Shown here: positions 1 to 29,630 of the stretch, in pieces | Position numbering within the stretch: the first letter of the stretch is position 1 | How the letters are laid out: every line of letters begins with the position of its first letter | Virus record (IMG/VR): IMGVR_UViG_3300020204_000264 | Location: 1 to 29,630 of that record | Reading direction: 5' to 3' (one strand) | Length of the DNA: 29,630 nucleotides | Source: a virus | The notes under the pieces: generated by a model | Database searches by the model: none | What the model was told of the DNA's origin: nothing | What the model saw: the letters and a program-made list of their open reading frames with translations, nothing else | Made by a program: the position numbers and the translations under genes

Positions 1-1507
1 CTACTCGTACGGCATCAACGTTAAATGTTGCTGCGGCTTTAAAGTTTTGCGCTGCAGCAGATTGTACGTTTACACTATTGCCTGATAATATGTTAATAGG
101 ATCAGTGCTAGTCTCGATATTAATGCCTTTTGCTTTTAAGTTATAGACTCCTGCAACATCAACGTCCATTTTACCAGTAACGTGCATCTTAACGTCACCA
201 ATGACCTCAACATTTAATGCATTGTTGATCTTGACATTATGGTTACCATCTATGGTGACGTCAGCAGTGCCTTTAACATATAGGTGACCGTTTCGTTCAA
301 GCACCTCGTACTTGTCACCTACTATACGCTTGACTTCTGTACCGTTAGAGTCGATCTCTGTGTATGTACCAGACTTATGATAGATGTGTACGCGCTCTGA
401 GTTTGGTGTATCGTCAAACTCCATGACATGGCCAGACTCGGACATGAACACATGATTATACGGGTACAATGAGTTGTATGGTACGGGAGATTGGTCCCAT
501 GTCACGTTAAATGCAGAGATGACACCTTTCTCCCTCGCTAGTTCCTTCTTACGAACTATGGTCTTCTTGATGTCTTCATGTCTTGCAAGCTTATTGGTAT
601 CTGGTTCGTTTAAGTATAGCGGGTACTTACCTTTTGGATCTTTAAATCCGAGGACCATAGCTATACCGTCGTTAGTTAATCCCGAACTAGTAGTTGATGA
701 GTCGACTGGTGGAGTAGCGGAAGCTACTGGTGATAGTTCACCAGCAACATTTGGTATACCATCTTTTAAGAATAAGTCTTTCTGTGTAGTATCTGGATTT
801 AGACCATTGAATGCAGTGGCTGCATCTAAGTATTTTGCAGAATTAAGATCAACCATCATTGATGAATTAGTTACAGTTTCTGGTGTAGTATTATATGCAA
901 GAGCACATAATCCATCAAACATTGATTGACTGATAGGAGCTTTGACCGTGGATTGGATTGCTGGTGCTATATTTGTTGCTACATAGTCTTGTATCTCTGT
1001 ATCTGATAATGCTGGATCGTTTCTCTTGATCTCATCGATACCAGCTTGAGATAATGTATATGATGATGCTGGATTTAACCCAGTTAATTCTTCTATTTTA
1101 TCTTCAGGAGAATCATTACTTATTATGTTTCCATTTGAATCTGTGATTGATTGTTGATCGGCCGGCGCGATCATACCATCTTCTTTTAATATCATCTGAT
1201 CATTATCTTGATCTATTGCACCTTGTGCTTGTGGGATACCGCCGATAGAACCTAATATGATTGGTTGTTGTTCGTCATCATCTCTAAACATGATGAGGAC
1301 CCAGGTTCCTTCAACTGGACCTAATGGAGAGTGACCTATGCCTGATATACCAGCAGAAGTTATTGGCTGCATAGGATATGCCCATGGTAAGTCTTCAGTC
1401 TTTAGCTGGTTCTTATCATGGTTATGTAGACCAACGACTCTAACTTGACATCTACCAAGCTTGAGCGGGTCGTTCCTGTTCTCTACGCATCCAGTGTATA
1501 ACTTCAT
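1..1507 (-). CDS. 5: Baseplate central spike/hub protein, T4 gp5-like (C-terminus cut off)
   Basis: About 502 residues are visible; the C-terminus lies beyond the left edge. The first ~110 residues look like the gp5 OB-fold that sits on gp27 (MKLYTGCVENRNDPLKLGRC, then GVEGTW-type OB strands and LGSIGG). Around residues 150-240 there is a lysozyme-like (GH24) helical segment (LSQAGIDEIKRN, QSMFDGLCALAYN), but the lobe carrying the catalytic Glu, Asp and Thr of T4 gp5 is absent. After residue ~370 come short alternating repeats (VERNGHLYVKGTADVTIDG and following) typical of the gp5/VgrG triple beta-helix. The ATG overlaps the stop of the gp27-like gene (ATGA), indicating translational coupling and matching the known gp27-gp5 complex. 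Family assignment is strong. That the spike pierces the outer membrane without cutting peptidoglycan is inference. Confidence 0.88.
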   Translation of the reverse strand, partial: MKLYTGCVENRNDPLKLGRCQVRVVGLHNHDKNQLKTEDLPWAYPMQPITSAGISGIGHSPLGPVEGTWVLIMFRDDDEQQPIILGSIGGIPQAQGAIDQDNDQMILKEDGMIAPADQQSITDSNGNIISNDSPEDKIEELTGLNPASSYTLSQAGIDEIKRNDPALSDTEIQDYVATNIAPAIQSTVKAPISQSMFDGLCALAYNTTPETVTNSSMMVDLNSAKYLDAATAFNGLNPDTTQKDLFLKDGIPNVAGELSPVASATPPVDSSTTSSGLTNDGIAMVLGFKDPKGKYPLYLNEPDTNKLARHEDIKKTIVRKKELAREKGVISAFNVTWDQSPVPYNSLYPYNHVFMSESGHVMEFDDTPNSERVHIYHKSGTYTEIDSNGTEVKRIVGDKYEVLERNGHLYVKGTADVTIDGNHNVKINNALNVEVIGDVKMHVTGKMDVDVAGVYNLKAKGINIETSTDPINILSGNSVNVQSAAAQNFKAAATFNVDAVRV

Positions 1508-2793
1508 CTTCCACCTTTATTTAGATCAACTATGAACGTGTCTTTGATCAACTCCATATGACACTCATGCTTCTCTCTATTTACAAAATGATTTATAGCT
1601 GCTATTATATAGTTACCCGAAAACATGTTATCAGCCGTATCCATGTCTTCCTTATCGGTAGGATTAAACTTATTCAAGTTCAAGTAAACCTTCTTGCCTA
1701 CTGTGTAGTCTGTCCTACCTGGGACGACTATCTCCACCTTTGATATCTCTGCTTGTTGTATCAATGACATCCTTCTTTGGATCGACCTAGCATTAGTCAC
1801 GTCACCAAAGTTATTAAAGTTTCCATAGTATTTTGGCATAGCAAACACCATTGAGTTTGACCTACGAATGACATTATTAGAGGCACCAGCAAACTCGTTT
1901 AGGTGTTTTTGATTACTAAACTCGGTGAGCATATCAAAGTTTTTGACCACATACTTCTTGGTAGTTAGGTCATAGTTGATCATCTTAGAAGCATACATGC
2001 CGCTCTTTGCCCTGTCTATGTAGTCAAATATGGTTGGCATGTTGATGTCTATGATACGTTGGTATTCTTTTTCTATGTTCCTGAATGACCTGCCGTCTGG
2101 AGTAAACTCCCTCATGAAAGCATCATAAGTGAAGTATTGTGTGGGCTCTGCTTGATACAACGTCTCGAGCGATACGAAGTTTAACCCGTACTTATTTTCA
2201 AAGAACAGATAAGAAGCGTTGCCGTTCCTGTTAACAGCGATCTCTGCCGTATAGTTCAATGCTTTTACAGGAGACCAAAAGTTTGATATGTACTTGACCC
2301 CGTTAGGCGTCTCTTCTATGATAGGAGTCTTAACAGTCTCCAAGCCATTGATCTTATCTGTGATTATCGATTGAGCTATGTCAGAACACTTACCTTGATA
2401 ACACTTACTGACCTTCTTGTTTAAGTCAACTATGGCTTCACGTGATATGAAGTGTAGTTCATAGATAAGGTTCCTGTCACCCTTCTTGATACGATTTGAC
2501 ATCTTGAAGATATAGAACTGGTCGCTGATTATGTTATCCTTACCTTCGAAGGAAGGAGTATGCATCTTGATGTTGACGAACTCTTCACCTACAAACGGGA
2601 ACAGGTTTGCTAAGTCTAACGAGTCTTTTAATGCCAGTACTCCAGATATGAACGGAGAGAATATGTCCTCGTACATCTCTATGGCTATGACTTGATTGGT
2701 TACGTCTTGACCAAACCCATTAGACGAGATGATCTCAATCTTGTCGATCGAGACGTCTCCCGCGAACCGTATTACTTCAGAATCTGCTGGCAT
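1504..2793 (-). CDS. 27: Baseplate hub protein, T4 gp27-like
   Basis: The product has 429 residues, somewhat longer than T4 gp27 (391). The N-terminal segment with EMYEDIFSPFISGVLAL and LFPFVGEEFVNIKM is characteristic of the gp27 hub family in marine T4-like phages. In T4, a trimer of gp27 forms the torus that holds the gp5 spike and adapts it to the tail tube. The gene lies between gp53 and gp5 and is linked to both by start/stop overlaps (TAATG at its start, ATGA at its end), so the three baseplate proteins are probably made from one message. No signal peptide or membrane segment is visible. The assignment rests on recognised sequence features plus position; a profile search against gp27 would settle it. 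Confidence 0.85.
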   Translation of the reverse strand: MPADSEVIRFAGDVSIDKIEIISSNGFGQDVTNQVIAIEMYEDIFSPFISGVLALKDSLDLANLFPFVGEEFVNIKMHTPSFEGKDNIISDQFYIFKMSNRIKKGDRNLIYELHFISREAIVDLNKKVSKCYQGKCSDIAQSIITDKINGLETVKTPIIEETPNGVKYISNFWSPVKALNYTAEIAVNRNGNASYLFFENKYGLNFVSLETLYQAEPTQYFTYDAFMREFTPDGRSFRNIEKEYQRIIDINMPTIFDYIDRAKSGMYASKMINYDLTTKKYVVKNFDMLTEFSNQKHLNEFAGASNNVIRRSNSMVFAMPKYYGNFNNFGDVTNARSIQRRMSLIQQAEISKVEIVVPGRTDYTVGKKVYLNLNKFNPTDKEDMDTADNMFSGNYIIAAINHFVNREKHECHMELIKDTFIVDLNKGGR

Positions 2794-3287
2794 TATATAA
2801 GGTCTTTAAAGTTTTTAAGGATGGTGTTTAGTAGTGAAGGTGATATTAGCTTGATCCTGCGTTTACTCTCGTTCACGTCTGACTCATACGTATAGTTAGA
2901 TACAGATGTTGCTCCAGGGTATGATGAGTGTACTATGAACCCGTTGCTATCTACATAATGATGCGTATCGTACTCATTACCTGCGCCATACTTTGCAGTG
3001 ATATGCTTCTCTAGTTCATATACCGGGAGAGGGAAGTCATTGATGTAGTCATACTTTTCGTTAACCAGCATGACGACCCAATGGTATAGTGGAGACCCAT
3101 ATACCTTCTCTGCTATGATTTCAGGTGTATCTCCGTCTCTGAAGTCATACTCATCATACAACGTTATGTTAGATAGTAGTTCTTTACGCAACCTAACGTT
3201 CTGTGTGATGTCCTTGACTAGCTTGTACTGGGTCGTACCATTGATATCATAGTCATATAAAAATGTAGGGAAGTTTTTAAAGTACAT
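2793..3287 (-). CDS. 53: Baseplate wedge protein, T4 gp53-like
   Basis: 164 residues (T4 gp53 has 196). Family features are the N-terminal MYFKNFPTFLYDY and the central YHWVVMLVNEKYDYINDFPL, followed by a KHITAKYG-type segment, a pattern shared by gp53 of cyanophages and related viruses. In T4, gp53 joins adjacent baseplate wedges around the hub; some relatives have a LysM-like fold. The start lies only three bases after the stop of the gp48 gene, and its own stop overlaps the gp27 ATG. No strong Shine-Dalgarno sequence is visible, so translation probably depends on coupling. Good confidence from sequence and gene order. Confidence 0.85.
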   Translation of the reverse strand: MYFKNFPTFLYDYDINGTTQYKLVKDITQNVRLRKELLSNITLYDEYDFRDGDTPEIIAEKVYGSPLYHWVVMLVNEKYDYINDFPLPVYELEKHITAKYGAGNEYDTHHYVDSNGFIVHSSYPGATSVSNYTYESDVNESKRRIKLISPSLLNTILKNFKDLI

Positions 3288-3290
3288 ATA

Positions 3291-4505
3291 TTATAGCCCG
3301 TCTTGTATCTTCTCTTTTGTAAGAGTTGCAAGTTCTTTAAATGTCAACGTGATGTTGATCTGTGTAGGCATACCGTTCTCGAACGTGGTGAACTGACCGT
3401 TTGGAGAGTAGTTTACTGTCATGTCAGTAAGTACGCATGATGTGTGTCTATTTACGTTTTTATTTTCTTGTGTACCATTATAATAGAATATATCAAACTC
3501 TGATGGGTATATGTATAAGAAGTTATTTGCGTCTTTAAACTCTGGATGCATGTGTAGCTTGAACTCATAGATGATGTTTAATACCTTTTCTGCTTCTATA
3601 TGATCTCTTGGATAAAACTGGTAGTCAAAGTTAAAAGTCCTAAAATATACGTGCTTGAATAGTTGTTCTTTTCTTGGGTTAGGTGCTAGGCCAGTAAGCT
3701 TGCTTATGCCTGCGGTTCCTGGTAGTTTTGATAAACCTAAGCCTAAACCTGCCGCGGCTATAGAACTTAACGCGCCTTCTCCAGATACATTGCTAGCTCC
3801 TTTTTGGGCTAGGGCTTCAATGCCCGCAGCTGTACCTCCAGCTGCAGCTACACCCATAGCATAGATGTCGAGGTCTTCTTCGTCGTAGTTCATGCTGTAT
3901 GTAGTACTCATGTTATTAGGAGAGTGTAAAGCGATGGCTGTCTTTAATCTTTTCTTTTGACCTGAGAAAGTGCTAGCAGCTGTTGCTACTGCACCAGCAC
4001 CTAATCCTATGGCTGCAGCAGTGGTTAACGCCTCTTTTGATAAGCCTCGTGCTGCTACTCCATTCACCACTGAAGATGTTGTTAAGCTGCCGCCTAATGC
4101 TAATCCGCCAATGGCTATTCCTGCTGGGGCAGCTATAGCTCCTCCAACTCCAGTGCCAAACTTTCTTGATAAAGCTAATAGTTCACCGTTATCTCTGGGA
4201 GTATTGTCTTCTACAGTAGCTTCTATCTGATCTTTGATTAGCTTTGAATCTACTGCAGCGTTGATATAAAACACTACGTAGTTACTTCCATATTCAGCTA
4301 AATTACCCATCAAGTCTGAAGGATAAGTGTGTTCGTTGATCCTGTATTTGTTGCTATCAAATGTTGCTTGACCACCTCTTGCAGAAAACAACTCACTACC
4401 AAAAAAGTTTTTATTTCCTGACGGAATGTTATCTTCTTTAGTTTGAGTACTTTTAGATTTAAATGGGTCACCGAAGTTTTTCCCAAATAATTTTAAATCT
4501 GGCAT
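3291..4505 (-). CDS. 48: Baseplate tail-tube cap protein, T4 gp48-like
   Basis: 404 residues, a little longer than T4 gp48 (364). The C-terminal third contains the family pattern (FNFDYQFYPRDHIEAEKVLN, the FLYIYPSEFDI segment and NGMPTQINITLTFKEL), which resembles the tube fold. The middle (~residues 115-275) is an unusual Gly/Ala-rich, hydrophobic stretch that may insert into a membrane or pack in the tube lumen. In T4, gp48 caps the hub and, with gp54, starts tail-tube polymerisation. A late promoter (TATAAATA, minus strand) lies upstream and gives a leader of about 20 bases with AGGA before the ATG, so this gene probably heads the gp48-53-27-5 late operon. Confidence 0.85.
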   Translation of the reverse strand: MPDLKLFGKNFGDPFKSKSTQTKEDNIPSGNKNFFGSELFSARGGQATFDSNKYRINEHTYPSDLMGNLAEYGSNYVVFYINAAVDSKLIKDQIEATVEDNTPRDNGELLALSRKFGTGVGGAIAAPAGIAIGGLALGGSLTTSSVVNGVAARGLSKEALTTAAAIGLGAGAVATAASTFSGQKKRLKTAIALHSPNNMSTTYSMNYDEEDLDIYAMGVAAAGGTAAGIEALAQKGASNVSGEGALSSIAAAGLGLGLSKLPGTAGISKLTGLAPNPRKEQLFKHVYFRTFNFDYQFYPRDHIEAEKVLNIIYEFKLHMHPEFKDANNFLYIYPSEFDIFYYNGTQENKNVNRHTSCVLTDMTVNYSPNGQFTTFENGMPTQINITLTFKELATLTKEKIQDGL

Positions 4506-4530
4506 ATTATATTCCTAAACGTTTATTGAT

Positions 4531-4538
4531 TATTTATA
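4531..4538 (-). promoter_or_regulatory. T4-type late promoter for gp48 operon
   Basis: An exact TATAAATA on the minus strand, the T4 late consensus read by the gp55/gp33-modified polymerase. The expected start is about 6 bases downstream, leaving a ~20-base leader with AGGA ahead of the gp48 ATG at 4505. Confidence 0.8.
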
Positions 4539-4539
4539 T

Positions 4540-4547
4540 GATAAATA
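4540..4547 (+). promoter_or_regulatory. T4-type late promoter for gp4
   Basis: GATAAATA on the plus strand, separated by one base from the opposing TATAAATA. It is followed by exactly five bases and then the ATG at 4553, so the predicted transcript would begin at the initiation codon. Confidence 0.7.
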
Positions 4548-4552
4548 AGGAT

Positions 4553-4990
4553 ATGTTTCATAAAAGAAGATATAAACCAATGTTCCCAGAGAAGTATGAA
4601 GGGGATCCTACTAACATCATCATGAGGTCTAGTTGGGAAACCAGGTTTGCTGCATGGTGTGATAAAAACCCATCCATCATAAAATGGTGTTCAGAAGAGA
4701 CGGTCATCCCTTATAAATGCCCCACCGACAATAGGCTTCACAGGTACTTCATAGACTTTAAGATACGAGTTAAGACCAAAGAAAACCAAACAAAGACATA
4801 CCTCGTAGAGGTTAAACCTGCCAAACAGACCCAGCCACCAGTGTTTCCAGGCAAGAAGACAAGACACTACTTGATGGAGTCAGTCACCTTTATCAAGAAC
4901 CAAGCAAAATGGAAGGCAGCTACAGAATGGTGTAAGGATCGAGGGTATGAGTTCGTGATCATAACCGAGAATGAATTAGGCTTAAATTAG
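4553..4990 (+). CDS. 4: Head completion protein, T4 gp4-like
   Basis: 145 residues, close to T4 gp4 (150). The N-terminal pattern EKYEGDPTNIIMRSSWE, then AAWCDKNPSIIKWCSEE and the FIDFKI...YLVEVKPAKQ core, matches the gp4/gp50 family, which has a nuclease-like fold and is needed to finish the head before tail joining. The frame is open upstream to 4463, but that extension runs across both late promoters and into the divergent gp48 start. The chosen ATG aligns with the N-terminus of known gp4 proteins and lies five bases after GATAAATA. An alternative ATG at 4538 would fall inside the promoter and is unlikely. Confidence 0.88.
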   Translation: MFHKRRYKPMFPEKYEGDPTNIIMRSSWETRFAAWCDKNPSIIKWCSEETVIPYKCPTDNRLHRYFIDFKIRVKTKENQTKTYLVEVKPAKQTQPPVFPGKKTRHYLMESVTFIKNQAKWKAATEWCKDRGYEFVIITENELGLN

Positions 4991-4992
4991 CA

Positions 4993-5000
4993 TATAAATA
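4993..5000 (+). promoter_or_regulatory. T4-type late promoter, leaderless configuration
   Basis: Exact TATAAATA just after the gp4 stop, followed by five bases (ATCAA) and the ATG at 5006. With the usual T4 late spacing the transcript would start at that A. No Shine-Dalgarno sequence fits between promoter and gene. Confidence 0.75.
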
Positions 5001-5005
5001 ATCAA

Positions 5006-5590
5006 ATGGCTCAACAGATTAAAGACGTATTTGCTAACAATCAGTATAACTTAAAAGAAGCTGCTATCAAGTCTAAGGCATGGTTTCAACAACAAGCTTT
5101 GCTCCTTGGAAGACAGAACCTTACAGCTGCTAAAGTACTGAACTCTGATTCTGCAAGGGTTAAGAACACTATAGTTCCAGGATCGATGTATATGTTTATA
5201 TATGATCCTAAGGGTAAAGATGAACTGCCATACTATGATAAGTTCCCGTTAGTGTTACCTTTTAAGAAGGTTGCTGGTGGGTTTCTTGGCTTAAACTTAC
5301 ACTACTTACCTTATCAGCCTAGGATGATACTATTACAAAGGCTGATGGACTTTGTGTCTGACAGGAACATGAACGAAAACACTCGTATACGATATTCATG
5401 GAGCCTAATAAACGGAGTCAGTAAATTTAAATCAGCAGAACCATGTGTTAAGCATTATTTGATTGATCATGTTAAGACAACTTTTAGGAAGATAGATGCA
5501 AACGACTGGGCTACGGCGATCATGTTACCTGTAGAGCAGTTTGTTGGTGCAAATAAGAACAGGGTCTGGAAAGACTCAATGGGATACTAA
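5006..5590 (+). CDS. Conserved T4-like phage protein of unknown function, in the head/tail gene cluster
   Basis: 194 residues. The central region (DELPYYDKFPLVLPFKKV, GFLGLNLHYLPYQPRMILL) is a pattern I associate with conserved proteins of T4-like aquatic phages, but I cannot give a function. The first ~50 residues are Gln/Lys/Ala-rich and probably helical; the C-terminal half has RIRYSWSLINGV and a possible YLIDHVKTTFRKID helix. There is no signal peptide or membrane segment. It has its own late promoter directly upstream, and its stop overlaps the next ATG (TAATG), so it is likely a structural or assembly protein made late. DNA-end protection (gp2-like) and tail completion (gp3-like) were considered but are not supported by anything I can see. 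Confidence 0.6.
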   Translation: MAQQIKDVFANNQYNLKEAAIKSKAWFQQQALLLGRQNLTAAKVLNSDSARVKNTIVPGSMYMFIYDPKGKDELPYYDKFPLVLPFKKVAGGFLGLNLHYLPYQPRMILLQRLMDFVSDRNMNENTRIRYSWSLINGVSKFKSAEPCVKHYLIDHVKTTFRKIDANDWATAIMLPVEQFVGANKNRVWKDSMGY

Positions 5591-6282
5591 TGGCAACTTT
5601 AAACGAATTCATATCACAAGTAGCTGGCGAAGGGTTGATGCGAACATCTAGGTTCGCGGTATCTTTTGCTTTACCAAGCTCTCTATCTGCAGGACTATAT
5701 AGTGCAGATTTACGTAAGATACTATTATACTGTGATGCCATAAGCTTGCCTGGGTTAACATTAGAGACCACGGCAGCAAAGACTTTTGGCGAAGAGCGTC
5801 AGATGCCACACCAAAAACAATACGAGACCATAAACATGGGGTTCTATGTAGATAACTCGATGACAGTTAAAGAGCTGTTTGATAAGTGGATGAACGCTAT
5901 TCAAGACCCAGTAACTCGTAACTTTAATTACTATTGGACTTATGTGACAGACATAAACATTGATATATTTGATATAAAAGACAAGAGTCGTTATCAAGTA
6001 ACATTATATCATGCCTATCCAAAAGCTATAAACGCTATCCAAATGGACTATGCAAACAAAGACGTGATGAAGCTATCAGTAGCTATGGAGTACAAGTATT
6101 GGAGATCTTCACCAGCAACAAACACTACAGAATCATTCTTGAGTGATACTGTAGAGGTGCCAGACACATACTTTACCAACTTTGATCAGTATCAAACAGG
6201 ATATAATTCTTTTGAGAACTCTAGAAATTCATTATACTCTTCAGAAACAGCGTCTACAGGTCGCGGAACAATATTAACTTAA
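5590..6282 (+). CDS. 54: Tail-tube family protein, gp54/gp19-like (probably tube initiator gp54)
   Basis: 230 residues. The segments LLYCDAISLPG, QYETINMGFYVDN and VTLYHAYPKAINAIQMDY followed by KLSVAMEYKYWRSS form the tail-tube fold shared by T4 gp19, gp48 and gp54. In T4, gp54 is the initiator that sits on gp48 and starts gp19 polymerisation. The length (gp19 163, gp54 320) does not decide between them. The proximity to gp48 and baseplate genes favours gp54, while the simple single tube domain followed by a Ser/Thr/Asn-rich tail (~residues 180-230) leaves gp19 possible. The start codon overlaps the previous stop. Confidence 0.75.
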   Translation: MATLNEFISQVAGEGLMRTSRFAVSFALPSSLSAGLYSADLRKILLYCDAISLPGLTLETTAAKTFGEERQMPHQKQYETINMGFYVDNSMTVKELFDKWMNAIQDPVTRNFNYYWTYVTDINIDIFDIKDKSRYQVTLYHAYPKAINAIQMDYANKDVMKLSVAMEYKYWRSSPATNTTESFLSDTVEVPDTYFTNFDQYQTGYNSFENSRNSLYSSETASTGRGTILT

Positions 6283-6291
6283 GGACTTAAA

Positions 6292-6792
6292 ATGGAATAC
6301 AAAAAACAAGGTGTAAGCGATAATGCTTACCAACATTTACAAGAGGCGGATACAAACGGTGACGGCTATGTGAGTAGCCAAGAACTAGCTATGTATCTTG
6401 AGTTTAAGCGTAGAGAGCTTGAAGACCAAGATGCTCAACGTGATGCTATGCGTAAGATGACATGGTTTGCACTATGGGGTATGTTATTATATCCAGTGAC
6501 CATCGTTATCGCTTCATGGTTAGACGTAGACGATGCAGCAACTATCATTGGTAATATCGCTCCTACATACTTTGTAGCCATCTCAGCTTTGGTGGCAGCA
6601 TTCTTTGGTGCTAATGCATACTCAGCATCTAAAAAGAATGATGCACCACAACAGATGCAGATGCCAATCCCACAAAGACCAGCTCCATCAGCTCCACCAC
6701 CTCCTGCTCCACCAGCACCACCGAGTGTAGAGGATTATAGTGAGCCTGAAGTTAGTGCTGAACGTGCTACACCAAGAAGAAAGATAACTTAA
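6292..6792 (+). CDS. Membrane protein with one EF-hand calcium site and proline-rich tail
   Basis: 166 residues. Near residues 19-30, DTNGDGYVSSQE fits a canonical EF-hand loop with liganding residues at positions 1, 3, 5, 7, 9 and 12. Two hydrophobic segments follow (WFALWGMLLYPVTIVIASW at ~58-77, and APTYFVAISALVAAFFGAN at ~89-108), then a Pro/Ala-rich tail (PAPSAPPPPAPPAPPS). A Shine-Dalgarno AAGGA precedes the ATG. The gene lies between tail-tube and small-terminase genes, so it may be made with late morphogenesis proteins. I do not know a function. A calcium-sensing membrane protein or a lysis-timing protein is possible but speculative. One EF-hand alone is unusual, since they usually occur in pairs. 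Confidence 0.75.
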   Translation: MEYKKQGVSDNAYQHLQEADTNGDGYVSSQELAMYLEFKRRELEDQDAQRDAMRKMTWFALWGMLLYPVTIVIASWLDVDDAATIIGNIAPTYFVAISALVAAFFGANAYSASKKNDAPQQMQMPIPQRPAPSAPPPPAPPAPPSVEDYSEPEVSAERATPRRKIT

Positions 6793-6806
6793 CATAAAGG
6801 TATATC

Positions 6807-7238
6807 ATGAAGTCTGATGATAATTTGTCAAAGGTTTTTAACGTAGAGCCTCTCAAACCTGGGGAAACGATTAGTACTGGCGCTGAGATAGTGCCAGCTT
6901 CTACTAAGGTTGAAGAGAACGTAGATTACGACTATGATTCAGCTCGTAATAACCTACATAAGTTGTTGAATCAAGGCCAAGATGCATTGTATCATGCGTT
7001 AGAGATTGCAAAACAATCAGAACACCCAAGAGCTTTTGAAGTAGTAGGTAACTTAATGAAACAACTAGCTGACACTAACGAGCAGCTGTTAGCATTGAGT
7101 GAACGTAAGCAGAAGTTGGATTCGCCTAAGCAACAAGAAGGGCAGCCAAATAAACAAGTAACAAATAATAATGCGATTTTTGTGGGGTCAACCTCCGAAT
7201 TGAGCAAGATGATCAAAGATATGAATAAAGGAGAATAG
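6807..7238 (+). CDS. 16: Small terminase subunit, T4 gp16-like
   Basis: 143 residues (T4 gp16 has 164). The centre is a helical region (NLHKLLNQGQDALYHALEIA, PRAFEVVGNLMKQLADTNEQ) predicted to form the coiled-coil oligomerisation core, and the C-terminus has NNNAIFVGSTSELSKMIKD, a pattern typical of gp16 in cyanophage-type T4-like viruses. The small terminase forms a ring that recognises concatemeric DNA and stimulates the gp17 packaging motor. The large subunit is not in this window, so the usual 16-17 adjacency is broken here. AAAGG precedes the ATG. The acidic N-terminus is low complexity. Confidence 0.75.
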   Translation: MKSDDNLSKVFNVEPLKPGETISTGAEIVPASTKVEENVDYDYDSARNNLHKLLNQGQDALYHALEIAKQSEHPRAFEVVGNLMKQLADTNEQLLALSERKQKLDSPKQQEGQPNKQVTNNNAIFVGSTSELSKMIKDMNKGE

Positions 7239-7239
7239 T

Positions 7240-7953
7240 ATGGCACTACCTATGATGAAGGCACCGTTATATAATGTAACGGTGCCATCTACAAAGAGAG
7301 AGATACAGTTTAGACCGTTTTTGGTCAAAGAAGAGAAAGCATTACTCTTAGCACAGCAGTCTGAAGACCCTAAGGTAATGATCAACACATTAAAGAACGT
7401 CTTACAGTCTTGCATAGTCGGAGACGTAGACATAGATAACTTAGCTACGTTTGACTATGAATACTTATTTACACAGATCAGAGCAAAGTCTGTAGGCGAG
7501 ATAGTAGAGTTAATATTCCTTTGTGATACATGCGATGACGAAAAGGCAAAGGCTAACGTTAAGTTAGATATAACAAAGTTTAAGGTAGAGTTTCCAGAAG
7601 GACATGACACTAACATCCCTTTATTTGATGATGTTGGGATCATGATGAAAAACCCGTCGCTAGATACTTTAGATAAGTTAGAGAAGATACGAGACGGAGA
7701 TATAGACAGTATATTTGATGTAGTAGTTGATTGTATAGAATCAATATACAACACTGATGAGGTGTTTAATACTAAAGATCAAACAAGACAAGAAGTATTA
7801 GACTTCCTTGAAAACTTAACTCAAGAACAGTTTAAGAAGATTGAAAACTTTTTCTTAACTGTACCTAAGTTAAAGCAGACAGTAGAATATGATTGCCCAG
7901 TATGTAGCAAGCATCATGTTAAGTCTATGGAGGGCCTGGCAAGTTTTTTTTAG
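7240..7953 (+). CDS. 26: Baseplate hub assembly protein, T4 gp26-like (0-frame product)
   Basis: 237 residues (T4 gp26 208). MKAPLYNVTVPSTKREIQFR and PFLVKEEKALLLAQQSED, then FDYEYLFTQIRAKSVGE, match the gp26/gp51-type T4 baseplate protein family, common in T4-like phages. A Cys-rich part (CDTCDDE near residue 97 and CPVC near residue 223) may bind zinc. AAGGAG precedes the ATG. The gene ends AGT TTT TTT TAG in a run of eight T residues, and the neighbouring gp51-like frame continues in the -1 register without a start codon of its own. The most likely outcome is two products, this one and a longer -1 frameshift fusion. The arrangement, ahead of a tape-measure gene, is the same as the G/GT tail-assembly chaperones of lambda-type phages. 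Confidence 0.85.
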   Translation: MALPMMKAPLYNVTVPSTKREIQFRPFLVKEEKALLLAQQSEDPKVMINTLKNVLQSCIVGDVDIDNLATFDYEYLFTQIRAKSVGEIVELIFLCDTCDDEKAKANVKLDITKFKVEFPEGHDTNIPLFDDVGIMMKNPSLDTLDKLEKIRDGDIDSIFDVVVDCIESIYNTDEVFNTKDQTRQEVLDFLENLTQEQFKKIENFFLTVPKLKQTVEYDCPVCSKHHVKSMEGLASFF

Positions 7954-8041
7954 TTAATCTCAGTCACGAGAGCTTGTCCAACTATTATAAGATGAACTTC
8001 GCTCTCATGCAATACCACAAGTATTCGTTGACTGAGATTGA
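7944..8041 (+). promoter_or_regulatory. Candidate -1 programmed frameshift signal (slippery T run plus stem)
   Basis: The heptamer T TTT TTT in the gp26 frame (7944-7950) sits directly before the stop TAG, and tRNA slippage by -1 re-pairs perfectly. Five bases downstream begins a perfect 11-base inverted repeat, AATCTCAGTCA (7956-7966) with TGACTGAGATT (8029-8039), extendable by a U-G and an A-U pair. Inside it is a second stem, GAGAGC (7968-7973) with GCTCTC (8001-8006). Slippery site, short spacer and downstream structure are the three parts of a -1 frameshift element. The efficiency is unknown. Confidence 0.75.
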
Positions 8042-8129
8042 AGAGATGTTCCCATTTGAACGCGAGATCTATGTTGCTATGTTGATTAAGTATTTAGAAG
8101 AAGAAAAACAAAGACTAGAGAGTAGGTAA
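7950..8129 (+). CDS. 51: gp51-like C-terminal extension of gp26, reached by -1 frameshift
   Basis: This frame encodes about 59 residues, LVNLSHESLSNYYKMNFALM followed by HKYSLTEIEEMFPFEREIYV and an acidic/Lys helix. It resembles the short gp51-type hub-assembly proteins of T4-like marine phages, which are much shorter than T4 gp51 (249). There is no ATG, GTG or TTG before the conserved LVNLSHESL, and the first ATG is 16 codons further in. Translation by -1 slippage at the T run gives a 296-residue gp26-gp51 protein. The stop overlaps the tape-measure ATG (TAATG). An independent internal start at the later ATG is possible but would remove conserved residues. Confidence 0.75.
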   Translation, partial: LVNLSHESLSNYYKMNFALMQYHKYSLTEIEEMFPFEREIYVAMLIKYLEEEKQRLESR

Positions 8130-10060
8130 TGGCAAAAAGCGGATTAATTTTTAAATCTGAAGCAGAGTTTCAGAAAGAGTATCAACCTGAAAGGATGGGC
8201 GAAGGAGCTCTTAAACAGGTTATCCAACAGTTACGTTCGCATAACCTATCAGCTGAAGGTGTCAAGACGAAAACGCTTGCTGCAGAACCGATTATCAAAG
8301 ACTCTAAAGAAACTAAACTTAAAGAAGATTCTAATAAAAATACAGAATACTTGATAGATGAAAATAAAAGATTAAATAAAAACATAGAAAAGTTAACAAA
8401 AACTATCAGTGATACTTCTAAAGGAAAAGGTATTACTGGAGAAAAAGCTGAAAAGTTAGCAAAAGAGCAAGAGAAGGACTATCGCGGGATAGGACAACAG
8501 TTTAAAGAAAGACTTACAGGTAGAGCTGGTAATAAGTTTGATCCAAGCGGCATGGCTTGGAAGTTTGGATCAATCAGAGGTTTATTACATACTACTGGGT
8601 TGGTTAAAGCTGGAGGTGGAAGCTGGTTAGATAAAAAGCTAGACGTACGAGAAGAGCGTTTGAGAACTGCTCATGAGATGACTAAAGCAAACTCTACTAT
8701 GAAAAACCTAAAGCAGTTTAAGACAGATGCTGCTGTAGAAGACTATTACGCTGAAAGAGGTAAAAAGGTACAAGAAGCTAAAGCTAACCTTCAAACAGAA
8801 CAATACAAGATAGACACAGCTCAAGGATTAATGTCAGAAGAAGAGTATGCTAGGACTACTGGTGGTCGAAAGAATATAGAAGCCCGAGATAAAGCCGCAC
8901 AAGCGCTAATTGATATTGATCCTACAAAACAAGGTGAGAAAAAGGGAGCAATTAAATCTGCTAAAGAAGATGTCTCACAAGATGAACTAAATGTATCGCA
9001 AGAAGAGAGTGATACATTAAAAGCATTAACAGCTTCTACAGAACCACTCAATGAACTGATAACCATCACTAAGATAGAGAATGAACGTAAGGCTAAAGCC
9101 GACTCTGACATGTTAGTTGCTTTAAACAACGTTGCTGCGTCGGCAGGTCAAGGCGGATCTTTAGGAGGACTAGCTAGTGTTGCAACCGATCTTATCGGCA
9201 GAAAAGGTGCTATTGGAGCTGCTAAAAAGGGAGCTGGATACCTATCAAAAGTAGGTGGTGCTGGTAAGCTCATGAAAGGTGTCGGCATAGGTGCAGTTGG
9301 AGCTGCAGTTGGTGAAGGTATGCAATGGGGTGGTGATAAGCTTAAAGAAGCAGGATACGAAAAGACTGGTAAAGCTGTAGGAACTGGTGGTACAGCAGTT
9401 AAGTATGCTGGTTATGGAGCTATGATCGGTTCTGTTATTCCTGGTGTTGGTACTGCTATCGGTGCGGGTATCGGTGGTGCTATAGGTTTAGGTAAAGGCA
9501 TCTATGATAACTATTACAAAGGTGCTCCAAAGGCTACATCAAATAAAGAAACACACAGCTTACGCATGGATACTAGTGATCCTAACAATATAAGATACCT
9601 CGTAGATGATAAAGAGATCAGTGCTGATGAATACATGAGGTTGCAAAACATTGAAGACTTACGCGATCAAGCTAAAGCCATAACTGCAGCATCAAATAAA
9701 GCTGATCAAGTTTCAGCACGATCTGCAGATAACGCTGAAGATGAAGGCGCAGTAACTGATACACAAGCTATGAAATCGAAGTATTATAAACCAGCAAGTA
9801 AATCTCAAATTTCAAAAGACATTGCAATAGATAAAGCTAAGATGCAGATTTATGCTGATCGTCAAAAAGCGGCGGAAGTTTCAGCACGATCAGCAGATAA
9901 CGCAACATCTAAGTTACCATCTAATGCAGCTCCATCAAATACTATCGTTAATGCTCCAACTAATATTAGTAAGTCATCAACAAATAATTCTATTAAAGTA
10001 CCTATAAGAGATCAAGACCATTCTGTTAGGTCTTACTATAACTCTAGGTATGCTACATAA
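8129..10060 (+). CDS. 29: Tail tape-measure/hub protein, T4 gp29-like
   Basis: 643 residues (T4 gp29 has 590). The first ~300 residues are charged and largely helical, with coiled-coil stretches (ENKRLNKNIEKLTKTISDTS and the KANLQTEQYKID region). Residues ~340-470 form a Gly/Ala-rich hydrophobic block (GVGIGAVGAAVGEGM, GAMIGSVIPGVGTAIGAGIG) that looks able to enter a membrane, as in many tape measures. The C-terminal quarter is polar and contains two copies of VSARSADNA. It directly follows the frameshifted gp26/gp51 pair, the standard place for a tape measure, and its ATG overlaps the gp51 stop. Direct sequence similarity to T4 gp29 is not obvious by eye, so the call rests mainly on composition, length and context. 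Confidence 0.7.
   Translation: MAKSGLIFKSEAEFQKEYQPERMGEGALKQVIQQLRSHNLSAEGVKTKTLAAEPIIKDSKETKLKEDSNKNTEYLIDENKRLNKNIEKLTKTISDTSKGKGITGEKAEKLAKEQEKDYRGIGQQFKERLTGRAGNKFDPSGMAWKFGSIRGLLHTTGLVKAGGGSWLDKKLDVREERLRTAHEMTKANSTMKNLKQFKTDAAVEDYYAERGKKVQEAKANLQTEQYKIDTAQGLMSEEEYARTTGGRKNIEARDKAAQALIDIDPTKQGEKKGAIKSAKEDVSQDELNVSQEESDTLKALTASTEPLNELITITKIENERKAKADSDMLVALNNVAASAGQGGSLGGLASVATDLIGRKGAIGAAKKGAGYLSKVGGAGKLMKGVGIGAVGAAVGEGMQWGGDKLKEAGYEKTGKAVGTGGTAVKYAGYGAMIGSVIPGVGTAIGAGIGGAIGLGKGIYDNYYKGAPKATSNKETHSLRMDTSDPNNIRYLVDDKEISADEYMRLQNIEDLRDQAKAITAASNKADQVSARSADNAEDEGAVTDTQAMKSKYYKPASKSQISKDIAIDKAKMQIYADRQKAAEVSARSADNATSKLPSNAAPSNTIVNAPTNISKSSTNNSIKVPIRDQDHSVRSYYNSRYAT
9710..9903 (+). repeat. 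Pair of 26-base direct repeats in the tape-measure gene
   Basis: The repeats are at 9710-9735 and 9878-9903 and differ by one base. They encode VSARSADNA twice, about 56 codons apart, in the C-terminal region. They look like a small internal duplication or a repeated binding motif. Confidence 0.85.
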
Positions 10061-10084
10061 AAAAGGGACCTTTCGGTCCCTTTT
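10061..10084. terminator. Bidirectional intrinsic terminator
   Basis: AAAAGGGACC, loop TTTC, GGTCCCTTTT: a perfect 10-base inverted repeat with A/T tails on both sides, placed between the convergent tape-measure (plus) and gp32 (minus) genes. It can stop transcription in both directions. Confidence 0.92.
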
Positions 10085-10096
10085 CTACATCTACTC

Positions 10097-11023
10097 TTAG
10101 TTTTCGTTAGCGATACTTGCAAAGAAACCCATCATGTCTTCATCCTCATCATTGATCTCTGGCGCTTTAGATACTGGAGCTGGTGCCGCAGTAAATGTTG
10201 GTTCAGCTTTGGCAGTGAATGATGGTGGTGGTGCAGATGGTAATGGATCATTACTCATTGACTCTGCCGTAGGTACAGCAACTCCACCACTTAACACTGA
10301 ATCTAACTTAGCTTTAAGTTCGTCATAAGACTTAAACTGTTTAGTGTTGTTAGGATCAATGAACTCAGCTAGCTTAACTTGTTGATTTACGATAGCTAAG
10401 ATCGCTTCATCAGTTGGAGCCACTGGTGTTTGCTCCGCGAACACTGATTGGTCATAGTTAGGATAACCTTCGACCGTACGCATACGGATCTTGAAGTTTG
10501 CACCTTCCCATAAGTCAAACACATTCACTGGTTTTTCATCCTCAAATGTAGGTTGTGCTTTGTTCATGATCATGTCAAAGATCTTCTTACCATACTTGAA
10601 CAGCACTACTTTGCCATTATTTTCTGGATGTACTGGATCTGATACGACCACAATGTTTGAGATGAATGTTAAGCGACGCTTTTGATCACGTGCGATCTCT
10701 TTATTTGCATCAGAACCTGAGTTCCAAAGTGTGGTGTTGAGTTCACCAACTGGATCTGGTTTTCCAACAGTGGTCAATGAGTTTTCAATGTACCATTTAC
10801 CTGTTGGACCTTTGAAGCCATGAGAGAATACTTTAACCCATGGTAGTTCATCACCTTCGACTCTTGGTAAGAAACGAATCACTGCAGTTGCATTACCTGC
10901 TTTGTCACGCTCTAGTTTCCAAAAGCGATTGTCTTCATAGTTCTTATTGTTATCTGATTCGAATGCAGATGAGATCTTGCTGAAGTCTTGATTGCGCGAA
11001 GCGCGGAGTGTATTAATGTCCAT
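10097..11023 (-). CDS. 32: Single-stranded DNA-binding protein, T4 gp32-like
   Basis: 308 residues (T4 gp32 301). The order is a basic N-terminal LAST-like segment (TLRASRNQDFSKISSAF), a DNA-binding core with FWKLERDKAGNATAVIRFLP, GKWYIENSLTT, FISNIVVVSDPVHPENNGK and FKYGKKIFDMI, then a Pro/Ala-rich linker and an acidic C-terminal tail (EINDEDEDMMGFFASIANEN) for partner binding. It coats ssDNA during replication and recombination and recruits gp59. Unlike T4 gp32, the protein has no cysteine at all, so the T4 zinc site cannot form. AAGGA precedes the ATG. The gene follows gp59 and gp33, the same order as in T4. Confidence 0.95.
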   Translation of the reverse strand: MDINTLRASRNQDFSKISSAFESDNNKNYEDNRFWKLERDKAGNATAVIRFLPRVEGDELPWVKVFSHGFKGPTGKWYIENSLTTVGKPDPVGELNTTLWNSGSDANKEIARDQKRRLTFISNIVVVSDPVHPENNGKVVLFKYGKKIFDMIMNKAQPTFEDEKPVNVFDLWEGANFKIRMRTVEGYPNYDQSVFAEQTPVAPTDEAILAIVNQQVKLAEFIDPNNTKQFKSYDELKAKLDSVLSGGVAVPTAESMSNDPLPSAPPPSFTAKAEPTFTAAPAPVSKAPEINDEDEDMMGFFASIANEN

Positions 11024-11070
11024 CGTATTTTCCTTTGTATGTTAATATTGCGTAGTATAGAGTATAACTT

Positions 11071-11706
11071 CTACTCATCTTTATTTATCATGCCCATGTT
11101 GTTATTTTCGATAAATTCTTTAAAGATCTTATTGATCTTTTCTTTGTTCTGGATCTTGATAAATCCAGCCATCTTGTATATGATCCTCAGCTCGTTGCCT
11201 AGTAATAAGTCGATATGATCATTATTACATAGTTCTGCCACAGGTGTACCCATGGTAGATAATATCGATAGTGTCTGAGGGTGTATTCGTTTTCCAAGAT
11301 ATAGTTTAATTATAACAGGAAAGTCATTTAATGTACAATTAAAAAGCTCAGATAATTTGTATCCGTTCTTTTCTGCTTCTAGTGTCAGTTCATTGAGGTC
11401 ATCCTCAAATACCTTTGACAGGCTTTCCTTAACCTTGATCCATTCCCTATAATGATCGTCTGCTTGCTCTAACTCGTATATGAAGTTAGGGTTATTGTAG
11501 ACGAACTGTGCTACTATGAACTGTATGAGTTCTTTGTCGGCATTAAACTTACAACCAAGCTTTTCAAACAGGTGTCTATCATTACGAGCATTAAACGACT
11601 CGTACGATCCTTTAACATGGCCTTTGTTCTCAAATACATTAAACTTATCTGTTGTAAAATGGAGCTTTAAGGCAAGGTAATAACGATATGCCTTAAATCC
11701 ATTCAT
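11071..11706 (-). CDS. 59: Replicative helicase loader, T4 gp59-like
   Basis: 211 residues (T4 gp59 217). MNGFKAYRYYLALKLHFTTD at the N-terminus and the pattern NARNDRHLFEKLG followed by FIVAQFVYNNPNFIYEL are characteristic of gp59, which places the gp41 helicase on gp32-covered forked DNA. The C-terminal helical domain (LRIIYKMAGFIKIQNKEKIN) is also recognisable. The ATG overlaps the gp33 stop, and the next gene is gp32, matching the T4 order 33-59-32. The gene's end contains a GATAAATA late-promoter sequence that could serve gp32. Confidence 0.93.
   Translation of the reverse strand: MNGFKAYRYYLALKLHFTTDKFNVFENKGHVKGSYESFNARNDRHLFEKLGCKFNADKELIQFIVAQFVYNNPNFIYELEQADDHYREWIKVKESLSKVFEDDLNELTLEAEKNGYKLSELFNCTLNDFPVIIKLYLGKRIHPQTLSILSTMGTPVAELCNNDHIDLLLGNELRIIYKMAGFIKIQNKEKINKIFKEFIENNNMGMINKDE
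11082..11089 (-). promoter_or_regulatory. Possible T4-type late promoter upstream of gp32
   Basis: GATAAATA on the minus strand inside the last codons of gp59, about 58 bases before the gp32 ATG. It would give a leader of about 50 bases with AAGGA. It lies in coding sequence, so chance occurrence is possible. Confidence 0.45.
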
Positions 11707-11933
11707 ATGTCTAGCTTACCCTTCTTTGGCAAGTAGTTAAGTTCTATCAAGTTGTTTTCTATCTTTTGCTTGAGGTTTTTATTGATCATACCTGAGATGT
11801 CCTCAGGATCTATAAAGTTTTGTTCACAGTACAATAATATTGCGTCCATATGGGATATCCGCTTTTCGGCTACGATGGATTCAATGAATAATGAAAACTC
11901 ATTGGTGTTCTTAAACATCTTACCTTCCATCAT
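11703..11933 (-). CDS. 33: Late-transcription coactivator, T4 gp33-like
   Basis: 76 residues (T4 gp33 112). The pattern ISHMDAILLYCEQNFIDPED, then MINKNLKQKIENNLIELNYL with the C-terminal basic/hydrophobic KKGKLDI, matches gp33 of T4-like phages. gp33 binds the RNA polymerase flap and connects it to the gp45 clamp, which activates late promoters such as the TATAAATA sites in this window. The start is the first of two ATGs and overlaps the upstream stop; the second ATG or Met6 could also be used. Its position directly before gp59-gp32 agrees with T4. Confidence 0.88.
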   Translation of the reverse strand: MMEGKMFKNTNEFSLFIESIVAEKRISHMDAILLYCEQNFIDPEDISGMINKNLKQKIENNLIELNYLPKKGKLDI

Positions 11934-12187
11934 AGCATACTTATATAATGATTAGTTAACTTAAGGCTATGCTTAATATTCTCATAAGCTTTGTACTGGT
12001 CGTTATATGCTTTCCAAACTGGATCTGATTTATTAGCAGAGTTCATCTGCTCAGAGAATAGTTCTAAGTACTCGTCAAAGAATATGTCTACTTCTTTTAA
12101 GTTCTTTTCTAGTTCACCTTTGACTCTTATTAGTTCTTGCTTGTTGCCTGTTTGATAACTGTGATTGATATGTTGTGCCACGTTCAT
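11930..12187 (-). CDS. Small conserved phage protein at the head of the 33-59-32 operon
   Basis: 85 residues, charged and almost entirely helical (GNKQELIRVKGELEKNLKEV, then FFDEYLELFSEQ). There are no cysteines, membrane segments or known motif. AAGGA stands upstream of the ATG, with a clear promoter (TGTACA, 17 bases, TATAAT) further up. The stop overlaps the gp33 start. In T4 another small DNA-binding protein gene lies in this neighbourhood, but the better DsbA match in this window is at 19884-20135, so I leave this one without a function. Confidence 0.75.
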   Translation of the reverse strand: MNVAQHINHSYQTGNKQELIRVKGELEKNLKEVDIFFDEYLELFSEQMNSANKSDPVWKAYNDQYKAYENIKHSLKLTNHYISML

Positions 12188-12212
12188 TTCATTTTCCTTG
12201 ATTTAAAATTAT

Positions 12213-12241
12213 ATTATATCATAATAAACATTTAATGTACA
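12213..12241 (-). promoter_or_regulatory. Promoter of the 85-aa/gp33/gp59/gp32 operon
   Basis: -35 TGTACA (12236-12241), 17-base spacer beginning TTAA, -10 TATAAT (12213-12218). The leader is about 20 bases and contains AAGGA. Same class as seven other minus-strand promoters here. Confidence 0.8.
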
Positions 12242-12244
12242 CAA

Positions 12245-12922
12245 CTAATCGATAGCTTCACCGTCTTCTACTTTTAACTTAATTCGAGTTTTCTTTGGCT
12301 TCGGCTGGTCTACGACCTCCTTATTATCTTGTTTCTTCTTCATCATTTCTACAGCAGCAAAACGTTTCTTCAAACGCGGCTTGATCTCTTCTGCATTATA
12401 CCATAGCTCTATACCGTTAAGGACTTTCTTAAGTTCGTCAGGAGTTAAGAACCCTTCGTAAGCATCCTTCATGAGATTCTCACACTGCTTGACAGTAAAG
12501 TCTGTATGTGCCTTGACTGTTGGGGTGTTACCAGATGAGCCGAATGAGGCTGTATGAACCATCATGTAGGCTGTATCGTAAACGTGTACAGCATGACAGT
12601 ACATAGCTATAATAGAGGCCGCAGAATGACATGCACCCATGATGAACGCTGTGACTTCTGCTTCACTTGATAGGATACCAGAAACTATGGCTGCGGCTGT
12701 ATCAAGGTGACCACCCGGCGAGTTGATATAAAGATGGATCTTATCGTTTGGACCAGCATTGACTAGCACAGAGATAAGTTCTCTATACTTACTTGGTTCC
12801 TCGATCTCTGCATCTAAGAATACTTCATGCACACATGTTGTAGATGTTATCGTATTGATATGTACATTATTAATTAGTCCACTTAATAAATTAGGGACGT
12901 TTTCATTTGCCAATTTAGTCAT
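12245..12922 (-). CDS. ClpP-like serine protease (S14 family)
   Basis: 225 residues from the ATG at 12922, two bases after the previous stop; a longer frame to 12985 would overlap the SleB-like gene and add non-family sequence. The ClpP core is visible: LYINSPGGHLDTAAAI (oxyanion-loop region), the nucleophile Ser near residue 100 in IMGACHSAASI, and His near residue 123 in YMMVHTAS. The Asp is less certain, since ELWYNAEEI replaces the usual motif. The C-terminus is Lys-rich. In T4-like phages of this type, ClpP-like proteases are common and may process prohead or host proteins. No ATPase partner is in the window, so whether it works with host ClpX/ClpA is open. Confidence 0.88.
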   Translation of the reverse strand: MTKLANENVPNLLSGLINNVHINTITSTTCVHEVFLDAEIEEPSKYRELISVLVNAGPNDKIHLYINSPGGHLDTAAAIVSGILSSEAEVTAFIMGACHSAASIIAMYCHAVHVYDTAYMMVHTASFGSSGNTPTVKAHTDFTVKQCENLMKDAYEGFLTPDELKKVLNGIELWYNAEEIKPRLKKRFAAVEMMKKKQDNKEVVDQPKPKKTRIKLKVEDGEAID

Positions 12923-12924
12923 TA

Positions 12925-13452
12925 TTAAATCTTTCTGTAAAAAATATGATTCCCAATAACAGCTGTTACTGTTACGTTTTTCCATTCAGGTTTAACAGCT
13001 TTTGTATGAAAAAACAATGCACCTTTTGTTAAGTCGTACATCTCTCTATAGTTTAAGTACGTATGTAGAGCTATCTGTCTAGCATCTTCAAACGCTTGTT
13101 TCTCGTGTTTAGTGTATCTATATGATTGTGCTTTGATCCTTTTATAATCATCACAGTACCAACTAAACTGGCATACTTCCTCAAACTTTTGAGTCATGGT
13201 AGCACATATAGATCTTGGATAATTTCCAGAATATACGCGGTTTAGTGTGACTAGTGCTACTGCTACCTTACCTTGTTTAGGTTCGTATCCAGCTTCATAA
13301 TAGATATTTTGTGCTAGACATTCTACTTGTTGTTTTTCCACCTTAGTTAATTTTTTAGGTGGTTCTATCTTTTGTCGTGTTTGTTCTGTATGTGCAATTG
13401 TAAAATTACACAGGTAACACAATGCCAAAATGACAGCAAAAGTTCTCTTCAT
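12925..13452 (-). CDS. Exported cell-wall hydrolase, SleB/Hydrolase_2 family
   Basis: 175 residues. Residues 1-20 form a signal peptide (MKRTFAVILALCYLCNFTIA). The domain that follows has ECLAQNIYYEAGYEPKQGKV, ALVTLNRVYSGNYP and EVCQFSWYCDD, the pattern of SleB-type lytic transglycosylase/amidase domains, with the Glu of YYEA the likely catalytic residue. It would act on peptidoglycan in the periplasm. AAGGAG precedes the ATG and a TTTACT/TATAAT promoter lies upstream. Since the GH19 endolysin appears to be the main lysin, this exported enzyme may help weaken the wall early or assist DNA entry or superinfection control; these roles are guesses. Confidence 0.85.
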   Translation of the reverse strand: MKRTFAVILALCYLCNFTIAHTEQTRQKIEPPKKLTKVEKQQVECLAQNIYYEAGYEPKQGKVAVALVTLNRVYSGNYPRSICATMTQKFEEVCQFSWYCDDYKRIKAQSYRYTKHEKQAFEDARQIALHTYLNYREMYDLTKGALFFHTKAVKPEWKNVTVTAVIGNHIFYRKI

Positions 13453-13487
13453 GGGGATATTCTCCTTGCGATTCGTTACTTGATTAT

Positions 13488-13516
13488 ATTATACTCTAGT
13501 TGCTAATTAAAGTAAA
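13488..13516 (-). promoter_or_regulatory. Promoter upstream of the SleB-like gene
   Basis: -35 TTTACT (13511-13516), 17-base spacer starting TTAATTA, -10 TATAAT (13488-13493). The leader is about 30 bases and contains AAGGAG. The -35 overlaps the last codons of the RecB-like gene. Confidence 0.78.
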
Positions 13517-14157
13517 TTTAATTTTTTGAAAGATTGACGGATGTCAATTAACTGGCGAATGAAGCTGCTACGCTTCCCTTGAAATACTTGTGTTTTGTCA
13601 TGGTCTACTCCTATTAAAATAGTTATATTAGGAACTGCGATACCTGTTAGTTCCTCAAACATAACTGAATAAGCTGTGGCCTGTAAAAAGTAATGCTGTA
13701 TACTATTTATATCCTTTGGTTTTCCAGAAGTCTTAAAATCGATGATGTTCGGTATACCGTCATAATCACCTATACAGTCAACAGTGCCTGCAACTTGTAG
13801 TTTATCGGAATATAGTTTGCTCTCCAGAGCGTGTATATTATCTATCTTATCTACATACGGTATCATTGACTTCCACATCTCATGATCAGTGAGTGAAGGG
13901 TCTACAGTGTTACCTTTTAGAAACTCTTCGCATAACGTATGTATACGTGTACCTCTGCTTGATGCTTTTGTAGAGATACGTGTTGCTGCTTCATGTCCTA
14001 CCCTATTACGCCATTCAGCGATATATGATTGAGTAAGCATGCCCGTCACCCTCGTTATTGATGGATACCTTTTACCGTCTGGTGTATTGTACGTTCTACC
14101 GTCTGGACCATCAACCCGTTCAAGCTTCGGGAAATCATGATATATAAAGTTCTTCAA
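13507..14157 (-). CDS. RecB/Cas4-like PD-(D/E)XK nuclease
   Basis: 216 residues. The nuclease core is visible in order: SRGTRIHTLCEEF (helix with conserved His), ALESKLYSD (Glu), AGTVDCIGDYDG (motif II Asp), IIDFKTSGKP (motif III D-x-K) and QHYFLQATAYSVMFEEL (the QxxxY helix typical of the RecB/Cas4 group). Such proteins are frequent in T4-like aquatic phages and are taken to act as exonucleases in recombination or host-DNA breakdown. The gene follows the Lys-rich membrane-protein gene without a gap. No cysteine iron-sulphur cluster motif is visible, unlike Cas4. Confidence 0.85.
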   Translation of the reverse strand: MKNFIYHDFPKLERVDGPDGRTYNTPDGKRYPSITRVTGMLTQSYIAEWRNRVGHEAATRISTKASSRGTRIHTLCEEFLKGNTVDPSLTDHEMWKSMIPYVDKIDNIHALESKLYSDKLQVAGTVDCIGDYDGIPNIIDFKTSGKPKDINSIQHYFLQATAYSVMFEELTGIAVPNITILIGVDHDKTQVFQGKRSSFIRQLIDIRQSFKKLNLL

Positions 14158-14415
14158 TTATTTTTTATATTTTTTCTTAAGCGTTGGCTTTTTACGATTA
14201 GGATCTTTTTTTGGTTCTGCTGGTTTTGCTGCAGCTTTATCTACCTTCTTAACAGGTTCCGTTTTCTTCACTGGTGCGGCTGGTTTTTTTGCTTGTTCTA
14301 CCGCTGCAGCAACATTGATTATAGTTTGACCCGCTGCTAATATATACATCGAATAACTAATAAGAGCAAAAAAAGTAGCTATAATTATTAAATCATTTTT
14401 ATAGTTCTTTAACAT
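14158..14415 (-). CDS. Small membrane protein with Lys/Pro/Ala-rich tail
   Basis: 85 residues from the ATG at 14415, chosen because AAGGA lies just upstream; an in-frame ATG at 14430 would also be possible. Residues ~9-32 (DLIIIATFFALISYSMYILA) form one membrane helix. The remaining ~45 residues are almost only Lys, Pro and Ala (KKPAAPVKKTEPVKKVDKAA and similar), strongly basic. The start overlaps the end of the preceding glycosyltransferase-like gene. I do not recognise a family. A TonB-like proline-rich periplasmic arm, a nucleic-acid-binding membrane anchor, or a lysis accessory protein are all possible. Confidence 0.65.
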   Translation of the reverse strand: MLKNYKNDLIIIATFFALISYSMYILAAGQTIINVAAAVEQAKKPAAPVKKTEPVKKVDKAAAKPAEPKKDPNRKKPTLKKKYKK

Positions 14416-14926
14416 TTTCGTTCCTTTCAATGAAATTAAACTTTACTTCTGGATGATCTTTAATCATCTTATTAAAATTAGTTCTCCAATCTGGAGACAT
14501 GTTCATACCGTCTGAACTTAAGAAGTTTCTTGTATAACTCTTACTAGCAGTGTTACTGCGTATGTCATTAGTGATAAACGCGTCTGCTCCGTATATATCT
14601 ATGTCTTTGTAACCAAGCTCTACTGCCTTCAAGCATGCTATGTTTCCGCTTGATAGACCTCTACGGGTCTTTTGTATTATACCTACAACATCAAATAATG
14701 TTGCAGCTCCAACTTCTTTAACGTAATCCACTACATTTTGACTAAAGTATACTTTACAATCTATGAGTGATATATTTCTGATCAATACCTTAACAAGCTG
14801 TGGATCGAGTATCACAGTACAGTCAACCTTTGTCCAAGGGATATTGCATCCTATGCGGTATGCATATTCTTTATTGGGATCATAGGCTGACCGACTGGGA
14901 CCGTTACATAGTACTGCTACCTTCAT
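14399..14926 (-). CDS. Glycosyltransferase-like protein (GT29/DUF115-type Rossmann fold)
   Basis: 175 residues. The N-terminal MKVAVLCNGPSRS (strand plus Gly-rich loop), LSSGNIACLKAVELGYKDID and IYGADAF resemble the small phage proteins of the sialyltransferase/MptE-like group, which bind a nucleotide substrate with such loops. The C-terminal part is short (DWRTNFNKMIKDHPEVKFNF). A role in modifying surface sugars or phage DNA is possible but not shown. The upstream promoter is odd: its -10 TATAAT overlaps the ATG, so full-length translation may depend on read-through from the endolysin operon. Confidence 0.6.
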   Translation of the reverse strand: MKVAVLCNGPSRSAYDPNKEYAYRIGCNIPWTKVDCTVILDPQLVKVLIRNISLIDCKVYFSQNVVDYVKEVGAATLFDVVGIIQKTRRGLSSGNIACLKAVELGYKDIDIYGADAFITNDIRSNTASKSYTRNFLSSDGMNMSPDWRTNFNKMIKDHPEVKFNFIERNENVKEL

Positions 14927-14953
14927 TATATATCAAGGTCTAATTAAAGTACA
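14925..14953 (-). promoter_or_regulatory. Promoter whose -10 overlaps a start codon
   Basis: -35 TGTACT (14948-14953), 17-base spacer beginning TTAATTA, -10 TATAAT (14925-14930). The last two bases of the -10 are the first two of the ATG at 14926. A normal start would fall inside the gene. Confidence 0.6.
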
Positions 14954-14957
14954 ATGA

Positions 14958-15599
14958 TTAAGCTGTTAAAATCTCAATGGCGTGGTTATAATGTTTGATT
15001 CGGTCTTCGAGGCCGATGTAACCACCATTAATTTTCTTAGTCATTAACTTAATATCACCTAGATCAGCTTCACGGTTTAGTTTGTTTTTATTCCAAAACC
15101 ATAATGCTGAATATAATGCGGTAGGTATATCGTCTGTCACGAGGTCAGGATCATTCATCACCGTTTCTGGATCTTCAAAGAAGTCAGTTGCAAACGCTTG
15201 ATAATTAGCCTTACCTGTTAATTGAATTGGACCACGTCCTCTATACTTATAACCTTCTCCGCTTGCAGTATCTCCGTTACCCATACGGCTTGCATATATT
15301 ACGTTTGCAATCATTTCAGGTTTACGGTGATATGGAGCAGCATCTCTACCAGCTGAAGCAAAGTACTTACTAAACAGTTTGTTCAATGCATCAGCAGAGT
15401 AGTTTAGGTTTTCTTGAAGAGTCGTGAAGTCCGCAGATTCATGTGCACACTGAGCCACAAAAGCAGCAACGCGTTTTGCTGTAGTTACTTCAAATTGAGG
15501 TAACTGCTCAAACATTGCCTCATACCACTCGTGTACTTTCTTATTACGAGTAAGTATCTTAGCTAGTTTTTGCTCAGTAAATTCGAAATCGAAGCTCAT
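14958..15599 (-). CDS. Endolysin, GH19 chitinase-like
   Basis: 213 residues from the ATG at 15599, which overlaps the stop of the small membrane-protein gene; the frame is open further to 15632 but that would overlap it more. The GH19 pattern is clear: VAQCAHESADFTTLQENLNY contains the two catalytic Glu, and GYKYRGRGPIQLTGKANYQAF is the family substrate-binding signature. There is no signal peptide and no separate wall-binding domain. In phages of Gram-negative hosts such enzymes cut peptidoglycan glycan strands at lysis. A late promoter at 16066-16073 heads this gene set (FmdB-like, membrane protein, endolysin), consistent with late expression. Confidence 0.9.
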   Translation of the reverse strand: MSFDFEFTEQKLAKILTRNKKVHEWYEAMFEQLPQFEVTTAKRVAAFVAQCAHESADFTTLQENLNYSADALNKLFSKYFASAGRDAAPYHRKPEMIANVIYASRMGNGDTASGEGYKYRGRGPIQLTGKANYQAFATDFFEDPETVMNDPDLVTDDIPTALYSALWFWNKNKLNREADLGDIKLMTKKINGGYIGLEDRIKHYNHAIEILTA

Positions 15600-15739
15600 T
15601 ATTTTGCCACTAAACCTGATACTTTTGCCCATACTGCTTTTGCAAAAGATACAGCTGTGTCAACGATTAGTGTTGCTTTTTGTGGGTATTTTGCACCCAA
15701 ATGAGCACCAACTAAAAATACAATAATGTTTGTTAACAT
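15599..15739 (-). CDS. 46-residue membrane protein, holin candidate
   Basis: 46 residues: MLTNIIVFLVGAHLGAKYP, a short hydrophobic N-terminal segment, then KATLIVDTAVSFAKAVWAKV, an amphipathic helix, ending VAK. AAAGGAG stands at proper distance before the ATG. The stop overlaps the endolysin start (TAATG), so the two are translationally coupled. Size, membrane character and adjacency to the endolysin make it a candidate holin or pinholin, but no family is recognised and only one clear membrane segment is visible. Confidence 0.7.
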   Translation of the reverse strand: MLTNIIVFLVGAHLGAKYPQKATLIVDTAVSFAKAVWAKVSGLVAK

Positions 15740-15804
15740 GTGATTCTCCTTTGTAAGTTAACAACTGAACTTAATAATGCTATGGGGTTCAGCGGACCCA
15801 TATT

Positions 15805-16050
15805 TTATAAGTGGTTACTAAATTTATTTAGTTGAGAACCTGCAGTCTTTTCGTGAATACGTTGTAGTACTTCTTTAAACCCTTGATCTGGTCTACGAAC
15901 ACCTAACCTGACTGGATCTATGAGTGCATTCATACCCAACATTGGTTCAATGTTTGGATTTTCTCTTAAGTATTCCTCTTTAGCAGATATACTCATAAAC
16001 TTCTCGAACACCTCACCAGTGTCCTTGTTTCTAAAATCATACAATGGCAT
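15805..16050 (-). CDS. FmdB-like conserved phage protein lacking the zinc-ribbon cysteines
   Basis: 81 residues. MPLYDFRNKDTGEVFEKFMS followed by ISAKEEYLRENPNIE is the N-terminal pattern of proteins often annotated as FmdB-family regulators in T4-like cyanophages. True FmdB proteins have Cys pairs for zinc; this one has none, so the label is structural at best. C-terminal QGFKEVLQRIHEKTAGSQLN is also shared with the phage group. The gene has its own late promoter (TATAAATA at 16066-16073) with AGGAG between it and the ATG, and leads towards the putative lysis genes. Confidence 0.7.
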   Translation of the reverse strand: MPLYDFRNKDTGEVFEKFMSISAKEEYLRENPNIEPMLGMNALIDPVRLGVRRPDQGFKEVLQRIHEKTAGSQLNKFSNHL

Positions 16051-16615
16051 AATTATCTCCTGTTTTATTTATAAACTCAGGGACTGACCTTTTCTTCCAT
16101 GAGAACATCCGTTGCTTTTCTCCATTGTAATAGTTACGATATGACTGTATAGAGTCCTCAGATACCTTGTATTGGTCAGGCATTGCTGGGGTCGGTTCGG
16201 TAAATGATAGATCAGGTATATTGATCGGTGGCATTGATAGTATATTTACAAGCCCATCAGCTTCGCACTTATGCACCTTACCATATCGATAGGTGTATTC
16301 GTTACATAATGCATCTAACAATTCATGTAACCACATATAGTTTGCTTTTGAATGCCGAGCCCATACTGCAGATGGATGGTTGACATGTGTTGCTTGGTAT
16401 ATCACATCGTTCATGTCTATTAAAAAATCTTCAGGTAGTATCCAACGTTTGACGTTTCGACCAGTCTTGGTTTTACCCATGATTTGCTTACCATCCAATA
16501 TACGATGTGCAGTTGATAATAACTGACATGACTCGAGGATCATCTTGACTACATGCTTGTCAACATGCATCTCAGCTGCTTTTACTGGATCTTTATGCAG
16601 ATAAAAGATGTTCAT
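16037..16615 (-). CDS. Conserved T4-like phage protein, possibly DNA-repair (Pyr_excise-like)
   Basis: 192 residues. MNIFYLHKDPVKAAEMHVDK, HVVKMILESCQLLSTAHR, THVNHPSAVWARHSKANYMW and NEYTYRYGKVHKCE form a pattern found widely in phages and some bacteria. I recall relatives labelled as pyrimidine-dimer glycosylase-type (denV-like) proteins, but the link is uncertain. The C-terminus has MPDQYKVSEDSIQSYRNYY and a Trp/Lys-rich WKKRSVPEFI. The ATG overlaps the end of the 61-aa gene, and the end overlaps the FmdB-like start by 14 bases. A profile search would decide whether the DNA-glycosylase label is right. Confidence 0.65.
   Translation of the reverse strand: MNIFYLHKDPVKAAEMHVDKHVVKMILESCQLLSTAHRILDGKQIMGKTKTGRNVKRWILPEDFLIDMNDVIYQATHVNHPSAVWARHSKANYMWLHELLDALCNEYTYRYGKVHKCEADGLVNILSMPPINIPDLSFTEPTPAMPDQYKVSEDSIQSYRNYYNGEKQRMFSWKKRSVPEFINKTGDNYAIV
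16066..16073 (-). promoter_or_regulatory. T4-type late promoter of the lysis cassette
   Basis: Exact TATAAATA on the minus strand, within the end of the 192-aa gene. It is followed by 15 bases containing AGGAG and the ATG at 16050, leaving a ~10-base leader with a ribosome-binding site. Confidence 0.75.
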
Positions 16616-16778
16616 CTACGAACTCTCCTTCTAACCTTGTATGATCTACGACTTCTGTCCATAAAAAACCTTCGTCGTCAAAGTATGACACTTTAAACTT
16701 CCAATCTTGGAGTGGTTCGAACGAAACTACTTTCGCTTTATATGGCTGGTGTAACGAGTTTTGGGTTAAAATGTGCAT
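16593..16778 (-). CDS. Small hypothetical protein
   Basis: 61 residues with beta-rich appearance (YKAKVVSFEPLQDWKFKVSY, FLWTEVVDHTRLEGEF), possibly a small SH3-like barrel. It overlaps the metallopeptidase gene by 41 bases and the following 192-aa gene by 23 bases, so all three lie in one translationally linked set. I do not recognise a family. There is no usable internal Met, so the start at 16778 is kept. Confidence 0.6.
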   Translation of the reverse strand: MHILTQNSLHQPYKAKVVSFEPLQDWKFKVSYFDDEGFLWTEVVDHTRLEGEFVDEHLLSA

Positions 16779-17262
16779 GATTTAATAGCCACCTTTTCAT
16801 CTTAAGTGCACCTGATTGTTCTAATGCATAAGCTTCTATTTCCCATGGTTGCTTACGATAGATATAACGATGTGCTTCACCTTCATACGTTAAGTATTTA
16901 ATCTTAACGTTATACTTCAATTGGCCAGATATAAACTGTCTGGCATGTACTAACTCATGTGATATGGTACGACATAAGTTAGCAGTGTTCTTTGAGTTGA
17001 GCTCAATCAATAAGTCGTCATCGTACTGTTGATCGGTAGTGCCAAGCATATCCTCAGCTTTGAAGTTCTTAAACAAGAAGTCATACTTGATACCTTTGGA
17101 CTTCTTAGGATATTTTTTGGATATGTCTTTGATAAGGGTCTTTTCAGCTGCAATGCATTGCTTGACGTACGTGGTTAACCTACGTGTAGATAACTCATAC
17201 ACAGCTGACGTACAGCTGACTGAAATAGTGTCTGACTTATAGAGTAATATATGCCTTATCAT
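16738..17262 (-). CDS. Zinc metallopeptidase-like protein (HExxH)
   Basis: 174 residues from the ATG at 17262. The zinc motif HELVH is at ~102-106 in TISHELVHARQFISGQ, and PWEIEAY about 25 residues later supplies a probable third ligand Glu. This arrangement is typical of small SprT/wss-type phage proteins. The frame is open to an ATG at 17307, but that would run across the promoter; the -10 TATACT ends seven bases before the ATG at 17262, which therefore is the likely start with almost no leader. The substrate is unknown. Confidence 0.75.
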   Translation of the reverse strand: MIRHILLYKSDTISVSCTSAVYELSTRRLTTYVKQCIAAEKTLIKDISKKYPKKSKGIKYDFLFKNFKAEDMLGTTDQQYDDDLLIELNSKNTANLCRTISHELVHARQFISGQLKYNVKIKYLTYEGEAHRYIYRKQPWEIEAYALEQSGALKMKRWLLNHAHFNPKLVTPAI

Positions 17263-17269
17263 ACTATAC

Positions 17270-17298
17270 AGTATACCACATCCCCTAATAAAAGTACA
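17270..17298 (-). promoter_or_regulatory. Promoter of the metallopeptidase operon, near-leaderless
   Basis: -35 TGTACT (17293-17298), 17-base spacer, -10 TATACT (17270-17275), then seven bases and the ATG at 17262. The predicted start is at or one base before the ATG. The stretch up to 17391 otherwise holds only a possible CATAAATA at 17379-17386. Confidence 0.72.
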
Positions 17299-17391
17299 TG
17301 TTAACATAAGGTGTTGATTATAAAGACAATTTTAAACTCACCTGGATTCATAGTTTATCCAGCATACAGCTTACTATCTATTTATGTAAAT

Positions 17392-17811
17392 CTATGCTCC
17401 TGTCGTCTCAGGTGCAATGAACCCTGCCTCTTCAACCACCTTACGAGTGATTTTCTTATACATCTTATGTAGCTTTTGATCCTTAATAGCTATGCATAGG
17501 TCAGCCTCAGTTGGGTGTACAGACTCTAACAATGATATGAATAAGGCTTCACGTTTGATAGGTTTTAAGTCTTTGCGTAAGAATATATAAAAGCGTCTAA
17601 GCTCCTGTGTTAAGATAGCTGGACTCATGCCAAGTGGTGCTGCATCCGCTTTGAATGGAGGTGCATCATCTGGTAGTAAGAACTTCTTATCAGGTAAGAA
17701 TGAGTGTTCAAACACTATGCGTAAAGCTGTATTACCTTTATATTTGGTTGATAATAGTTTGGGATCTTTATTGATCTCATCTAATATCTCTGGTAAAAAT
17801 CTAATAGCCAT
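17392..17811 (-). CDS. Conserved phage protein, DUF6433-like
   Basis: 139 residues. FLPEILDEINKDPKLLSTKY, ALRIVFEHSF, FLLPDDAPPFKAD, RRFYIFLRKDLKPIKREALF followed by SLLESVHPTEADLCIAIKDQ match a family very common in cyanophage-type T4-like viruses (I recall it as DUF6433). The function is unknown; proteins of this type often lie among replication genes, as here after RNase H. GAGG precedes the ATG, which comes one base after the RNase H stop, implying one operon. No membrane or catalytic motif. Confidence 0.75.
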   Translation of the reverse strand: MAIRFLPEILDEINKDPKLLSTKYKGNTALRIVFEHSFLPDKKFLLPDDAPPFKADAAPLGMSPAILTQELRRFYIFLRKDLKPIKREALFISLLESVHPTEADLCIAIKDQKLHKMYKKITRKVVEEAGFIAPETTGA

Positions 17812-17812
17812 A

Positions 17813-18709
17813 TTAAAAGTCCTCGATTTCGTCTAAAAGTAGACGACATTTGTTTTGAATTAAATAGTTCATTATAGAATTTTTATCACCTTTAGGTTTA
17901 GTATTCTCATAAGTATATATGATGATTTTAGCTAGTTCTTTAGGTATATGATCGAAGTTAACCAAAGTCTGATTACGCTGATAGTTCCTGCGTTCCTCGT
18001 CGTTCTTGCAAGCATCGATACCCTTTTCAAAGAATTCTGGTAAACGCTTAGCTGAGAACGGCTTTTGTCTATCGCCTGACATAAACACGTCATCTCTTGA
18101 CAAGATGTTGGGTATGCCATCGCCACTATCACCTTTAACTATATGCTGGATCGTATACTCTTGTATATCTTTTTGTGATCCTTCTACATACTTACGCTGC
18201 ATAGGTGACCATTGACGCACGTTCTTGTTGCGCTGTAGCTGTATGAAGTCCTTATCAGATGAGACGATCAATATCTTTTGAGGGCTGTAAAACAGCCCTT
18301 CTTGTATCAATAAATTTTCTTGGCTATAATCTACTAAAGTAGCTATGATGTCGTCAGCTTCAGCGCCTTCGTTGATAAGTACCTTGTACGGGAAATGATC
18401 AATCAGTTCTTGTCTTAACTCTGCGAGCGTATCAAAGATGAAACCCCAATCAAGGTCTGACTTATCTCTGTTCGCCTTACGATGTGCTTTATAGTGTGGG
18501 AATACTGACTTACGCCAATAGTTTCGACCATCACACGCGATGATTAGTTCACCATATTCTTTACCATACTTTTTCTTATATGACTTAATCGTGGATAATG
18601 TAGTATGCCTGATGAGGTTCTTGATCTCTTCAGGTGACTGACGCTTGATATCGTTCTGAAACGGTAATATGTTACTCAGAGCAATCTGACTATAGTCTAA
18701 TATAATAAT
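17813..18709 (-). CDS. rnh: RNase H / 5'-3' exonuclease, T4 Rnh-like, with apparent ATT start
   Basis: 298 residues if started at ATT 18709 (T4 RNase H 305). The N-terminus IIILDYSQIALSN aligns with the FEN-type first metal Asp; ELIIACDGRNYWRKSVFPHY, GAEADDIIATLV, KILIVSSDKDFIQL and VKGDSGDGIPNI are the remaining conserved acidic motifs. The enzyme removes RNA primers and flaps on the lagging strand. No ATG, GTG or TTG exists between the upstream in-frame stop at 18724-18722 and the conserved N-terminus; the first TTG is at 18310, far inside. AGGAG (18723-18719) lies nine bases before ATT. The gene starts two bases after the stop of the 378-aa gene, suggesting coupled re-initiation. Sequencing error is the alternative. 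Confidence 0.85.
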   Translation of the reverse strand: MIILDYSQIALSNILPFQNDIKRQSPEEIKNLIRHTTLSTIKSYKKKYGKEYGELIIACDGRNYWRKSVFPHYKAHRKANRDKSDLDWGFIFDTLAELRQELIDHFPYKVLINEGAEADDIIATLVDYSQENLLIQEGLFYSPQKILIVSSDKDFIQLQRNKNVRQWSPMQRKYVEGSQKDIQEYTIQHIVKGDSGDGIPNILSRDDVFMSGDRQKPFSAKRLPEFFEKGIDACKNDEERRNYQRNQTLVNFDHIPKELAKIIIYTYENTKPKGDKNSIMNYLIQNKCRLLLDEIEDF

Positions 18710-18710
18710 T

Positions 18711-19847
18711 TTAAAATGCTCCTAATAATATGGTCTCTTCATTGATACGACCATTTGGTGCAGTTGGTTTTGTAGTCAAAGCTTTTACTGCTGTGTTAAG
18801 GTTACGTTTACCAATAGATAAGTCTTTAAAGAACTTCTCAGGGTTTCTTAGTGTCCATGACCATGACTTAGCGATACTATAGTTGATGATCGTTGTACCT
18901 TTGACTGATAGTGTATCAGAGTCATCAGCCATATAAGATACAAGCTTACGATACTTAATGTTGTATACCCATAACTCTTTAGCACCAACGATATCAGCAG
19001 GGTTGATAGACTTAAGGTTTAATAGATCATGCTTAAACATATACTTAAGTTTCTTAACGATGACTGCTGGTGGTTTTGCTTTGGTGACTCTTGGCTTCTT
19101 AACAGTAACTTGGTGTTGAGCACAATCATCTACGATAGATTGGATTGCTGCTCTAAACTTCTTGAGTTCAGTCCTAGTAAGGAATGAATAGCCTTCTACA
19201 AGCTGTTCGTCTTTACCTTCAAGCGCTTCATCGATCTCGTTTACGTTAAGCTTATAGTAATCACCGATACGCTTAGCGACCATGCCTGATATATTATTGG
19301 ATAAGAGGTGTGCTTTAGTATTAAAGTCCCATGTCTTATTTTTAATAAAGTTATCGATAGCATAGTCAATGTCTTCAGAGGCCGCACGAGCTGCATCTGC
19401 TACGCGCTGATCTATAGAGATGACTGGTGCTTTAGGTCTATCATCAATGACTTCGTCTGTGTTGTACTTGTGATAGATAGCTACGACCTTTTGTAACATA
19501 TCATCATGATTTATAGGTGATATGAAGCCACCGTTCTCCATGATCATACATAATGAACCCATGTTGATGAGCTCATAGTCAGGCACCTTATCAGATAAGA
19601 CTTTATAGATATCTTTGAACGATACGTCCTTCATTGACAGTTTACCGTCCCATTCTTTAGCATAGCCTTTGATATATTTCCTAAGTGCATTAGCTCGTGT
19701 AGAGTTTTCAGCATTAGTATTATAGTAACCAAGAGCTGCCATCAATGTTGACTTATAGTTTTCTTGCGTAACGATTGGAGCACCAGAGCCTTTGCCTTGT
19801 GCGAGGGCTTTCTCTTTCCATTCTTTGGTTGGTTTTTTAGTTTTCAT
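18711..19847 (-). CDS. Large conserved phage protein of unknown function
   Basis: 378 residues, basic at both ends (MKTKKPTKEWKEKALAQGKG; GKRNLNTAVKALTT). The central part is helical and rich in charged residues (RVADAARAASEDIDYAIDNF). A Lys/Pro/Val-rich linker (~VKKPRVTKAKPPAVIVKK) precedes a C-terminal domain with LWVYNIKYRKLVSYM. I associate similar proteins with T4-like marine phages but know no function. A nucleic-acid-binding role is suggested only by the charge and by its place between DsbA-like and RNase H genes. The ATG lies six bases after a TATACT -10, so the transcript is predicted leaderless. Confidence 0.75.
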   Translation of the reverse strand: MKTKKPTKEWKEKALAQGKGSGAPIVTQENYKSTLMAALGYYNTNAENSTRANALRKYIKGYAKEWDGKLSMKDVSFKDIYKVLSDKVPDYELINMGSLCMIMENGGFISPINHDDMLQKVVAIYHKYNTDEVIDDRPKAPVISIDQRVADAARAASEDIDYAIDNFIKNKTWDFNTKAHLLSNNISGMVAKRIGDYYKLNVNEIDEALEGKDEQLVEGYSFLTRTELKKFRAAIQSIVDDCAQHQVTVKKPRVTKAKPPAVIVKKLKYMFKHDLLNLKSINPADIVGAKELWVYNIKYRKLVSYMADDSDTLSVKGTTIINYSIAKSWSWTLRNPEKFFKDLSIGKRNLNTAVKALTTKPTAPNGRINEETILLGAF

Positions 19848-19853
19848 GATGAC

Positions 19854-19882
19854 AGTATACCATAGTTATGGATTAATGTACA
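19854..19882 (-). promoter_or_regulatory. Promoter of the 378-aa/rnh operon, leaderless configuration
   Basis: -35 TGTACA (19877-19882), 17-base spacer beginning TTAAT, -10 TATACT (19854-19859), six bases (GTCATC) and the ATG at 19847. A start seven bases after the -10 would coincide with the ATG. No Shine-Dalgarno sequence. Confidence 0.8.
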
Positions 19883-19883
19883 A

Positions 19884-20135
19884 TTATTCTTGGTTTGTAA
19901 CTGTGGTATAGATGGTCTCGAACTCATCGTTCAATGCGACCTCTTCGTTGAAGTTTTGTCTATGATATGTATTAGCTAATTTTGCTAATGTCTTTTTAGG
20001 GATCTTGAACTCGTCATATAGGTTCTTAAGAACTTCCTTAACGAAATCCTTCTCAGCCTCAACACGAGTCATAGAGTCACTGATCTCGTTTAAAGCACCT
20101 TTGATCTTCTTTTTATCTTCTTCTAATAATTGCAT
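19884..20135 (-). CDS. dsbA: DsbA-like double-stranded-DNA-binding late-transcription protein
   Basis: 83 residues (T4 DsbA 89). The helical pattern KIKGALNEISDSMTRVEAEK, VLKNLYDEFKIPKKTLAKLA, NTYHRQNF and a final acidic FETIYTTV resembles T4 DsbA (which has RAKDELGV...LLALYHKDNRD...ELYDTV). DsbA binds dsDNA near late promoters. This is the phage protein, not the disulphide oxidoreductase of the same name. AAAGG precedes the ATG and the gene is joined to the SH3-like gene (TAATG). In T4 it lies close to rnh, gp33 and gp59, as it does here. Confidence 0.7.
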   Translation of the reverse strand: MQLLEEDKKKIKGALNEISDSMTRVEAEKDFVKEVLKNLYDEFKIPKKTLAKLANTYHRQNFNEEVALNDEFETIYTTVTNQE

Positions 20136-20389
20136 TATATACCTTTCACTGTTTTAATTGAGTCCCAACGGAATGATCTCCATTCCTGCTTATCTAAATC
20201 AAACACACGTAGTGCGTCATCACTAAATTTTGTATTCTCTGTCTTTGGCTTTTTGTCTTCAGGTATTAATGACTCTGCTAAAGTACAAAGCATGTCGCGA
20301 TTACTGCCATCCTTTTTAGTAAAGGATACTGTGATGCTTTTATCTTTGATTGAATTTAAGATTAACTGACGAACATTCATATCTTGCAT
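20135..20389 (-). CDS. Small SH3-barrel-like phage protein
   Basis: 84 residues from the ATG at 20389. SITVSFTKKDGSNRDMLCTL, and near the end LRVFDLDKQEWRSFRWDSIK, match a small family common in T4-like phages and usually described as SH3 beta-barrel fold. The longer open frame to 20467 runs through the tRNA gene and is rejected. A second in-frame ATG at 20380 is possible. The promoter -10 TATAAT ends nine bases before the ATG, leaving a leader of only a few bases. The function is unknown. Confidence 0.72.
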   Translation of the reverse strand: MQDMNVRQLILNSIKDKSITVSFTKKDGSNRDMLCTLAESLIPEDKKPKTENTKFSDDALRVFDLDKQEWRSFRWDSIKTVKGI

Positions 20390-20398
20390 AATAACTCC

Positions 20399-20427
20399 AT
20401 TATAATATAAAGATGATTTAATGTAAA
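20399..20427 (-). promoter_or_regulatory. Promoter between tRNA and SH3-like gene
   Basis: -35 TTTACA (20422-20427), 17-base spacer beginning TTAAAT, -10 TATAAT (20399-20404). The ATG at 20389 is nine bases further. The -35 begins seven bases after the CCA end of the tRNA. Confidence 0.72.
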
Positions 20428-20433
20428 ATAATT

Positions 20434-20510
20434 TGGTGGGCCCACATGGACTCGAACCATGGACCAAAGGATTATGAGTCCTCTGCTCTAACCAACTGAG
20501 CTATAGGCCC
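20434..20510 (-). tRNA. tRNA-Ile2 (anticodon CAU, CCA encoded)
   Basis: A full cloverleaf can be drawn: acceptor GGGCCTA with TGGGCCC, D-arm GCTC/GAGC, anticodon stem GAGGA/TCCTT with loop CTCATAA, T-arm CATGG-TTCGAGT-CCATG, discriminator A and encoded CCA. CAU could mean Met, but acceptor pairs C4-G69 and C5-G68, the ACTCATAAT loop and the following TTGGTC resemble tRNA-Ile2, whose C34 is changed to lysidine by host TilS so that it reads AUA. AUA codons are frequent in this A/T-rich phage, which would explain its value. Confidence 0.88.
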
Positions 20511-20574
20511 TTTTTAAAGTACACTAGGTCAAATAGAGGTACCTTAGTTTAACCCCTCTAATGTACTTTAAAAA
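20511..20574. repeat. 17-base inverted repeat next to the tRNA
   Basis: TTTTTAAAGTACACTAG (20511-20527) and CTAATGTACTTTAAAAA (20558-20574) are inverted copies with one mismatch, separated by 30 bases that contain a smaller inverted pair TAGAGG/CCTCTA (20534-20539, 20555-20560) and palindromic AGGTACCT. Both copies contain the GTACTTTAA word also seen at -35 boxes, but without a matching -10. It may be a tRNA-leader structure, an operator or a processing site. Confidence 0.7.
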
Positions 20575-20667
20575 GACTCTCGGAACTACCAGTGCACTAG
20601 TAGCTGACCCATCGGAAGCAGTGCTATGCAGTGTCCGCATATATTTTATTGATTGGCTGAGAGTCTT
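20573..20667 (-). ncRNA. Possible structured small RNA beside the tRNA gene
   Basis: An outer 9-base inverted repeat (AAGACTCTC/GAGAGTCTT; 20573-20581 and 20659-20667) encloses 77 bases with a further hairpin near 20586-20603 (CTACTAG, loop TGCA, CTGGTAG on the minus strand, one G-U pair) and a CGGA/TCCG pair around 20612-20636. On the minus strand the outer stem is followed by TTTTT, like a terminator or an RNA 3' end. It begins at the stop of the 53-aa gene and lies before the tRNA. T4 has two stable RNAs of unknown role near its tRNAs, so a comparable RNA is conceivable. It does not fold as a tRNA. Confidence 0.45.
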
Positions 20668-20827
20668 ATTCGTCGTAGCCAGGACCATTGAAGTGGGGAT
20701 CAGCCATAGCGTTTAATAACTGGCGTTCGTCTTCTATGAGGTCATCATAGTCGATTGGCTCTGGTACCGTATACATACGACCCCTTTTAATGTCCTTGAC
20801 ACTAACTACTGTATTTTTATTTTCCAT
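20666..20827 (-). CDS. 53-residue hypothetical protein
   Basis: 53 residues, MENKNTVVSVKDIKRGRMYT followed by an acidic middle (DYDDLIEDERQLLNAMADPH) and FNGPGYDE at the end. No family recognised. Support for being real: a promoter with the same spacing as the others, TGTACA-17-TAGAAT, whose -10 ends six bases before the ATG, and a stop directly at the start of the structured RNA region. No Shine-Dalgarno sequence, consistent with a leaderless message. Confidence 0.6.
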   Translation of the reverse strand: MENKNTVVSVKDIKRGRMYTVPEPIDYDDLIEDERQLLNAMADPHFNGPGYDE

Positions 20828-20833
20828 AATATA

Positions 20834-20862
20834 ATTCTACCAAATAAATGAATTAATGTACA
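20834..20862 (-). promoter_or_regulatory. Promoter of the 53-aa gene, leaderless configuration
   Basis: -35 TGTACA (20857-20862), 17-base spacer beginning TTAATT, -10 TAGAAT (20834-20839), six bases and the ATG at 20827. It would also transcribe the structured region and the tRNA. Confidence 0.7.
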
Positions 20863-20865
20863 TGC

Positions 20866-21234
20866 TTACCACCAACTATCGTAAAATACTTCTTCACCGT
20901 TGGCCAAAGCTTCACGAGCCTTAGTGATGAACTCTAAGTCCTTTAATTTGTCTTCGTCACTAAACCTTGAGTCATGACCAAAAAAGAAGCCTTCTGTTTC
21001 TGGTAAAGTTTCACCTACAACCTGTGACTCGATATAGTCAAGATCAGCTTCAGTAAGTTGTAACTCAACACAGTTAAACTGAACATCGCTAATGTCCTCA
21101 CCAGCTAACTCAGCCTTATCACGCCATATCTCTTCCATGAGACCATGAAGCGCGTTGTGTTTACGCCAGTATTGGATCTCTGTTGTTTCTTCGGCACCCT
21201 TCGCGCGGGTGTATGCTGTCATATCTAATCCCAT
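20866..21234 (-). CDS. Conserved phage protein with MGLDM N-terminus
   Basis: 122 residues. The start MGLDMTAYTRAKG and the following IQYWRKHNALHGLMEEIW, then ETEGFFFGHD, belong to a family of small proteins widespread in phages, with unknown function. The C-terminus ends VFYDSWW. AAGGAG precedes the ATG, which overlaps the stop of the 53-aa gene upstream (TAATG). Last gene of a three-gene operon driven from 21701-21729. Confidence 0.75.
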   Translation of the reverse strand: MGLDMTAYTRAKGAEETTEIQYWRKHNALHGLMEEIWRDKAELAGEDISDVQFNCVELQLTEADLDYIESQVVGETLPETEGFFFGHDSRFSDEDKLKDLEFITKAREALANGEEVFYDSWW

Positions 21235-21395
21235 TATATAATCTCCTTGATAAATCTTGCTTTAAGTAAACTGTCAATGATACCGTTATCGTTATCTTGC
21301 GCTGTTAACATCCAGCCTTCCAAAGTATTACCAGAGAAGGCAAACTGAGGGTTAACAATACACTTATAATAGTGCCCATTCACTTTGAAGGTCAT
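21234..21395 (-). CDS. 53-residue hypothetical protein, middle of operon
   Basis: 53 residues (MTFKVNGHYYKCIVNPQFAF, NTLEGWMLTAQDNDNGIIDS), probably a small beta-sheet protein. The start overlaps the stop of the 90-aa gene and its stop overlaps the next start, so the coding nature is supported by the tight arrangement. No family recognised. Confidence 0.65.
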   Translation of the reverse strand: MTFKVNGHYYKCIVNPQFAFSGNTLEGWMLTAQDNDNGIIDSLLKARFIKEII

Positions 21396-21667
21396 TAAGC
21401 AGCCTTTCTTGATGGATCCATAACATCAAACATGATTGCCTTAGCACAGTTGATGTACTGACGAGCTTGATTAGCTGTCTTAGGACTTACCCAACCTTCA
21501 TCATTGAATTCTGGATCCATGATTTGTTGAGCGTCGCTTAATAAGCCAGCTGCAAACATCATCTCAGTACCTGGAAAAGCTTGTTGTTTTACCATTAGAT
21601 TTAATTGAGCTTTTGTCATGCCATAAGCTTGAATTTCCCAAGCTAATTGTTCTGTATTTGTCTTCAT
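21395..21667 (-). CDS. 90-residue hypothetical phage protein
   Basis: 90 residues, helical. MKTNTEQLAWEIQAYGMTKA, then MVKQQAFPGTEMMFAAGLLS, and ANQARQYINCAKAIMFDVMD. The pattern resembles small conserved proteins of T4-like phages but I know no function. GGAGAG lies ahead of the ATG and a strong promoter further upstream gives a normal leader of ~27 bases, in contrast to the leaderless neighbours. Confidence 0.7.
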   Translation of the reverse strand: MKTNTEQLAWEIQAYGMTKAQLNLMVKQQAFPGTEMMFAAGLLSDAQQIMDPEFNDEGWVSPKTANQARQYINCAKAIMFDVMDPSRKAA

Positions 21668-21700
21668 AGTTTTCTCTCCGTTATTAATTAGTATAGAACC

Positions 21701-21729
21701 ATTATACAGAAAAGGCTAATTAATGTACA
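21701..21729 (-). promoter_or_regulatory. Promoter of the 90/53/122-aa operon
   Basis: -35 TGTACA (21724-21729), 17-base spacer beginning TTAATTA, -10 TATAAT (21701-21706), ordinary leader with GGAGAG. A short inverted repeat TAGTC-TG-GACTA at 21730-21741 lies directly beyond the -35 and might be an operator. Confidence 0.82.
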
Positions 21730-21788
21730 TAGTCTGGACTAAAATAAATTATCTATATAAATCAATAACTTATAAACCTATGATTTTA

Positions 21789-22505
21789 TTAGTAATTTTC
21801 AGCTAAGAATTCAGCTTCGGGGATGCGTGTATGAGTGTTCTGGGAGCCTAAAACCACGACTGATCTCTGGCCCTTATCTGTGGACATAAGCATCGCCAGG
21901 CAGCCTCCGGCAGGCCTTGTATAGCCTGTCTTGGAGATCAGTATGTCCTGACGTTTACCTATGAGAGGGTTAGTGTTCTTAAAGACCCAGAAACGCTTCT
22001 TGGTCTTAATCTTGATCTTTGCCTGTTGAGATGCGTTGACTAATTCTGGATATTTTGCAGCTTCCTGGACTAACTGTGTTAGCTCCATGGCTGTGGATTT
22101 GTTACGTCTATCAAGACCAGTAGCATCATAGACGATGGTGTTGAGTAGGTTAAGCTTAAATAACAAGTGATTCATGTCAGCTATACACCTGTCATATCCA
22201 CCTACATATAACTGACATAATAAGTCTGCAGTTTGGTTATTTGACTTTACTATGGCCATGTCTATCAGCTGATGGCGTGTTATCATACCAAAAGCTTTAG
22301 TCTTGACTGGAGCTTCTATGTTCTCTCCGCTGTTTAATATGGTCATCGCTGTGACTAGTTTTGTGATAGATGCTATTGACCTGACTTCTGCAATATTTTG
22401 CCCCGCGATCACCTTTCCATCTTCATCTGTCACCACCCATGAGTTAGCAGTTATGTCTTGAGCATAGCAGTTGAATGCTAATAAAAGTAAAATTAAGAAC
22501 TTCAT
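21789..22505 (-). CDS. Exported D,D-endopeptidase/carboxypeptidase, PBP7-like (S11 family)
   Basis: 238 residues from the ATG at 22505, which overlaps the cyclase stop (TAATG); an upstream in-frame start at 22538 would lack the signal peptide at its N-terminus. Residues 1-15 are a signal peptide (MKFLILLLLAFNCYA). All three penicillin-binding motifs are intact: S46-I-T-K49, S88-N-N90 and K192-T-G194. The protein is shorter than E. coli PBP7 (PbpG, ~310) and has no C-terminal anchor, so it should be a soluble periplasmic enzyme that trims or cuts peptide cross-links. Presence in a phage, in one operon with an adenylate cyclase, is unusual. Roles could be lysis support, wall loosening for export of fibres, or changed wall stiffness. 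Confidence 0.9.
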   Translation of the reverse strand: MKFLILLLLAFNCYAQDITANSWVVTDEDGKVIAGQNIAEVRSIASITKLVTAMTILNSGENIEAPVKTKAFGMITRHQLIDMAIVKSNNQTADLLCQLYVGGYDRCIADMNHLLFKLNLLNTIVYDATGLDRRNKSTAMELTQLVQEAAKYPELVNASQQAKIKIKTKKRFWVFKNTNPLIGKRQDILISKTGYTRPAGGCLAMLMSTDKGQRSVVVLGSQNTHTRIPEAEFLAENY

Positions 22506-24514
22506 TACTTGCTTGTGGCTCGATATACACCGTCCCACTCAGCAGGGAGACCTTCGTCCATTCGTTCTATCATCTTGTGATAGTAGTCTTTGATAGTAAC
22601 GTTATTATCATCGATGAGTTCTTGTGCCCATTCTGTAGCACGTTTCCAATTACCGCGATAGTATTCTTTTAGATACTCTTCATGTTTATGTTTAATAGTC
22701 TCGCCTATCGTGTATACCTTAACTCCTTCGGTCTTGCCCTTAACAGCGATCGTATCCATCTCTACGACTGAATAAACTTCTTTAGCATACTCTGCGGTCT
22801 TTGTACCTAATACGATACGTACACCATAGTTCTTTGATTGTCCTTCTAAACGGGAAGCAAGATTGACCGCATCACCAAGACAAGTGTAATCAAAACGCTG
22901 GCTGCTACCCATATTCCCAACAACCACGTCGCCGCTGTTAATACCAAGTCCCATACCGAACGCTGGTATATTTTCTTTAGCGATCTCTTCATTGAATTTA
23001 TCCAAATCATTTAACATCTCCAATCCAGTCTTAACTGCATTTAATGCATGATCCTTATCATCTAAAGGAGCATTCCAAAAAGCCATCTGAGCATCACCTA
23101 TATACTTATCAAGTGTACCATTATTTTCAATGATCTTTGCTGTCATGGCTGTCATGTATCTGTTCATGATCTTAGTCAGACCTTGAACGTCTTTACCATA
23201 ATGTTCTGAGATAGTCGTGAAGCCACGAACGTCTGTAAACATGATTGATAATTCTCTAGTCTCACCACCAAGCTTCAATAGCTCTGGGTTCTTTTGTAAC
23301 TTTTCAACCATTGCTGGCGATAAGTATGTACCAAATTGTTTCTTGATCTGTAGCTTTTGGTTTAATTCAGAAATGAACTTAACGGTGTATGCATGACCAT
23401 AGACAACAGACAAGCTAATAATAGGATAAATGCCGTCCAACAGAATACCTTGATGGGCGAACACGTAGCGAGAAGCGTAATATATAGAACCAATAATACT
23501 AATGATAGGAAGAATAGCATATTTCCACCTCGTTAAAAAGATTATGATGATTGATAATACAACTATAGCAAGCATCTCAGCACCATCTGCCCAATCAGGA
23601 CGAGATATGTTGGCGCCAGATGTTAGTGTATCTAAAACTGAAGCTTGTACATAATGAGGATAGACGGCTCCTCGTGGGGTTGCAACGGGATTGTTAAGTC
23701 CGCGTGCCGATAACCCAACGATGACGATACCTCCATCGAATGACTTGGGTAATCCCACAAGACTGTGTTCAATCGGCGTGGAACTCCAATCGACCCATAT
23801 TCTACCCATTGGGTCTGTGACGACCTTGGCGAAGCTAGGTATTCTGACAGCTTCAATCCCGTTTGCGTTTGACTTGACTTGGAAACTTGGGTCTCCAACT
23901 GCAACACGCATTGTTTCAAGACTGATACTTGGGTACAATTGGCCATCACTTGCGACGACCATAGGGATACGACGAACAACACCATCAATTTCAGGTAATA
24001 CATTTACGACTCCTATTCCAGCAGCTTTGCTGTTAAATGATGATATATTGGCTTGAATGCCCGGATAGTTTACTGCATGATCAGAAGCTTTGCCTCCGAT
24101 TTCTGATACTCCCGGTCTAAATGCACCAGGTTTTTGTTTGTCTGATGTTGCGACTTGTGGTAATACTACAGGATGCCTAGTAAGGGTATCAGCCAGTCCA
24201 GCATCTTTTCCAAACCTATCACTATCAGGCATAAACAGATTAAAGACAACAAGACCAGCCCCACGGCTGTAAAGATCTTCGATGATATTTGCATATTGGG
24301 TCCTTGGAAATGGAAATTGCCCAAGGTGTTCTATAGACTTATCATCTATGTTTACGACATGGACTTGTTTTGATTGTACTACAGGTTTACTTGTGATCAG
24401 CGTGTCAAAGTATCTAAGACGAACTGACTCTACAAATGATGGATCTGATACTCTAATGCCTACTAAAACTAATAGGGTGACTAGTGCAAACCATGGGCTA
24501 AGTAATTTTTTCAT
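22505..24514 (-). CDS. Membrane adenylate cyclase with CHASE2 sensor domain (class III)
   Basis: 669 residues. One N-terminal membrane helix (~8-21), an extracytoplasmic CHASE2 domain (~30-310: VRLRYFDTLI, FPFPRTQYANIIEDLYSRGA, ISSFNSKAAGIGVVN), three membrane helices (~313-382) and a class III cyclase domain (~415-605). The catalytic set is complete: metal ligands D428 and D474, substrate residues K470 and D548, transition-state residues N551 and R555; Lys/Asp predicts ATP use and cAMP as product. A helical tail follows. The ATG lies five bases after AATAAATA, so expression late in infection is expected. In bacteria CHASE2 cyclases often sit near FecR genes, and a FecR gene is present about 4 kb away here. 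Confidence 0.95.
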   Translation of the reverse strand: MKKLLSPWFALVTLLVLVGIRVSDPSFVESVRLRYFDTLITSKPVVQSKQVHVVNIDDKSIEHLGQFPFPRTQYANIIEDLYSRGAGLVVFNLFMPDSDRFGKDAGLADTLTRHPVVLPQVATSDKQKPGAFRPGVSEIGGKASDHAVNYPGIQANISSFNSKAAGIGVVNVLPEIDGVVRRIPMVVASDGQLYPSISLETMRVAVGDPSFQVKSNANGIEAVRIPSFAKVVTDPMGRIWVDWSSTPIEHSLVGLPKSFDGGIVIVGLSARGLNNPVATPRGAVYPHYVQASVLDTLTSGANISRPDWADGAEMLAIVVLSIIIIFLTRWKYAILPIISIIGSIYYASRYVFAHQGILLDGIYPIISLSVVYGHAYTVKFISELNQKLQIKKQFGTYLSPAMVEKLQKNPELLKLGGETRELSIMFTDVRGFTTISEHYGKDVQGLTKIMNRYMTAMTAKIIENNGTLDKYIGDAQMAFWNAPLDDKDHALNAVKTGLEMLNDLDKFNEEIAKENIPAFGMGLGINSGDVVVGNMGSSQRFDYTCLGDAVNLASRLEGQSKNYGVRIVLGTKTAEYAKEVYSVVEMDTIAVKGKTEGVKVYTIGETIKHKHEEYLKEYYRGNWKRATEWAQELIDDNNVTIKDYYHKMIERMDEGLPAEWDGVYRATSK

Positions 24515-24519
24515 ATGTT

Positions 24520-24527
24520 TATTTATT
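24520..24527 (-). promoter_or_regulatory. T4-type late promoter of the cyclase, leaderless configuration
   Basis: AATAAATA on the minus strand, overlapping the stop of the upstream gene, then exactly five bases and the ATG at 24514. Same spacing as the plus-strand sites before gp4 and the 5006 gene. Confidence 0.7.
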
Positions 24528-25158
24528 CGTATGTTACTGTATCGCTATCACCTAGTCTCCATTTAGGATTAGTCTCTACCACATACTTCTTGGTGCAGAC
24601 TTTAAAATCAGGGAATAACATCTCTTTTGGATTACTTGCTGCATCAAAGAATATACACCTGTTATTCGGCTGAGCAGCATACTGTCCATTGTTTAGTTGT
24701 ATAAAGTTAAAACTCTTATGATCTTCTGGAACTTCACTGTAACTCGTATCTAGTATGTTTAAGTCTGGAGCTGAATTATCTACCGTAAACATATAGTCAC
24801 CATGATGAAACTGTTTATCTTTAGCATACACCTTACAGCTTAAGTTCCTTAAGAATGCTTTTTGTATGACTGCTATGTCATAACTAAAACAATCCCATAT
24901 CTGTAAAGTGTCTAGTGATAAGAACTTTTCAGGTTCTAGATCAGTCGTTCTACTTACATAAGCATGCAACGGCAACTTATCATATAAAGCTCCGTATCTT
25001 GGGAAGTATGACTCTATCCTAAATGCTTGACTACGAAGGCTCTTGATACTAACCCATATACATGACTCATATTCGCCATGACCAGATTTAAAATCATATA
25101 AGAACTCCTTACGAACATAGCAATGTACTGGAGGCAAGTTAGCTACAAGGAAACTCAT
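24523..25158 (-). CDS. Conserved T4-like phage protein of unknown function
   Basis: 211 residues. MSFLVANLPPVHCYVRKEFL, HGEYESCIWVSIKSLRSQAF, YFPRYGALYDKLPLHAYVSR, LQIWDCFSYDIAVIQKAF and FNFIQLNNGQYAAQPNNRC form a strongly conserved pattern that I know from cyanophage-type T4-like viruses, without function. No signal peptide. It has its own promoter with the ATG six bases after the -10. It is a core phage gene set between cargo genes, which indicates that the surrounding envelope genes were inserted around, or carried with, the phage backbone. Confidence 0.8.
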   Translation of the reverse strand: MSFLVANLPPVHCYVRKEFLYDFKSGHGEYESCIWVSIKSLRSQAFRIESYFPRYGALYDKLPLHAYVSRTTDLEPEKFLSLDTLQIWDCFSYDIAVIQKAFLRNLSCKVYAKDKQFHHGDYMFTVDNSAPDLNILDTSYSEVPEDHKSFNFIQLNNGQYAAQPNNRCIFFDAASNPKEMLFPDFKVCTKKYVVETNPKWRLGDSDTVTYE

Positions 25159-25164
25159 ATTGAC

Positions 25165-25193
25165 ATTATACTCCTATAGTTAATTAAAGTAAA
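25165..25193 (-). promoter_or_regulatory. Promoter of the 211-aa gene, leaderless configuration
   Basis: -35 TTTACT (25188-25193), 17-base spacer beginning TTAATTA, -10 TATAAT (25165-25170), six bases (GTCAAT) and the ATG at 25158. Nearly identical in layout to the promoter at 19854-19882. Confidence 0.8.
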
Positions 25194-25194
25194 A

Positions 25195-26187
25195 TTATTT
25201 AACAGCTTTGATAAATATATCAAAACAATTTTTCCAAGTCCATGTTTTAATAGATAATTCTTGTACTTTAACGTTATCTAATGACTTACATTTTTCTATA
25301 GCAGACTGTAACCCATTGCCATACATGCTTAGATATCCTGTAACACCATATTCAATGATATCTTGTGGACCAGTTACCCTATATGCTGCTACAGGTAATC
25401 CATTACATAAAGCTTCTATGATAACTATACCAAAAGTATCAGTTAGACTTGGGAAAACAAATATGTCGTTCTCTACATATATTTGCTTTAATTCATCTCC
25501 AAATTTATAACCAGTAAAGTTAACCTTTCTGTATTTGCGGATCAGCTGAGGTAAAATAGGCCCGTCTCCGACTACAGTGATATCATACATATTTTGTAAA
25601 TTACATAAGTCTTCTAAGTTCTTTTCTTTGCTTACCCGACCTACATACAAAATCTTTGGAGGCATATTCTTTGTTTTGTCTTTACGCTTTTCTATGAGAT
25701 CTTTTGATACGCCTCTAGTCCATATAACTAGATTTACAAACCCCTTAGATTGCAATTCTATGCTCATCGATTCACTCGGTACTAACACAGCTTTTGAATA
25801 CTTGTGAAACCATTTAAGATACCTATATGTGATAGATGTAGGTATCCATAATAATTTTTTTAAGAATTCTGGAAACTTAGTATGATACGCTGTAGTGTAT
25901 GGTATCTTGTTTGCGTCACAGTAGAACTTTGCAAATAGTCCTAGCGGTCCCTCTGTCGCGATGTGAATACGATCCGCACCCATCTTCTTAATCTTACTGA
26001 TAAAGAACGAAGGAAGGGAAAGTTTGACCTCAGGATAAAAAGGACAGCTAATATGACGGAACTTCCCGGGATCAAGATAAACAATACTATGACCAGCAGA
26101 AACAGCATGATCCTCAATATTTTTGTATGTAGTGACAACGCCATTGACTTGATCTCTTAAATTGTCTGTTACTATTAATATCTTCAT
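25195..26187 (-). CDS. agt: GT4-family glycosyltransferase, Agt-like (glycolipid synthesis)
   Basis: 330 residues. N-terminal Rossmann part with VTDNLRDQVNGVVTTYKNIE, the acceptor-side IHIATEGPLGLFAKFYCDAN and IPYTTAYHTKFPEFL; C-terminal nucleotide-sugar half with ILYVGRVSKEKNLEDL and FPSLTDTFGIVIIEALCNGL (E-x7-E region). This is the pattern of GT4 enzymes that add a sugar to diacylglycerol, such as Agt and SqdX-type proteins. Its ATG overlaps the stop of the PlcP-like gene (ATGA). The pair PlcP then Agt is known from phosphate-stressed bacteria: PlcP cuts phospholipid to diacylglycerol, and Agt glycosylates it. The exact sugar and acceptor cannot be read; a role in LPS or capsule sugar transfer remains possible. 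Confidence 0.8.
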   Translation of the reverse strand: MKILIVTDNLRDQVNGVVTTYKNIEDHAVSAGHSIVYLDPGKFRHISCPFYPEVKLSLPSFFISKIKKMGADRIHIATEGPLGLFAKFYCDANKIPYTTAYHTKFPEFLKKLLWIPTSITYRYLKWFHKYSKAVLVPSESMSIELQSKGFVNLVIWTRGVSKDLIEKRKDKTKNMPPKILYVGRVSKEKNLEDLCNLQNMYDITVVGDGPILPQLIRKYRKVNFTGYKFGDELKQIYVENDIFVFPSLTDTFGIVIIEALCNGLPVAAYRVTGPQDIIEYGVTGYLSMYGNGLQSAIEKCKSLDNVKVQELSIKTWTWKNCFDIFIKAVK

Positions 26188-26927
26188 ATGATCTCATTCC
26201 AATAAATTATTTCCCATTTACCATCTTCATGTTCTACAAGAGCTGAGCATGATTCTACCCAGTCACCATCATTCATGTAGATTATTCCATTGATTGTCTT
26301 AATCTGTGGAGTATGGATATGGCCGCAAATAACTCCATCAAAGTTTTTTCGTTCACAGTATCCTGCAAGGTTTTCTTCGAATTTGAATACAAAATCTATC
26401 GCTTTCTTTACTTGATGTTTAAGAAACTTACTTAATGACCAATAACCAAACCCTAACCTATGTCTTATGTAGTTAAATTTAGTATTGATCCATAATACAC
26501 AATCATAAGCTGTATCGCCAAGAAACCCAATCCATTTACCAACTCTTGTAATACCATCAAACATGTCACCATGTGTTACTAAGAATAGGTTTCCATCAGT
26601 GTCTCTATACTCTGCTTGGTTACATATAGTAATAGAACCTAAAGCAAACTGATTGACGAATGGTCTAAGGAACTCATCATGGTTGCCAGTCACATATGTA
26701 ACCTTAGTTCCACGTTTAGCATAACCTAGTATCCTACGGATAACATTAGTATGGCTTTGCTTCCATTTCCATTTGTTCTGCTGTATCTTCCATCCATCTA
26801 TGATGTCTCCTACTAAGAACAGATTATCACATTCATGGTGTTTAAGGAAATTATTAAGTAGATCAGCCTTAGCATCCTTAGAACCAAGATGAGTGTCAGA
26901 GATGCAAATAGTCTTATACTTTTTCAT
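26184..26927 (-). CDS. plcP: Calcineurin-like phosphoesterase, PlcP-like phospholipase C (LpxH relatives)
   Basis: 247 residues. All metal motifs are present: D11-x-H13, G40-D41, G81-N-H-D84, H119 in THGD and G202-H-I-H205. The sequence ISDTHLGSKDAKADLL, LVGDIIDGWKIQQNKW, YDCVLWINTKFNYIRHRLGF and YMNDGDWVESCSALVEH is nearer to the PlcP group (bacterial phospholipase C of phosphate-dependent lipid remodelling) than to E. coli LpxH. It is expected to act at the inner face of the inner membrane. A late promoter GATAAATA lies four bases before the ATG. Together with the Agt-like gene it forms a two-gene lipid-renovation set. Database labels such as UDP-2,3-diacylglucosamine pyrophosphatase are the main alternative. 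Confidence 0.85.
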   Translation of the reverse strand: MKKYKTICISDTHLGSKDAKADLLNNFLKHHECDNLFLVGDIIDGWKIQQNKWKWKQSHTNVIRRILGYAKRGTKVTYVTGNHDEFLRPFVNQFALGSITICNQAEYRDTDGNLFLVTHGDMFDGITRVGKWIGFLGDTAYDCVLWINTKFNYIRHRLGFGYWSLSKFLKHQVKKAIDFVFKFEENLAGYCERKNFDGVICGHIHTPQIKTINGIIYMNDGDWVESCSALVEHEDGKWEIIYWNEII

Positions 26928-26931
26928 TTGT

Positions 26932-26939
26932 TATTTATC
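26932..26939 (-). promoter_or_regulatory. T4-type late promoter of plcP-agt
   Basis: GATAAATA on the minus strand, overlapping the stop of the curlin-like gene, then four bases (ACAA) and the ATG at 26927. No Shine-Dalgarno sequence and no pho-box-like repeat is visible. Confidence 0.68.
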
Positions 26940-28462
26940 TATGGTTGTGTGATGCTTGTTGAGCAACCTGCAGCAGTAACACAACTTTGTTGGATACTGT
27001 AAACTTGATTAGTTGATCCTGACTGATTAAGGTTTAATGTAGCTGCTCCACCAGAATTTGTTAAGTCTATGGTTGCCGCATGGTTACCTGAACCAGACTG
27101 AAGTATGGTCGTGTTATGACCAGGACCAGTTAGTTTAAGGTCTAAGTAGTGTTGACCAGAATCTTGCTGAGTAGTCGACACAGTGTTATTATTACCAGTT
27201 ACGCTTTGAAATAAAGTCTTGCTACCAGATCCAGTTTGTAAGTTTAATATACTGTTATTGCTTCCAGCCACAGTCGAATGATTAAAATGACCAGATCCTG
27301 AAGTCGTCCCATCCACTTGTCTTGTAGTGATATTGTTTGAGCTACCGTTTAGGTTAAAGTATAAGTAATGATTATTACTATCAGCCAAAGGCGTAGTGCC
27401 ATCAGAGTTCTTTCCTTGTTTCAAGTTAAAAGTATTATTATCTCCCGTAGAATATAGTTCTATCCTAGCTTTACCCGTAACTGTAGCTCCTTGACTAATA
27501 TCAAAGGTGTTGTTATTTCCAGACTGTTCAACGTATATCTCGTTACCATGTTGTCCTTGTCTGATAGTATTTGCATTGTTCTTTGTAGTCGTTTGTGCTG
27601 GTGTTATTCCAGAACTGTAAGATGGGCCTGGAGCTGGAGGAGGTGGAGCAGAGCTACCAGCATTTGGTGTTACTGGTGTAAACGTTTGTCCATTGAGTGT
27701 AGTAGTTCCTTGCATGACGTCTATGAATAAGATAGGACTCAATGCAGTGTCACCTAAGTTAAACGATGCAAAGCCTAAAGTATAACTACCATTTTCTGGA
27801 ACAGTAAACTGAGCTACTTGCCATCCTGTAGCTCCATAACTGCCTGTAGCATAGTTACCGGTTCCAGGATTTGTAAAACCTAACAATGCATATCTTTGTG
27901 CAAGGTTGTTTAGTGTTGGCATGATATTAGCATTACTAGTGTGTGTTAGTGTCATGATACTACCGTCATTATATGGTGTGTAGTCTGTACTCAAGTATTG
28001 CCAAGCAATCGTGTATGTTACACCAGTTTGTAACGTAAAAGTTTTTTTCATCCAGCTAGAATTAGTTGGAGTAGGGTTTCCACCTCCACCGTTTTGTGAT
28101 TGATATGTCAGGTATTGTTTAATAGCAGTATTTTCAGTGCCAGTCAACCCTAAGCTGCTGATAGCACTATCAAAAGTAACAGTGTTTGAAGATCCAGCTT
28201 GTATACTAGCCATATAAGATCCATATGGGTTTATGTTCCACGTCTTACCTCCACCTGGACTATAGTTTGTAACTCCTGTGGTAAGAGCTACACCCACTCC
28301 TGTAGAACTCCATGTACTCTTCGTAGCGGCTAATGTTCCAGAAACTGTCCACCCGTCTATGCTATTATTTTCAAAGCCTATACCTAAAGTTTCAGCTTTT
28401 GCACCTAAGCAAAATAACAATAGACTAATTTTGAGTAGCGTTAATAACCGTGTTACCACCAT
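26939..28462 (-). CDS. Exported beta-sandwich protein with C-terminal curlin-type repeats
   Basis: 507 residues. Residues ~1-23 are a signal peptide (TLLKISLLLFCLGAKA). Residues ~24-265 look like a beta-sandwich of the carbohydrate-binding or PEP-CTERM type (IGFENNSIDGWTVSGT, GWQVAQFTVPENGSYTLGF, LSPILFIDVMQG). A Pro-rich linker (SAPPPPAPGPS) leads to ~210 residues of curlin-like repeats with regular Asn/Gln/Gly (NEIYVEQSGNNNTFDISQG, NTTILQSGSGNHAATIDL, LNLNQSGSTNQVYSIQQ). The last 15 residues hold two Cys. The ATG lies inside the last codons of fecR (38-base overlap). It could form amyloid-like fibres or an adhesin on the infected cell, or be part of the virion. No CsgG-type exporter is visible in this window. 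Confidence 0.82.
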   Translation of the reverse strand: MVVTRLLTLLKISLLLFCLGAKAETLGIGFENNSIDGWTVSGTLAATKSTWSSTGVGVALTTGVTNYSPGGGKTWNINPYGSYMASIQAGSSNTVTFDSAISSLGLTGTENTAIKQYLTYQSQNGGGGNPTPTNSSWMKKTFTLQTGVTYTIAWQYLSTDYTPYNDGSIMTLTHTSNANIMPTLNNLAQRYALLGFTNPGTGNYATGSYGATGWQVAQFTVPENGSYTLGFASFNLGDTALSPILFIDVMQGTTTLNGQTFTPVTPNAGSSAPPPPAPGPSYSSGITPAQTTTKNNANTIRQGQHGNEIYVEQSGNNNTFDISQGATVTGKARIELYSTGDNNTFNLKQGKNSDGTTPLADSNNHYLYFNLNGSSNNITTRQVDGTTSGSGHFNHSTVAGSNNSILNLQTGSGSKTLFQSVTGNNNTVSTTQQDSGQHYLDLKLTGPGHNTTILQSGSGNHAATIDLTNSGGAATLNLNQSGSTNQVYSIQQSCVTAAGCSTSITQP

Positions 28463-29543
28463 TGTTAATCCTATTCTTGATCTCTACTGGTCCTTGAGTT
28501 TGTGTTATGGTTGTATTTTGATTTTTTGGAGTCGTGATGCATTGTACATCTCCGTTACCTTCACGACATAATGTGACTTGTAGATCATCGACTTCAACTA
28601 ATACACCAGAAGTTGGTATATAATCTGGTAATAATCCAGACTTAGTCTTACCTAATAGATCTAATTGAGCTGCTAATTGTGCATTGATGATGTCTAGTAT
28701 GTTTGCTAATAAATCATTATCTAAGAAGTTTCGATCTAGCTTGCTCTTATATGTCTCAGCTGCCTGTTTTTCTAACACGTTTATGAGTTTGTTCTCCGCT
28801 AAGAAGTCTACATCTAGTGCACCTTTTACTTCAGATCTCTTCTTAGATTTATCTTCATCAGACTCTCTAAGCTCTTTTGGTGGACTTAATATGAGTATGT
28901 TACTTATTTGAGTTTCATCTAAGTTTAAAGTAACTGGTTTAAACGGCTTACTATCTCTGTTATCAACCCTCGTGGCTTGAAACGGTTGATCTAATACAAC
29001 TTTGCCTTCGTCTGTAAGTACTTCGATTTTACCAGTCTTACAATCAAGTATGACGTCTTTATAATCTTTAGGACAACTTGGTAATAAGATTATGGTGCTC
29101 CTACCTAACTCGTCTACTGTAGCAGTAAAGTCTGTACCTCTGACTGCGATAGTAGCGCTTGGTGTATTGATCTTAACGTTGTCTGGGTTATTATGTGCGA
29201 CTGCACCTGATGCATAACGTACTGTGCCTAAAGCGACCTTCATTGCAAGCTTACCACCCTTCTTGCTATTAGGGTCATACACAAAGTCATCGATGACTAG
29301 CTTACTGTTTTCACTTACTTGTACTCTTGTGTCGTCAGCAAAAGTTATACCTGTTTTGCCTTGAGCCGTCTTGACGACGTCGTTCATCTCTACACCTATA
29401 CCTTTATTTCCGGTAAGACTAGAGCCTTTACGTTGGATGTTTGCGGGGGTGTTTTGAAGTTCAGTTATACTACCCACGGCCGCAAGTGTTAGTTGCGGCC
29501 AGAGCAATATGATACATATTAATTTCCAGTAGTAATGTTCCAT
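28425..29543 (-). CDS. Exported FecR-domain protein with curlin-like C-terminal end
   Basis: 372 residues. Signal peptide ~1-21 (MEHYYWKLICIILLWPQLTLA). The FecR domain (~30-165) is visible in VVKTAQGKTGITFADDTRVQ, VSENSKLVIDDFVYDP, LAMKVALGTVRYASG and NTPSATIAVRGTDFTA. It has no N-terminal cytoplasmic part or membrane anchor like E. coli FecR, so it is probably periplasmic or exported. A charged helical region follows (~235-310), and the last 30 residues (NTTITQTQGPVEIKNRINNG) resemble a curlin repeat. It overlaps the upstream curlin-like gene by 25 bases and the downstream one by 38, so all three are made together. FecR domains of this sort are often found with CHASE2 cyclases; that link is from family knowledge. 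Confidence 0.85.
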   Translation of the reverse strand: MEHYYWKLICIILLWPQLTLAAVGSITELQNTPANIQRKGSSLTGNKGIGVEMNDVVKTAQGKTGITFADDTRVQVSENSKLVIDDFVYDPNSKKGGKLAMKVALGTVRYASGAVAHNNPDNVKINTPSATIAVRGTDFTATVDELGRSTIILLPSCPKDYKDVILDCKTGKIEVLTDEGKVVLDQPFQATRVDNRDSKPFKPVTLNLDETQISNILILSPPKELRESDEDKSKKRSEVKGALDVDFLAENKLINVLEKQAAETYKSKLDRNFLDNDLLANILDIINAQLAAQLDLLGKTKSGLLPDYIPTSGVLVEVDDLQVTLCREGNGDVQCITTPKNQNTTITQTQGPVEIKNRINNGGNTVINATQN

Positions 29544-29630
29544 GTATTACCGCTTCCAGAACTCAATACATTAACTGTTGTGTCAATAGTTCCAGATTGA
29601 GTAACGCCAAACGTGTTACTAGATCCAGTT
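29519..29630 (-). CDS. Curlin-repeat protein, C-terminal end only
   Basis: Only the last 36 residues are in the window; the rest lies beyond the right edge. They read TGSSNTFGVTQSGTIDTTVN and then SSGSGNTWNITTGN, with the Asn/Gln/Gly spacing of curlin (CsgA/CsgB) repeats and of the neighbouring curlin-like gene. The stop lies inside the start region of fecR. The N-terminus, signal peptide and promoter cannot be seen. Confidence 0.75.
   Translation of the reverse strand, partial: TGSSNTFGVTQSGTIDTTVNVLSSGSGNTWNITTGN

Follow-up and report, generated by a model that had tools for sequence, protein, structure and literature searches.

The locus and its promoters

The window, i.e., the whole stretch of 29,630 nucleotides analysed here, is part of the genome of a T4-like phage. 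Its relatives include the Methylophilales phage Melnitz and the pelagiphage HTVC008M, the closest isolates in a gp32 comparison (49-50%). The window is AT-rich (GC content of ~34-41% per kb), and a tRNA was the sole match of an Rfam search. Judging from the relatives alone, the host would be a methylotroph or a SAR11 bacterium; scans of cellular genomes for the host found no relative of the phosphoesterase and a single 32% Elusimicrobia match to the cyclase, which does not name the host. Late promoters of the ATAAATA class stand 4 or 5 nt before the start codons of the following genes.

4540-4547 (4540..4552 with its 5-nt spacer), plus strand: late promoter GATAAATA before ATG 4553 of gp4; predicted +1 on the A of the ATG
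4553..4990, plus strand: gp4-like head closure gene (phrog_218), predicted leaderless; aligns to cyanophage gp4 from residue 1
4993-5000 (4993..5005 with its 5-nt spacer), plus strand: late promoter TATAAATA before ATG 5006 of the gp2-like gene
5006..5590, plus strand: gp2-like DNA end protector gene (phrog_429, E 5e-52), predicted leaderless
24527-24520 (24515..24527 with its 5-nt spacer), minus strand: late promoter AATAAATA before ATG 24514 of the cyclase
22505..24514, minus strand: CHASE2 adenylate/guanylate cyclase (PF05226, PF00211), predicted leaderless
26939-26932 (26928..26939 with its 4-nt spacer), minus strand: late promoter GATAAATA before ATG 26927 of the plcP-like gene
26184..26927, minus strand: metallophosphoesterase, plcP-like (PF00149), probably leaderless

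The stop codon of the gene upstream of the cyclase falls within the late motif AATAAATA. As befits a late promoter, the (N/T)ATAAATA element precedes late (morphogenesis) genes in the window and in the related contigs G001 and G002, namely those for gp4, gp2, gp25, tube cap, head scaffold and tail tube. A second class of sites, which we call early-type, is similarly placed.

19882-19854 (19848..19882 with its 6-nt spacer), minus strand: early-type TGTACA-17-TATACT before ATG 19847
18711..19847, minus strand: phrog_11903 gene, function not known, start 19847, predicted leaderless
20862-20834 (20828..20862 with its 6-nt spacer), minus strand: early-type TGTACA-17-TAGAAT before ATG 20827 of a 53-aa ORF
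25193-25165 (25159..25193 with its 6-nt spacer), minus strand: early-type TTTACT-17-TATAAT before ATG 25158 of the phrog_3704 gene
17298-17270 (17263..17298 with its 7-nt spacer), minus strand: early-type TGTACT-17-TATACT before ATG 17262

The ORF finder placed the start of the last gene at 17307 instead. These eight sites had been proposed in a preliminary description, with spacings of 5, 5, 5 and 4 nt for the late and 6, 6, 6 and 7 nt for the other sites; all were recovered at their coordinates, far above chance. A further early-type promoter, 9 nt before ATG 20389, was absent from that description, as were the first and last of the sites below, which comprise the promoters with longer leaders and one exception.

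4538-4531 (4506..4538 up to the ATG), minus strand: divergent late promoter TATAAATA, 25-nt spacer with AGGA, before the baseplate tube cap gene at 4505
21668..21729, minus strand: early-type promoter, 33-nt spacer, GGAG leader, ATG 21667
13453..13516, minus strand: early-type promoter, 35-nt spacer, AAGGAG leader, ATG 13452
12188..12241, minus strand: early-type promoter, 25-nt spacer, AAGGA leader, ATG 12187
16051..16073, minus strand: late promoter, 15-nt spacer, AGGAG leader, ATG 16050
14925..14953, minus strand: exception, early-type promoter with TATAAT overlapping ATG 14926

The MotA box of T4 middle promoters stands upstream of the -10 element, without a -35. The early-type sites were not assigned to that class, as they carry a -35-like TGTACW/TTTACW 17 nt before the -10; the MotA box is given as TGCTTTA in the Melnitz paper.

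Spacing between promoter and start codon

Of the ten ATAAATA sites in the window, four are followed by a gene ATG at 4-6 nt, vs. 0.22 expected from composition-matched permuted motifs. Across six lineage genomes (the window, G001, G002, G004, HTVC008M and Melnitz), 30 of 112 late pairs fall at 4-6 nt, vs. the 1.82 that permuted motifs would give (Poisson 4e-26), with gene calls being simple ORF picks and orthologs counted more than once. By comparison, the same distance holds none of the 76 late pairs of T4 and the cyanophages Syn9 and S-PM2 (Fisher 5e-8 vs. the lineage), T4 alone giving 0/30, and none of the late sites of G003, a 162-kb relative. The spacing over the window and five more lineage contigs or genomes was bimodal, not random; a random distribution would have refuted the preliminary description.

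The bimodality is found in both classes, with late sites standing either at 4-6 nt or at 12 nt or more. Among the 109 nearest loci, a pool to which closely related contigs thus contribute, 66 of 232 distinct late sites are at 4-6 nt and none at 9-11, while 40 of 99 distinct early-type sites are at 5-7 nt (29 at exactly 6) and none at 10-18. The early-type peak at 6 nt agrees with sigma70 geometry. A generic promoter scan was uninformative by count (72 found vs. 70.6 expected), and the specific extended -35 motif is therefore needed. Profiles of TATAAT-to-ATG distance that dispense with the -35 motif are weaker, with 1 site at 5-7 nt vs. 0.08 expected in the window, 6 vs. 1.16 in G001, 3 vs. 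1.01 in G002, and five at exactly 6 nt in G003. There was no clear excess at 5-7 nt in HTVC008M (2 vs. 1.86 expected) or Melnitz (2 vs. 1.05), and hence the early-class result is limited to the window's clade and does not extend to the two isolates. TATAAT also occurs at 0 nt from the ATG, six times in HTVC008M and four times in Melnitz.

Shine-Dalgarno sequences and start codons

An SD-like 4-mer precedes 2 of the 30 close-set late genes of the six lineage genomes vs. 56 of the 77 leadered ones. For early genes the corresponding counts are 4/17 vs. 14/16, where the close-set list includes starts that are less clear as leaderless (43629 in G001, with GGTTCT after the -10; 20427 in the window and 19647 in G001, both at 9 nt; 21354 in G002, at 8 nt) and one added by eye because the ORF picker had no start there (42449 in G002), and the 14/16 includes a row entered 1 nt off (26505 in G001, codon TGA). 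The statement that all close-set sites of the window are without an SD holds for most of them; the exceptions are AGGA at 4553 and GGAG 12 nt upstream of 25158. The former ends 1 nt before the gp4 ATG and is thus too close to work, while the latter lies 5' of the -10 and thus outside the predicted transcript. The genes with longer leaders at 21667, 13452, 12187 and 16050 do have AGGA/GGAG-type sequences, as had been described.

All 30 late close-set genes start with ATG, and GTG or TTG starts at 4-6 nt are missing from the six lineage genomes; the early-type table took ATG starts only. The close-set genes have the AUG start and, for the most part, the SD-free predicted transcript of leaderless genes, and an early-type start codon 6 nt after the -10 lies 12 nt from the first T of that box, as in TA-led genes.

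Conservation among relatives

The close-set arrangement recurs across lineages in gp2, gp25 and the cyclase. For gp4 (78 of 80 loci, two being without a gene start; 44 distinct), the promoter is at 4-8 nt in 27 of the 28 distinct relatives with gp4 at least 80% identical and in none of the 16 below 80%; a few orthologs stand at 7, 8 or 12 nt. Of the relatives' 36 gp2 loci, 27 have the promoter at 4-5 nt, and the annotated start of the HTVC008M ortholog is the ATG at 5 nt. The early promoter of the 19847 gene is at 6 nt in all 25 orthologs shown (of 36 loci), and the 17262 gene keeps its -35 box in 17 of 18 distinct orthologs, with the -10 ending 4-7 nt from the ATG. For these four genes the sequence comparisons argue strongly for leaderless mRNAs.

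Two kinds of promoter occur at the cyclase start: late, 5 nt away, in L120/L121 and Melnitz, and early, 6 nt away, in L122, L123, L143 and L144. For plcP, a late promoter at 4-5 nt was found in 3 of the 22 orthologs shown, including that of L144 at 5 nt. Most of the cyclase and plcP orthologs shown (42 of 80 cyclase and 22 of 80 phosphoesterase loci) lack a promoter at that position. Of the genes named as leaderless in the preliminary description, the cyclase is moderately supported and plcP weakly. The comparisons hint at the same, also weakly, for 25158 and 20827: the 25158 promoter is present in the window and near-identical loci and missing from more distant orthologs, and that of 20827 was matched in L120 alone, which is near-identical. 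Before duplicates were taken out, the checks of 25158 and 14926 drew on 32 of 80 and 27 of 29 loci. In L213 and L215, an apparently good promoter overlaps the plcP ATG, as at 14926 in the window; leaderless initiation cannot explain these overlaps.

Interpretation

The most probable explanation, which we hold with considerable confidence, is that these are real phage promoters that start RNA on or near the A of the start codon, as judged from T4 and sigma70 geometry, and that the mRNAs are leaderless and read from a 5'-terminal AUG. Start codons, SD absence, conservation in distant relatives and annotated CDS starts all favor the leaderless mode that had been proposed for part of the genes. 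Under this model, RNA polymerase would start on, or at most ~3 bases from, the A of the start codon: in the late class through a gp55-type ATAAATA element with +1 five bases beyond, and in the early class through a sigma70 promoter with a fixed extended -35 (TGTACWTTAATTA or TTTACWTTAATTA), 17 nt and TATAAT, with +1 six or seven bases beyond. The 5'-terminal AUG would be bound directly by the whole 70S ribosome, as in other bacteria, while the remaining genes of the same phages would use 12-50 nt spacers and an SD. The likely benefit is compactness, with promoter and translation start placed in ~15 nt between tandem genes. The gap to the upstream gene has a median of 15 nt for close-set late genes vs. 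33.5, and a leaderless mRNA would let the promoter fit such a gap.

Alternatively, translation might proceed mainly from longer polycistronic transcripts without an SD, through coupling or 70S scanning, with the close promoters being minor or redundant. Indeed, 24 of the 30 close-set late genes closely follow a same-strand gene (median gap of 15 nt); the other six, however, are divergent and adjoin no same-strand cistron, the promoter-ATG spacing stays exact in orthologs although the gap sequence varies, and both promoter classes, depending on the phage, are placed at the cyclase start. We consider this alternative improbable. Some close-set genes could also be translated off longer upstream transcripts.

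Slightly less probable still is that the promoters are real but a later in-frame start is used, or the next gene served, and the adjacent ATG is idle. A second in-frame ATG does lie ~30 nt into gp4, and the promoter overlapping ATG 14926 is unable to serve that ATG. This scenario, however, gives no reason for sites to pile up at exactly 5 and 6 nt; moreover, gp4 aligns to its cyanophage counterpart, and the 25158 gene matches phrog_3704, from residue 1, and the annotated CDS starts coincide with the promoter-predicted ATGs at 12 of 13 exact sites (9/9 in HTVC008M, 3/4 in Melnitz). Chance placement of ATAAATA/TATAAT near ATGs in AT-rich DNA such as the window is hardly credible, being contradicted by the permuted motifs of equal composition (1.82 vs. 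30) and by T4, which is similarly AT-rich.

If leaderless initiation is indeed the mechanism, leaderless mRNAs would be a regular part of expression, in both temporal classes, among relatives of the phages that infect SAR11 bacteria and methylotrophs, and the arrangement predicts exact 5' ends as well as start codons that the ORF finder missed (17307 vs. 17262). A bolder and more doubtful idea is that promoter placement sets up two translation channels, whereby abundant virion proteins would be made from SD-led mRNAs and the products of minor morphogenesis, auxiliary and regulatory genes from leaderless ones, with the leaderless channel staying open or being favored when infection alters initiation, e.g., via phage-coded ribosome-modifying enzymes (RimK-like); RimK-like proteins are annotated in Melnitz.

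Comparison with known systems

The late sites share their 8-bp element with T4-type late promoters (gp55/gp33/gp45; TATAAATA or NATAAATA), and the Melnitz annotation includes a late sigma factor and a sliding clamp. In T4 the element TATAAATA spans -13 to -6 (PMC1524935), and a 5-nt spacing would thus set +1 on the A of the ATG. Nearly all late sites of T4, Syn9 and S-PM2, however, lie at least 12 nt before the ATG, as opposed to the large minority at 4-6 nt here, and the spacing test finds no leaderless arrangement among T4 late genes. For late genes, the arrangement is shared by cultured phages that infect SAR11 and OM43 bacteria: Melnitz and HTVC008M have close-set late sites, including that of gp2, in common with the window, and Melnitz also that of the cyclase, the start of a picked gene being exactly 5 nt away at three sites in Melnitz and at eight (of 45 ATAAATA sites) in HTVC008M. 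The Melnitz paper lists 15 late promoters, and late-promoter prediction in pelagimyophages was reported unsuccessful (PMC7029224), which close-set sites may partly explain; the passages of these two papers drawn on here do not discuss leaderless genes.

Leaderless genes can be recognized by a TANNNT ~12 bp ahead of the start codon, and the bacterial "TA-led" genes so described likewise lack an SD (PMC3160421). Those are defined by the -10 boxes of host sigma70, in cellular genomes, whereas here a phage late-sigma element is also used, in a T4-like phage and beside leadered genes. In lambda, a single lysogeny gene is leaderless, as opposed to the many genes, structural and auxiliary and in two promoter classes, proposed here. 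Enterobacteria are reported to have few leaderless mRNAs, and lambda cI is named as a phage case (PMC9031893). What the present genes would share with it is predicted from sequence: an AUG that opens the message or lies close to its 5' end, and 70S initiation.

Results

The preliminary description had placed four late sites of the window four or five bases from an ATG, and four other promoters six or seven bases from one. The late sites are T4-type elements (ATAAATA); the others are early-type promoters (sigma70-like, with an extended -35, 17 nt and TATAAT). All eight spacings hold exactly, and the promoter-ATG spacing, counted over genomes and relatives as had been proposed, is bimodal in both promoter classes. 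Specifically, among distinct sites pooled from 109 near loci, the 232 late sites included 66 at 4-6 nt, 7 at 7-8, 0 at 9-11 and 73 at 12-59 nt from the ATG, the remainder being overlapping (1) or without a start (85). The 99 early-type sites included 40 at 5-7 nt (29 at exactly 6), 2 at 9, 0 at 10-18 and 29 at 19-55, with 12 more overlapping the start as TATAATG and 16 without one. The early-type pattern was the same in the window and in two related genomes (G001 and G002); when no -35 motif was required, the signal of this class was weaker, and at 5-7 nt it was not clear in pelagiphage HTVC008M or Methylophilales phage Melnitz. TATAAT abutting the ATG (0 nt) occurs genome-wide six times in HTVC008M and four times in Melnitz. 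The late and early peaks lie one base apart, as expected from promoter geometry, in which the T4 late element ends at -6 and the sigma70 -10 box at -7. PMC1524935 gives the T4 late element as spanning -13 to -6, and PMC3160421 describes a TANNNT located about 12 bp ahead of the start codon as the mark of leaderless bacterial genes.

The window, 29,630 nt long, comes from a virus record of IMG/VR. HTVC008M and Melnitz, both classified in Kyanoviridae, carry the nearest relatives of the window's gp32-like protein (49% and 50%, respectively). Besides gp4 for head closure, gp2 as DNA end protector and a baseplate tube cap, the window carries an auxiliary block, whose glycosyltransferase and metallophosphoesterase we take to be a plcP-agt-like lipid remodelling pair:
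22505-29543, auxiliary block: CHASE2 cyclase, phrog_3704 gene, GT4 glycosyltransferase, metallophosphoesterase, long secreted-looking repeat protein, FecR protein

For comparison with chance, the sequence slices of each phage were joined, ORFs were picked by a simple longest-first rule, and each ATAAATA was paired with the first picked-gene ATG inside 60 nt. The control was a set of permuted motifs with identical base composition. Late pairs at 4-6 nt made up 4/7 in the window, 5/30 in G001, 8/19 in G002, 2/8 in the related G004, 8/21 in HTVC008M and 3/27 in Melnitz (in the last two, always exactly 5 nt). Pooled over these six lineage genomes, this amounts to 30/112 vs. 1.82 expected (0.18-0.52 per genome; P 4e-26), and to 30/112 vs. 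0/76 in three outgroups (T4 0/30, Syn9 0/17, S-PM2 0/29; Fisher 5e-8). Another relative, G003, had 0/9. The 30 close-set sites represent about 18 different genes, with gp4, gp2, gp25 and others recurring.

All 30 close-set late genes start with ATG, and an SD-like 4-mer precedes 2/30 of them vs. 56/77 late genes with leaders in these six genomes; for early-type genes the counts were 4/17 vs. 14/16. The earlier statement that all eight window genes lack a Shine-Dalgarno sequence calls for two minor corrections: at 4553 (gp4) AGGA nearly abuts the ATG, and at 25158 (phrog_3704) GGAG lies 12 nt upstream, yet beyond the predicted transcript. Leadered early genes of G001 and near loci share a common leader, TATAAT followed by GGTTNTAT and, further on, GGAGAGA, a stock leader that suggests a copied promoter-leader cassette. 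Independent annotation agrees with the close-set starts: exact NATAAATA-N5-ATG sites match annotated CDS starts in 9/9 cases in HTVC008M (2OG oxygenase, CsgF, tape measure, DNA end protector, tube cap, two baseplate wedge genes, a transcriptional regulator and a hypothetical protein) and in 3/4 in Melnitz (cyclase, a hypothetical gene, and the gene that follows gp4 and so occupies the gp2 position). No start is annotated at the remaining Melnitz ATG (129255).

Gene by gene, gp2 has a late promoter at 4-5 nt in 27/36 loci; in the other nine, the upstream region is missing (1), the element at 5 nt is a CTAAATA variant (1) or protein identity falls below 45% (7). For gp4, spacing is 4-8 nt in 27/28 distinct relatives with at least 80% identity (21 at 4-6) and in 0/16 below 80%. 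In G001, G002 and HTVC008M, the gp25-type wedge genes also belong to the close-set group. Among the orthologs listed, the gene at 19847 keeps exactly 6 nt in 25/25 while the spacer letters vary. The gene at 17262 retains the -35 box in 17/18 orthologs, with the -10 ending 4-7 nt from the ATG. The first ATG of its ORF (17307, minus strand) lies upstream of the conserved promoter's -35, and the true start is therefore very likely 17262.

Discussion

Several cases, along with the weaker early-type signal noted above, weigh against the leaderless reading. The plcP-like gene has a close late promoter in only 3/22 orthologs among those listed, the arrangement at 25158 occurs only in near-identical loci, and the -10 box overlaps the ATG at 14926 and in plcP of loci L213 and L215. 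Outside the eight sites, two early-type promoters of the window stand out, the first being the one at 14926:
14925-14953, minus strand: well formed, TATAATG overlapping the start codon
20389-20427, minus strand: predicted leader only about 3 nt, with tRNA-Met (20434-20510) on one side and a gene of 84 aa on the other
TATAAT overlapping or just past the ATG was also seen in relatives (L213, L215, L478-L503), with ordinary 5-nt leaderless spacing in its place in L497, L499 and L500.

The cyclase gene is the most informative case. In the window, L120, L121 and Melnitz its start is preceded at 5 nt by a late promoter; in L122, L123, L143 and L144 the promoter is instead of the early type and lies at 6 nt. 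Most other loci among those listed have neither, and L160 and L170 have ATAAATA at 7 nt. That two different promoters reach one cyclase +1 argues that the transcript start itself is what selection acts on. The placement, its conservation, the missing SD and the ATG-only starts are direct observations; transcription would begin at the A of the ATG, and translation would proceed by 70S binding to the 5'-terminal AUG, a mode reviewed in PMC9031893.

Same-strand upstream neighbours are found for 24/30 close-set and 62/74 leadered late genes, with median gaps of 15 vs. 33.5 nt (Mann-Whitney P 0.006), and the late motif at 24527-24520 contains the stop codon of the upstream gene. Since close-set gaps are shorter and an upstream stop may sit within the motif, space saving is a likely reason for the placement. 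Dosage is a possible second reason, though the impression comes from a small number of genes. Tail tube, scaffold and head proteins are among the products of the leadered late genes identified in G001, and AAGGAG leaders precede the capsid, sheath and prohead-core genes of Melnitz, whereas the close-set genes mostly encode minor parts or auxiliary functions.

Among the papers listed in open-access searches bearing on leaderless genes in T4-like phages, cyanophages and pelagiphages, none describes this arrangement; the Melnitz paper has "leaderless" solely in a title in its reference list, and the pelagimyophage paper (PMC7029224) states that late-promoter prediction failed. Individual phage genes that are leaderless were known before, as were leaderless mRNAs and T4 late promoters in general, and the AR9 paper describes phage transcripts as often leaderless.

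Follow-up and report, generated by a model that had tools for sequence, protein, structure and literature searches.

The window, a 29,630-nt stretch of viral DNA (IMG/VR record IMGVR_UViG_3300020204_000264, positions 1 to 29,630), carries a T4-like gp26 gene immediately followed by an open -1 frame that encodes a gp51-like sequence (Table 1). Read by codon, the 3' end of gp26 is GCA AGT TTT TTT TAG. The run of eight T (7944-7951) is the only one in the window, both strands checked, and its eighth T is the first base of the stop codon. A reading of the sequence alone had picked out a T TTT TTT slippery site at the end of gp26, followed at once by TAG, and a gp51-like frame in -1 register with no start codon ahead of its conserved residues. 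Both points hold: the heptamer has the X XXY YYZ form in the zero frame, no stop interrupts the -1 frame between 7923 and 8126, and its earliest candidate starts (TTG 7974, ATG 7992) fall within the conserved block. The junction reads FF-LVNLSHES, and the predicted gp26-gp51 fusion would be 296 aa long, as against 237 aa for gp26 itself; its junction-spanning tryptic peptide would be SMEGLASFFLVNLSHESLSNYYK. This fragment of the virus genome contains no separate full-length gp51 gene of the T-even layout.

Table 1. Features at and around the gp26-gp51 junction.
Feature	Position	Strand	Basis and remarks
gp26 / TAC-N, 237 aa	7240..7953	+	normal product; TAG stop 7951-7953; phrog_150 E 7e-66, Pfam T4_baseplate E 5e-61
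Shine-Dalgarno-like GGAGGG	7929..7934	+	9 nt 5' of heptamer; conserved, under synonymous selection
Slippery heptamer T TTT TTT	7944..7950	+	in-frame T TTT TT[T/C/G] in 137/137 loci; lost in T-even controls
Predicted -1 frame extension, gp51 / C domain of TAC-NC, 59 aa	7950..8129	+	stop 8127-8129; phrog_634 E 6e-25
5' stem arm	7956..7966	+	11/11 pairs with 8029-8039; compensatory changes
3' stem arm	8029..8039	+	pairs with 7956-7966; compensatory changes
Candidate tape measure protein, 643 aa	8129..10060	+	position and glycine-rich hydrophobic segments; no homology match

Upstream, the tail tube gene (5590-6282, phrog_45) is separated from gp26 by two genes. The tail tube gene and the small terminase gene flank 6292-6792 (+), whose small product has hydrophobic helices and a loop resembling an EF-hand, DTNGDGYVSSQEL; no PHROG match was found for it. 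Downstream, the ATG of the next open reading frame overlaps the gp51 stop (TAATG, 8127-8131), so that its translation may be coupled in part to ribosomes shifted into the -1 frame. The sequence-only reading took its product for a gp29-like partner of the gp26 proteins. Position and composition suggest a tape measure protein; homology to a known one was not found, the product having no phage match in this search, no alignment to the tape measure of HTVC008M, and just 9 viral relatives. Elsewhere in the window, 2-1507 (-) encodes a gp5-like baseplate hub protein whose residues 178-241 weakly match the endolysin family phrog_10457 and may occupy the position of the lysozyme domain in T4. At 21789-29543 (-) this T4-like contig carries a run of genes of bacterial type, which encode a CHASE2 adenylate cyclase, an S11 D-Ala-D-Ala carboxypeptidase, a FecR-domain protein, a QSGNNNT-repeat (curlin-like) protein, a group-1 glycosyltransferase and a metallophosphoesterase.

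Conservation of the heptamer and of the elements flanking it

Homologous junctions were collected through gp26 (40 viral loci) and gp51 (80 viral loci) searches and from isolate genomes, giving 137 loci that have both parts; these overlap to some extent and amount to about 105 unique sequences, the window among them. At every one of the 137, gp51 lies in the -1 frame and the in-frame slippery motif is found 0-6 nt before the gp26 stop. Many of the sequences compared are kin and the counts are not counts of independent events, so the weight of the comparison should be sought in the range of families and codons rather than in raw numbers. The set covers Kyanoviridae, the Straboviridae member nt-1, and phages of Rhizobium, Sinorhizobium, Ochrobactrum and Desulfovibrio, with PX29 and YB07 as two further cases of gp51 in -1 with a heptamer. 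Ackermannviridae (May, Det7) and Vibrio phage K382 (L058, L059, L063) have a -1 gp51-like extension that lacks a canonical heptamer, and were left out of the supporting count.

Codon choice at the site is uniform. In all 108 unique loci the codon preceding Phe-Phe has T as its third base, across five amino acids (S, D, N, A, G), and the first Phe codon is TTT, compared with 63% TTT in the rest of gp26. In T-even-type controls with a separate gp51 (n=3), Phe-Phe is kept but is spelled TTC TTT, after a GAG or GAA codon: by their sequences, these phages appear to have retained the dipeptide while the slippery site is gone. Several cyanophage records (L044, L056, S-CAM1/ACG-2014d) leave the gp51 part unannotated or begin it at arbitrary internal codons, consistent with the lack of a real gp51 start.

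The sequence-only reading overlooked a GGAGGG element upstream of the heptamer. Its distance falls within the 6-17 nt spacing treated as stimulatory for -1 frameshifting (PMC4066793). In 96 of the 105 unique loci a Shine-Dalgarno-like motif ends 8-10 nt 5' of the heptamer, and in 88 it is GAGG, GGAGG or AGGGG. The Glu codon of the underlying Glu-Gly pair is GAG in 82 cases and GAA in 9, against 549/1483 in the remainder of gp26 (Fisher p 6e-35). Pairing to the 16S rRNA end has its sole peak at this site, and the best pairing energy over the seven codons upstream of the heptamer averages -8.3, compared with -5.4 for synonymous redraws.

Downstream, the 11-base perfect inverted repeat proposed from the sequence is exact, and closes over 62 nt. 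RNA 7944-8045 folds at -29.4 kcal/mol, as against -16.6 +/- 3.1 for dinucleotide shuffles (z -4.2, 0/200) and -10.4 +/- 2.9 for synonymous redraws that hold the -1-frame protein and use the phage's own codon usage, of which 0/2000 reach the observed value. The stem begins 4-10 nt downstream of the heptamer in the window (from 7956, first C-G pair 7959) and in about half of close relatives. Over 80 distinct sequences, the 11 stem pairs are standard in 76.9% of cells, compared with 70.1% in shuffles and 28-43% when the arms are slid; both sides have changed in 67 cells (32.8 in shuffles); and at least 10 pairs form in 36/80 relatives, against a permutation maximum of 20. In one compensatory example, AGT/ACT is replaced by TGC/GCA, altering both amino acids and preserving the pairs. 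The remaining relatives, notably the CCTTTGTCATGA group, lack the stem, and a universal stem was rejected, RNAalifold returning 0 pairs over 81 loci; some cyanophages (L039, L046, L064) have local hairpins. Across loci the region 3' of the heptamer is nonetheless more structured than control windows (mean z -1.8, 43% below -2, versus 4-20% in controls), even with the stem absent in about half, and the downstream stimulator thus seems exchangeable between lineages. A 6-base stem nested within the repeat (7968-7973/8001-8006), also proposed beforehand, does exist, but it is one among several near-equal inner folds and has no individual support. Searching Rfam matched no known RNA family. No intrinsic terminator was found at the T run; the upstream hairpin is unstable.

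Relation to T4 gp26 and gp51

The -1 part matches phrog_634 (gp51) and also the C-terminal end of phrog_150. Coverage of phrog_150 extends over 13-280 for T4 gp51 and over 14-235 only for T4 gp26; the two T4 proteins, whose genes are encoded divergently, are themselves weakly similar (E 2e-6), and residues 204-249 of T4 gp51 match the -1 part of the window. Taken together, the coverage, the weak similarity and the match at the end indicate that T4 encodes the long form in a single gene, as gp51, and the short form as gp26. The fused product of the window would, on these alignments, share the long layout of T4 gp51.

An AlphaFold2 model of gp26 (pLDDT 89) has as its best PDB matches HK97 gp13 (2ob9), 3fgx and YqbN (3klu), over residues 1-94 and with Z 7.0-7.6; the next, unrelated structure scores Z 4.3. 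The N-terminal part of the model thus resembles the TAC fold with moderate strength (Foldseek E 1.2; Z under 8). No solved structure sequence-related to T4 gp51 was found, and an NCBIfam search gave nothing useful. In a published listing (PMC3004832), T4 gp26 and gp51 both figure as chaperones of hub assembly, gp51 being essential and absent from the particle.

Probable frameshifting and its alternatives

Sequence, conservation, synonymous selection, stem, homology and fold are the observations in hand. They make it very probable that 7929-8039 is a signal for programmed -1 frameshifting, laid out like those of dnaX and IS911, from which both TAC-N (237 aa) and TAC-NC (296 aa) are predicted to be produced. 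The majority of ribosomes would terminate at TAG 7951 to yield gp26. In a minority, pairing between GGAGGG and 16S rRNA, together with the downstream stem, would cause a pause; both Phe-tRNAs would re-pair on T TTT TTT, shifted back by one base, and translation would continue in the -1 frame to give the gp26-gp51 fusion. If the case is analogous to lambda gpG/gpGT, the tape measure protein would be coated by many copies of TAC-N and few of TAC-NC, the latter recruiting tail tube subunits through its C domain. The lambda tail chaperone mechanism (PMC5009743) serves here as a model, and its transfer to gp26/gp51, like the slippage itself, its efficiency, the product ratio and the chaperone partners, is something we infer.

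Most database annotations imply a stop-restart instead: ribosomes that have terminated on gp26 would start again close by, in the -1 frame, and so translate gp51 as a short protein apart from gp26. Some relatives do have an ATG overlapping the stop or just past it (TAATG), and the 29 of 105 unique loci with an ATG within -6 to +30 could make a little free gp51 in this way; but 76 have no such ATG and 39 have no ATG, GTG or TTG near the junction, whereas all have the heptamer. Moreover, the Shine-Dalgarno-like element is fixed relative to the heptamer, at a spacing that does not suit the scattered possible gp51 starts and is too distant from them, and T4 gp51 appears to be the long, fused form. 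We consider stop-restart a very improbable source of the gp51 part.

Less probable still is slippage of RNA polymerase, gaining or losing a T at the eight-T run to create mRNAs that join the two frames. Eight T approaches the length known to allow such slippage, which is a possible reason why E. coli genes avoid UUUUUUU (PMC4066793). However, about a quarter of the unique loci (27/108) have six T followed by C or G with the -1 relation unchanged, which makes the explanation unlikely, and the fixed Shine-Dalgarno-like element and downstream stem are stimulators of ribosomes. That gp26 and gp51 are one continuous frame split by a sequencing or assembly error, homopolymers being error-prone, can be dismissed as next to impossible: the 137 loci, from independent samples, agree with one another and with the finished genomes of isolates P-SSM2, Syn1, nt-1 and HTVC008M, six-T versions included, and the identical run of eight T recurs in three loci (L001-L003) from other metagenomes.

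Programmed frameshifting, in the manner of the G/GT chaperones, is well supported in its core by the conserved junctions, the T-even controls, the Shine-Dalgarno-like element and the fold. The sequence-only reading knew of no description of the scheme for this gene pair; T4-like gp26/gp51 tail chaperones with poly-T sites were reported in 2022, to judge from the papers that cite that work (PMC12846349, PMC10885494), and the window adds a fuller signal. No report of the conserved internal Shine-Dalgarno element or of the covarying, lineage-limited stem was found in the literature searched. We think it rather probable that chaperone genes of non-T-even T4-like phages carry a conserved recoding signal (internal Shine-Dalgarno element, T TTT TTY, exchangeable downstream structures), and that an ancestor which frameshifted in this way gave rise, through duplication and fusion in frame, to the separate T-even genes 26 and 51.

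If so, the 'truncated' gp51 seen in marine phages does not correspond to an independent gene. Frameshifting at the junction also means that, among deposited records of cyanophages, vibriophages and rhizophages, several hundred probably annotate a C-terminal fragment as an independent gene or leave it out. A 2010 comparison (PMC3037559) gave cyanophage gp51 only about 20% of the length of its T4 counterpart; -1 frameshifting, absent from that account, offers an explanation. The direction of change between frameshift site and split T-even genes also becomes directly testable.

Comparison with known systems

According to the citing papers, Vladimirov, Gautam and Davidson (2022, Virology 566:9-15) identified gp26 and gp51 of T4-like phages as tail assembly chaperones; PMC12846349 cites the work for poly-T slippery sites within the TAC-N genes of T4-like phages, and PMC10885494 cites it for T4-like phages in which two genes, one short and one long, take the place of frameshifting. 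The protein families described there are those of the window, with a short gp26 and a long form bearing the gp51 C domain. In T-even phages the two genes stand apart, are transcribed divergently and lack a heptamer, whereas the window has one gene with a -1 site. An earlier account (PMC5009743, 2016) set T4 apart as an exception to the conserved G-T frameshift. In Vandenendeviridae and Andersonviridae (PMC12846349) a poly-T -1 extension of TAC-N precedes the tape measure gene and the C part is annotated separately, an arrangement like that of the window with its predicted extension and candidate tape measure; there the family is different, the motif is GTTTTT, and the section concerned describes no Shine-Dalgarno element or stem.

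The likeness to lambda gpG/gpGT, with counterparts in P2 and HK97, lies in a short chaperone accompanied by a rarer -1 fusion, as predicted here, ahead of a large tape-measure-like open reading frame, and in the moderate resemblance of the modelled gp26 N-domain to HK97 gp13. The lambda heptamer is G GGA AAG, not T TTT TTT; sequence similarity to gpG/gpGT is undetectable; and the window adds the internal Shine-Dalgarno element and the stem to a larger TAC-N. With E. coli dnaX and IS911 the window shares all three parts of the signal, a Shine-Dalgarno-like element 6-17 nt upstream, a heptamer, and a stem 4-10 nt downstream. It differs from them in having a T-rich heptamer in place of A AAA AAG, in lying in a phage morphogenesis gene, and in closing a lineage-specific stem over 62 nt. 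The lambda-type scheme of two chaperones would in this way extend to a T4-like lineage that is uncultured and whose signal has all three parts.

Follow-up and report, generated by a model that had tools for sequence, protein, structure and literature searches.

The window analysed here, an entire IMG/VR virus record of 29,630 bases whose genes point to a T4-like phage, ends within a set of genes that we read, with slightly more confidence than doubt, as a curli-type (type VIII) secretion module with the roles proposed below. Judged by its sequence, the phage encodes a CsgG pore, CsgF, two exported curlins (Cur1 and Cur2), an exported FecR-domain protein and a membrane-bound CHASE2 cyclase, and it is predicted to make both fibres and cAMP. 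A preliminary description had singled out these genes as an undescribed system. As the same gene order is already deposited for the cultured phages HTVC008M (KC465899) and Melnitz (MZ577097) and the module is named in the literature (PMC9599517), the core system is not new. The features that go beyond this published core are fibre subunits with lectin-like domains, an exchange of cyclase domains, putative lipid genes and a FecR protein in the absence of CsgE.

Gene content and distribution of the module

The T4-like marks of the window comprise gp32, a late-transcription coactivator (phrog_254), a helicase loader and baseplate-type genes; among isolates, its gp32 is closest to that of Melnitz, at only 50% identity. 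Read from the right end on the minus strand, the order is curlin end, FecR, Cur2, phosphoesterase, GT4 glycosyltransferase, phrog_3704 protein, CHASE2 cyclase and S11 peptidase (Table 1). In HTVC008M and Melnitz the module sits between gp32 and the baseplate genes; rather than a 'phage island', the term used earlier, the window is a T4-like phage fragment of 29.6 kb. The S11 endopeptidase gene overlaps the end of the cyclase gene and adjoins the module in close relatives; it is probably not a core part of it. Three peptidoglycan enzymes (SleB-type hydrolase, GH19 endolysin and S11 endopeptidase) occur within this one fragment, which also carries a ClpP-like protease and a tRNA-Met gene, the sole match of an Rfam search that found no riboswitch.

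Table 1. Features of the window and of related loci (positions refer to the window unless a locus, L, is named).
Feature	Position	Strand	Details
ClpP-like protease	12245-12985		phrog_1827
SleB-type cell wall hydrolase	12925-13452		
GH19 endolysin	14958-15632		
tRNA-Met gene	20437-20510	-	CAT anticodon
S11 D-Ala-D-Ala endopeptidase	21789..22538	-	PF00768 E 2.8e-32; SITK, SNN and KTG motifs present
CHASE2, transmembrane helices and class III adenylate cyclase, 669 aa	22505..24514	-	phrog_35576 E 2.5e-284
phrog_3704 protein ('ferredoxin' label), inserted	24523..25158	-	PHROG E 4.8e-86; role unassigned
GT4 glycosyltransferase, Agt-like, inserted	25195..26187	-	PF13692 E 4.8e-20
Calcineurin-like phosphoesterase, PlcP-like, inserted	26184..26927	-	PF00149 E 9e-12
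Cur2, second curlin-repeat protein, 507 aa	26939..28462	-	signal peptide, beta-rich N-terminal part, repeats ~305-485
Exported FecR-domain protein, 372 aa	28425..29543	-	PF04773 E 6.9e-10, above cut-off; signal peptide
Cur1, first curlin-repeat protein, C-terminal 36 aa, truncated by contig end	29519..29629	-	TGSSNTFGVTQSGTIDTTVNVLSSGSGNTWNITTGN followed by stop
Two ~90-aa membrane-protein genes before CsgF (myophages)	L165 5460-6007; L002 6900-7462; L003 7291-7929		
T4-type late promoter	L165 5448-5455		TATAAATA
Cyclase domain-swap examples	L014 8001-10013; L015 5657-7678; window 22505-24514		

Two contigs (loci L004/L164 and L005/L165) that are 99.8-99.9% identical to the window extend past its end and supply complete Cur1, CsgG and CsgF. 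The Cur1 fragment of the window has the same residues as the last part of Cur1 in L165, a 262-aa protein, and in L005 (contig 99.9% identical to the window) CsgG (PF03783, E 2.9e-46), with an LAGC lipobox identified by eye, and CsgF (PF10614, E 3.3e-16) are both matched. The preliminary description had looked to the flanking sequence for CsgG/CsgE/CsgF-like exporters; CsgG and CsgF indeed lie there and offer a secretion route, whereas CsgE (PF10627) was found in none of 24 phage records, 22 of which contain CsgG, with a positive E. coli control.

Between the promoter and CsgF in L165, and likewise 5' of CsgF in HTVC008M and Melnitz, lie two ~90-aa proteins with one hydrophobic segment each, whose best match is phrog_18771 (function unassigned) and which also weakly match the holin phrog_4898 (E 3.8e-5 and 0.0011). 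In the podovirus version of the module, by contrast, a histidine kinase gene was reported at this place (PMC9599517). No kinase domain was found in the ~90-aa proteins of these three phages, which are too short for one; its absence from the window phage is not disqualifying, because the cultured myophage members lack it as well, and the kinase label before podovirus CsgF may need checking. The motif TATAAATA, a likely T4-type late promoter, occurs 95 times in 168 distinct CsgF upstream regions against 17.6 expected from the remainder of the same strands, with at least one copy in 74 of the 168 and a commonest distance of 500-750 bases before the CsgF frame. This excess supports late expression of the module, in agreement with the earlier proposal that it acts late in infection.

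Dozens of IMG/VR contigs carry the same gene set. Loci were collected by conserved peptide patterns and co-occurrence was counted only where enough flanking sequence was present, the fractions thus describing the sample and not all phages. Among the matches listed, CsgG and CsgF accompanied FecR in 49/49 FecR loci and the cyclase in 45/49; CsgG loci had FecR in 16/16 and the cyclase in 14/16, and cyclase loci had FecR in 42/45 and CsgG in 41/45. The CHASE2, FecR and curlin neighbourhood for which a search in related phages had been suggested is therefore real, and the view that these genes form a single module selected together is supported. In one scan of genome contigs, four of six loci (L242, L243, L244 and L246) carried the whole or part of the module in MAGs named Caulobacteraceae, Rhodobacteraceae, Flavobacteriaceae and Pirellulales; as these belong to unrelated phyla, they are probably phage contigs that were binned wrongly.

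A curli cluster was reported from phages in 2020 (PMC7029224) and from Melnitz in 2022 (PMC9004378), and FecR and adenylate cyclase were named as parts of a phage type VIII secretion module in 2022 by a study that detected CsgG and FecR at every one of the 65 GOV2.0 ocean stations and reported CsgC and CsgD to be absent in phages (PMC9599517). With CsgG and CsgF upstream, curlins flanking FecR, and both FecR and the cyclase present, the genes analysed here belong to this module. They share with the pelagiphage version (PMC9599517; HTVC008M) the order CsgF-CsgG-curlin-FecR-curlin-cyclase and the lack of CsgE, but differ from HTVC008M by three extra genes between Cur2 and the cyclase and by the N-terminal domain of Cur2. 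Melnitz (PMC9004378) likewise shares the module gene order, but it lacks the inserted lipid genes and its cyclase is of a different type at residue 551 (S instead of N).

The FecR-domain and curlin-repeat proteins

As the preliminary description held, an exported FecR protein is flanked by curlin-type proteins, the end of Cur1 and Cur2 lying on either side of it. The protein is 45-47% identical to its HTVC008M and Melnitz counterparts across the matched part, and its dN/dS of 0.03 (versus L007) indicates purifying selection. As opposed to the sigma-factor regulators of the FecR/PupR type, which have a cytoplasmic anti-sigma part and a membrane helix before the FecR domain, the phage protein has its FecR domain directly after the signal peptide; neither a cytoplasmic anti-sigma N-terminus nor any other Pfam domain was found. 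An AlphaFold2 (AF2) model (pLDDT 83.7) suggests that the two share the fold of the periplasmic domain, Foldseek retrieving anti-sigma periplasmic domains at E 1.5e-4 to 5.6e-4 (4m0n, 1.5e-4; 6ovk, 5e-4). The same model matched 5ix9, the domain by which an antifreeze protein is anchored to the cell surface, at E 0.011 (62 aligned columns, 1.2 Å, 27% identity), and a sequence profile of FecR ranked 5ix9 first, at a non-significant E of 0.37. The C-terminus ends in a conserved Q and is modelled as six short strands. It was considered as a curlin repeat and rejected, as no Pfam Curlin_rpt match was obtained in the members scanned and a home-made repeat model scored no higher than with shuffled sequence.

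Cur2 of the window matches Curlin_rpt at E 0.022, under the Pfam cut-off; the 43 representative homologues include 25 with a match to this family at E<=0.01. The repeats were mostly modelled at pLDDT >80, the N-terminus with low to moderate confidence and without a clear database match; a Foldseek search of the Cur2 model against the PDB returned nothing at E<=0.001. The gene is under strong purifying selection (dN/dS 0.055 versus L007). Among the 43 homologues we found PA14 domains in seven, GLEYA in three and F5/8 type C in three, the PA14 domain of HTVC008M Cur2 (residues 83-178, above cut-off) lying in the N-terminal part; mention of these domains on Cur2 homologues was found neither in PMC9599517 nor in PMC9004378. 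Such lectin-like domains point to adhesion, one of the functions that had been suggested.

The CHASE2 cyclase and the inserted, putative lipid genes

The description of the cyclase as catalytically complete is borne out: CHASE2 (PF05226, E 3.9e-38) and Guanylate_cyc (PF00211, E 1.9e-20) domains are matched, and K470, D474, D428, D548, N551 and R555 (metal, adenine and transition-state residues) are all present at these numbers, with K470 and D548 predicting specificity for ATP. D428, K470, D474, D548 and R555 are invariant in 149 distinct phage-locus cyclases spanning 36-100% identity to that of the window. The position of N551 is N in 117 of them and S in 32, Melnitz among the latter, and as S here replaces the transition-state N, activity may differ. 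In quick trees built under a simple model, the S type formed a single clade when the cyclase domain was used (SH-aLRT 100) and was scattered when the CHASE2 domain of the same proteins was used, with 8 changes among 44 representatives; a single S clade on the CHASE2 tree was rejected (log-likelihood difference 926, p-AU 1.6e-45). In one such case (L014) the CHASE2 domain is 90% identical to that of the window and the cyclase domain 51%. On the evidence of these trees, output domains were exchanged between sensors, and the S-type cyclase domain is one that has been swapped repeatedly between phage CHASE2 sensors, a behaviour for which our literature search found no prior description. The gene itself is under purifying selection (dN/dS 0.09-0.11; 0.11 versus L007). 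A cNMP-binding domain (PF00027) was not found in 22 phage records, both cultured genomes included, and phage-made cAMP would therefore act on host proteins.

That CHASE2 and FecR genes are often neighbours in bacteria, as stated earlier, is fair: a FecR-domain gene lay within 3 kb of the CHASE2 cyclase in 5 of 20 alphaproteobacterial regions examined. CHASE2 cyclases occur in 168 of 289 Alphaproteobacteria genomes. CsgG or CsgF was near the cyclase in none of the 20 fetched regions, and in this small sample the link of CHASE2 and FecR to curli looks phage-specific. A Burkholderia biofilm operon encoding a LysM-FecR protein and a CHASE2 histidine kinase (PMC5192318) likewise places a periplasmic FecR-domain protein beside a CHASE2 sensor, although its output is a histidine kinase and that of the phage a cyclase.

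The three genes between Cur2 and the cyclase are missing from L007, whose nucleotide identity to the window is 84%; they thus differ between close relatives and are most simply explained as an insertion in the window phage. The phrog_3704 protein had no significant Pfam or NCBIfam match. The phosphoesterase and the GT4 protein are 51% and 38% identical, respectively, to the products of adjacent P. aeruginosa genes (plasmid copy), after which comes a class III cyclase gene; we take this order to be PA3219-PA3218-PA3217, i.e. plcP-agt1-cyaB. The GT4 protein is also 38% identical to a Sphingomonas neighbour of a phosphoesterase, and a PDB sequence search with the phage phosphoesterase gave no match. 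In marine heterotrophs agt is the commonest neighbour of plcP, and the pair acts in lipid remodelling under phosphate limitation (PMC4796936). These pairs and that of P. aeruginosa (PMC9804370) place a metallophosphoesterase beside a GT4 as in the window, but the window pair, with its predicted lipid function, lies in a phage and inside a curli module. The two genes stand side by side in the window and in 20 retrieved loci, which reduce to 13 distinct loci when phosphoesterases >90% identical are counted once, and in these 13 the pair is next to or near the curli module; in phage Mosig the phosphoesterase neighbours a gene that bears a phosphate ABC transporter annotation. The pair is likely a candidate for phage-borne lipid remodelling, and a report of a phage plcP-agt pair was not found in a literature search.

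Possible functions of the module

In the reading that we favour, the curlin proteins would exit via CsgG late in infection and coat the surface with an adhesive layer, whose binding part would be the N-terminus of Cur2, which is variable and often lectin-like. The periplasmic FecR protein could anchor or gate the CsgG pore, a task that falls to the periplasmic gate CsgE in E. coli. CHASE2 would monitor periplasmic conditions, possibly by way of FecR, and the cAMP that is made would act on the host. The phage would likely profit from infected cells and debris that adhere or clump together, or from a shield against other phages, and the inserted pair would turn phospholipids into glycolipids and free phosphate. 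Against the module reading stand the sub-threshold Curlin_rpt score of the window Cur2, the weakness of the 5ix9 match at the sequence level, the absence of clumping in Melnitz-infected cultures and the S residue in 32 of the 149 cyclases, whose activity may differ. A fuller envelope programme, in which FecR replaces CsgE as gate or anchor and reports the state of the pore to the cyclase, the resulting cAMP tunes the host, lectin-tipped fibres attach to cells or particles, the PlcP-Agt pair rebuilds the membrane with glycolipids and N- and S-type cyclase domains are exchanged between sensors, seems to us quite unlikely in its entirety.

Other functions can be envisaged for the same genes. The CsgG pore might be a late lysis or permeability device that depolarises or opens the outer membrane, with the other genes as regulators and fibres minor or absent, as was proposed for Melnitz from a narrowed CsgG model and because the authors checked infected cultures for clumping and saw none (PMC9004378). 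The holin-like matches of the ~90-aa pair and the lack of a CsgE gate in the 24 records fit this idea; yet a pore alone needs neither a strongly selected Cur2 nor the lectin-like domains of many of its homologues, and a GH19 endolysin and a cell-wall hydrolase are encoded by the phage itself. We therefore regard a lysis device as unlikely. The pore might instead admit large nutrients such as cofactors or iron chelates, FecR being its iron-linked regulator (suggested in PMC7029224 and PMC9599517). This would agree with the fold shared with the periplasmic part of FecR-type regulators, but the phage FecR carries a signal peptide and lacks the cytoplasmic anti-sigma part before its FecR domain, the module is without sigma factor or TonB receptor, and the fibre proteins are left unexplained, which makes this function highly improbable.

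It is also conceivable that the cyclase acts mainly alone: phage cAMP would reprogramme the transcription or metabolism of the host, with the curli genes as no more than linked neighbours. Catalytic residues conserved over 149 sequences, and the abundance of CHASE2 cyclases in Alphaproteobacteria, with no CsgG or CsgF nearby in the 20 regions examined, speak for such independence; the phage cyclase loci speak against it, 41 of the 45 with enough upstream sequence among the matches listed adjoining CsgG, as does the absence of a cNMP-binding protein from the 22 records, and we hold it to be very unlikely.

If the module works as a secretion system in the way we propose, phages of abundant aquatic bacteria would provide a sticky surface together with a cAMP signal to hosts in which curli are reportedly lacking, and aggregation, particle formation and encounter rates would be affected. 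With their lectin-like domains, the fibres can be tested for what they bind, and a conserved FecR in the absence of CsgE makes the gating of CsgG testable. The PlcP-Agt-like pair, in turn, would be a route by which phages alter membrane lipids and free phosphate.

Follow-up and report, generated by a model that had tools for sequence, protein, structure and literature searches.

A predicted lipid-renovation gene pair, plcP-agt, within a phage curli operon

Three kinds of described system bear on the locus reported here. In bacteria such as SAR11 strain HTCC7211 and Pseudomonas aeruginosa (PA3219-PA3218), it is established that PlcP yields diacylglycerol and that Agt, encoded in the same operon, yields a glycolipid (PMC4796936, PMC8231724, PMC8528852); for P. 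aeruginosa, the function of plcP-agt has been demonstrated with mutants (PMC8528852). Bacteria employ the two genes to exchange phospholipids of the membrane for phosphate-free sugar lipids. Phages, in turn, carry phosphate auxiliary genes (PstS-like, PhoH), and the pelagimyophages have a curli operon ordered csgF-csgG-curlin-FecR-curlin-cyclase, as in HTVC008M and Melnitz (PMC7029224, PMC9004378). A literature search for phage plcP found no paper reporting plcP-agt in a phage.

The DNA analysed here, a 29.6-kb virus record referred to throughout as the window, contains such a pair (Table 1). The closest counterparts of its single-strand-binding protein, at approximately 50% identity, are those in Methylophilales phage Melnitz and Pelagibacter phage HTVC008M. 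The window pair shares with the bacterial operon both protein families, the gene order, the metal and catalytic residues and, as in several bacterial members, a short overlap of the genes. Unlike its bacterial counterparts, it is phage-borne, lies in a curli operon and follows a late-type motif, with no Pho box found by an admittedly weak scan; moreover, the second gene of the phage pair is often exchanged for a GT2 transferase. A role in phosphate supply may be common to this pair and to the PstS-like and PhoH genes, which adjoin plcP in some phages, but the window pair would act on membrane lipid rather than on transport. The enzyme families are known; what is new is that they occur in a phage and in a curli context, under late-type control, and that the partner is swapped.

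Table 1. Features of the window around the plcP-agt pair
Feature	Coordinates	Strand	Basis or remark
FecR-domain gene of curli operon	28425..29543	-	Pfam, operon comparison
Gene at second curlin-repeat position of curli operon, upstream of plcP	26939..28462	-	Order and sequence match HTVC008M and Melnitz
Late-promoter-like motif GATAAATA	26932..26939	-	4 nt before plcP ATG; transcription inferred
plcP-like metallophosphoesterase, 247 aa	26184..26927	-	ORF, Pfam, motifs, tree
agt-like GT4 glycosyltransferase, 330 aa	25195..26187	-	ORF, Pfam, residues, tree
phrog_3704 gene of unknown function, downstream of agt	24523..25158	-	
CHASE2 adenylate/guanylate cyclase gene	22505..24514	-	Own AATAAATA 5 nt before ATG
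D-Ala-D-Ala endopeptidase-like gene (Peptidase_S11), after cyclase	21789..22538	-	

A preliminary description of the window had claimed a PlcP-like phosphoesterase with all metal motifs and a GT4 glycosyltransferase sharing four bases with it, and both claims are borne out. The two open reading frames, as then delimited, are uninterrupted, and an ATGA common to the plcP stop (26184) and the agt start (26187) accounts for the overlap. The phosphoesterase matches Pfam Metallophos (9e-12) and has the full set of five metal motifs (D11-x-H13, G40DIID44, G81NHD84, H119GD and G202HIH205), while the transferase matches Glyco_trans_1_4 (4.8e-20) and Glyco_transf_4 (3.7e-12). Identical copies of the pair occur in two other contigs, and further contigs encode transferases 68-84% identical adjoining PlcP proteins 82-96% identical; a chimeric assembly is ruled out as the source of the pair by these several independent contigs.

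Two phage metallophosphoesterases of the same family, from Pelagibacter phage Mosig (MT647606; 47% identical to the window protein) and Synechococcus phage S-SRM01 (MW015081; 36%), carry the annotation UDP-2,3-diacylglucosamine hydrolase or diphosphatase and, unlike that of the window, have no Agt neighbour. The hydrolase name attached to the Mosig relative, together with the assignment of most pelagimyophage transferases to lipopolysaccharide (PMC7029224), speaks for a reading in which an LpxH-type phosphoesterase and an LPS or O-antigen transferase modify lipopolysaccharide; we consider this most improbable. In a tree of 108 proteins, with LpxH rows taken from Escherichia coli and from six genomes in which a PlcP homologue is encoded as well, all phage phosphoesterases group with bacterial PlcP homologues and LpxH forms a separate clade (support 100). 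The alignment has GNHD or GNHE in every phage and PlcP row at the site where LpxH has GNRD, and the window protein reaches only 32.7 bits against the curated LpxH model, far under the cut-off of 190. LpxH identity is rejected on the tree, the motif and this NCBIfam score, and a placement inside true LpxH, which would have refuted the preliminary description, was not obtained. The nearest solved structures are those of LpxH at approximately 20% identity, as fits a sister family; over the helical cap, the structure model has no more than moderate confidence. Membership of the window protein in the PlcP family is confirmed by tree and motifs, its Mn-dependent phospholipase C activity on phosphatidylglycerol and phosphatidylethanolamine being inferred. 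The window PlcP group constitutes one phage clade (SH-aLRT 95) from which the Mosig protein branches apart, so plcP was probably acquired by phages more than once. These results also suggest that viral lpxH calls, for example in PMC10653327, merit a recheck as possible plcP.

The transferase likewise separates from enzymes of lipopolysaccharide and capsule synthesis, among which the pair as described could not have stood. The phage GT4 proteins form one clade (99/97) nested among the Agts encoded beside bacterial plcP, while other GT4s are separated from the Agt group at 100/99. A wider, quick tree leaves the GT4s of LPS and colanic acid synthesis in E. coli (waaG, waaB, wcaC, wcaI and wcaL) outside the Agt group, albeit on very long branches, and relatives in bacteria pair with plcP, which further weakens the lipopolysaccharide reading; on tree placement, an LPS or capsule transferase identity is rejected. 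The residues essential in the SAR11 enzyme GTcp have been established by mutation (PMC8231724). Taking the positions from that paper and matching them by motif, not by alignment to the GTcp sequence, we find G16, G80, G83, H102, T157, R158, R184, K189, D250-G253 and E258 in the window protein, as well as the required Trp, at 316 or 318; the catalytic, donor and diacylglycerol residues are all retained. The catalytic Asp, kept in the window protein, is replaced by Glu in eight of 14 other phage Agts, a change that costs GTcp more than 90% of its activity (PMC8231724). The structure model is confident and has a GT-B fold. Assignment to the plcP-adjacent Agt type is supported, and glycosyl-diacylglycerol synthesis is inferred.

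In both HTVC008M and Melnitz the second curlin gene is followed directly by the cyclase gene, without plcP-agt, whereas the window has the pair in between; gene order therefore suggests that plcP-agt-phrog_3704 was inserted into the curli operon. The gene at the second curlin position matched no Pfam family. The order curli-plcP-agt-cyclase is also observed in loci L006, L010 and L012, curli-plcP-agt in L017 and L004, and curli-plcP-agt with the cyclase further on in L061, while L018-L020 have plcP at the curli position without agt there. Many other loci with plcP and a glycosyltransferase have no curli genes within reach. The phrog_3704 gene, for which no Pfam family match was found, often travels with plcP, its cyanophage annotations varying among PurM, ferredoxin and hypothetical. 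Elsewhere in the window, ClpP-like protease and chitinase/lysozyme-like genes at 12245-12985(-) and 14958-15632(-) were judged by eye only, with no library check, and ARAGORN places a tRNA-Met at 20434-20510(-).

On the evidence of gene content, plcP with an exchangeable second gene forms a module that is widespread among phages, present in dozens of aquatic phage sequences. Across 79 viral loci, the slot after plcP holds Agt in 34, a GT2 transferase in 30, the ribonucleotide reductase small subunit in six and other genes in six, and is cut off in three; a GT4 or GT2 thus stands next to plcP in 64 of the 76 uncut loci, and no locus has both. Clustering at 95% PlcP identity gave 31 clusters, among them 12 with Agt only, nine with GT2 only and two mixed. 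The mixed clusters indicate a change of partner next to an almost unaltered PlcP, which fits a shared product, diacylglycerol. The GT2 protein is unrelated to Agt and its substrate is unknown; a search of 289 genomes for close bacterial kin returned only weak matches. In some phages, no transferase gene adjoins plcP. A T4-type major capsid gene was detected in four of the 16 viral records searched (L017, L038, L047 and L054, which are larger, at 164-383 kb) and gave no match in the other 12, many of them fragments. A fatty-acid desaturase gene adjoins plcP in several phage loci, and a PstS-like gene lies near it in five phage sequences (L029, L032, L038, L049 and Mosig). We put at even odds the broader proposition that aquatic T4-like phages, jumbo phages included, possess a late-expressed modular unit of PlcP with an interchangeable GT4 or GT2, often accompanied by desaturase, PstS or curli genes, that would convert the phospholipid of the infected host to glycolipid without phosphate.

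Several details of these loci were recorded separately. The GT2-family protein that replaces Agt after plcP is about 235 aa long, as at 6746-7450 of L054, and recurs in 29 other viral loci. The plcP gene overlaps the ribonucleotide reductase small-subunit gene in L021-L024, L027 and L028. Genes for PstS-like phosphate-binding proteins at most about 2 kb from phage plcP were seen in L029, L032, L038, L049 and L002.

The preliminary description also held that the pair has a late promoter and is under the phage late programme rather than a Pho box. Counted with one mismatch, TATAAATA occurs 54 times in the window against 75.8 expected, at or below chance, but rejecting the promoter on such raw counts turned out to be a mistake when the position of the motif was considered. 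Of 85 gene starts in HTVC008M, Melnitz and Mosig, 15 have ATAAATA ahead of them (other permutations of the same letters, at most four), ten of the 15 at exactly 5 nt from the ATG; the same position test on seven low-GC bacterial loci found none. Among the genes so preceded are the structural genes gp2, gp48 and tape measure, together with CsgF, the cyclase gene of Melnitz and, at 5 nt, Mosig plcP. Late genes of pelagi- and methylomyophages have NATAAATA approximately 5 nt ahead of the ATG; the motif occurs in the window at 4540-4547(+), 4993-5000(+), 24520-24527(-) and 26932-26939(-), as well as in L237, L236 and L002. This position-locked motif in three isolate phages rescues the promoter claim, which we now find credible, although the gap at window plcP is one nucleotide short of the usual 5. 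Late promoters of pelagimyophages could not be predicted in an earlier study (PMC7029224). Because T4 late start sites and the TATA box are separated by about one turn of the helix (PMC2988020), mRNAs with the motif some 5 nt from the ATG would be nearly leaderless, and the late mRNAs of these phages may be so in general.

Late-type control of plcP-agt is supported by this motif, its timing being inferred; the evidence that a Pho box is lacking is weak. None was seen near window plcP, and a scan allowing at most two mismatches found 0 in 81 phage against 13 in 124 bacterial upstream regions, but the P. aeruginosa site, too, escaped that scan. Furthermore, the curlin-repeat gene upstream has a stop codon that overlaps GATAAATA. 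Given this overlap, the tight packing of the genes and the position of the pair inside the curli/cyclase operon, read-through from the upstream curli genes and a private promoter are equally likely.

Our preferred reading, to which we assign a probability of roughly 0.7, sees in the pair a lipid-renovation unit carried by the phage, whose enzyme activity, late timing and benefit are inferred. PlcP would cut the phosphate-bearing head group off phosphatidylglycerol and phosphatidylethanolamine to leave diacylglycerol, which Agt would glycosylate with a UDP-sugar as donor, the product being a glycolipid free of phosphate. The two genes are probably translationally coupled through the ATGA and their transcription is probably late, with the 26932-26939 site, read-through of the curli operon or both as its source. 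That the phage pair acts like the bacterial one is inferred from family, residues and pairing; the same gene order in many bacteria, including the P. aeruginosa pair, supports it. The likely benefits are an altered envelope and a source of phosphate-bearing head groups on which phage DNA synthesis could draw, and phages of this kind probably rebuild host membranes during infection, though the activity itself is inferred. Counted against lipid renovation are the Glu replacements in other phage Agts, the possibility of read-through, the plcP genes that lack a transferase neighbour and the unidentified GT2 substrate. A further point is that PlcP liberates a phosphorylated head group, not free phosphate, and use of the phosphate needs another step.

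What benefit was selected is less settled. The glycolipids could be made for the sake of a changed envelope, in superinfection exclusion or in preparation for lysis together with the curli pore, cyclase and peptidase, and not for phosphate; we keep this as a tentative possibility. The recurrence of the curli-plcP-agt context in the six loci named above, the endopeptidase gene downstream and the proposal that lipid change alters phage binding (PMC9804370) favour it, while the PstS-like neighbours in five sequences and the many loci without curli genes within reach do not. The shared operon with the CHASE2 cyclase, and a fold common to the phosphodiesterase Rv0805, would also allow a phosphodiesterase that resets the cyclic-nucleotide signal of that cyclase. 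Such a role is very unlikely: the protein sits within the PlcP family in the tree, the glycosyltransferase pairing persists in many loci without a nearby cyclase, and HTVC008M and Melnitz have the cyclase without the phosphoesterase. If lipid renovation is indeed the function, these phages would mine the host membrane for phosphate beyond PstS-type scavenging, altering that membrane meanwhile. By rough estimate, phospholipids number about 2-3 million in a SAR11-sized cell, and phosphates about 0.28 million in a 140-kb genome. Membrane phosphate would then suffice for about ten genomes, close to the burst of about 9 given for cultured SAR11 myophages (PMC7029224).

Low-GC, small alphaproteobacterial genomes, probably SAR11-like, also carry plcP-agt. 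A recent transfer from SAR11 was rejected, the phage genes having no supported branching inside these alphaproteobacterial sequences. The sequence that comes nearest to the phage transferases in the quick tree is that of L140; considered as a candidate phage contig, L140 looks chromosomal, with tsaD-, dnaG- and rpoD-like genes. In one low-GC alphaproteobacterial genome (L211), two plcP-agt pairs face each other approximately 7 kb apart, and a P. aeruginosa plasmid (L232; NZ_CP042268.1) bears an apparent copy of the chromosomal plcP-agt1 region.
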